Assembly: GCF_000003815.2 (NCBI RefSeq)
Contig: NC_049979.1
Location: 1,406,351-1,470,350, forward strand
Direction of reading: 5' to 3'
DNA: 64,000 nucleotides
Source: Branchiostoma floridae
Taxonomy: Eukaryota; Chordata; Leptocardii; Amphioxiformes; Branchiostomatidae
In this document: piece by piece, positions 1-64,000 of the stretch
How positions within the stretch are numbered: position 1 is the first letter of the stretch
Layout: every line of letters begins with the position of its first letter
The notes under the pieces: model-generated
What the model was told of the DNA's origin: nothing
Databases searched by the model: none
The model's input: the letters and a program-made list of their open reading frames with translations, nothing else
Translations under genes and position numbers: made by a program

Positions 1-3000
1 CGATTCTAACAGCTTGAAAGAAGGTAGGGTTAGAAGCTTCACTACGAAGGACGATTCGGGCTTTCTGCGAACTGTTGATATCGCCATCTATATACCTCCC
101 AACATCTCAAGCATGGTACAAATCAACAACACATCAGGTACTTTTTGAATTGTACTGATATCCATGAAATTGCTGTGCATTCTGCACAATTTCTGCTACA
201 TTCAAGTCAATTTTGCCGAACTGAGGAAGGGTTAAAATGATAGAAATTATCATTCCAGGGCTATATATATTAGTTGATACGGCAGTCACTCTCATTTATC
301 ATTAGTAAAAACGCAAAGATATCTAGACAGCTAACACTGATGCGATATGATGTCGAACTCATTATTATACGTCTGAAGTTAAGAGGAACCTATGTTACAG
401 TATTAAAGTCTTTTGACGTGGAATTCATCTCCAAAAGTGATGATTCCACGGCCATCAAACTGATCAATCCGCGGTCACCGAAAATCTAAGGAGACCCTAA
501 GGAGTTTTTTCTCTCCCTCTCCCCGCAGAAGTCCGTCTGAGTTACACCCTCTACAACAGCAGCAGCCTGTTTGTGCAGACTTCCCAGGGTGCAGCGGGAC
601 CTTTCCAGGGTGCAGCGGGACCTTCCCATGATGCCGTGGGAACCCGCGTCATCGGCGGGAGAATCGCAGGGAGGCGGGTCAAGAACCTGCCCGAACCGGT
701 CATCATCACCTTTGCCCCCCTACAGGTAGCCTGGGTGTCACCTTATTCCAACTACGGTTCGCTCATCAGATTGCTTCCATGACGGTATTTAGATACTTAC
801 CTACATCTTTTACCATGGAAGCTCACCTGGGTGATGGTTAGACATCATAATGAAGTTTTAATTGATACCTTTGCTCAACACAAGCAAATGTAATTCAACT
901 AGGATTTTCGTTAGGTTTATTGTCTTATTCTTTCCCTAATCTTAGTTTCTATCGAGATTAGTTTAAACCATTTTCATTTCTAATTTTTTAGAATTTTCTT
1001 CCTGAAGACGTGAAGGGGGTCAGGTGTGTGTTTTGGGACTTTGAGGCCGAGGCAGGACAAGGAGCGTGGTCGACTGAAGGGTGTGAGAGCACGGGCGAGG
1101 AAAATGGACTGTACACCTGCGCCTGTAACCACCTCACCAACTTCGCGGCAATCTTTGTAAGCCCCCCATTTTACTACACGGCGATCACGCTGCAACCTTG
1201 CTGTGACTAAAATTGCAATGGCTTAAAAATATGTTGGCTGGTTGACTTCATAGTTGGAATAGTTCGATTGTAAAGTTCATTTTGTATAGTAAAGATGTTC
1301 AAAAAGGCATTTGGCAGTTCTATGCCAGTACACTATATATTCAAACATTCGCTACCTCCAAAAATGGATCCAATCAGAGGCCCTGCGTACATTTACGCTA
1401 CAATTTAAATGTCAAAAGTTTTATTGAACAAGAAAATTTGAGTATTCATATTTTGGCCGATTCAATTTAATGTTTTGGGTTGTTATTTCTCCAGGACGTG
1501 CTCGGTGCGGGTTTCGGAGAGCACGAGAGACCGCTAGAGGTCATCACTATTGTGGGGTGTGTCGTGTCCATCGTTTGCCTGGTCCTCACCTTACTCTCTT
1601 TTATCGTCACAAGGTAGATAACTACATTATCGTTTGTCTGGTCCTTACTTTACTCTCTTTTGTTGTCACAAGGTAGATAACTACTCCATCGCATGACTGA
1701 TCTTCTTGATCAATAATCGCAAATAAGTACAGTAAATGTTAATGTCTGTTAATGTCTGTTCAAAAGAGGATCACCACTCTGGATAGTTTTTTTCGCTTAT
1801 TGTCAATCCATAATAATAAGTTGACTGCATAAATGCTTGGTATTCATTATGGAAGTACCATTGCCACACGTTGGAAATATTTTCTTTTTCATCCGTTTCG
1901 GAAGATGTTGTACCAGTTGTCAGTAAAGGTCATGCGTTTCTAATTCCAGGAACTACAAACGCCGCGCCAGCACAGGCCATGCCAGGAACCAGCGGCTCGT
2001 CCTCATCAACCTCTGTGTGGCTCTGCTGGCCATCCTCGTCATCTTCCTCGCTGGCATCAACCAGACGGCGTCTCCCATTGGCTGTACGGTGGTGGCCGCG
2101 TTGTTACACTACTTCCTATTGGCTGCCTTGGTGTGGATGGCGGTGGAGGCCGTTAACATATACCTCGCCGTTGTGGTAGTGTTTGACCATCACGTGTCTG
2201 AGAACTTCGTCATCAGGGCTGCAGCAGTGGCATGGGGTGAGGATTTGCTTCTTCACATATTAAGTTATAAACTACTTAAAAGAGGTGCTGAATCCCAGAA
2301 GCAGGTCTTGTTTTCTAGGGCCCGCTTTTTGTACATACATTCCTACGCGAAATCCATAATGACAACAAAGGCAAATTCGCAAGGAACAAATTACGCTCAT
2401 ACAGACTGTTCAAATCCACCTACAACGAAGAAGAGTACCTTAAAATTCCGAACGAACGTCAAAGATCTATTATCACCAAACTACGAATTAGCTGCCACAA
2501 ACTCCGTGTTGAATCAGGGAGGCACAACCGCACACCTCTGGAGCAAAGAATTTGTCAGTTCTGTAACCTGAACAAGGTCGAAGATGAAACCCACTTTTTA
2601 TTAGATTGTAGTTTATATACACTCGGCACAAAAAGTTTGGAATATCAACTTTGGTATATCATATTTCTGTTATCTATGCATCAATTTCAATGTATTATAT
2701 ATCAATAGAAAGCTTGTGCAATTTTCTTTCCTATGGTATCAAACTTATTATGATTGTAAACACATGAAACGAGCACAAGGCCCGCTTACGTGAGTGGGTC
2801 ACGAAAAAAAAGTGCCCAAATTCCCCTACTTCTGTTCAACACTGCATCGTCCTGTTGATATTGGCGCGAGTGTCACTGGTTCAATCAATCCTCTTTTCAC
2901 CTCACATTTTGTATACGGAACATACAAGGTTTTAGTACACTTGAATAGAGGTCATCTGCCCTTTTGATAGTTGGATGGCAGAATCAAAGCGTGGATGCGG

Positions 3001-5899
3001 CAAGGAGAACCGCACGCTGACAAGGCAAGAGTAACTTTCGGCATTTGGTGGTGGAGGCAGTGTCATGGTGTGGGGCGGTATAACCACCATAGGAAAAACA
3101 AGACTCGTCATCATTCCAGGCAAATTAATGTGGTGACAAATAGGGACACCATCCTCCATCCAGTAGCAACATTCTACCTCTTCAATATTGGACCAAATGC
3201 CATTCTGCAAGATTACAACACCAGTCCACACAGAGCAAGGACCATTGGATGCTGGAGCACAGTCTTAGGGTGGAATAGCCTTCCTACGGCTTATGGTTAG
3301 CACTCGATTGATCACCTCTTGCCATGGTTCAGATTTTTTGCTTAATAGTAGATTTGATTGACATGTCCTGTTTATTCAACTTACCTTCATTCACAAGTCA
3401 ATACTGACGGTAAAAAATGAGCAGCATGGAGTGATTGACTTTAGTAGGGTAACTTTGGCACTTTATCTTTGTGACCCACTGAACGTAAGCAGGCCTGGTG
3501 CTCGTTCCATGAATTTACACTCATAAAATACTCTACTCAGATATGCTAAAAAGAAACTTGGATGTTCTGTATACCAAACGTTAGGTGATAAAAGGATTGA
3601 TTGAATCATTGTCACCCGCGGCAACAACGGTTGAACCAGACGATACGGTTTTGAACAGAAACGGGGGAATTTGGGCACTTTTTTTTCTTGACCCACTCAT
3701 GTTAGCAGGCCTAGTGTATGTTCCATGAGTTAACAATGATAATGAGTTTGATACCATTGGAAAGAAAATCATGCAAGCTTTCTATAGATATATAATACAT
3801 TGAAATTGATGCAGAAACAACATAAATATGATCAACCGAAGTTGATATTCCAAACTTTTTGTGCTGAGTGTATTCTTTTTAGCTATATTATAGGAAAGTT
3901 CCCTCGCTTTGAATATTTGTCTAGTGTTGAAAAATTCATTTTTCTTATGAGTTTTGATCAGACGATATTATACCAACACATCTCTAGCTACATATTTAAC
4001 ATTACTAAGAAACGAGAAGAAGTCGAACAAATATATTAGACTAGATTTAGAATCTATGTTTTAGATTAGTATTAGAAACCATGTCTACTGTATTACTACC
4101 CTTTGTATCAATATGCCTATACTTAGCCCGATAGGGCATGAATGTGCAATAAAGGCTATTATTATTATTACTATTATTATTATTAAAATTCAAAACGCTT
4201 CCAAAAAGCGATACTTAACCTAAAACACATCCCTAACAAGCGTGTTAAGATTACTTGAACTTGAACACTCAACAGCTCCGAACGCATTCTCGAGTGCATT
4301 CATGTTGGTAAAGGTAACAAAAAATTTTAAAAGCATGTAGGGTATGCCATGCGCCAGAAACATTGTTCATTTTGTGAACTAGGTGATGTGGCCTGTGACA
4401 TGTGACTTCATTAAAATTGGTCAACGGAGACAGCGAACAGTGGACTTGCTAGTTTCTGTTAAATTTAGCCCGTGTCGTTACCCGGCCCTCAGAAAAGTTA
4501 TTATTTCAGCTAGTATGCTTTCATTTCATGTTTTTCCAGGCTTTCCCCTTGTCGCCACGGTGCTGACTGTGGGACCCTCGAGTCTCTACCAATACAGGAT
4601 GAAGAACAAGTGAGTTATATACTAAAAGACATCCTCATAATGATCACTTCTTACTTTGAAATTCGTATTTCTACTTCTTGTGGAAATGTCATCCTAATAA
4701 TCGTTACTTCGAGATCCTGTTACATAGCAAGTTGGTTTTGCAATTTGCATCCATTCTCACCTGTACTAGTGACCACCTTGTTGATACATAGTCTATGATC
4801 TCTGCAAAATGGCCACCAGGTCATTGTGGTCTCTGTTAATTGGCCCTTTTGGATATAATTTTAAAGAGTACAGAATCAGCTTTAAAAATGGAATTTATGA
4901 AATTTGAAAAATATTTCATGGAAGTTATGCAGCCTGTCTCTCATTTCTCGAGCCATTGTTTGGCCTGCTCATTATGTTGGATCGGTCCATGAGTATCTAG
5001 AATGACAGATAGCGGCAGGAAAGCAAAGCTTTATAAAACGTTTTCTTTTCTCTATTGTTTTTGCTTCCAGTTGCTGGTTGGCACAGACACCCCTGATCTA
5101 TGCCTTCCTGCTCCCAGCGGGTCTCATCCTGCTGTTCAACCTGATGGTCTTCGTCATCGTCATGTGCAAACTGGTGCGGGACGAGAGGGAACTCAAACAG
5201 CTCAGAGGTGGATATGAGCGACATTCTGGGGTTTTATTTCAAAATCAGTCGAAAATGAATGCGCGTGTGTATTTCATCCGTAAAATGTAAGCTTGCTGCA
5301 TTTGGCCTCAAAAACAATCAAATCCATTCAAAGAGATCTACTAATACAACATCAGTCATCAGTCATGTTCGTGGACTTAAGTAAAATATCTAACTAGTGA
5401 TCATATTCTTGAGAAGGACTTTTGATCTTCAGAATGACTTTTGCTGTGTGTTGGTCTTAAGGTACCTGGCGGAATAAGGAGAGTTGATATTTTATGTGCA
5501 GGTGCTAAGGTCCAAGAGGCAGACCGTTACTGGATAACCCGCCAGATCCGCCGAGCCTTCAGCATCATGGCTCTGTTTGGTCTCACCTGGCTGTTCGGCT
5601 TCTTCGTCATCACCGACGCGCGCGCAGTGTTCGCCTACCTGTTCTGCCTCTTCAACACCCTCCAGGGCCTCTTCATCTTCATCTTCCACTGCGTGATGCG
5701 AGAGGACATGAAGAAGTGGTGGAGGAAGCTGAGAGACATGGCGGCACCGTGCAGCTACAGGGGAGAGAAGAAGCGTGGTCTGTACGATGTCAGTGGGAGA
5801 AGAACGTCGTTGTCTTCCACTGTACAAACGTCACAGACAACGCTTGTACGGCTGAGCTCTCTCTCATATAATAGCCCACCTGATGGCGAGCCAATGTAG
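1..5899 (+). CDS. Adhesion G protein-coupled receptor, 3' portion (8 exons, 5' end outside window)
   Basis: Surface receptor of the adhesion GPCR family: an extracellular GAIN domain that self-cleaves at the GPS motif, then seven membrane helices. Exons read from the sequence, all with AG/GT borders and matching phases: 1-137 (frame from base 2), 529-725, 992-1156, 1495-1613, 1950-2236, 4540-4609, 5071-5207, 5502-5899. The 992-1156 exon holds the GPS (C-x-F-W ... CNHLTNFA). TM1 is in 1495-1613, TM2-TM3 in 1950-2236, TM4 in 4540-4609, TM5 in 5071-5207 (beginning CWLAQTPLIYAFLLP), and TM6-TM7 plus a ~70-residue tail in 5502-5899. The stop is TAG at 5897. The intron at 2237-4539 holds a retrotransposon fragment split by a Tc1-like element. 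The N-terminal binding domains, which define the subfamily, are not in the window, so no gene name is given. Confidence 0.9.
529..725 (+). CDS. aGPCR exon: C-terminal GAIN subdomain
   Basis: Joins in phase 1 to the exon ending at 137. It encodes VRLSYTLYNSSSLF and, later, GTRVIGGRIAGRRVKNLPEP, the beta-strand pattern that precedes a GPS in GAIN domains. A short in-frame duplication inside (QGAAGPF, QGAAGPS; 18 bp) sits in what should be a loop. Confidence 0.8.
992..1156 (+). CDS. aGPCR exon: GPS autoproteolysis motif
   Basis: A phase-0 exon of 55 codons. It has the full set of GPS residues: C-x-F-W, then W-S-T-E-G-C, then C-x-C-N-H-L-T-N-F-A. In this family cleavage falls between the L and T of HLT, and the catalytic H, L and T are all present, so cleavage is expected to work. 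Confidence 0.92.
1570..1690 (+). repeat. 59-bp tandem duplication across an exon end and its 5' splice site
   Basis: The last ~44 bases of the TM1 exon plus the donor and ~15 bases of intron are repeated once. The donors fall after 1613 and after 1672, both in the context CACAAG|GTAGAT. Use of the second donor would read through an in-frame TAG directly after the first, so only the first can give receptor. Confidence 0.85.
2391..2619 (+). mobile_element. Non-LTR retrotransposon 3' fragment, part 1 (split by a Tc1-like element)
   Basis: Matches the fragment at 59177-59700 nearly base for base. It codes in one frame for a degenerate reverse-transcriptase C-terminal segment with a C-x2-C ... 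H-x4-C pattern (CQFCNLNK..., ...HFLL). It is interrupted at 2620 and resumes at 3871. Confidence 0.8.
2620..3870. mobile_element. Degenerate Tc1/mariner-type transposon with long inverted repeats
   Basis: Ends are CACTCGGCACAAAAAGTTTG and its inverted partner (CACTCAGCAC...), each flanked by TA. The two ends stay similar for about 280-300 bp. Inside, near 3030-3240, reading in shifting frames gives Tc1 transposase landmarks (GGGSVMVWGGI-like, then ...NAILQD and PHRAR), broken by stops and frameshifts; the usual FQDDNA-type catalytic region reads LQDYNT. A dead, nested insertion. Confidence 0.85.
3871..4180 (+). mobile_element. Non-LTR retrotransposon 3' fragment, part 2
   Basis: Continues the element interrupted at 2620: it encodes SYIIGKFPRFEYLSSVEKFI, a stop, then a 3' UTR with TTAGCCCG and GCAATAAAGGC, and ends in an (ATT)n tail around 4158-4190. 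Compared with the intact copy at 59400, about a dozen bases are missing at the junction. Confidence 0.8.
5502..5899 (+). CDS. aGPCR last exon: TM6, TM7 and cytoplasmic tail
   Basis: Encodes the family's typical helix 6 (FSIMALFGLTWLFGFF) and helix 7 (FAYLFCLFNTLQGLFIFIFH), followed by the basic stretch that starts the tail. The tail is rich in Ser/Thr and ends at TAG. Straight after the stop, about 85 bp is repeated in tandem (5877-6010), including the last codons. Confidence 0.9.
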
Positions 5900-7555
5900 T
5901 AACATTCATGTCTATTTTTAGGGAGACTGTCTTGGGATTGGAAAGACTGTGTTAAAAACCTGATGGTGAGCCGCTGTAGTAACATTCAAGTCCATTGTTC
6001 AGGATACTGGAAAGATGGTGTTAAAAAGAATTTATATTGCATTTCACATATATGAGGACAATGAGAAACAAGTAATACACTAGAACAAACCAAAATCACA
6101 TACCACGCAATCAATGATACATAAACGTATTTTTTATCAAAGAAAAACTAAACGGAATGCACAACATGTAAATGAATTCATTTTTACGCAGATAAACTGA
6201 GAAAAAGATCTAACAATCATATATTAATGGGCATTAATCTATTGAAACGAAAGCATATAAAGCAAATCCAGATTCCTATATTATCAATATTCGTAAGATT
6301 TTATGTACACCGTTTTATATATAATTAGATCTACTGTTTTCCATACACTGGTTCCTTTGTACATTGGACTGACATATGGCGGACAGGTCGCTGCGTCTGC
6401 TACATTTTGCAGTACCAAGGTGTGAGAAGGAGTTTAGCTTTAAACTAATGAATGGTAGTGTCATTTGAAATAAGAGCGGTCATTTCTATTATTATATATC
6501 TATTATTGTCTCATTGTACCAAATTACATTGCATACTTGGAACAACTGTAATGTTACGCGGACACATGGTTGTTGCATATATTACGAATACTCAAGAATT
6601 AAGTATTGACATATTTATAGAGCTTCCAAACAAGGAAACATTGGAAATACTTTTAAGGATGGCAACATTATCTGTGTCCAATTACGAGTGTATTTTTTCG
6701 TAGGAATCCCGTAATTCAAGAGTTTTTTTAACGGATAAAACAACTAAATAAGGAATATATTACAGAAAATACATATATAGGATCAGACAGGCCTAACTGC
6801 ATAACCTGTATAAGTCCGTACATGTTAAAGACAACATACATTTTGTGGCAGATTGTACATTATATTATATGAAAAATCGAAAATCGTTGTGTAAATCTAT
6901 GCAATTAGAAAAGACCAAAATGAACGTGTAATTTGTGGTTCAAAGCTGCTGCATATGAGTTTTGAAAATGTGTTGTTAACGTTAGTCCTTGCTAATCAAT
7001 AAATGAGGGAATTAGAACCAGAAACTTTGTATGTGTGTGTGTGTGTGTGCCTGTCGGTGTGTTTCCTAATTTTTGGTCCGATATTTGGTTCTTGGGTTGG
7101 TGGGTTGGCAAGGCAAATGTCAAGGCCAATTTTGCGCTCCCTGGTATGTGACCTTATTACTGCAGCAGAACTTCCTTTTCCCTATCTTTTGTCATGCAGC
7201 TGGACGTGCAAGGTCTTAAAGACTTCGTAGCAAACGATATAAAAGGCAACGGGGTGTAAACAACCCGCTCAATGTTTTAATATTCAAGCTGGCACGCTGG
7301 TTCAAGCAATCAATATACACATGTATTAAGCATACAAAGAAAACACATCAAAATATTTCATTAGATCTTCTATGATCGATCTGTTTTGTTTGTTTTTAGG
7401 CCACTCTGGTCAATGTTATGGATGACGTCCTCTGGAGACCCCAAAACTGATTTGCTCCGGCGAAAAAAAAGAAAACCCAGCAAAAATAAAATGTGCTGCT
7501 AAACATCCCTCAGACCATCCTTTCCCATGCTTGGTTTGTCTTATGCTCACCTTCT
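5900..7555. other. Intergenic, no gene seen
   Basis: AT-rich sequence between the receptor stop and the piggyBac-type element. It contains a short (TG)n run near 7030-7050. The open frames here (at most 83 codons) have no recognisable domains or splice context. Confidence 0.6.
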
Positions 7556-8504
7556 TTAACCCTCATCCGACCGTATGGGGTCATTTTTGACCCCAGGCGT
7601 ATATTTTAATCTGCCACAGCAACATTTTTCATCAGAGAAAAAATTCCTTCCATGAATTTGTTTGTATACATGTCTTACAACATCTACCAATTTTTCACCG
7701 AGCTTTGCCCATTATTGTATAAGCTATACTTGAAAGTTTGTGTCTTGTTCGGTGGGGTCAAAAATGACCCCAGCCAATTATGAATCATTAATTACATAAA
7801 TATCAAGATATTTCAATAAAATAAAAGGCATTCCTCATTATTGCTATTGCAGCAACAGGTTATAGTTGCTTAGATGAGTAAGCACCAAATATTTTGAAAG
7901 AAATTTAGTATTTTAGTGTAAAACACAGTTTTTCGACATTCTGCATAAATTATGATAATACGCACTAATTACCTATGCTAATGAAAGTGAAAATGTTTCT
8001 AATTAATTAAAAAACAATATATGGACAGAATGTGCAGAAGGAACCTACAAGAAAGATCTTTGCGGGAAAATAGACAACAGTTATTGTATGTATGTGTTTA
8101 GATGGCGGAATATGGTGCATAATTAAGTAATAAATTCGTTACTTTTCACAAATATTGTATTTTTTCTTGTTAAATAACATTATTATGCTATCAGCATTAT
8201 TGCATCACCACAATTATTGTATAGAAATTGATAAAACAAAACATTGTTTAAGTAAGTTTAGTATGGTAGATTTTCAGAGCAAATGTGGGTTTTCCTCATT
8301 TTCTGCATAAATTATGATAATGAGTAATAACTACTGACACCAAAACTTGTCAAAATATTTTTCATAGGTTAGTTAAACATCAACTACATAGAAATGACAA
8401 AATAAACCAGCAGAAATATGTCTATGAGCAAAACAAAATGGGGTCAAAAATGACCCCATACGGTCAGATTCGTCGTAAAAATGGAACGGTCGGATGAGGG
8501 TTAA
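7556..8504. mobile_element. piggyBac-type MITE with TTAA target duplications
   Basis: TTAA at 7556-7559 and 8501-8504 flank perfect 15-bp inverted ends CCCTCATCCGACCGT (7560-7574, 8486-8500). A subterminal palindrome, TGGGGTCATTTTTGACCCCA, occurs near both ends (7575-7596, 8440-8460) and half of it again at 7753-7775. There is no transposase frame, so it must be non-autonomous. TTAA specificity is the hallmark of the piggyBac superfamily. Confidence 0.85.
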
Positions 8505-10105
8505 GGCTGTAAGAGACAATCGTCGCTATTTCAATCATGTTGATAAGGGAACAAGGGCACAGTGGCCCTGACCATGTGCCCCCTACCCTGAAGAGCAGGT
8601 CCTCCGGAAAGCGTGAAATATTCTGCTTGGCTATTGTTGCTTTTGTTTTGTTTCGAGAACAGGCGAAAAAAACACCATGATAGTACAGTGCAACAGCGCT
8701 TCCCTCTGTATTAGAAAAGTTTATATAAATGGGATTACTCACGCGCCTAAAGTGTAGAACCAGTCATTATGTGTCTTACTGAGCCTGCAAAATTACTGCA
8801 CATACCGTTGCAGTTTTACAGTCAGACAGAAAGAAAGAAAGAAAGATACTTACTAATAATGATTATGAAGCTGGTGCTTAGAACAAAATGCACTACATTA
8901 AACCAAACAGAAAGCACTCATTGTGCTGCCACCAGAATGATTTATTGTTTAAAGATGACAGTCGGTACAGCTTTATGCATGCAAATCTTTCCGATACAGA
9001 CCTATATATATGTCTGTGTAGCAACTGAAGTAACGGAACTTAATCAGTACTTTGAATACATGTATAGTGTACTTGTACATTATAGTGGCTGCTCATACGA
9101 AATCAAAGCATTGTGGCAACGAAGTAGCTTTATGCATGGACAAGGTTCTTATTCATGCCCTCAAACACGTTTTCCCTAAACAACATATGTATGAATGAAA
9201 ATCACAGAAAAAATACAAAAGTACCTGTATACATCAGATGAGGATTAATGCTTGAAACAAATGTATGAAAAAGCTATAATACAAATGAACTACATAGAAA
9301 ACACATCAAACTATTACTTCATCTCACAGCAATTAAATGAATAAGATCATTCAGTCATAGTCAGCCATAGTCATACGGTCATTCAGAAAATGGCCGATCT
9401 ACACATTCCCACTTTGTCGAAGGTCCCAGAAAATGTAAATTGTATTATTAGATAGTTTGTCTAGAAATATCTCTATAAACATATCATGCTATCAATTAAC
9501 AATGAATAGGTGAATATGACTCCTTCCCTTTTTTCTGAGAATGATGGCACGTTTGGAGCTTTCTACTGTGTTGTTGACTCGTTGTTCCATTTTCAGTTAC
9601 GTTGTTTTCAGCTAGGTAACTGTTGTGGCAATCATCTTCAACCATCATGTATCTGTCTAGTTCATTTTTTATCATTATACAACTTTTCTTACATAGTTAT
9701 TCTTCCTTATACAACACGTATTTTCATATGCTACATAACTTGATTTATTATAGTTCAATGTTAGATTGTTGAAAGGCTCTAGGTGGCTACTTAACTTTTT
9801 AGGCTTTAATTTACCATTGCACAGGTATTGTATTACCACGTATTTTTTATATTTATTGCTAATTGCTTTCTTGTACAAAAAACCAACAACAACAATATTC
9901 AGTGCCAGGTTTGTAGGATGATAATTCAGCATGTCATTATAAATTATTTTTGCATAAAAATGAAAGAAAAGAACAATCATTTTTATAATGCTGGAATATT
10001 TGAAGACAAATCTACGTACAAGTTTGGTCCTAATTAACAGTTTCTTATATTTACATGTTGCAAAGTTGTCCATTTTCCGGACAACAAAACTGACTTCTAC
10101 AGACA
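8505..10105. other. Intergenic, no gene seen
   Basis: AT-rich. A 136-codon open frame at 8769-9179 has no domain, no signal and low-complexity composition, and is not called. A short GAAA repeat sits at 8828-8847. Confidence 0.5.
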
Positions 10106-10109
10106 AAAA

Positions 10110-10385
10110 ATTAAATCAATTAAAGTCGCCCGTACATCTGTGCTTAGGGGTGGCACCATCTCCATTTCTGAAGCCCTTGGGCCACAACTTTCCTCAAGCC
10201 ACTACAGCAGGGGTGATGTTTGTTTAACTCACATACTCTTCCTCATTAGTGCTTAAGCAGAGAAAGCAGCATGTACCATTTTTTTAATTCTTTGGTATGA
10301 CTCGGCCGGGGATCGAACTCAAGACCTGCCGAATGGCCTGCCGAAAGGAGAACACTCTACCCACTCGTCCATTGCACCGGCCACA
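10110..10385 (-). mobile_element. tRNA-derived SINE abutting the LRR-Ig stop codon
   Basis: Read on the minus strand, it starts GGCCGGTGCAATGGACGAGT and has an A-box-like TGGACGAGTGG and a B-box-like GAGTTCGATCC with the spacing of a tRNA gene, followed by an unrelated body and an A/T-rich tail near 10110. The tRNA part lacks a proper acceptor stem, so it is a SINE head and not a tRNA gene. It begins five bases after the receptor's stop codon, so it must form the start of the 3' UTR. Confidence 0.75.
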
Positions 10386-10389
10386 GACA

Positions 10390-13300
10390 CTAGATATCTT
10401 TATTTTCATAGACGAGCCGAGGAGCATCATCTACTACTCTCCTATCCTCATTTCCATAAATGACATTAGAATCATCAGATTTTGCCTGTTTACCGCCATC
10501 ATTGTAAACGGCTGCTGAGGTGTCAGGTGCTGATGCTGTTTCCTCAATTTCATTTTTATTCATTGCAGAGGCATATAATACTGGCTCAGCTTCATTACCA
10601 CAATCACTCTCAAACCGAGAAGGGGTAGATACTACTTTATCTTCATCATCGTCATTTCCATAAATGACATGAAAATCATCAGATTTTGCCTGTTTGCCGC
10701 CATCATTGTAAAGGGTTGAGGAAGCGTCTGACGCTGTTTCCTCAATGTCATTATCACAAACAATCCGAGTAGAAGCATATTGTACTGCCTTAGCCTTATT
10801 GCCAAACCCGCGGGTAATTAACCGAGAAGGGGGAGATACTGCTTCATCATCATCATCATTTCCATGAATGACATGAGAAGGCTCAGATTCAGCCTGTTTA
10901 CCTTTATTTTTGTCCATAGCCGGCGAGGCAGTAGGCATTGCTTTCCCATTGTCATTTCCATACGTAAACTGAGCTGAAGTATCTAATTCTGCCTCAGCCC
11001 CTTCGCCATTCATACTGTTAAACTCAGGAGTAGGTACCTCCTTACCTCCATACTGGCTTAGGGCCTGAGAGGCATCTGCTACTGTTTTCTCATCACCCTT
11101 CTCATAAACGTGATTCTTATTGTTAACATTAAGCACAGTCTCCTGGTCAATATTTTCATGTGTAAGTGGGTTATGGACTATCACTGTACAAACAGGTTTA
11201 TTTCCACTTCCTGTTTTTGGAACAACAGCCCCTGTAGGGAGAAGACTTGCTTGTTCGATTGCACCGGTTTCATCCTCATTTTCGTATATCTTGGATCGTT
11301 CGTTTGTACCTGTTTCTTCATCATTCTCATAAATGTTAGCATGTTCAGTTGTACCCTCGAGAGTGTGCGTTTTACCAGGGTTCGGTGATCTACCCGCCTG
11401 TCCCTTTGAGCTATCTTGGATTGTGTTTATATTGCCAAAAGTAGCAGTGGATAAAGGTACCAAAGGGAGCTGTTTGGCCCTACGCTGCAACATGATCAAA
11501 ACAACACCAGATATAATAAAGATTGCTGTAAGAGTACCAATACCAACTAACAGGGAGAAGTCCTCCGTGTTAGCATTGCTTTCTGTCCTGTCAGGCGGAA
11601 AGGATGCAGAAGTATAAGTTTCGGGTGTAACTGAAGATAGGCCTTTGATGCCAACAGTTAGTGTGGCAGATGCGGATCCAACTGAGCTCACCGCAATGCA
11701 GCTGTACAGACCAGCATCTGCCACAGTAACATCTATTATGGTAATGGTAAAAGTTGTACCATTCCCCTCTACAATTACTCTCCCACTTGAGTCATTAACG
11801 CTTGTGTTGAGACCAGATGGGAAAATAAGCGTAATGTTTGATGAAGGTATTCCTGTACAGAACAGACTGACAGTGACACCCCAAACCAATGTGTTATTCC
11901 TGACCCTCTGAAACCTGAAAGTGATTGGGTCTTCAGACAATGTTGGGTTCATGGCAGCAAATATTTTTGCACTGCCAAGTTGAGAAGTTGATGATATGTC
12001 TGATGATGTTTTAACATCAGCAGACAATATGGAAGGTGCGGAGCCAGTAGGTTTTGCTGAGGCAAGTGTTGAGCCTGTAACTATGGGGCTTTCTGTACTG
12101 CCAAGTTGAGAAGTTGATGGTATGTCTGATGATTTTTTATCATCAACAGAAAGTATGGAAGGTGCGGAGCCAGTAGGACTTGCTGAGGCAAGTGTTGAGC
12201 CTGTAGCTATGGGACTGTCTATACTGCCAAGTGTTGAAGTTGTTGGTTTTGCCAATGTTGGGATTATAATCTCAATAGATAGTGTCTCAAATGAAGAACC
12301 AACATGATTCGATGCCATGCAAACGTACAAACCTGCATCGATTTTAGTAAGATCCCTTACAATGATGCTACCATTCTCATTCACGGTAACTCTCCCATCT
12401 GGCACAGCGGTTGCATTCCGTCCAGATGGAAGAGTGATCTTAATGTCTGGTTTAGGAATCCCTGAAGCTTGGCAGATTAAATGCAGCGCCTTTCCAGGCA
12501 GAAGTGTGACATCTTTGCCCTTTCGAAAACTCACGACTTTTGGCCTGACACAGACCAGTTTTTCGGGCCTTATATCTTTAAGCTTTACTCCGAGAAAGTT
12601 AGTGGGTTTCTCGCAAATGATTTCGTTTTCAAACAAAGGTGTCATTCTTCTCCTGAATGCAACCATCCTACAGTCACAATGCCAGGGGTTGTTGCGCAGA
12701 TCTAATCTAGCGTTTTTGGGTAGGTTTGGGAATGTGCCAGGTTGAATGGTTGTCATTTGATTAGATTTCAGGAGTAACACTTCTAGGCTTGGGAGATTTG
12801 AAAGTGTGCCAGGTTGAATATCAGATATATGGTTGGAGATTAGCTCTAATCGTTGGAGCTGGTGAAGGTTTGAGAACGCACCAGGACCAATGTTAGTTAG
12901 CTTGTTTGCCGACATTGCTATCTCCTGGAGCTGGGGTAGGCCTGAAAATGTACCAGGTTGAATGACAGTTATCTGGTTGGAATGAAGGTCCAACTTTTGC
13001 AGCGTCGGTATCTTTGCGAATGTAGCAGAATCAATGTTAGTTATTCGATTCGAGCCCAGGTCCAACGTTCGGAGCTGTGGTAGATTTGAGAATGAATCAG
13101 GGTAAATTTCAGTAAGCTTATTGACGTTCAAGTACAATCGCTCAAGCTTGAGTAGATTCGAGAATGAGCCGGGCTGAATATTGGTCATGCCGTTGCCTAA
13201 TAGAGTCAAAACTTCAAGACTACGTAAATTTGAAAATGCACCTGTCGGAATGCTAGATAGATGATTGTGGCGCAAGAACAATCGTTTCAGCTTACGTAGA

Positions 13301-13656
13301 TTTGAGAATGTGCCAGGCTGAATGCTTGTTAGTTGGTTTGAATCCAGGCGTAAAAATTCGAGATAAATCAGATTCGAAAATGCACCAGGCTGAACAAAAG
13401 ATATCTTATTAGTGAATGCAATTAGCTTTGTTAAACTCTTGTACCTTGAGAGGTCAGAATAAGATAGACTTGTGATGGCATTGTGCCCTACGTTAAGGCT
13501 AGTGATACTTGTAGGTAAGTCTTGAGGAACAGTGCTGAGGCCTCTGCCGCTGCAGTCAAAGGTTGATGAACCGCGGCGACTGCAGGTCGTGGTTGGGTTA
13601 GTTTCTTTCAGGATGATCAGCAAAAGAAGCAGAAGTTTCTTTAGCATGTGAAACAT
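10390..13656 (-). CDS. LRR-Ig transmembrane receptor 1 (1088 aa)
   Basis: Predicted cell-surface receptor, probably of innate immunity or adhesion. In order: signal peptide (1-~25, LLLLLLIILK), short Cys LRRNT, about 11 LRRs of 24 residues (pattern IQPGTFSNLPxLxxLxLxxN), LRRCT near 322-372 (NPWHCDCRM), Ig domain ~375-465 (ends DAGLYVCMAS), Ser/Thr/Pro linker with a 42-residue duplication, Ig domain ~577-667 (DAGLYSCIAV), membrane helix ~699-725 and a 360-residue acidic tail. The tail has at least six YxN sites (YEND, YENE, YGND twice, YGNE, YENK), the Grb2 SH2 consensus. The chosen ATG follows TTACAG|GAAA, the same acceptor as its paralogues; a longer frame reaches 13719. This is the only copy here with an unbroken tail. 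Ligand unknown. Confidence 0.88.
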   Translation of the reverse strand: MFHMLKKLLLLLLIILKETNPTTTCSRRGSSTFDCSGRGLSTVPQDLPTSITSLNVGHNAITSLSYSDLSRYKSLTKLIAFTNKISFVQPGAFSNLIYLEFLRLDSNQLTSIQPGTFSNLRKLKRLFLRHNHLSSIPTGAFSNLRSLEVLTLLGNGMTNIQPGSFSNLLKLERLYLNVNKLTEIYPDSFSNLPQLRTLDLGSNRITNIDSATFAKIPTLQKLDLHSNQITVIQPGTFSGLPQLQEIAMSANKLTNIGPGAFSNLHQLQRLELISNHISDIQPGTLSNLPSLEVLLLKSNQMTTIQPGTFPNLPKNARLDLRNNPWHCDCRMVAFRRRMTPLFENEIICEKPTNFLGVKLKDIRPEKLVCVRPKVVSFRKGKDVTLLPGKALHLICQASGIPKPDIKITLPSGRNATAVPDGRVTVNENGSIIVRDLTKIDAGLYVCMASNHVGSSFETLSIEIIIPTLAKPTTSTLGSIDSPIATGSTLASASPTGSAPSILSVDDKKSSDIPSTSQLGSTESPIVTGSTLASAKPTGSAPSILSADVKTSSDISSTSQLGSAKIFAAMNPTLSEDPITFRFQRVRNNTLVWGVTVSLFCTGIPSSNITLIFPSGLNTSVNDSSGRVIVEGNGTTFTITIIDVTVADAGLYSCIAVSSVGSASATLTVGIKGLSSVTPETYTSASFPPDRTESNANTEDFSLLVGIGTLTAIFIISGVVLIMLQRRAKQLPLVPLSTATFGNINTIQDSSKGQAGRSPNPGKTHTLEGTTEHANIYENDEETGTNERSKIYENEDETGAIEQASLLPTGAVVPKTGSGNKPVCTVIVHNPLTHENIDQETVLNVNNKNHVYEKGDEKTVADASQALSQYGGKEVPTPEFNSMNGEGAEAELDTSAQFTYGNDNGKAMPTASPAMDKNKGKQAESEPSHVIHGNDDDDEAVSPPSRLITRGFGNKAKAVQYASTRIVCDNDIEETASDASSTLYNDGGKQAKSDDFHVIYGNDDDEDKVVSTPSRFESDCGNEAEPVLYASAMNKNEIEETASAPDTSAAVYNDGGKQAKSDDSNVIYGNEDRRVVDDAPRLVYENKDI
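11970..12225 (-). repeat. 126-bp tandem duplication in the receptor 1 linker
   Basis: Two copies of a 42-residue Ser/Thr-rich unit (LGS..SPI.TGSTLASA.PTG) plus the start of a third lie between the two Ig domains. Paralogues at 21795 and 32106 have only single, diverged versions, so this linker grew after the genes split. Confidence 0.8.
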
Positions 13657-13899
13657 TTTCCTGTAAGGAAAGATAATCAGTATACAGTACAAAATAGTTG
13701 CAGCTCTTATAGAGTACACATACCCAATTTGATCACTTTAACTTTGAGAGTATGTCAACTATATTTGCAAAATTAAGATACAATTAAGTCAGCAGACAAA
13801 AGCAACAACAATTAGCTTCCGATTCAAAACCATCCTTGATGCCATCCTGGTTGACCTACAGTTACAAACTATTTTATGGATCCATGTGCAAGCAGACTT

Positions 13900-15720
13900 A
13901 AGTGCTCAGAGTAGGGGAAAGGCAGGAGAAAAAACTTAGCAATAGAGCAGAGTTAGCTCTGTTGTGACTTACAGAATATGTTACTACGTGATTTATGTAA
14001 TATGCACGTGACAGAGACTGTCCATCTCGTTCAGAACTGTTAAGCCATAGTTGATTAACTTTTATGTTAATCAGGATTTTTGCCAGGATCAATGTTGACT
14101 GCCGGAGGCCATATACATGACATTTGCATGAAGCCAAGAATAGAGAACTCTGGATAACACAGTGTATGCTATTGCCATGATAACGTGGACCTAACCGGAC
14201 ACAACAAGAAGGTGTCCCGTACACGTTGTCATGGCATTATTTTACAAGCCCCTTACACAAAATTCCGTTATAAGTCTAACTTTTAAAATTTGATAGAGCA
14301 TGGTTTGTGATCTGCTGGGGAATGTTCCCCATCGACTATTTCGTAAATCAAACTTCGTGAGAAACCGAGGCAGCTTGCTTGAAAATTTTGCAAAATTTAA
14401 AAATTGAAAGTGTGCTTTCAAAGAAATCAAGAGTCCTTATAGGCTACCTTTGATTTGCTACAAAAGAAAGTAATCAGTAGCAGTTCTAATGTTGAAAGCA
14501 GTGGTCGGCTTGACCAAAGCTGGCCTTACATATTCCCTGCTGATTTACCCTCACAAGTGCCGAACCATTGGTAGACTAATCTGTCTTTAGACATATTTCT
14601 ACAGCAGATTATCTTCTTAAAACGTTATCAATCTCTGCCAAACTTAGAAAAAGGTAGTGAACAAATGGAAATTTGGTCCTATGAATGGACCTATGGAAGT
14701 ACGATTTTTCAGCCTCATATGGAGGTGTGCTTTCCGCGACTTCCCTGGTGAGTTCTTACAAGCGGCTGTTTCGACACAAAAATTGTTAGATTCTGACACC
14801 GCCTATTCATACATATTCATATTGATTAGCTAGCAAATTCTCCATACCATTCTTGCACCGCATAGTACACAATTTATCCTTTTGTACAGTCACTAAGATA
14901 CGCTCAACCTATCAATGCTCTTAACATCACAAATAAAACAGCAAAAAGAATCTAATAACAAAAGAAAACAATAAGGATCATTTGTTTCCGTTACGTTCAT
15001 GCGTCTGTTGTCGGCCTGCTGAAATTAGCCTGGCATATGTTTTAAAAACGTTGCAATTATGTGTAAATGTTGCCCAATTAGAACCAAAAGTCACACCAAC
15101 CCGTTTTTTCCGTAGTTTTTTGCTGGACAAGTCAGCAGGTATTGTTTGTTGGAGGGAAAATCAGACCGTCTGACTCGAGCTCCTCACCGCGGGTGTGTGG
15201 CCACACCTGGTCAGCCTCATTAGCGTCTGGGTTCTGCGCTGACGTCATATGGAGCATGCGCAGTGTATGGTTTGCGGTATGATGAACATCTACACCTGTC
15301 CTTTTGGAAACCAAACTCTCTGTGGGGTGATAATCATTGGGTCGCTCTCTTGGAATCTAGTTTGGGTAGAGGAGACGATCTGATACATTTGCAAATGATG
15401 CAAATGATGATCCAATCGAGAAACATGATATGATACGTCATTTCCAAAAGTTAATATAGTTTGACGTAAGTATAAGGTCGTGCAATTCAAAGCCTTCAAA
15501 TCGTTGCGAATGTTCACATTCATGCTCAGTTGATGTAACCCATGGTTTTCTGCATAACGAAGGTTCAGACTCCGACAAGACGTACTGATCGTTTTTATCA
15601 TTGTCAGATAATATATCATCAGAAAGATACACCCTTGTATACAAAATATTCATTTGTACAATATTCAATAATAATGTGCACCATATCACTCGACTTCAGC
15701 TGTTTCCAACCACAGTAAGT
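13900..15720 (-). promoter_or_regulatory. Repeated upstream block of receptor 1 (candidate promoter region)
   Basis: A block that recurs, in the same orientation relative to the gene, before the receptors at 19572 (17270-18110) and 32106 (29400-30410). Its gene-distal part has a perfect CRE, TGACGTCA, at 15240-15247 and a palindrome GTGTGGCCACAC near 15195-15206; the gene-proximal part has GGTCGGCTTGACCAAAGC near 14504. Role as promoter is inferred only from position and conservation; a transposon-borne block is the alternative. Confidence 0.4.
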
Positions 15721-15939
15721 AAAAAAAAATATTACAGTAAAGCATCAAAGTCAACTTTCTGTCTGTCGTCTACTAAGCATCCTCTACTAAACTGGTCTTG
15801 ATAAACGTCTTTTAGCAAAAACAAAACAAAACAAAACATAGAAACTGTATTAGTCACAACAGTTTGTGTGTGACTTTTGATTCAAATTCTTGACTAATCA
15901 CACACTTAACTGCACCATTGCGTTGACTAATCTAAGACA

Positions 15940-16290
15940 TGTGGAAACTTCATACATATTTGATTTGGACTGGCAGCCTCCCATTCTTCTAACATTTCTG
16001 TCAAAGCAACCGCTTATGTGGATGTTATGGAAAGCCACATTGCACACTCTATAAGACGATGAAAATAGCAATTAAGACGTTTCCATTTGTGTACTACGGT
16101 ATCTTAGTCTAGTGACGTGTCAAAAAGAAAATCTTCTGTATAAAGGCAGATTAGTCTACATATGTTTCGCTACTTGTAAGCGTATGTCAGCGGGGAAATA
16201 TGCAAGGCCGGCTTTGGTCAAGCCGACACCTGCTTTCAACATTAGAGCAGCTGCTGATTACTTTCTTTTATTGCCAATCAAAGGTAGCTT
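15940..16290. repeat. Diverged copy of the upstream-block end
   Basis: Shares GGCCGGCTTTGGTCAAGCCG (near 16206) and flanking sequence with the other blocks and is matched in reverse orientation at 27490-27860. The following stretch 16310-16870 is an inverted match to 13900-14450, which makes 13.9-18.1 kb a large interrupted inverted repeat. No coding sequence seen. Confidence 0.65.
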
Positions 16291-17269
16291 ATAAGGACCC
16301 TTGCTTTCATACTATAAATCTTGTACGGCCTCCCTCTCCATGTGCACATGGTAAACTCTACTGATGCAACAAAAAGTACAGTAACTTTTGTACGATCAAC
16401 CACAAACCGCAGATACGCACAAGTCATGTGCTGTACTTTGATACGGATGCTTTACAAAAAGTTTGGAAAAATTTGGAAAAATTTCAAACAAAATTTTCAG
16501 TACTTCACGACGTTTGATAAACAAAATAGCCGTTTAGCAACATTCCCTCGGCAAACTACAAACCATGCTCTATTAAATATTAACAACGTTAGACGTATTA
16601 CTGATAACGGAATCATATCTAACACGGGGGCTTGTAAAATATTGCCATGGCAACGTGTACGGGACGCATTCTTGCTGTGTCCGGTTAGGTCCACGTTATC
16701 ATGGAAATAGCATACACTGTGCTATCCAGAGTTCTCTATTCTTGCCTACGTACAAATGTAATGTATATGGCCTTCGGTAGTCAATACTAACCCTGGCAAA
16801 ATCCTGATTATTATCAGCCCCACATGGAACTGAGTCAACCATGGCTAAACAGTTATATTCTGCTGATTTGTCCAGGAAGAAATTTTGGGAAGTACCAGGT
16901 TGGCGTCACGTTTGTTTCTATCCATTACTAGTTACACACTTAAATGCAACATTAAGTTTGATAAGTTAAAAACATGTTAAAGACTATGCCATATAGGTAT
17001 GGGAATTTCCTACCTATTTGATTTGATTATGTTTGGATTGGCAGTGTCCCTTCTTCACACATTTGTGTAAAAAAAAACGTTTACGGATATGTGATGGAAA
17101 ACACACTTTATAAGACGATAAAAATGAGCACTTTCCAACGTCCATAACAGTTAAGACGTTTCCATTTGTGTACTACGGTACCTTGATGTGCGTGAGGCGA
17201 CGTGCCAATAAGAAAATCTGCTTCATAAAGGCAAATTAGCCTGCATATGTTTCGCAAACAGAAACTATT

Positions 17270-18110
17270 ATAATATTCATCATATCGCAAACCACGCAAA
17301 GCGCATGCTCCATATGACGTCAGCTCAGAGCCCAGACACTAATGAGGCTGACCAGGTGTGGCCACACACCCGCGGTGAGGAGCTCGAGTCAGACGGTCGG
17401 ATTCTCCATCCACCAATACCTGCTGACGTGTCCGGGAAACATCTACCGGAGAAACGGGTTGGTGTGACTTTTGGTTCGACTTGGGCTACTTTTACACATA
17501 AAGGTTTTTTTTTACAAGATATGTAAGGCTTATTTTAAGCAGTCCGACAGCAGATATGAACATTATGGCAACAAATGATCATTATTATTTTTTGGTTACG
17601 ATATTCGTTTTGCTGTTATTTTTTCATGTAAAGAGGATTGATACGTTGGACGTATCTTAGTGACTGTACAAATGGATATTTTATGTACTACGTGGTATAA
17701 GAGAATGGAGAATTTCCTAGTTACTTGATTTGAATATGTATGAATAGGCGGTGCCCGGATCTCCCAATGTTTCTGTCGAAACAGCCGCTTGTAAGAACCA
17801 GGGAAGTCAGCGAAAGCAAACCTCCATATGAGGCTGAAAAATCGTACTTCCATAGGTCCATTTATAGGTCCAAATTTCCATTTGCTCCCTACCGTAGCCT
17901 AAGTAGACAGAAAATGATGGCGTGTAAGAAAGGAAATCTGCTGTAGAAATATTTCTAAAGGCAGATTAGTCTACCAATGGTTCGGCACTTGTGAGGGTTA
18001 ATCAACAGGGAAATATGTAAGGCCGGCTTTGGTCAAGCCGACCACTGCTTTTAACATAAGAATTACTACTGATTACTCTTTCTTTTACTATCAACGGACA
18101 GTAGTTTACA
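17270..18110 (+). promoter_or_regulatory. Repeated upstream block of receptor 2 (candidate promoter region)
   Basis: Second copy of the block described for receptor 1, pointing toward the gene at 19572. The CRE TGACGTCA is at 17315-17322, followed by GGTGTGGCCACAC and a GAGGAGCTCGA stretch. It ends with the GGTCAAGCCGACC segment near 18030. Confidence 0.4.
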
Positions 18111-18144
18111 AGGACCCTTGTTTTCTCATTTGAAAAACACTATA

Positions 18145-18235
18145 AAGCTTGTGTGTGTGTGTGCGTGTTTGTGTTAGTGCGTTAGTGTGTGTGTGTATCC
18201 GTGTGTGTGTGAGTGTGTGTTTATGTGTGTGTCCA
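18145..18235. repeat. GT-rich microsatellite
   Basis: Interrupted (GT)n tract beside the upstream block; low complexity. Confidence 0.85.
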
Positions 18236-18627
18236 AACAGCATAACTCAAGAAATCTTTGATGGATCCTTATGACATGTTTGTAGGTGTGTATGGGCAAA
18301 AACGAAGGTCTAATTCGGTAATGCCCCCTAGCGGCTTGCTAACTGGGTACTGCAGCGAAATTCCCGTTTTTTATGTCTCGTGTTCCGGACATGCTGTACA
18401 CGTGATTTTGAGTGTTCGATAGCTCTTTTACCATAACGTAAATGCTATGATTGGGCCCCAAAGTGCTTGGGACTGCAGGGGCCGAATTTATTTAGATACC
18501 ACGAGAATAACTCAATAATTTTGACGGTTCATCATGATTTTTGGAATGTAGCCTTAGTTATGACGCACATTATGCACATAATAAAATACTGACTATGCGA
18601 ATCAACAGCTAATTTGCATGATTAAGG

Positions 18628-18780
18628 TAATCTCCAAGAAGATCCTACGGTAGCATAAGAGGGGTGAAGAGGCCTAGGGTTGTGTTTCGCTACCGGTACT
18701 CCTAGGCCGGCTTCACTCCTCTGCCAGTTCTTGGTACTATTTTACGCATATATGCTACCTTAGGATCTGCTTTGAGATTA
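18628..18780. mobile_element. 153-bp palindromic MITE
   Basis: The outer ~30 bases at each end are inverted partners (TAATCTCCAAGAAGATCCTA and TAATCTCAAAGCAGATCCTA), and an inner pair around GAGGGGTGAAGAGGCCTAGG is also inverted, so the whole unit can fold on itself. No coding capacity; the superfamily is not clear from the ends. Confidence 0.7.
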
Positions 18781-18839
18781 GATTAAGGAGGGAAGTTGAT
18801 AAATCTACTGCATTCTATAACAGGACTCCCAAACGTATC

Positions 18840-20961
18840 ACAAGTGAAAGAGAGGAATGTCGCTAGATGTTGAATGTGCAAAAAAAACCTCCAGAAGCTT
18901 GGTTGGATCTTGATGATATTTGGTAGGTAGTTTGGGATCAAGAAAAAGAAGTTCGAGTTCGATAATGGATACCCTGGTGGCTTTCTAACTGTACTGTAGC
19001 GGTACTTCCGGTTGTGTATCTCTTGTTCTGGACATAAACTGCGTAATACTACTTGCAATATTACGACGCTTTGTTGACATTGTTATAATAAGAAATAATG
19101 CAAATCAGCGCCACATATACATGGATTATAAGGAAATGCTAAAATAGCCTTATTCGCTAAGATACGACTTTCATATTCTTAACAATTTATTCTATTTGGG
19201 TAGAGAACATGATCAACCAAGACAACGTATGCAAATGAGAAACATATTTGCATAAATGGAAATCGATAACCTTCTTTTGTGAAGTATACTTATCATGCAA
19301 ATGAAGTTCTAACATACAAAGACTGATACCTGTTTAGAAGCAACTACAACGTCAGCAACTTCGTAATGCTTCTTACTGGAAGGAAAATGGGATTTCAGTC
19401 GCGTGACAATGTTTAAAAAAAATATCTTCTTTTCCTAGATAGGAAATGTCCAACAAGCAAAAGAGACTATAGTTTCATCTTTTCATCATTTTGAGGAAAA
19501 GAGAAAGACCGCTGGCTGCGGCAGCAACTATCTATTACACTGTATACTGATTCTCTTTCCTTTCAGGAAAAATGTCTTACTTGCTAAAGAAACTACTGGT
19601 TCTTTTGCTGATCATCCTGAAGGTAACTGGACCAACCACAACCTGCAGCAGCAGCTGTTCATCATCCTGTGACTGCGACGGCAGAAGCCTCAGCTCTGTT
19701 CCTCAGAATCTACCTACAAGTATCACTAGCCTTCGCTTAGCGCGCAATGCCATCACAAGTCTATCTTATTCTGTTCTCTCAAGGTACAAGAGTTTAACCA
19801 GGCTAATCGCTACATTTAACCAGATATCTATTGTACAACCTGGTGCATTTTCAAATCTAATTCACCTTGAAATCTTAGACCTGGATAACAATCCCCTAAC
19901 AAGCATTCAGTCTGGTACAGTCTCAAATCTACCTAAGCTAAAAGAATTGTCCCTGGGTAACAACCACCTATCTAACATCCAGCCTGGCGCATTCACAAAT
20001 CTACCCAATCTTGTCCAGTTGGCTCTATCAGGCAACAGACTATCCAACATACCTCCTGATGCATTCGCAGGTGTTCCAAGTCTCGATTCCTTGCTATTTA
20101 GTAGGAATCGGCTAAGTAACATCAAACCGGATTTGTTTTCAAATCTACATGCGGTACAAAGCTTGTCAATGTCCTCAAATGGGATAACTAACATCAATTC
20201 TGATACATTCTCAAAGATACCCACGCTGCGAAGTTTAGACCTGGATTCCAATCAGCTAACTGTCATTCAACCAGGTACATTCGCAAGCCTACCCCAGCTA
20301 AAGTACTTGGAGTTGGCCTATAATAAGATAACCAACATTATGCCTGGTGCGTTCTCAAATCTTCATCAGCTCGAAAGATTAGAGCTGATGTACAACCATA
20401 TAACTGAGATTCAACCTGGTACATTTTCAGATCTCCCAATGCTTAGAGCTCTATACCTGCGAAGTAACCAAATGACAACCATGCAACCTGGCACATTCTC
20501 AAACCTACCAAAGCTTCGTAGAGTAAAACTGCGCAACAACCACTGGCATTGCGACTGTAGGATGGTCACATTCAGGAGAAGGATGGCAGAGTCCCATTTG
20601 TTTGAAAACGAAATCATTTGTGAGGAACCTGGTAACTTCCGCGGACAAAAGCTTCAACATATAGATCCCGAAATGTTGATCTGTGTCAAACCGAAAGTCG
20701 AGGTTCAAATAGGCAAAGATTCGACACTGCTGCGTGGAAAGGCGCTTCATTTAATCTGTAAAGTTTCAGGGATTCCAAAACCAGACATTTCGGTAATTCT
20801 TCCATCTGGACGAAACGTAAATGCCGTGGCAGATGGAAGAATTACCGTGAACGAGAATGGTAGCATCATTGTAAGGGATCTTACCAAAACAGATGCAGGT
20901 TTGTACGTTTGCATGGCATCAAATTATGTTGGTTCTTCATTTGCGACACTGTCTATGAGAT
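18840..20961 (+). repeat. First copy of a ~2.2-kb near-identical tandem duplication
   Basis: The sequence from about 18860 to the gap matches 21065-23180 at an offset of about 2.22 kb, covering the 5' flank, the UTR intron acceptor and the receptor ectodomain. Differences are scattered substitutions and small indels. The N gap lies exactly at the join. Confidence 0.85.
19572..20961 (+). CDS. LRR-Ig receptor 2, cut by an assembly gap (463+ codons)
   Basis: Starts ATG directly after TTTCAG|GAAAA. It has a signal peptide (LLKKLLVLLLIILK), a Cys-rich LRRNT with C-x3-C-x3-C-x-C, 12 or so LRRs, LRRCT (NHWHCDCRM; its relatives have NPWHCDC) and the first Ig domain up to LSMR, where the gap begins. 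After the gap the sequence is the upstream flank of the next gene, so linker, second Ig, membrane helix and tail are not represented. Very close to receptor 3; it may be the other haplotype placed in tandem or a true recent duplicate. Confidence 0.8.
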
Positions 20962-21061
20962 NNNNNNNNNNNNNNNNNNNNNNNNNNNNNNNNNNNNNNN
21001 NNNNNNNNNNNNNNNNNNNNNNNNNNNNNNNNNNNNNNNNNNNNNNNNNNNNNNNNNNNNN
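20962..21061. other. Assembly gap (100 N)
   Basis: Placeholder gap of round length. It interrupts receptor 2 within or just after its first Ig domain. Confidence 0.99.
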
Positions 21062-21794
21062 AGTGAAGAGAGGATGTCGCTAGATGTTGAATGTGCAAAA
21101 AAAACCTCCAGAAGCTTGGTTGGATCTTGATGATATTTGGTAGGTAGTTTGGGATCGAGAAAAAGAAGTTCGAGTTCGATAATGGATACCCTAGTGGCTT
21201 TCTAACTGTACTGTAGCGGTACTTCCGGTTGTGTATCTCTTGTTCTGGACATAAACTGCGTAATACTACTTGCAATATTACGACGCTTTGTTGACATTGT
21301 TATAATAAGAAATAATGCAAATCAGCCCCACATATACATGGATTATAAGGAAACGCTAAAATAGCCTTATTCGCTAAGATACGACTTTCATATTCTTAAC
21401 AACTTATTCTATTTGGGTAGAGAACATGATCAACCAAGACAACGCATGCAAATGAGAAACATATTTGCATAAATGGAAATAGATAACCTTCTTTTGGGAA
21501 GTATACTTATCATGCAAATGAAGTTCTAACATACAAAGGCTGATACCTGTTTAGAAGCAACTACAACGTCAGCAACTTCGTAATGTTTCTTACTGGAAGG
21601 AAAATGGGATTTCAGTCGCATGACAATGTTTTTTTTTTGAAAATGTATCTTCTTTTCCTAGTTAGGAAATGTCCGACAAGCAAAAGAGACTATATTTTCA
21701 TCTTTTCATCATTTTCAGGAAAAGAGGAAGACCGCTGGCTGCGGCAGCAACTATCTATTACACTGTATACTGATTCTCTTTCCTTTCAGGAAAA

Positions 21795-24593
21795 ATGACT
21801 TACTTGCTAAAGAAACTACTGGTCCTTTTGCTGATCATCCTGAAGGAAACTGGGCCAACCACAACCTGCAGCAGCAGCTGTTCATCATCCTGTGACTGCG
21901 ACCGCAGAAGCCTCGGCTCTGTTCCTCAAGATCTACCTACAAGTATCACTAGCCTTCGCTTAGCGCATAATGACATTACAAGCCTATCTAATTCTGATCT
22001 CTCAAGGTACAAGAGTTTAACCAGGCTAATCGCTACATTTAACCAGATATCTATTGTACAACCTGGTGCATTTTCAAATCTAATTCACCTTGAAATCTTA
22101 AGCCTGGATAACAATCCCCTAACAAGCATTCAGTCTGGTACAGTCTCAAATCTACCTAAGCTAAAAGAATTGTCCCTGGGTAACAACCATCTATCTAACA
22201 TCCAGCCTGGCGCATTCACAAATCTACCCAATCTTGTCCAGTTGGCTCTATCAGGCAACAGACTATCCGACATACCTCCTGATGCATTCGCAGGTGTTCC
22301 AAGTCTCGGTTCCTTGCTATTGAATAGGAATCGGCTAAGTAACATTAACCCTGATTTGTTTTCAAATCTACATGCGTTACTAAGCTTGTCAATGTCCTTA
22401 AATGGGATAACTAACATCAATTCTGATACATTCTCAAAGATACCCGCACTGCGAAGTTTAGACCTTGATTCCAATCAGCTAACTGTCATTCACCCAGGTA
22501 CATTTTCAAGCCTACCCCAGCTCAAGTATTTGGAGATGGCAAATAATAAGATATCCAACATTATGCCTGGTGCGTTCTCAAATCTTCATCAGCTTGAAGA
22601 TTTAGAGCTGATGTACAACCATATAACTGAGATTCAACCTGGTACATTTTCAGATCTCCCAATGCTACAAGATCTATACCTGCGACATAACCAAATGACA
22701 ACCATTCAACCTGGCACATTCTCAAACCTACCAAAGCTTCGTAGAGTAAAACTGCGCAACAACCCCTGGCATTGCGACTGTAGGATGGTCGCATTCAGGA
22801 GAAGGATGACAGAGTCCCATTTGTTTGAAAACGAAATCATTTGTGAGGAACCTGGTAACTTCCGCGGACAAAAGCTTCAAAATATAGATCCCGAAATTTT
22901 GATCTGTGTCAAACCGAAAGTCGAGGTTCAAATAGGCAAACATTCGACACTGCTGCGTGGAAAGGCGCTTCATTTAATCTGTAAAGTTTCAGGGATTCCA
23001 AAACCAGACATTATGGTCATTCTTCCATCTGGACGAAACGCAACTGCTGTGCCAGATGGAAGAATTACCGTGAACGAGAATGGTAGCATCATTGTAAGGG
23101 ATCTTACCAAAACAGATGCAGGTTTGTACGTTTGCATGGCATCAAATCATGCTGGTTCTACATTTGCGACACTGTCTATTGAGATTAGAATGCCAACACC
23201 GGCAATATCCATAACTTCAGACAGCCCCGTTGTTACAGGCTCAACAATTCCCCTAACAAGTCTTATTGTCGCCGCACCTTCTACTCTGTCTGTTGATGGT
23301 ATAACAACAATGTCAACACTTGGCAGCGCAGTCGGCCCTGTTACAGGTGCAATACTTACCTCAACAATCCCTACTGGCTCCGCATTTTCCACATTGCCCG
23401 CTGATAGGCAAATGTCATCAACCATATCATCACCAACACGACTTAGCAGATCTGCTGTCACAAGCCCAACATTTTCCACGCTGCCTGAAGACCCAATCAC
23501 TTTGAGGTTTCAGAGGGCCAAATATAACACATTGGCTTGGGGGGACAATCTACGTTTGGTTTGTGAAGCTTCAGGAATCCCCTTACCGAACTTTACGGTC
23601 ATTCTCCCATCTGGTATCAAGGCAAGCGCCGATGAGTCAAGTGGGAGAATAATTGTAGGGGTGAATGGTACAACTTTGACTATTACCATAACAGATGTTA
23701 CTGTGGCAGATGCTGGTCTGTACAGCTGCATTGCAGTGAGTCCAGTTGGATCCTTATCTGCCACACTAACTGTTGACATCAAAGGCCCATCTTCACTTTC
23801 CCCCCAACTTACCGGTGAACGTACTTGGTCGCCATCCTTGCCAGCTGGCAAGACAGAGAGCAATGCTGACGCGGTGGTCTTCGACTTTAAGGTTGCTTTT
23901 TGTATATTTTCTGTAATCCTGATTATATTTGGTGTTGCTTTAGCTCTGCTTCAACGTAGGGCCCAAAAGCTTCCTTTGGCCCCCGCAGCTCTAATGGGGC
24001 ACTGCCCTACAGGGGAAAACGACCAAGCTATCATGTATGAGAATAGTGATGAAGCCGATACAAACGAACAAGCTAACATAACGTTACATAGAAATGAGGC
24101 GAGAACATTTAAGCGCAAACAACCAAGCATAGATGAGACAAACAAGGAAACAGGTAAGAAAGAACAAGATAACACATTTGAGAATAGCGAAGAAGAAGGT
24201 ACAAAAGAACAAGCTAACATACATGACAATGAGGAAGAGACAGGTACAATCAATCGAGCTTACAAGGTAGCAGAATCTCTCTCTGGAGAGGCTGAATATC
24301 CAATAGCAGGATGTCGAAATGAATCAGATTGTGCAGTCCAGGTAGTGATAGTTCACGAGCCATTTACGTATGAAAATAATGATGAGGAAACGGGGCCTGA
24401 TGTTGAAGATGAGAAGCATGTGTATTACACGGGTTATGAAAATAATGATGAGGAAACGGGGCTAGATGTTGAACATGAGAAGCACGTGTATTACACGGGT
24501 TATGAAAATAATGAAGAGGAAACGGGGCCTGATGTCGAAGATGAGAAACACGTGTATTACACCGGTTATGAGGAAGGCAACATTAGCTGGTAA
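21795..24593 (+). CDS. LRR-Ig transmembrane receptor 3 (932 aa, tail shortened by frameshift)
   Basis: Same plan as receptor 1. Signal peptide 1-~24; LRRNT cysteines at 25, 29, 33 and 35; LRRs ~45-320; LRRCT ~322-372 (NPWHCDCRM); Ig ~373-462; Ser/Thr linker; Ig ~568-660; membrane helix ~695-722 (FCIFSVILIIFGVALALL); acidic tail from 723. The tail has three copies of a 22-residue unit (YENNDEETG..VE.EKHVYYTG), each with a YEN site for Grb2-type SH2 domains. The frame ends at TAA 24591 because of a +1 shift near 24575 relative to receptor 4; the next frame continues the homologous tail. It could still make a membrane receptor with a shorter tail. The ATG follows TTTCAG|GAAAA, which implies an upstream UTR exon. 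Confidence 0.88.
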   Translation: MTYLLKKLLVLLLIILKETGPTTTCSSSCSSSCDCDRRSLGSVPQDLPTSITSLRLAHNDITSLSNSDLSRYKSLTRLIATFNQISIVQPGAFSNLIHLEILSLDNNPLTSIQSGTVSNLPKLKELSLGNNHLSNIQPGAFTNLPNLVQLALSGNRLSDIPPDAFAGVPSLGSLLLNRNRLSNINPDLFSNLHALLSLSMSLNGITNINSDTFSKIPALRSLDLDSNQLTVIHPGTFSSLPQLKYLEMANNKISNIMPGAFSNLHQLEDLELMYNHITEIQPGTFSDLPMLQDLYLRHNQMTTIQPGTFSNLPKLRRVKLRNNPWHCDCRMVAFRRRMTESHLFENEIICEEPGNFRGQKLQNIDPEILICVKPKVEVQIGKHSTLLRGKALHLICKVSGIPKPDIMVILPSGRNATAVPDGRITVNENGSIIVRDLTKTDAGLYVCMASNHAGSTFATLSIEIRMPTPAISITSDSPVVTGSTIPLTSLIVAAPSTLSVDGITTMSTLGSAVGPVTGAILTSTIPTGSAFSTLPADRQMSSTISSPTRLSRSAVTSPTFSTLPEDPITLRFQRAKYNTLAWGDNLRLVCEASGIPLPNFTVILPSGIKASADESSGRIIVGVNGTTLTITITDVTVADAGLYSCIAVSPVGSLSATLTVDIKGPSSLSPQLTGERTWSPSLPAGKTESNADAVVFDFKVAFCIFSVILIIFGVALALLQRRAQKLPLAPAALMGHCPTGENDQAIMYENSDEADTNEQANITLHRNEARTFKRKQPSIDETNKETGKKEQDNTFENSEEEGTKEQANIHDNEEETGTINRAYKVAESLSGEAEYPIAGCRNESDCAVQVVIVHEPFTYENNDEETGPDVEDEKHVYYTGYENNDEETGLDVEHEKHVYYTGYENNEEETGPDVEDEKHVYYTGYEEGNISW
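24367..24570 (+). repeat. 66-bp x3 tandem repeat in the receptor 3 tail
   Basis: Three copies of a 22-codon unit beginning YENN(D/E)EETG. Receptor 4 has one copy. Each copy adds one YxN site and the YYTG or YDTG tyrosines. Confidence 0.85.
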
Positions 24594-25265
24594 CTCTCAG
24601 GCTATAAATCAGTATGGCAATGGGGAGGCTGTATCTTCTCCTGAGTTTAACCGTGTGTATGGTGGGGAGGCTGTATCTTCTCCTGAGTTTAACCGTGTGT
24701 ATGATGGGGAGGCTGTATCTCCTCCTGAGTTTAACCGTGTGTATGGTGGGGAGGCTGTATCTTCTCCTGAGTTTAACCGTGTGTATGATGGGGAGGCTGT
24801 ATCTTCTCCTGAGCTTAACTGTGTGTATGATGGGGAGGCTGTATCTTCCGCTGAGCTTAACCGTGTGTATGGCGATGAGGCTGAATTTGCCTCGTCTCGG
24901 TTTATCTATGGAAATGGCAATGGCGAAGCAATGTCTACTGCCTCGCCAGCCATCTACAAGAATGACAGTTAACAGGCGAAATCCACTGATTCTCGTGCCA
25001 TCTATGGAAATGACCGACGCTGATAATTTGGCAGTATTGACCCATTCTCGGTTTAACCGTGAGTCTGGCAATGAGGTAGAGGCAGTGCCATATGCTTCGT
25101 CTCAGATTACCTAATAGATGAAAATACTAATTACAAGGAGGAAGTTGCTGATGCCTCATCAGTAAAAATAATTCAGTAATTTACAAGAATAAAGGCGACC
25201 AGGCACAATCTACTGCTTCTTATATCATCATCGGAAATGACGATGATGCTCCTCGGTTACTCTAT
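24594..25265 (+). pseudogene. Decayed remainder of the receptor 3 cytoplasmic tail
   Basis: Shifted by one frame, this continues the tail: about seven copies of a 14-residue unit (NRVYDGEAVSSPEF), then EA.FASS.FIYGNGNGEAM, ASPAIYKND, then a TAA at 24970 where receptor 4 has AAA. Beyond that more frame changes and stops follow (IYGND-like near 25005, then TGATAA). Unless spliced or edited, it is untranslated 3' UTR. A sequencing error could explain one lesion but not all of them. Confidence 0.75.
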
Positions 25266-25389
25266 GGATGATAATGATAAATTGTATCAGTAAATGTCAG
25301 ATGAGATTTTATTTGGTCTTGGCAGGTTGAAATTCTTTAATTTAATTGTATAAGGTATATATATGACAAATTGGTAAGAACTCTATGTA

Positions 25390-25395
25390 AATAAA
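25390..25395 (+). terminator. Candidate polyadenylation signal of receptor 3
   Basis: AATAAA about 130 bp past the last tail-homologous sequence, followed within 30 bases by a T/G-rich stretch. Plausible but unproven. Confidence 0.4.
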
Positions 25396-25499
25396 AGAAA
25401 CAGAAGAAACAGTTTATTGTGGCTTAACGTATCTGCACATGTAATTCACTCTCCTAGAAATGTTGAACAATTTTATGATGATTATGTTACAACAATAAT

Positions 25500-26397
25500 T
25501 GATTCTAAAATACATCATAGCAATAAAACAATGGCACTATTCTGATTATTCCTAATATTTATGTGTCAGGACATAAAGATGTTTATTTCTATGCAAGAAT
25601 GATAGATTTGTACATTGCAAACTGCATTACGCATATGGCAAACAGACCTTGGACAATAAAGTCAACAATCTACCAGCATCCACATCAGAAAAAAGGAAAG
25701 GTAAAATTAGCGCGATGTATATTTTCATTTTTTTTAACAATAATTTTTATAGACATCTGTAGCCCATTTACTTAGTCTCATGAACCTTCTCAAAGTGGGG
25801 AGTTGGCATTTATTTGAATAATAAATCGTTGTTGAAAGAAAGTCAAGTGCTTACCTGATTTACCTCTATCAGGGCGTTATCTCACATTTATTTGTAGCAT
25901 TAAATGACACAGAATTTAGACATGGATGCAGTATGTTTCTATGGGTGCAGTATGTTTCTGCATACTCGTTTTGGAACACATACACGTATACTGTCCTGGA
26001 TAGCAACGTTGTCAATTCATGTAAACAGGACTTAGTTGCAATAATGCAAATAATTTCGTGTCAATAGCCAATGCCATGTTGAATTAAATCATCACTAATG
26101 ATAATATTCTGTTACCACATAAAATCGCTATTTCTATTAGGGAAAAGTATTGCACCTGCATGCGTGTGATTTATCAATCGTTAACTTTTGTACGTCACGA
26201 ATGTGATCATGACAAGTTGGAAGGTTTCAGGATGTAATAAAGCCTTTTGGTAGCAATCAACAATCAGTGTTTTTGTCTCCTTGTATGTATGATACATGTT
26301 GTTTGAGTTCATGACATCGCAATCATTATTAGCAATTACGTCGTAGATTTGCTTGGAACCAAGAGAAGCAAAAGCTGATTTGGTCTAAGTCTGCATA
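25500..26397. repeat. 3' flank of receptor 3, paralogous to 36030-36840
   Basis: Shares a long alignable stretch with the 3' flank of receptor 4, e.g. ATGCAAATAATTTCGTGTCA near 26044 and 36558. This shows that the duplicated segment extends at least 1 kb past the genes. No coding features. Confidence 0.7.
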
Positions 26398-26405
26398 GTA
26401 ATGAG

Positions 26406-26838
26406 TAGGGGTGGGTACCGGTACAGAAAATTCAGGTCCAGGTCCGGTTCAGGTCCAAAGGATCAGGTCCAGGTCCGGACCTGAACCTGGACCTGATTCA
26501 GTATGACTCATACCAATGGTCCATTTCACTACAAAGAAATATGTTTGGTGGAGTATTAGACTTACACTGGCGTTTTAAAATCCTACAACGCTAACTGCCT
26601 CTGTACGATCGACTGTAAAACTTGGTAGAAATGACTATTAACAAAAATCTACTTCACTCTTGTTATTTTCTTTCACCTGCAAGCGCCAAAACGTGTGAAT
26701 GCCTGATCAAATAATCTGTAAAAATTCTAATCAGTCCAACATCCGGTCCACCTAATTTTTTCAGGTCCGGTTTTTCTGGACCGGTCCAATAAGAAAAATC
26801 GTTTTTTTACCGGTACACTGTACCGGTACCCAGCCCTA
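26406..26838. mobile_element. hAT-type MITE (GGTACCGG family), copy 1
   Basis: Inverted ends TAGGGGTGGGTACCGGTAC / TAGGGCTGGGTACCGGTAC, with the same 8-bp flank GTAATGAG on both sides (26398-26405, 26839-26846). An 8-bp target duplication is typical of hAT. The interior has many AGGTCC/GGACCT repeats and no frame. Relatives: 46282-46715, 50083-50506, 62290-62467. Confidence 0.9.
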
Positions 26839-26853
26839 GTAATGAGGAAACTA

Positions 26854-27318
26854 CGAGGGGTGATCAATAAGTCCTCGGCCTCACCCATAAATAATTCTTA
26901 CTTTCCAGGCATTCGTTTTTTGCAAATCAGAAGGTAAGTGGCAAGAAAAACAAGGGTGAATTGTGATCAGACATGTGATGGTCTAGTTCCCCATGCCGTA
27001 AAATCTTTGTCATGAAAAAAGACATTGTCAAAATGTTTGATAATGATTCTCTTTCTATTTCAAGCAGAAAGAAGTGGGTGTCTGACTTCCAGCAGTACAA
27101 ATTTTAAATTGACCCGCACACCCCAGGTCGCAGCTCAATTGTCCACGTTTTTTGTCCTTCTCCCTTACCTAACGTTACTTCGTGCCGCCTGCGAAGTAGT
27201 GATCACACTAATTTGAATTTTGGTACACATTCATATAAGACTTAAGACTCTATGCTTCGACATCTGAGTTGTGCTTATCATTTCTGGGTGAGGCCGAGGA
27301 CTTATCGATCACCCCTCG
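26854..27318. mobile_element. mariner-type MITE with TA duplication
   Basis: Inverted ends CGAGGGGTGATCAATAAGTC and CGAGGGGTGATCGATAAGTC, extending through CCTCGGCCTCACCCA, flanked by TA at 26852 and 27319. It is 465 bp with no transposase frame. It sits 7 bp from the hAT element's target duplication. Confidence 0.88.
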
Positions 27319-27489
27319 TATATCACAACAGTGTTTCCATGTTTCTTTTGGCTTGGACATGGTCTTGGTTTTTGAATGGCAGACAGCCTTTGACATCAGA
27401 AAGAAGTTATATAGTTTTAAGCTAGATAATTGGGGAACTACAGGGGGCTACGTCAGTAGCGTTTACCTTGTGCAAATGGAAAGGTAGGC

Positions 27490-29400
27490 CGTACAAGACA
27501 TATAGTGTGCTTCAAGGAAAGCAAGTGTCCTTATAAGCTAAGTCACCTTTGATTGACAATAAAAGAAAGTAATCAGTAGTAGTTCTAATGTTAAAAGCAG
27601 GTGTCGGCTTGACCAAAGCCGGTCTGCATATTTCCTCGCTGATATACGCCTACAAATACCCACACATATGTTGGCTAATCTGCTTTTATACAGCATATTT
27701 TCTTCTTAACACGTCACCTAACTCAGACTAAGATACCGTAGTCTTAATAGTTTAATCGGACGTTTGGAAGTATAGAGTGTGCAATGTGTGTTTTTCCATT
27801 ACACCCCCATAAGCGGCTGTTTCCACACAAATGTTAAAAGAATGGGACGCTGCCAGTCCAAGCATATTCAAGCAGAGGTCACTTGGAGCATTCACAATTT
27901 TATATAGTTTCTATTATTTTAAGGGCCATATTTTTGCTAAGAGAAGTTTTTCAAGACCAGGGATGTTTTTTTTATTCAAGAGAAAGGAAATAAGTACATT
28001 GGTACAGATGCGAAATTATCACGGATAACGTGAATCGAAGAAACAATAAGCTACATAAAAAATCCAGAGATAGTCAGTCTAATGAACAAAAGAAAATCGG
28101 CTGAGTAAACTTTAAACAAAACTCAAATGCCTTACTGGCTCCAATATTAACAAATGATAATGACAATAACTCAGTATCAGCTGAATAAACATAAACAAGA
28201 CTCAAAAGCCACAGTAGCAGGCTCAAATATGAAGAAATAATAATAATAATAATTGATAATAACTTAATATCCAGTGGATGTTTAGTAGACGACAAGCAGT
28301 TGCTTTACTGCTACTGTGATATCTCCTTGTGGTTGGAAACAGCTGAGTAATATGGTTCATGCTATCATCGGGCGGACGAATACTTTGAGAAGGATATTTA
28401 GTAGGAAAGGGTGTTTCTGTATGATGATATATTATCACACAAAAAGCAATACCCTCGTCGGAGTCTGAACCTTCGTTACGTATGAAACCATGGCCGGGGG
28501 GTGGGGGGTGGGTGGGTTACAGCAATTGAGCATGAATGTCAACATTGGCAATGATTTGAAGGCATTGAATTGTACGACCTTATAACTTAATCAAACTAAC
28601 GTAAGGCTAATTTTTAGCAGGCCGACAACAGACATGAACATAACGGCAACAAATTATCCTTATCGTTTTTTGTTACTATATTCTTTTTGTTGTTTTATTT
28701 TTCATGTTAAGAGCATTGATAGGTTGATCGTATCTTAGTGCCTGTATGAAAAGGTAAATCGTGTACTATGCAGTGCAAGAATGGTACGGAGAATTTACTA
28801 GCTTCTTGATTTGAATATGTATGAAGGCGGTGTCCGAATCTCCCGATGTTTGTGTCGTAACAGGCTCTTGTAAGAACCAGGGAAGTCACGGAAAGCACAC
28901 CTCCATATGAGGCTGAACAATCGTACTTCCATAGATCCTTTCATATGTCCAAATTTCCATTTGTTCACTACCCTTTTCTAAGTTAGGCAGAGATCGATGA
29001 CCTGTTAAGAAGAAAATCTCCTGTAGAAATACTTCTAAAGGCAGATTAGTCTACCAATGGTTCGGCACTTGTGAGGGTTAATCAGCAGGGAAATATGCAA
29101 GGACGGCTTTGGTCAAGCCGACCACTGCTTTCAACATTAGAACTGCTACTGATTACCTTTTCTCTTATTGTCAGTGGACGGTATTTGCAACGACCCATGC
29201 TTTCTCAGTTGAAAAAGGGAGTGTCTTTCTGATGATATATCATCACATCAGAACTGACAAACAATACCCCTCGTCGGAGGCGCAACCTTCTTTACTTCAC
29301 AAGGAAACCATGGGTTACAGCAATAAGGCATAAATGTGAACATTGTTACTAATTTGAAGGCTTTGAATTGTACGACCTCATACCTTCAGCAAACTATGTT
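27490..29400. repeat. Upstream-block fragments between receptors 3 and 4
   Basis: 27490-27860 is a reverse copy of 15940-16290. 28600-29180 is a partial forward copy of the block (its gene-proximal two thirds), so receptor 4 has one partial and one full block in tandem. No gene seen; open frames here are under 80 codons. Confidence 0.65.
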
Positions 29401-30410
29401 AACCTTTTAAAATGACGTGTCATGTGTTTCTCATCGGTTGGATCATCATTTGCATCATTTGCAAATGTATCAGATCGACTTCTCTACCAAAACTAGATAC
29501 CAGGAGAGCGATCCGACGATTATCAAACCACAGAGAGTTTTGTTTAGCGAAAAGACGGGAACTATATTCATCATATCGCAAACCATACACAGCGCATGCT
29601 CCATATGACGTCAGCTCAGAACCCAGACGCTAATGAGGCTGACCAGGTGTGGCCACACACCCGCGGTGAGGAGCTCGATTCAGACGGTCGGATTCTCCAT
29701 CCAACAACATACACCTGCTGACTTATCCGGGAAACATCTACCGGAGAAATGGGTTGGTGTGACTTTTAGTTCTAATTGGGCTACTTTTACATATAATTGC
29801 AACGTCTTTTTTAATGATATGCCAGGCTACTTTTAGCAGGGCGAAAACAGACATGATCATAGCGACAACGAATTATCCTTATCGTTTTTTGTTACTATAT
29901 TCTTTTTGTTGTTTTATTTTTTCATGTTAAGGGTATTGATAGGTTGAGCGTATCTTAGTGACTGTAAAAAAAGGTTCATTGTGTACTATGCGGTGTAAGA
30001 AGAGTATGGAAAAATTCTTCGCTACTTGATTTGAATATGTATGAATGGGCGGTATCCGGATCTCCCGATGTTTGTGTCGAAACAGCCCCTTGTAAGAACT
30101 CGCAGATAAGTCACGAAAAGCACACCTTCATATGAGGCAGAAAATCGTACTTCCATAGGTCCATTCATAGGTCCAAATTTCGTTTGTTCCCTACCTTAGC
30201 CTAAGTCTAAGGCAGGAAAGGATGGCGTGTAGAGAAGAAAATCTGCCTTAGAAATATTTCCAAAGACAGATTAGTCTAAAATTGGTTGCGGCGCCTGTGA
30301 GGGTAAATCAGCAGGGAAATATGTAAGGCCGGCTTTGGTCAAACCGACCTCTGCTTTCAACATTTTTCAACTGCTACTGATTACTTTTTCTCTTATTGTC
30401 AACGGAGGGT
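29400..30410 (+). promoter_or_regulatory. Repeated upstream block of receptor 4 (candidate promoter region)
   Basis: Third full copy, pointing toward the gene at 32106. The CRE TGACGTCA is at 29606-29613, followed by the CACACACCCGCGG segment. Allowing for the 0.7-kb retrotransposon insertion downstream, its distance to the gene is close to that of the other two copies. Confidence 0.4.
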
Positions 30411-31339
30411 CGTTTACAAAGTCCCTTGCTTTCTCAGTTGAAAACCATTATAAAGCTGAGCGCAATTTCCAAAGGTGCGGCATCTTGTATGCCCCTATGT
30501 GCTTTTATGTATGCTTACAAACTATCTTCATTTTTGGAAAACTTGCAAACTATTTTTCCCTGTACCTTATAGCATTTAATTCAAAAGAAAGCCGCTCTAC
30601 ATCATTGTCTCAGCAAACCAAACACTACGCATTCTTTAATAAGGATGAAGCTAAATGCACGAAGAGTAATATACCTAACTTACAAACAGGTCTTTGTCTA
30701 AACCAGGTTTGATACAGATGTGACAAGAGAACTCGAAGACGAGATCAGATACCGGTTTGAAAAAGGGACAGAGTACGTCTCGAAAGCTCCCCATTAGAAC
30801 ATGTGGCTAGCTTTTGTGTGTAATCGCTTAAATAGTTCGTCAAAAGTATGTCCAGGTGTGTTTGGTTTGTCTCAGGGACTTTCACCATTATCATTTTACC
30901 TATAATGCATTTCGTTGTGCTGTTCAACCATGAAACTCCTTATTATAGCTTCATTTGCATTCCTTTATACTTTCATCTGCTTATAAGCCATGCACTGACT
31001 CAGTCTGTCTGAGTGATACCAGTCTGAGAGTAAAAGGGGGATTTTGGCATGTCAAGGACACCCCATCTACGTAGAAACAATCGATCCTTAGATTTATGAA
31101 TTGAAGTTATCACTTCTTGTAGCTGTATGTCAACCAGAAACCATCGAAAGCTTTGAATTAGGCAGAAGTCTGATACCCCATGTTGAACAGGCACTAGGAT
31201 TATCTGTTTGTTATTATAGGCTGAGCTTCACAGGTTATTTTTGGGCGTGTTTGCCAGTCAATGTGGGTGCCTAATCTGTTTGTTTGCGCGTGTGTTTGGT
31301 GTGCGTAAAGAGTAGTAGTAGTAGTAGCAATGTAGTAGT

Positions 31340-32044
31340 AGTAATTGGTTTATTGACAAAAACATATATAAAATTGGCATTGCAGCAAACACTGAATTGA
31401 TTTACAATCAGACCATGCACAAAAACAAACGCGAAAAATTAAAGTATTTACAATATAAGAATTTCTTTTTCTTGTGACCTTGAAAGAAAATTCTTATGTC
31501 CTATGATCTATCAACCTGATGAAATTATTTTCGGAAATTTACAAATGACGTACGTTCTATCATTACCAATTACTATATCATGACAGTTGCGAACTAATAC
31601 AATTAAGAGCGTGTCACGGTTTGAATTTATCAGAAACAAGGTTCCGTCCAACAGGATTATCAGTTCAGTTCTGTAGATCGACACTAAGGAGTTTCGCAAT
31701 CGCTGGTATAGCACTCGTGGTGTTGCGCTTAGTACCCCTGACTTGGCAGTACTGACGTGAGTTTCTGTCAGTGGTCTTCCATGCTGTTCTCCTCGAGTTG
31801 GAGGCAGCCAGAAACAGAAGCGTGGCGATTGTTGCACTTTCTTTGCAAAGTTCAAGCAGAGGTCGTGTCTGTGATCAGAAAGAGTCTGTAAGTCCAATGT
31901 TCCCAAGGCTTCCGGATATGTGGTGTACTATCGACCCAACATAATCCTACAAGCACGTTTCTGAACGCGTTCTAGCCTGCTGATTTGTTTGTTGTTGAGG
32001 GCGGCGTTCCAAACTGGAGCTGCATACTCCAGCAGCGGGAGTCC
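31340..32044 (-). mobile_element. 5'-truncated non-LTR retrotransposon (CR1-like 3' end)
   Basis: On the minus strand it reads LEYAAPVWNAALNNKQISRL, then ERVQKRACRIMLG, then LGTLDLQTLSDHRHDLCLNF, the classic end of a CR1/Jockey-type reverse-transcriptase frame (a stop lies in between, so it is dead). The 3' end lies by the GTAGTAGTA run near 31310-31340. The truncated 5' end meets unique DNA at 32045, only ~55 bp from the intron acceptor of receptor 4. Confidence 0.85.
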
Positions 32045-32105
32045 ACTGGCTGCGGCAGCAACTATCTACTACACTGAACAATGATTCTCTTTCCTTTCAG
32101 GAAAA

Positions 32106-34973
32106 ATGTCTTATTTTATCAAGAAACTACTGGTCCTTTTGCTGATCATCCTGAAGGAAACTGGGCTCACCACGACCTGCAGCAGCAGCTGTTCATCATC
32201 CTGTGACTGCAGCGGCAGAGGTCTCAGCTCTGTTCCTCAGAATCTACCTACAAGTATCACTAGCCTTGACTTAGCACGCAATGCCATCACAAGCATCCAA
32301 TCTGGCACATTCTCAAATCTACCTAAGCTGAAAGACTTAAAGCTGCATGACAACCATCTATCTAACATTCAGCCCGGCGCATTCTCAAATCTACCCAATC
32401 TTTTCTCTTTGTTTCTGTCAGGCAACAGACTAACCGACATTCCTCCTGCTGCATTCTCAGGTGTGCCCACGCTTGGATCATTGCTATTAAATAGGAATCC
32501 TCTAAATAACATCAAACCTGATTTGTTTTCAAATCTCAAATCTACAAGTTTGTCAATGTCCTCAAATGGGATAACTAACATCGATTCTGATACATTCTCA
32601 ATGATACCCATGCTGCGTAGTTTAGACCTTGATTCCAATCAGCTAACTGTAATTCACCCAGGTACATTCGCAAGCCTACCCCAGCTAAAGTACTTGGAGT
32701 TGGCCTATAATAAGATAACCAACATTATGCCTGGCGCGTTCTCAAATCTTCATCAGCTCGAAGAATTAGAGCTGATGTACAACCATATAGCTGAGATTCA
32801 ACCTGGTACATTTTCAGATCTCCCAATGCTTAAAGCTCTATACCTGCGAAATAACCAAATGACAACCATTCAACCTGGCACATTCTCAAACCTACCAAAG
32901 CTTCGTAGAGTAAAACTGGGCAACAACCCCTGGCATTGCGACTGTAGGATGGTCGCATTCAGGAGAAAGATGACCCTTTTGTTTGAAAACGAAATCATTT
33001 GTGAGGAACCTGGTAACTTCCTTGGGCAAAAGCTTCAACATATAGATCCCAAAAATTTGATCTGTGTAAAACCGAAAGTCGAGGTTCAAATAGGCAAAGA
33101 TTCGACACTGCTGCGTGGAAATGCGCTTCATTTAATCTGTAAAGCTTCGGGGATTCCTAAACCAGACATTATGGTCATTCTTCCATCTGGACAAAATGCG
33201 ACTGCTGGGTCAGATGGGAGAGTTACCGTGAATAAGAATGGTAGCATCATTGTAAGGGATCTTACCAAAACAGATGCAGGGTCGTACGTTTGCGTGGCAT
33301 CAAATCATGTTGGTTCTTCATTTGCGACACTGTCTATTGAGATTAGAATGCCAACACTGGCAATACCAATACCCTCAGACAGCCCTATCGGTACAGGCTC
33401 AGCAATTGCCCCAACTAATCCTATTGGTAACACACCTTCTACTCTGTCTGCTGATGGTATAACAACAATTTCAACGCTTGACAGCATAGACGGCCCTATT
33501 ACAGGTTCAATCCTTACCTCAACAATCCCTACCGACTCCGCATCTTTCACATTGCCCGCTGATAGGCAAATGCCATCAACCATATCATCACCAATACGAC
33601 ATAGCAGATCTGCTGTCACAAGCCTAATGTTTTCCATGCTGCCTGAAGACCCAATCACCTTGAGGTTTCAGAGGGACAAGAATAAGACATTACTTTGGGG
33701 GGACAATCTACGTTTGGTCTGTAAAGCTTCAGGAATCCCCTCAGGTAACATGACGGTTATTCTCCCATCTGGTCTCAACATAAGCGCCAATGAGTCAAAT
33801 GGGAGAATAATTGTCGGGGTGAATGGTACAACTTTGACTATTACCATAACAGATGTCACTGTGGCAGATGCTGGTCCGTACATCTGCCATGTTGGCTCCA
33901 CAACTGCCACGCTGATTGTTGACATCAAAGGCCCATCTTCATCACTTTCCCTTCAGGTTGCTTCGTCAGCATCCTTGCCACCTGGCAAGACAGAAAATAA
34001 GGCTAGCCCGGTGGTCTTTTCGCTGTCAATTGGTTTTGGTACATTTTCTGCATTCCTGATTATATATGGCGTTGCTTTGGCTCTGTTTCGATGTAGGGCC
34101 AAAAAGACCCCTTTGGTCCTTGCACCTCCAAAGGGTCACTTGGGAGGTAAATCGTCAACCTTCGAGAACACCAGCTGCCCCACAGGGAAAAGAGACCAAG
34201 ATAACATATATGAGAATAGTGATGAAGCCGATACAAACGAACAGGCTAACATAGCGTTATATGAAAATGAGGCAGGAACAGTTATTGGCCAACAAGCAAG
34301 CATGGGTGAGAAAGGGAAGGAAACAGGTACAAAAGAACAAGATAACACATATGAGAATAGCAAAGAAGCTGGTACAAAAGAAAAAGCTAACATAAATGAC
34401 AATGAGGAAGAATCAGGTACAATCCAGCGAGCTTACAAGGTAGCAAGTCCTCCCTCTGGAGAGGCTGAATGTCCAAAAGCAGGATGTCGAAATGAATCAG
34501 ATTGTGCAGTCCAGGAAGTGATAGTTCACGAAGCGTTTACGTATGAGAATAATGACGAAGAGACAGTTCCTGGTGTTGAAGATGAGAAGCATGTTTATGA
34601 TACGGGTTATGAGGAAACATTAGCTGGTGTCTCTCAGTCTATAAATCAGTATGGCAGTGGGGAGGCCGTATCTTCTCCTGAGTTTAACCGTGTGTATGAT
34701 GGGGAGGATGTATCTTCTCCTGGGTTTAACCGTGTGTATGGTGGGGAGGCTGTATCTTCTCCTGAGTTTAACCGTGTGTATGATGGGGAGGCTGTATCTT
34801 CTCCTGAGTTTAACCGTGTGTATGATGGGGAGGCTGTAACTTCTCCCGAGTTTAACCGTGTGTATGGTGGGGAGACTGTATCTTCTCCTGAGTTTAACCG
34901 TGTGTATGATGGGGAGGCTGTATCTTCTCCTGAGTTTAACCGTTTGTATGATGGGGAGGCTGTATCTTCCTGA
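32106..34973 (+). CDS. LRR-Ig transmembrane receptor 4 (955 aa, tail ended by a 2-base deletion)
   Basis: Same plan as receptors 1 and 3 but with two LRRs fewer: LRRCT begins near residue 271 (about 322 in receptor 3) and the loss follows NAITS. Signal peptide (FIKKLLVLLLIILK), LRRNT, LRRs, LRRCT, Ig ~323-412, linker, Ig ~516-605 (shorter: DAGPYICHVGSTTA, lacking several residues after the Cys), membrane helix ~640-662, tail from 663. The tail has YENSDE, YENEAG, YENSKE and YENNDE (YxN sites) and then a long 14-residue repeat. TGA at 34971 arises where the repeat has TCTTCCTGAG in place of TCTTCTCCTGAG. ATG context TTTCAG|GAAAA as in the paralogues. Confidence 0.88.
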   Translation: MSYFIKKLLVLLLIILKETGLTTTCSSSCSSSCDCSGRGLSSVPQNLPTSITSLDLARNAITSIQSGTFSNLPKLKDLKLHDNHLSNIQPGAFSNLPNLFSLFLSGNRLTDIPPAAFSGVPTLGSLLLNRNPLNNIKPDLFSNLKSTSLSMSSNGITNIDSDTFSMIPMLRSLDLDSNQLTVIHPGTFASLPQLKYLELAYNKITNIMPGAFSNLHQLEELELMYNHIAEIQPGTFSDLPMLKALYLRNNQMTTIQPGTFSNLPKLRRVKLGNNPWHCDCRMVAFRRKMTLLFENEIICEEPGNFLGQKLQHIDPKNLICVKPKVEVQIGKDSTLLRGNALHLICKASGIPKPDIMVILPSGQNATAGSDGRVTVNKNGSIIVRDLTKTDAGSYVCVASNHVGSSFATLSIEIRMPTLAIPIPSDSPIGTGSAIAPTNPIGNTPSTLSADGITTISTLDSIDGPITGSILTSTIPTDSASFTLPADRQMPSTISSPIRHSRSAVTSLMFSMLPEDPITLRFQRDKNKTLLWGDNLRLVCKASGIPSGNMTVILPSGLNISANESNGRIIVGVNGTTLTITITDVTVADAGPYICHVGSTTATLIVDIKGPSSSLSLQVASSASLPPGKTENKASPVVFSLSIGFGTFSAFLIIYGVALALFRCRAKKTPLVLAPPKGHLGGKSSTFENTSCPTGKRDQDNIYENSDEADTNEQANIALYENEAGTVIGQQASMGEKGKETGTKEQDNTYENSKEAGTKEKANINDNEEESGTIQRAYKVASPPSGEAECPKAGCRNESDCAVQEVIVHEAFTYENNDEETVPGVEDEKHVYDTGYEETLAGVSQSINQYGSGEAVSSPEFNRVYDGEDVSSPGFNRVYGGEAVSSPEFNRVYDGEAVSSPEFNRVYDGEAVTSPEFNRVYGGETVSSPEFNRVYDGEAVSSPEFNRLYDGEAVSS

Positions 34974-35550
34974 GCTTAACCGTGTGTATGGTGGGGAGGC
35001 TGTATCTCCTCCTGAGTTTAACCGTGTGTATGATGGGGAGGTTGTAACTTCTCCCGAGTTTAACCGTGTGTATGGTGGGGAGGCTGTATCTCCTCCTGAG
35101 TTTAACCGTGTTTATGAAGGGGAGGCTGTATCTTCTCCTGAGTTTAACCGTGTGCATGGTGGGGAGGGTGTATCTTCCCCCTGAACTTAACCGGGTGTTA
35201 TGCTGGGGAGGATGTATATTCTCCTGAGATTAACTGTGTGTATGATGGGGAGGCTGTATCTTCTCCGTAGTTTAACCGTGTGTATGATGGGAAGGCTGTA
35301 TCTTCTCCTGAGTTTAACCGTGTGTATGATGGGGAGGCTGTATCTTCTCCTGAGGTTAATCGTGTGTATGATGGGGAGGCTATATCTTCTCCTGAGCTTA
35401 ACCGTGTGTATAGTGGGGAGGCTGTATCTTCTCCTGAGCTTCACCGTGTGTATGATGGGGAGGCTGTATCTTCTCCTGGCCTTAACCGTGTGTATGATGG
35501 GGAGGCTGTATCTTCTCCTGAGTTTAACCGTGTGTATGCTGGGGAGGCTG
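34645..35550 (+). repeat. 42-bp minisatellite in the receptor 4 tail (~21 copies)
   Basis: Unit encodes NRVYDGEAVSSPEF with variants YGGE, YEGE, VVTSP and VSPP. Receptor 3 has about 7 copies and receptor 1 a single diverged one (YGGKEVPTPEFN). Copies drift individually, so the array is not purely an assembly artefact. Confidence 0.9.
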
Positions 35551-35866
35551 TATTTGCTTCATCTCAGTGTATCTATAGAAATAGCAACGGCGAAGCAATG
35601 TCTATTGCCTCGCCAGCCATCTACAAGAATGATGGTAAACAGATGAAATCCTCTGCTTCTTGTGTCATGTATGGAAATGACGATGATGGTTTGGCAGTAT
35701 TTACCTATTCTCGGTTTAACCGTGAGTCTGGCAATAAGGGTGAGACAGTGCCATATGCTTCCTCTCAGATTAACGATGAGAATCCTGGTAACAGGGAGGA
35801 AACAGTGGCTGACGCCTTATCAGCAATGTATAAGAATAAAGGCGAATATGATGAACGGAAATGATG
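34974..35866 (+). pseudogene. Out-of-frame remainder of the receptor 4 tail
   Basis: After the 2-base deletion near 34968, two 1-base insertions (near 35180 and 35200) bring the frame back, then one TAG (35268, CCGTAG where others have CCTGAG) interrupts it. From 35271 to 35864 the original frame is open: more repeats, then EAVFASS, ASPAIYKNDGKQ, VMYGNDDDG, PYASSQI, AMYKNKG and a stop. The full tail would have made a protein of roughly 1250 residues. Confidence 0.75.
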
Positions 35867-36669
35867 AGGATATCTTGGATCAGTACATGCCAGACTTATT
35901 GTATCATGTATATGATGTACAATGATATAATATTTGACAATTCTCAAGACCTACGTGTAAATAGCAATTTATTGTGGACCTTTATGCACATAAAGTCCCC
36001 TCACTTAAGACTGTTATATATTCTATTCTTGATGTTACAATAACAATAATTGAAAGACATCATTCTAATAACACTTTCCATCAATTGCATCACACTGACT
36101 GATTTTTAATGTATTTTTGTAATGTAAGAATGATTGGTGATTAAATAGCAAAGCAAACTGTATTACGTATATGGCAGCAGACCTAGAGTTATAGAGATAA
36201 CTATAATAGAAATGGAAGAAAATTAATGCGATGTAGAATCTTCTTTAAAAATTCATTGATTTTGTTTTCAAACAATGTTTATAGACATCGTTTAGTCATT
36301 TACTTACTCCGGAAGCTTACCAAAGTGGGCAGTTGGCCGATGTCTTTGAATATAGGATCGTTCTGTTGTAAAGTAATGTGAATTAGTTTTTACCTGATTC
36401 ATCTGTACTAGAGCGTAATCTCACATTTATTTCTAGCATAACTCACTTGATGTAGAGGTACGTGTCTATTATGTTTCTGCAGAATCTTACTGGAACACGC
36501 GTATACTGTCCTGGATAACAAAGCCGTCAATTCATAGACAGGACTTGGTTGTGATAATGCAAATAATTTCGTGTCAGCAGCCACTACCATATGGAACTAC
36601 ACTTATCTCTAATGATGATATTCTGTTACCGCACAACAATTCACATGCGCTAAGAATCAGACGACGCAC

Positions 36670-36769
36670 NNNNNNNNNNNNNNNNNNNNNNNNNNNNNNN
36701 NNNNNNNNNNNNNNNNNNNNNNNNNNNNNNNNNNNNNNNNNNNNNNNNNNNNNNNNNNNNNNNNNNNNN
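36670..36769. other. Assembly gap (100 N)
   Basis: Placeholder gap inside the receptor 4 3' flank. Confidence 0.99.
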
Positions 36770-37619
36770 TACAACAAGGGAGCTCATTCGATAATCAGAT
36801 GAGAGATGATAAATTGGTCGAACTCTGAATAGTAATAAGGAAACAAATCCCAACTGTGATTCTATTGCCTTGGACATGGATATAGTCTTAGTTTTTGAAT
36901 GGCAGTTAGCTTTTGACATCGGGAAGAAGTTCTATAGGTTTCGGTTCCCTAGCAGATGATTTAGGAACTACGGGGGGGGGGGGGGCATTTTTTAAAAAGC
37001 AAATAATTTTATCAAAGAAGATTACTAAAAAACACATTTCTCATGATTAAGAGCATGCAGGTGGCCTACACAGAAAGGACACGGTAAAAAGTAAATTCTG
37101 CAAATGACTTTTCTCACATACAGTAATGTTACTTGGGTAGAGAGGACGATGAATAAAAAACATTATACTAATTAAATCCTTATTTTCCTAACTAATGAGA
37201 CATGATCAAACGAGTAACTCACAAAAGCTGTTCATATCTCACGCAGGTCTGAAGCCTTGGATCTCTTTTTCAAAAGAAAGTGCTGATATTTCTTCATCTC
37301 AAAAGTGAAAATTTTGACTAGTTTGCGATGTTAATCATTATACCTATTTAGTGGATTTATAAGGCTCCCTTGGTGAACATGTACTTTTAGTGGGCAGCAA
37401 ATGAATGTCAGGGACTTGGTTTGATGTTTCTTTATTAATTTTTTATTTATTCTATTTCACAGATTTGGCTGTAAAAGAATTACAGCCAAATAGCTAGTGG
37501 CTATTACAAATGCCTATCCCTGCTGGCAATAGGCAAATACAAATATGACCAAGACGTTAAATTCAAATCTTAAACTATCTATATGAGTGATCAGTAAGTC
37601 TATCTAATAGATGTTATTC

Positions 37620-37831
37620 TACTGTAAATGCATTTAAGTTCGCGGGGATTTAATTTCGCGGTAGCGGGAAAAGGGACTTTTCGCGGTGGATCTAAGTTCG
37701 CGATAAAACCATAGACTGTAGTCTAATACCACAATAGAAAAATATTCGCGGTGGCTTTAAGTTCGCGGTGAAGTGGTCAACGCGAAAACCGCGAATATTA
37801 ATCCACCGCGAACATTTCTGCATTTACAGTA
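37620..37831. mobile_element. TTCGCGG-type MITE, copy 1
   Basis: Ends TACTGTAAATGCA are inverted; the interior is built of alternating TTCGCGGTGG / CCACCGCGAA motifs and folds on itself. Copies at 45517-45712 (reverse) and 51880-52065, both in KMO introns. No coding capacity. Confidence 0.85.
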
Positions 37832-38409
37832 TTCAAAGCAAGCTGGCTGGTATTTAAGTACAACATGCTTTTTGGGTTCTGCGATCTACTTTCCACAGTA
37901 AGAGTAACTGATACAGCACAACATACACAGCAATCTGTACATTTAAATGTCACAACTTATGAGTGGAAACAAGGAAATAACACTGGCTTTAATTAAAGCT
38001 GAAGCAGATCTCCCTCGGAGCAACAAAATTAGTCAAGAGTTCATCTACTGATGTTACTGGAAATCTTAATAGACAATGGAAACAGAACATAATACTGTTA
38101 CAGAAGTGGCATTTTTTTTATATCCAACAAATAATAAATTCTCTATGAGTTGGCTAAATTTTTTTAATTTCACCATTAAAACTGAGGTAGGCGGGGCTTA
38201 TTCATAGGATCTATGTTGAAAGCCTGAAGCTCAAGGCAAAGGCAATGCTGACATCTTTAATCGAGGTGATGTGTTTTCATCAAGTAATTAGTACATGTAG
38301 CTACGTAACAAAACAATGTGACTTTGCTAAAGCTCACAGTTATCTACAGCCACTGCGATGTAGCTCTTGTCGGATATGGTGGGTAGGAAGCACTCAGCAC
38401 ATGTAACAC

Positions 38410-38692
38410 CATCCTCCTACGCAGGGACATCCAACAAGGAAACCGCCTATCTGGATATACCCTGCTCTTTCAACTGTCACTCTTAGTTCCTGAGGACGTC
38501 CCCCCCCAAACCAGCTGTCAGCCAATCAGAGAATAGGCCTTTCAGTTTTCAAAAGGGGTCTCGCAAATATATGGGTAAGCTCATTAGTATGTATTAGCAG
38601 GGTGGTCAGGAACAGAGGGTGACGGTTGAAAGAGCAGGGCACATCCAGACAGGCGGTTTGGCTGTTGGATGTCCCTGCGTAGGAGGAGGATG
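38410..38692. mobile_element. Inverted-repeat MITE (CATCCTCCTACGCAGGGACA family), copy 1
   Basis: The first and last ~75 bp are inverted partners, beginning CATCCTCCTACGCAGGGACA and ending in its complement. The second copy is at 57267-57543. No frame. Confidence 0.85.
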
Positions 38693-38724
38693 AAATACAT
38701 GCTACTTCATAAACACAAGCCTGT

Positions 38725-38730
38725 TTTATT
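38725..38730 (-). terminator. Candidate polyadenylation signal of KMO
   Basis: AATAAA on the minus strand about 190 bp past the KMO TAG. Position fits a short 3' UTR; unproven. Confidence 0.35.
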
Positions 38731-38921
38731 CTTCTGCAGACGTCCCAATAGCATATCTGTCGTCTTCATCAGTGTATAATGAAGAGTTCATGATGCACTA
38801 ATGAAGACAACAGATAAGTCCTTGAAGCATCCACAGATGGAAGAATAAAAGAGGATTGTGTAAGGAAACTTCTAGTATGTTCAGTTGATTACAAAACTTG
38901 ATGAAACTATTGACGGAAACG

Positions 38922-52811
<13,890 letters not shown>

Positions 52812-53344
52812 GCCTTCTGTAGTGTAGACAGGTTTCTGCAGCTGACCAGGTTACCCAGTCCGGCTATCCTCTGTGACCTGATTTGTTACATAACACAGTA
52901 ACGTTACCGTTAGATAACGTTGGGGCATTCTCCGATAAGTCACAAGTTTCTGTGCAGAGAAGTTGGAGAACTGGTACAGGGCCACAATATAAATTTCTTA
53001 TGAGAATTCTTCTACTTATATACGATTTATCTTCATGTATATTTGGTCAATTTGCAAAAGAAATCGTAGTTGCCCCCTGGAAAGAGCTGCATGATAGCGC
53101 GCAGTCCCGTGCATACGTAGCCCATCTACCACTTTCTCTGAGTTGTTCTAGCAAGATTTAACATAGAATGTTTTGTAAAATACAATTTACTTTACGTTTA
53201 CTCTTTCATAGCCTGTACGTTCCGGGTAATTGACGTAAAAACCACAAAACAAACCTGCGAAGTGCGAAGTTGACACCTTTACTCTGACCTCTTCACCTCT
53301 AACCCCTGACCCGAGGTCACACCCAGCAGACACTGCGGAGAAAC
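52812..53344. promoter_or_regulatory. Shared divergent promoter region of KMO and ZC3H14
   Basis: The two start codons face away from each other 533 bp apart, with no other gene between. CG-richer than nearby introns around 53280-53345. No TATA box is obvious for either gene. Both may have untranslated bases here. Confidence 0.6.
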
Positions 53345-56300
53345 ATGGAAGGGATCGGGACAGAAATCACTCACAAAATCCGGGTAAATATGCCCAAATT
53401 CTGCTTTATACAATAATCTATCGCAAATATGTTTGATCAAAGGTATTAATGATAACTTGAAGATCATAAGAATGACGTTTGTAGCCAGTTCGAAGTAGCG
53501 GTAGCACGCAAAAACACCACGGTTTACAGCGCTCTTGTTCACCCTTGCTACCCAAGCCGGTTTCCATGAACTCGAAATTTTTGTGCGAAATTTATGAAAA
53601 AAGGAATTTCAATTACAATACATCATCCAAAACTTCGCTTTAACATGATCTTATGCAGTATGGTACAATGTGTGACAGAGACTCTGGAATAACACATCTT
53701 CCATTTAATTCTGCAGAGCGCGATCAAAGCAAAGCTTGTGGACCTGGGAGCTTACGTAGGTGAGTCGTTTTCAGTCCCCTATAAAACACACCACATGATG
53801 TGTGAATTTCTGAATATTATAATATTTATATGTCTGGTAGTGTTGCCTGGCTGCCTTTGTAAGCATTAACAGCAAATAGTTAAATCTCCGTCTGTATTTG
53901 AATTTGAGTATCGTCCTTTTGTGTAACACACCAGCTTTACTATATCTGGAAGTCCAAGAAGATGTTCGTTAGATTGAAGTCAAGATCATGGCTGTTCGCT
54001 CAGTTAATGCCAGTATTCATGGACAGTCGTTGGATGGTAGCCATTCGGAGAAGCGTGGCAAAAAAATGTTACGCTCTTCCACCTCTACATCTGCTTGGAG
54101 ATGACAGCTTTGTCTGCTGCATGTGATAGCAGCAGAATGAGCTGGATATAAAGGGGACTACACAGTTACATTACAACATATCCCAATAAATCATGGAATC
54201 TGGTAATTTTTCCACTATTTCATGGTGCAGAGGTGCAGAAAATGCCAAGATGAAGAAAGGTTATTTTTCACAACTGATGTAGCAAGTAAAGGGTCTTTCC
54301 TACCATAGCCACCCAAAAACTGTGCAGAAAATTCACAGTAAACAGTTTCAAAGTAAGACTGGACAAGTTGATGGAGAACCACCCAGTTGTGTACGACTAT
54401 AAAGCCTTGGACAACCCTCACAAACCAACCATCACAGTCTGCTGAAAGCAGAGTGGTAGAAACAGTTGATGACGAGCGGTTCCATGGGGTGTGAACTCCT
54501 ATATAGCTACTCAACCAAAAGAAGTTGACTCTACAGTCTACTCTAAAATATTCCACCAAGAAAGGGTTTTAGATGGTTCAGTGACTTCTTTATTGAGGTC
54601 TCTCACCATGGTGTCTAGGCACATGCATTAACTCTTGCATCACCCCTATAGTACTGTATTTGAACATACAATGACCTGTCACATTTGACCCCTTGTTGCC
54701 CACTTCCAACCCTTGTTTGATCCTGTCTGGTAGGGGTTAACCCCTACTCACCACTGTCATTGGTGACAATTGAATGAGTTCCAAGGTCTATGAAATGGCA
54801 CCATTTTTACGTGATACAAACAAACTTTATCAGGNNNNNNNNNNNNNNNNNNNNNNNNNNNNNNNNNNNNNNNNNNNNNNNNNNNNNNNNNNNNNNNNNN
54901 NNNNNNNNNNNNNNNNNNNNNNNNNNNNNNNNNNTGGCCCTTCAACCGTGAAAATTTGAAAATGTAAAAAGTTGGCATTAGACTAGATGGTAACATCATA
55001 TGATTTTTTTGGTCAGTCTAGATGGCTTTATCATCATTTGTCATATTTGATTAGACATTATTCAACACCCAAATGATAGTAAAGTACCACTACGCTAGTT
55101 GAAAATTAGCGTAGTGGTCATCATTGTTACGTAGTGGTAGCAAATCATAGCGTAGTGGCCCACTATGCTAAAATGCACTAACTAGAACCTTGTATACAAT
55201 TTCCGTCCCCAGATGATGAGCTGCCGGACTACATCATGGTGATGGTTGCCAACAAGAAGAGCCAGGCGCAGATGACTGACGACCTCTCCCTGTTCCTGGC
55301 CAATAACACGGAGAAGTTCACGGCATGGTCAGAGGAGAACACGCTTATCTTGCCGCATACGGGGTTGGACAAGTCCACTAGCCCTATTGTCCCGGGCAAG
55401 TGAAAATGCTGGTCAGGCAAGTGTATGCCCTACCCCACTTGTCCGATCAGCATTCTCACTTCGGGCAAGTTAAATTTCCATTGAGTGACAAATTTTCACA
55501 ACATAACATAAAGCAATGGGTCAACACAGAAAAATAGAGCTAATAACAAGAATTCCATTGATGGAAGAGAAAATAAATAGAAAAATGTCACTTAGATTTC
55601 GGGCAAGTGAAAATTAAAGTTGGTTTGGGCAAGTAAATTTTTTTTATGTAGTTGCCCAGTAGGACAAATTAAATGAATTTTGGAAAACTTGTCCAACCCT
55701 GCCATACCGTAGATGTTTTTGTGGGAAGAGTTGGAAAACCTAAGTAAAGCTGTTTTCACTTACATGTTTTGGTTGGGAGAGTTTTTGTTGGGCTTCTATA
55801 GACTATAGCAGGATTTAGGGTTGCCGTTTTGAAAGCTCCAGACACAGAGAAGTACACTGCATGGTCAGACAGAGGATAACACATTCATCTTGCCACATAC
55901 TGTAAATATTTTTCTGGGAAGACTTATTGAATCTCATTTCACATACATGTACGGCCTGTAATGTTTTGGTTGGGAGAGTTTTTGTCTGTCAATAACCTGT
56001 ATCAGGCTTGAAGGTTGTGGTGTTGAAAGTTGTAGACTAGAGTCCATGTGCATTACTAGTATACGTGAATTTTATTTTATTTTCTATTTTATTTATTTCT
56101 ATTTCTATTTTATGGTAGAAGCCGAAACACATTTTATTTCAAACTGGCCCTTCTGTGATCAAGAGAGAAAAGAGGTCTTAAAAGCCACCAAATTCTATCC
56201 TAATATCCCCACTTTTACAGACAAAAAGAAAACCACTCTCCCCTTAATGTCACAAAACCCACACATTATAGAAAAAGTGGGATCTTTCATCCTCCACTGT

Positions 56301-59300
56301 CTCAGAAAAAGAAGTCAAACCCAATAAGTTACATCTTTAAAGTTTCAGTTAGACTAGAGCAGTCGCTTACTATGCTGTTTTAGTGTTAACCATTTTTTGT
56401 CTGTCATTTTTTTGTCACTTGCAATTAGCCCTCGGGCCAGAATTTGCAATAAACTTATCAATTATGTTAGGAAGATATAATCAGTTGCAGTTGCAGCTAA
56501 ACATCTTCAGTGGTATACTTGCAACAAAGTAGGTACATTTGCAACAGATTATTGCTCCGGAAGTTTGTCACAAAGAAATCTTGAAGTTGTGGAAATAAGA
56601 TATTTTCCTTTCCCCCCACAGGCTCCACGGAGTCCTGAGCAAGCTACAGAATGCAACGGAAGGAGAAGTGAACACAGTGTTCCAGCAGGGTAAGGACTTC
56701 AGTATATTCAAGTAGATCACAATATGATTGATCTCAATGTCCACATTTAAGAATGATTAGCTTCTCAGAAGTGCAAAAAAATTGAAAGCATTTTCTTACA
56801 GTTACATTCATCCTCTGTGGAAACTGCTACACTTCCATTGTCCTTTCATGCTGTCAGTATGTTATCTAGGATGGCAAAGGGCCTTGCATGGCAGAAGTCC
56901 ATAAAACCTTTCATTTGTTTCTGGTGTTTACCTACAGAATCTGACGCTGTGAGCAGGAGTGCCAAGGCCATGGCCGCTGTGACCAGCCAGAAGCCGCCTG
57001 CGCCGGCTGTAGCCAGTGTCTCTACACCTGCCGTGTCCACCCAGCACCTGGCAGCCGCCCCCCTACCTGCACAGCCCCCCGCACAGGCCCCCTTGCTGAT
57101 CCCCCCTCCGGCGGTCCCCCCTCCGGAGCCCATCATCTCCATCAAACCCGATGATTCGGACATGATGGAGGAGCTGGAGACTGAGGTACAGTAATCATCA
57201 TTTCATCTCATCATCATTTCATCTCGTCTTATTAGTTATATCACTCAATCTGTGGGATCATTGGGTCATCCTCCTAAGCAGGAACATCCAACGGTGAAAC
57301 CACCTGTCTGGATGTACCCTGCTTTCTCAACTGCCTCCCTTAGTTCCTGACTGCCTTGCTTATAGATATTAATGAGTTTACCCTTATTATGCGATGTCCC
57401 TTTTGAAAACTGAAAGGTCTATTCTCTGATTGGCCGACAGTCGGTTTGTGGCGACGCCCACAGGAACTAAGGGTGACGGTTGAGAAGGCAGGGTACATCC
57501 AAACAGGCGGTTTTGCTGTTGGTTGTTCCTTCGTAGGAGGATGCATTGGGCCCAGGGGTATCATAGAAGTTCAGTTTTCTCCACCATTTTCCGTGTTTCT
57601 TAGTGTTTCATTTAGCGTCATGCCTGGCCATTCTCTGATATTATCCTCCCATCCTTTCTATTGCCTAACCTCTCTTCTTCTTCCCTGGACGATTTCCTGC
57701 ATGATAATTATGGCTAGTCACAATCGCTGTACCGTTTCAGTTTTCTTGTCATTACTGTATCATAGGTATAAATCTTGAAATAATTTCTGGTTTTATGTTC
57801 AAGGTTTTTCACAGTGTACCCTCGTGGAGAACTTGTCACCCAGCAAACATTATTTTGCTTTAAATGCAAACCTCAACGATTCTTCTTCTCCAGGAGCCTG
57901 CCCCCCTCCCCACTGTATTGGCACAGTCCAGACACCCTGCAGCCACCCCTGTACAGTACCAGGCTGTGACCACCTCCCCTCCCAAACACAGGCCTGCAGA
58001 TGTGGACAGGCATGCAGCTAAACAGTCTTCTGTACAGTACCTACCACAGGTGAGTCATGCTTACACACCTGTACAGTACCTACCACAGGTGAGTTATACT
58101 TGCTTACCTGTACAGTACCTACCACAGGTGAGTCATACTTACACACCTGTACAGTACCTACCACAGGTGAGTCATACTTACACACCCGTACAGTACCTAC
58201 CACAGGTGAGGCATACTTACACACCTGTACAGTACCTACCACAGGTGAGTCATACTTACACACCTGTACAGTACCTACCACAGGTGAGGCATACTTACAC
58301 ACCTGTACAGTACCTACCACAGGTGAGTCATACTTACACACCTGTACAGTACCTACCACAGGTGAGTCATACTTACACACCTGTACAGTACCTACCACAG
58401 GTGAGTCATACTTACACCCCTGTACAGTACCTACCACAGGTGAGTTCTACTTACACACCTGTACAGTACCTACCACAGGTGAGTTCTACTTACACACCTG
58501 TACAGTACCTACCACAGGTGAGTCATACTTACACACCTGTACAGTACCAGGCTGTGACCACCTCCCCTCCCAAACACAGGCCTGCAGACATGCAACCAAA
58601 CAGTCTTCTGTACAGTATCTACCACAGGTATCCGGTCGTTTCATGTACCGTATATGTACAACTGTTAAGTCAACTTGTCTTGTACAACCATCAGTTCAGT
58701 TCATTGGTAGGTACAAGCTGGGACTGAGTTACTCGAGCCACTTCATCTGGGCAAACCTCTATTCTCAAGTCTTAGCACATTCTTTGGTGTTCTTGAAGCC
58801 TTTTAATGTGCTAATCAACGTATAGTTTCTTGAAAACTTTACAAGCTTGCTTATTATGGACAACATCTGTGCTTTGATACACCTCATTATAAACTTAGTG
58901 TTTCATGATTCACAATTGCTAGATTCTGATTGACGCTCGGAAGTGTATATTTTGTTATTTTGGTTTGTTGGTTGTTTTTCTTTGTTTATGTTATTTTGTA
59001 TAGAGCATGTCTGTTAAGCAGTACACTAAGCACTGAGTACATTTAACCCATTTAACCTTTGCTGTATTGCCCAGTCCCCTGTGAAGCCCCGGCTTGCCGC
59101 TGTGTCCAGTCGTAGCAGCCATCATGGCAGGCAGGTGTCCAGCCAGCATGTGTCACAGGTGGGGACATGTTACCTTTTACGCTCATACAGACTGTTCAAA
59201 TCCACCTATAACGAAGAAGAGTATCTTAAGATTCCGAACGAACGACAAAGATCTATTATCACCAAACTACGAATCAGCTGCCACAAACTCCGTGTTGAAT

Positions 59301-62300
59301 CAGGGAGGCACAACCACACACCTCTGGAGCAAAGAGTCTGTCAGTTCTGTAACCTGAACAAGATCGAAGATGAATCTCACTTTCTATTAAATTGTAGTTT
59401 ATATAATAATGATAGAAGTATTCTTTTTAGCTATATTATAGGAAAGTTCCCTCGCTTTGAATATATGTCTAGTGTTGAAAAATTCATTTTTCTTATGAGC
59501 TTTGATCAAACGACATTATACAAACACATCTCAAGCTACATATTTAACATAACTAAGAAACGAGAAGAAGCCGAACAAATGTATTAGAATAGTTTTAGAA
59601 TTTATGTTTTAGATTAGTCTTAGAAACCATGTTTACTGCATTACTACCCTTTGTATCTATATGCCTGTACTTAGCCCGAGAATGTGCAATAAAGGCTATT
59701 ACAATAAAATGTTTTATCAGCTCATTCATTGGTTAACTCAGATCCTTTGCAAATCAGTGGCACATATTGAAGGTATACATTCAACTTAAGTACCACATCA
59801 ACAGTTAACAATTGTACTTGATTAAAATCCAACATTGTATGCTGCACTTGATTAAAGTCCAATGTTGTATGCTATAGACCTTGCCTAGTTTTACATTAGC
59901 AAACGTTCCCTTTGCTTTCTCACTCCTTCAGCAATGTCTAAGTGTTTTTCACTTACTAAAAATAGATCTCATGATGCATGATACATTTTATTCCCTGGAA
60001 AAAAGTCCTGTGATTCACAGAGTTCATTTTTCAGGAAAAAGATCTCACGAGGCGTGACATTCCTTTTCCTGGAAAAATACCGCATGATGCACTTCTTTTC
60101 CTGAAACAGTCTAAAGATACGCTACCTTCATTTTGCTTGAAAAGTATCTCATGATGTTTAGATCTCCAGCTATTGTAGAAGTTTATTTGCAAGTTCTTGC
60201 CCGAGGGCTAATTGCAACATGAAACATACAGAGAATATAATAAACATGTATAAAATGAAATACTTTGGTATAGATAACAATGGTGACAAGTGTAAACGAG
60301 TGACTATTCTATCAATGGTATGGACTGCTGAGAGCTACAATCTACGTATTTAGGGTTTGACTTCTTTTCTGGAAGCAGTGGAAGACGAAGTGTCCCACTT
60401 TTTCTATGATGCGTGGGTTATGTGACGTTAACAGCGTTATAGTTTTGTTTTCGTCGGTAAGCGTTTGGAAATTTTTGTGGAATTTGCATGCCTCTTCAAA
60501 TAACTCCTTTCTTTCCTGATCGTTAGAGAGATCGTTAGAGAGATCGTTAGAGAGATCGTTAGAGAGGCAGTTAGAAATAAAATGTATTTATAAAATAAAT
60601 TGTATGCGCGCACATGAGCACTGGGCCTGTAGGAGAGCGTCATTCTGGAGTGAGACGAATCAGGCAATACATGTTGTGTCTGACTCAATCTATGGACAAA
60701 CTGGTTAGGCTAACGTCTCATTTCAAAACCGGGGCCCAGCCAGGCTGTTTGTGGAAATGGAGAATAGAAATGTAGTTATGTAGACGTAAAAATATACACA
60801 AATAATAGCCACGACTATTCTCTTAATGTTTTGTGCAGTTTGGTGTCCTTTGGTATCATGCTTTTCGTTCCCGAATGCTGCCGGGCCGGGCCCTGGTTTG
60901 GAAATATGACGTAGTCCTTAAGACGGATTGTTGCATGGCACTAACTTTTCTTGTCTCCTCCCGATCAGGTTCATCCGGTTGCCCGGAAGCGTAAGACCCC
61001 GTCCTCCGTGGTTGGTTCCGTGATCCTGTCAGCAGCACCAGATTACGAGTCGGAGGAGGATGAACCCCTGAGGAAGGGCGTGGCCAGTACGGTCAGGGTT
61101 CCAGAGAGGAGGTCAGCGGTCTCTTAGAGTATAGTTAGTACTCTATCTTGTATAGATACTGATAGAGTAAGTTTACAGGGCTTAAGATGTTATAACACTA
61201 CTGTAACTGTAACTGTAAAAGCAATGTAAGTTCCTGCTGGTAGTGTCAAAAGAATTCTCCTATATCCTGTATAGCTAGATTTGAGTACTTGGCACATGAT
61301 TCATTGACCAATCCTGCCATGTCTTCCTCCCTGCAGACCCAGCCTGCCTCCCTCCAAACAGGCTAACCGCTCCCTGCTGAACTAAGATGTGCACTACGTA
61401 CAACAGCCACACTAGTAGTCTGTTTACAGGGATTAAGATGTTATAAAACTATTTCCTGACCAATCCTGCCATGTCTTCTCCCCCGCAGACCCAGCCTGCC
61501 TCCCTCCAAACAGGCCAACCGCTCCCTGCTGAACTAAGCTGTGCACTGTGTACAACAGCCACACTAGTAAGCTGTTGTAAGCACACTAGTAGTCTGTTTA
61601 CAGGGATTAAGATGTTATAAAACTATTTCCTGACCAATCCTGCCATGTCTTCCTCCCCTGCAGACCCAGCCTGCCTCCCTCCAAACAGGCTAACCGCTCC
61701 CTGCTGCTGAGAGCCATCTCCGAGGCCAACCAGTCTGCCGGGAAGGTCAAGGGCAGGCAGGAGCACGCACAGGAGGTCATGGTGCAGCCCATGCAGGTAA
61801 ACAAACAAACAAACAAACAAGCAGGTAAGGTAAAGGGCAGGCAGGAGCACGCACAGGAGGTCATGGTGCAGCCCATGCAGGTAAACAAACAAACAAACAA
61901 ACAAGCAGGTAAGGTAAAGGGCAGGCAGGAGCACGCACAGGAGGTCATGGTGCAGCCCATGCAGGTAAACAAACAAACAAACAAACAAGCAGGTAAGGTA
62001 AAGGGTAAGTCAGGAACACGCACGGGAGGTCATGGTGCAGCCCATGCAGGTAAACAAACAAACAAACAAACAAGCAGGTAAAGGTAAAGGGTAAGTCAGG
62101 AACACGCACGGGAGGTCATGGTGCAGCCCATGCAGGTAAACAAACAAACAAACAAACAAGCAGGTAAAGGTTAAGGGTAAGTCAGGAACACGCACAGGAG
62201 GTCATGGTGCAGCCCATGCAGGTTGGTTTGTTTGTTTGTTTATTGCAATCTCCATCAGACTTAACAGTTAGTGTTGTTTACATGAAAACAGGATTTTAAA

Positions 62301-64000
62301 ATACCAGTCGGATACTCCTCCCGACCATTGTTTTGAGCATCCCCCATTGATAAGTTGTCACGAACAACCAGGTTCAGGTTCAGGTCTGGATCTGGACCTG
62401 GTCCTCTGGACCTGAACAGAACCTGTTCCTAGTTTTTTTGTACAAGCTGTACCAGTACCCACCCCTAGTCAACCAGTTTAGGCAACAGGTAGAGATCAAC
62501 ATATGCTTACTTATCTATATAGCATCTAAATGTAGCTGCAGCCAAACAAACATATATGTACGCCAAAAAGTAGTTACTCAAGCAACTGGATATGGTTTTG
62601 AAACATTCAGATGTTTCGGATAGAATCCACTATCCTTCGTCAGTAACACTGAAGTGATCTGAAAGAAACAGGTCTTTTATACTCTAACTATGAATGAAAG
62701 ACAATTTCAGATGTCCAATAGGAAACGTTGTAAGACAATTTTGACTGAAGACAATTGGATTCCAAAGAAAACAAAGGTGATAGTGGATTCTATCCGAAAC
62801 GTCTGACCGTTTCAAAACCATATCCAGTTGCTTGAGTAATTACTTTTTGGCGTATCTTATTACCTGGATGTCTAACCTACATCGACGTAAACATATATGT
62901 AAACAGAGGACATAAGATTTGGACTGTTGTTATCCATAGAACCAGGTTTGTGTGCCCTGAAATGAAATGAACTGTATGACGTAACTTTCAGCCAGCCAAG
63001 GTGACCTTTTGGCACCACATTTGTATGAGTTATCAGTAGACGGTTAAAGATCATGTTGTTCTTCTCCCTGGCAGTATGACCCCATGGTGGGGTCAGAGTA
63101 CCACCCAACCAGCTACAGGCCGACCGTGAGGGTCGAAGGTCACCAGCTGGGGGGTTACCGCAGTTTTCGTAACATCGTCTCCAGGACAATCCAGCCCAGC
63201 CCGGTACAGGAGGAGGGTAGGTGTTGGCCTCTTGTTTCGCAACCCAGTAAATCACCTTTTAAAAGTCATAACACACCAGTTTCCTTCATTCAGTGCAAGC
63301 TGCTTTAGACCAAACTGTTAGGTTTGATCCACTCACATGGGAATGTGAAAACCTTCTCTTTTCAATAAGTGTGGTGGGGTCTTCAAGTTGTGGCTTGCCT
63401 CAAAATGGGACTCCCACTACAACCCTACCCACAAGACCACCATGTGATCATGCTGTTACAAGACATAGAATGTATGATGTGGTGAAATTAAGACTGTTTG
63501 TCTCACTTGTGTTGTTTACCTGTGTGCTGTCTCACCTGTGTTGTTTACCTGTGTGCTGTCTCACCCGTGTTGTTTACCTGTGCGTTGTCTCACCTGTGTT
63601 GTTTACCTGTGCGTTGTCTCACCTGTGTTGTTTACCTGTGTGCTGTCTCACCCGTGTTGTTTACCTGTGCGTTGTCTCACCTGTGTTGTTTACCTGTGCG
63701 TTGTCTCACCTGTGTTGTTTACCTGTGCGCTGTCTCACCTGTGTTGTTTACCTGTGCGTTGTCTCACCTGTGTTGTTTACCTGTGCGTTGTCTCACCTGT
63801 GTTGTTTACCTGTGCGTTGTCTCACCTGTGTTGTTTACCTGTGCGTTGTCTCACCTGTGTTGTTTACCTGTGCGTTGTCTCACCTGTGTTGTTTACCTGT
63901 GTGTTGTCTCACCTGTGTGCAGACTACCAGGAGCATGACCTGGTGACCCCGCCCGGCGACCGGCGCAATGTCGTATCCAAGGAGGAGGAAGAAATGACGA
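53345..64000 (+). CDS. ZC3H14: Zinc finger CCCH-type protein 14 (Nab2/MSUT2 family), 5' portion
   Basis: Nuclear poly(A)-binding protein that restrains poly(A) tail length. Exons: 53345-53383, 53717-53759, 55213-55327, 56622-56689, 56938-57185, 57894-58049 (or longer), 59075-59158, 60969-61111, 61664-61796 (or longer), 63075-63216, 63923-beyond. All phases join. The N-terminus has the PWI-like fold of the family: GTEITHKIR, SAIKAKLVDLGAYVDDELPD, YIMVMVANKKSQ, MTDDLSLFLANNTEKFTAWL, HGVLSKLQ. A Pro/Ala-rich region ends PIISIKPDDSDMMEELETE. Later come a basic KRK segment, an acidic stretch (YESEEDE) and the conserved RRPSLPPSKQANRSLL, LRAISEANQS block. The CCCH fingers lie beyond the window. Introns hold a retrotransposon fragment, hAT and other MITEs. 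Confidence 0.9.
54835..54934. other. Assembly gap (100 N)
   Basis: Placeholder gap in the ZC3H14 intron before exon 3. Confidence 0.99.
55070..55165. repeat. Short repeats of a GCGTAGTGG motif
   Basis: TAGCGTAGTGG occurs several times in both orientations within ~90 bp upstream of ZC3H14 exon 3. It could form a hairpin (CCACTACGCTAG ... TAGCGTAGTGG); function unknown. Confidence 0.6.
55300..55885 (+). repeat. ZC3H14: Old duplication of ZC3H14 exon 3 end and donor
   Basis: GAGAAGTTCACGGCATG|GTCAGA at 55311-55333 recurs diverged as GAGAAGTACACTGCATG|GTCAGA at 55847-55869, together with ~100 bp of following intron. A hAT element (55360-55701) landed later in the first intron copy. Without it the period is about 190 bp. 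Confidence 0.8.
55360..55701. mobile_element. hAT-type MITE in ZC3H14 intron
   Basis: Ends CGGGGTTGGACAAGT and (inverse) CAGGGTTGGACAAGT; the interior repeats GGGCAAGT. The flank is close to, but not exactly, duplicated (GCCGCATA / CCATACC). The duplicated intron copy at ~55895 (TTGCCACATACTGTA) shows the uninterrupted site. Confidence 0.8.
56046..56460 (+). mobile_element. Non-LTR retrotransposon 3' end, copy 1
   Basis: The frame reads FYPNIPTFTDKKKT, then LPLMSQNPHIIEKVGSFILH and RKRSQTQ before its stop, then a 3' UTR with TTGCAATTAGCCCTCGGGC and GCAATAAACTT. The inverted copy at 60185-60500 reads NPRIIEKVGHFVFHC at the matching place. Looks like the C-terminus of a retrotransposon frame, 5' truncated. 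Confidence 0.7.
57267..57543. mobile_element. Inverted-repeat MITE (CATCCTCCTACGCAGGGACA family), copy 2
   Basis: Mirrors the element at 38410-38692. The flank CATTGGG appears on both sides (57259-57265, 57544-57550), a 7-8-bp target duplication. Confidence 0.85.
57894..58049 (+). CDS. ZC3H14: ZC3H14 exon 6, parent of the 39-bp array
   Basis: Phase-0 exon of 52 codons (EPAPLPTVLAQSRHP ... SSVQYLPQ) ending CCACAG|GTGAGT. The next 12 units copy its end, and the frame stays open to the stop after 58724, so any of the donors after 58049 gives a longer in-frame exon. Confidence 0.85.
57940..58640 (+). repeat. ZC3H14: 39-bp tandem array of a splice donor in ZC3H14 (13 donors)
   Basis: Unit CCTGTACAGTACCTACCACAG|GTGAGTCATACTTACACA. 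Donors fall every 39 bp from after 58049 to after 58517. Then a diverged copy of the exon body (58545-58629, QAVTTSPPKHRPA...) ends with CCACAG|GTATCC. Each unit adds VSHTYTPVQYLPQ. Units also contain TTACACACCTGTACAG, an acceptor-like tract, so 12-base micro-exons are conceivable. Confidence 0.93.
59177..59700 (+). mobile_element. Non-LTR retrotransposon 3' fragment in ZC3H14 intron
   Basis: Uninterrupted copy of the element split at 2391/3871. It reads RSYRLFKSTYNEEEYLKIPN, later CQFCNLNKIEDESHFLLNC (a Cys-Cys-His-Cys knuckle seen at the end of many reverse-transcriptase frames), stop, then CTTAGCCCGAG and GCAATAAAGGC. It starts ~18 bp after the donor of the exon at 59158 and at the same internal base as the copy at 2391. 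Confidence 0.85.
60185..60500 (-). mobile_element. Non-LTR retrotransposon 3' end, copy 2 (reverse)
   Basis: Inverted relative of 56046-56460: on minus NPRIIEKVGHFVFHC, stop, then TTGCAATTAGCCCTCGGGC and GCAATAAACTT. A 12-bp tandem (GATCGTTAGAGA x4) follows at 60520-60568. Confidence 0.7.
61337..61385 (+). pseudogene. ZC3H14: Truncated copy A of ZC3H14 exon 9, ends in stop
   Basis: After CTGCAG it repeats the exon start (RPSLPPSKQANRSLL) but then reads AAC TAA. If spliced from exon 8 the protein would end here, without zinc fingers. Confidence 0.8.
61499..61537 (+). pseudogene. ZC3H14: Truncated copy B of ZC3H14 exon 9, ends in stop
   Basis: Second copy, about 162 bp downstream of copy A, with its own acceptor (CCCCGCAG) and the same RPSLPPSKQANRSLL-N-stop. 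The true exon with a third acceptor follows at 61664. Confidence 0.8.
61720..62225 (+). repeat. ZC3H14: ~84-bp tandem array copying the end of ZC3H14 exon 9 and its donor (6 donors)
   Basis: Each unit has GTCATGGTGCAGCCCATGCAG|GTAAAC, an (AAAC)n tract and GCAGGTAAGGTAAAGG. The first three units are 84 bp and remain open in the exon frame (KVKGRQEHAQEVMVQPMQ then [10 protein letters not shown]); later units differ by a base and shift frame. The last donor (62222) is changed to CAG|GTTGGT, after which a TTTG run replaces AAAC. Confidence 0.92.
62290..62467. mobile_element. GGTACCGG hAT MITE, partial copy in ZC3H14 intron
   Basis: Holds AGGTTCAGGTTCAGGTC, GGACCTGGTCC and an end GTACCCACCCCTA, matching one half of the element at 26406. 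The other end is missing. Confidence 0.65.
63508..63920 (+). repeat. ZC3H14: 29-bp minisatellite ending at a ZC3H14 acceptor (~14 copies)
   Basis: Unit CTCACCTGTGTTGTTTACCT + GTGCGTTGT. The last unit merges into CTCACCTGTGTGCAG|AC, the acceptor of the exon at 63923, so the array extends the acceptor's pyrimidine-rich tract. The long open frames through it are an effect of the repeat and not genes. Confidence 0.92.
63923..64000 (+). CDS. ZC3H14: ZC3H14 exon 11, runs off the window
   Basis: Joins the exon ending at 63216 in phase 1 to give EED-YQEHDLVTPPGDRRN and an acidic VSKEEEEM stretch. Open to the last base. Confidence 0.8.

Follow-up and report, generated by a model that had tools for sequence, protein, structure and literature searches.

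Putative mirages at the exon borders of further lancelet genes: recurrence at many loci, an apparently new (TTTG)n-joined subclass and a synonymous bias among intronic copies

The locus and its genes

The window, the whole 64,000-nt stretch of NC_049979.1 that was analysed, belongs to the 513,431,437-bp Branchiostoma floridae assembly and carries three spliced genes. The first encodes an adhesion-type GPCR, in which 7tm_2 and GPS domains were detected. The second, on the minus strand, encodes kynurenine 3-monooxygenase (KMO; best PDB match, E 1.4e-177). The third we take, by eye, to be ZC3H14-like; searches of Pfam and PDB with a piece of it gave no match. The labels ALDH1L-, TBC1D13-, C2H2-, UGT-, DNA-PKcs- and AMD1-like are likewise our assumptions, made by eye. 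Exon tables built from open reading frames give 7 exons for the GPCR, 15 for KMO and 9 for the ZC3H14-like gene. The frames are open across the exon pieces used, and that of the GPCR has a terminal stop only. Three 100-N runs lie in the window (20962-21061, 36670-36769 and 54835-54934), the last of them about 280 bp upstream of the first ZC3H14-like exon found.

Several other repeats occur in the window. A 21 bp x2.3 repeat at 580-628 lies inside a GPCR coding exon, away from the ends of that exon. Two minisatellites in the long intergenic stretch, at 24369-24871 and 34658-35553, have a common 42-bp unit (6 and 21 copies, respectively), the former also having a 66-bp unit; both are perhaps inside a repeated element. 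By eye, the same repeated element (CGCTCATACAGACTGTTCAAATCCACCTA..) is present in introns of the GPCR (~2340-4190) and of the ZC3H14-like gene (59175-59700).

Arrays at exon borders

Arrays were detected with TRF and set against the exon boundaries predicted from the ORF-based tables. A slash within a motif marks the predicted border.

Array a, 1570-1684, plus strand: 59 bp x1.9 (TRF); end of the GPCR TM1 exon (TM1 identity by eye) with donor CAAG/GTAGAT; predicted working donor 1613, copy at ~1672.
Array b, 41426-42174, minus strand: 98 bp x7.7 (TRF); final 50 nt of KMO exon 14, followed by donor ATG/GTGGGT; predicted working copy right-most, boundary 42124/42125; (TTTG)n between copies.
Array c, 47054-47541, minus strand: end of KMO exon 7 with donor GAG/GTAAGG, boundary 47432/47433; TRF gives 30-bp units (x13.7, 47054-47457) as well as a 233-bp super-unit (x2, 47078-47541).
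Array d, 55306-56037, plus strand: degenerate two-copy ZC3H14-like exon end with donor GCATG/GTCAGA, working boundary 55327.
Array e, 58030-58548, plus strand: 39 bp x13.3 (TRF); exon end CTACCACAG/GTGAGT, with the working boundary at 58049; by eye, a longer part of the exon is copied again at ~58540-58630.
Acceptor array, 61333-61700, plus strand: exon start GCAG/ACCCAGCCTGCC in three copies, at 61333, 61485 and 61660; copy 3, with its exon start at 61664, is predicted to be the working one, and copies 1 and 2 reach a stop (LLN-stop).
Array f, 61743-62223, plus strand: 84 bp x5.7 (TRF); exon end CAG/GTAAAC, working boundary 61796; (CAAA)n between copies.
Eighth array, 63498-63918, plus strand: 29 bp x14.5 (TRF); adjoins the acceptor at 63922/63923, which is not part of the unit.

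The repeat unit crosses an exon-intron border in arrays a, b, c, e and f and in the acceptor array, is degenerate in d, and does not cross one in the array at 63498-63918. Splice signals are present within the copies. Arrays a, b, c, e and f each contain the exon-contiguous predicted donor (1613, 42124, 47432, 58049 and 61796, respectively). Followed in the direction of transcription, the exon body leads into the first copy, and the remaining copies are intronic. The acceptor array has the mirror layout, with its exon-contiguous copy last. The predicted exons have open frames, as expected if the exon-contiguous copy is the one in use.

The preliminary description had counted six arrays of an exon end with its donor, a seventh that copies an acceptor three times and an eighth beside an acceptor. 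TRF and the exon tables bear out five of the six, each of which holds a predicted working donor, and the last two are as described. Array d, the remaining one, reads as a real but old, interrupted two-copy duplication. The pieces of its pair (55300-55885) are identical at 47/55 and 62/76 positions, the first scores 59 against a best of 23 among random pieces, and their spacing points to an insertion of ~340 bp in the first copy. That arrays recur at donors of unrelated genes also stands.

The precedent of the amphioxus Adh locus proves apt. Tandem duplications of lancelet exon-intron borders have been named "mirages" and are described in excerpts of two reports for Adh3, globin, TnC and PGBD5 genes (PMC3087553, PMC3902484), the latter adding PGBD5 and TnC. 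The window arrays match the Adh3 mirages as these are described in the excerpts of PMC3087553, where Adh3 arrays are reported for B. lanceolatum too. Judged by their sequence, the window arrays are further members of this known kind in new genes.

Unit boundaries and chance at exon junctions

In 12 donor units whose lengths were read by hand, the unit takes in 20-99 nt of the exon and 6-19 nt of the intron, the latter with a median of 10; by eye, some units from the TTTG search described below are shorter or longer. Short words appear by eye at both breakpoints of array a (ATCG) and array b (GCTT), which fits microhomology-mediated tandem duplication.

Minisatellites might instead arise anywhere, those at borders being merely the ones that are recognised, with introns buffering them so that they survive. 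We consider such untargeted origin unlikely. The short intron part of the 12 units speaks against it, as does a test in which each array was entered once, by unit length. Of the strong gene-body arrays in the window, 5/7 extend across a donor where 0.69 would be expected (p 5.5e-5); for all gene-body arrays the figures are 5/19 and 0.99 (p 0.0016). The window was, however, chosen on account of these arrays, which makes the test post hoc. No TRF array in the window's gene bodies spans an acceptor, where 0.72 (strong) and 1.03 (all) are expected. A second test, made per position, favours untargeted origin. With a near copy defined as lying within 1 kb and every copy of every array included in the background, 5/28 donors in the window have one, against 14.8% of gene-body positions (p 0.39; no donor enrichment), as does 1/28 acceptors. 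The two tests disagree; the collapsed-unit test is the fairer on origin, though post hoc.

A random sample of the genome was considered on the same point. It comprised 20 x 10 kb (the first 20 of 160 drawn positions), all on C1 and C2, amounting to 200 kb with ~12 kb N. None of its 35 arrays reaches a donor score of 10.5, which 6/27 window arrays reach or exceed, with the threshold set afterwards and the scoring matrix entered by hand; such absence is what untargeted minisatellites would give. Seven random arrays score at least 400. L019 is a firm acceptor mirage, while L017 and L013 are doubtful, and in the other four (L010, L011, L015 and L022) no exon was recognised, again as untargeted origin would have it. 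In L017 the coding score prefers a different frame from that read by eye. L013 (2083-3090; 54 bp x18, unit containing GGGGTAAGT) has a frame open across all 18 copies and so could be a coding repeat; otherwise it would be a donor mirage.

High-scoring donor words call for care even within the window. In three of its six top-scoring arrays (those starting at 41426, 63498 and 1570) the top score lies on the strand opposite the gene, and in array f the highest-scoring donor site differs from the working donor. Since the best donor-like words at 41426-42174, 63498-63918 and 1570-1684 are on the opposite strand, words alone are no proof of donor copying.

Recurrence across the genome

Pairs of the donor word CAGGTAAGT spaced 10-39 bp occur 34+13 = 47 times in the 513-Mb assembly, while the reversed motif with the same spacing gives 3+1 = 4 pairs. 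In the random sample the corresponding single words occur 7 and 5 times. This excess of 47 over 4 argues against untargeted minisatellites. The pairs fall at ~18 loci, three of which resemble a dispersed family. Eight loci were examined, chosen without a fixed rule, the 10 omitted including the three family-like loci and one many-pair array; 6/8 begin by eye at a plausible exon end and 2/8 are unjudgeable. Coding scores are clearly positive in four of these six (L038, L039, L040 and L045), about zero in L043 (-0.9; stretch partly intronic) and negative in L044 (-2.3).

Pairs of a second word, CAGGTGAGT, number 800+913 against 2+0. This excess was set aside as evidence, since much of the listing belongs to a single dispersed family whose period is close to 51 bp. 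Members of a family of ~51-bp period lie at C1:8046904, 9480069, 20225153 and 29239917 and at C2:1602046 and 2328611, and their units resemble an acceptor, a short exon and a donor (CAGGTGAGTAACGTG..TTTCCTTTGATTACAGACCAGGTAAG).

The preliminary description had raised the possibility of a species-wide process, tied to the donor sequence or to transcription. Similar arrays do occur at many genome loci; donor enrichment across the genome was gauged from word pairs and small samples. Acceptors are copied too, at 61333-61660 in the window and at L007, L008, L019 and L037 elsewhere, which means that a tie to the donor cannot be the whole of the process.

A (TTTG)n-joined subclass

With the KMO array as query, many genome loci match, chiefly via its (CAAA)n part. 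Thirteen were inspected, namely those with at least two separate matches within 1 kb; C12:3829409 and C13:18595536, whose matches overlap, were counted as single runs and left out. Exon-like units are seen by eye in 11/13, and no exon was seen in the other two (L030 and L035). In three loci (L002, L029 and L035) the match to the KMO array extends past the (CAAA)n tract, so this set of 13 is not wholly blind to exons; even so, the 11/13 stand against untargeted minisatellites. In eight of the arrays the fetched stretch includes the working copy, which is continuous with an exon predicted there. The (TTTG)n tract lies 6-18 nt beyond the donor in nine measured units.

A search of the genome for TTTGx4 - 33-62 bp - TTTGx4 returned 211+147 matches. 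Those listed (C1 to C4) comprise 28 loci, 2 of them plain runs. Of 26 units among them, with sequence taken from matches listed to 80 letters and several units close together on C4, 11 score as coding at p<=0.05, as against 4/12 true KMO exon ends; mean GC is 0.51 vs 0.415. A CATT version of the search gave 840+1030 matches, those listed (C1) being plain or near-plain CATT runs. It is a weak control, because long runs fill a list from one contig. The reversed TTTG pattern is the same microsatellite in a different phase and hence no control. GCTTG was considered as a common joint and rejected; it recurs in the KMO-query loci, is by eye absent from the TTTG-search list and may stem from the query. 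A strict GCTTG-anchored pattern gave 20 matches vs 4.

Ends of TTTG/CAAA-tailed repeats lie at 42241-42263, beside KMO exon 14, and at 62227-62241, beside array f. The subclass could be read as a retrotransposon insertion reduced to its (CAAA)n tail, together with a long target-site duplication that was amplified later, a reading to which we give little credence. Consistent with it, these repeat ends adjoin arrays b and f (42241 and 62227), and in KMO exon 14 and L031 the TTTG joints equal the copies minus one, as expected if a tract was added at each joint. Yet neither of the two elements beside arrays b and f was found to have a long target-site duplication, and in L002, L029, L032 and L033 the last full copy, too, has a TTTG tract after it, against the joints-minus-one rule. 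Arrays a, c, e and L013, moreover, have no TTTG at all, and 70-110 bp would be an unusual length for a target duplication. The subclass of arrays whose copies are joined by (TTTG)n looks new.

Codon bias among intronic copies

In 15 hand-chosen arrays with frames set by eye, distinct codon changes from a reference copy number 57 synonymous to 23 nonsynonymous, over 208 and 758 sites (ratio 0.11). The reference is the working copy or one of identical sequence; the TBC acceptor array, which contributes 2:3, is the exception, its reference being an intronic copy. The two alternative frames give 14:70 and 6:77 for these changes. A second set, of nine loci with several readable copies and frames chosen by coding score, shows a weak bias (15:16 vs 11:50; Fisher p 0.003), and a third, again hand-chosen with frames by eye, gives 17:6 vs 6:40 (p 8e-7). 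By codon position, changes in 17 arrays are distributed 16/9/77. Neither CpG nor transition bias accounts for this pattern, which persists outside CpG (13/7/58) and in transversions (6/4/36). Non-working copies appear mostly to retain the amino-acid sequence, with a bias toward synonymous differences that looks new, though some copies do carry a stop, frameshifts or nonsynonymous changes.

The bias holds for changes on single intronic copies. Among 10 hand-chosen arrays with at least three copies, the synonymous to nonsynonymous counts are 23:10 for changes private to one intronic copy, 13:8 for shared changes and 7:2 for changes confined to the working copy. With changes treated as independent, a model in which one branch is constrained and the other neutral is rejected for both neutral ratios tried (p 7e-7 and 8e-11). 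Copies retired and then neutral would be expected to show ~35-44% synonymous changes, against the 57/80 observed. This suggests that working exon ends and intronic copies often exchange sequence. Copies would either have been distinct working alleles when they joined an array or move back into the working position so frequently that selection acts on them, and both routes need exchange between working and intronic sequence.

Two other explanations of the synonymous differences were weighed. In a very heterozygous genome the assembly might have stacked haplotypes in tandem, an artefact that would produce synonymous differences between copies too. N runs in or near some loci (54835-54934 in the window; L005 and L036) are in keeping with this, as is the aberrant draft assembly of a globin mirage described in an excerpt of PMC3087553. 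We regard it as very improbable, given that up to 18 copies and three variants at one site exceed two haplotypes, that (TTTG)n joints are present, and that the published mirages, according to the excerpts, were backed by trace data and RT-PCR (PMC3087553) and by re-sequencing (PMC3902484).

The copies might also be selected directly, through use as alternative exon ends or cassette exons. This is a weaker third reading of the codon bias and one that we find quite doubtful. It would account for the low nonsynonymous ratio in non-working copies, and by eye (TTTG)n plus AG, which is acceptor-like, precedes some of them. Against this, donor-type copies lack the 5' part of the exon, read-through to the next copy meets stops (e.g., in L002), and regular splicing of the Adh3 and globin mirages is suggested in the excerpts of PMC3087553.

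A proposed model of duplication and exchange

We favour, at somewhat better than an even chance, a model in which the arrays are lancelet mirages formed by exon-border duplication, tolerated by splicing and followed by exchange between working and intronic sequence. A short tandem duplication would run from ~20-100 nt inside the exon to ~6-19 nt past the 5' splice site or, less often, cross a 3' splice site, with exon ends themselves as the presumed target; in one subclass, a (TTTG)n tract would come to lie between copies. The copy attached to the exon body would go on being used while the others sit in the intron, so that splicing is tolerated and the array is free to grow and shrink. The working exon end and the intronic copies, on the same or the homologous chromosome, would continue to exchange sequence, and intronic copies would therefore descend from working exon ends and retain their codons.

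A broader proposal is tentative and, in our view, falls short of an even chance. Lancelet introns would hold a large set of exon-end archives that swap sequence with the working exon; the non-coding copies would be codon-constrained and could return variation to the protein, and their formation would sense exon ends and often join copies by (TTTG)n. If exchange is frequent enough to impose codon constraint, intron DNA would be a reservoir of coding variation. Lancelets would then be a natural system in which to study how the spliceosome chooses among many identical 5' splice sites, as well as minisatellite birth and the tandem-duplication route to new introns. The mirage kind was already known from a few genes; the (TTTG)n-joined subclass and the apparently codon-constrained intronic copies at many loci are a testable extension of it that looks new.

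Comparison with known systems

A literature search covering mainly titles and the openings of abstracts, and few subscription journals, found no genome-wide count of mirages, no TTTG subclass and no codon test.

Ordinary minisatellites share with the present arrays tandem units (here of ~29-233 bp) that are probably unstable. The present arrays differ from them in having unit boundaries near exon ends and codon-biased differences between copies.

Tandem genomic duplication as a route to intron gain (Rogers 1989, cited in an excerpt of PMC3087553), for which a potato RdRp case is reported (PMC4974935), is alike in that the duplication carries splice motifs. In those systems the duplication creates a new intron, whereas here the intron is taken as pre-existing, with the copies inside it.

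The closest likeness is to the lancelet mirages of Adh3, globin BflGb6/BflGb9, TnC and PGBD5 as described in the excerpts, in which repeats also span the border, at the 5' or the 3' side, many with AG/GT. There the authentic exon copy is in use, and here the exon-contiguous copy is predicted to be. Compared with what the excerpts describe, the present arrays add new genes, many loci, (TTTG)n joints, joints that lie near the donor and a synonymous bias among the copies.
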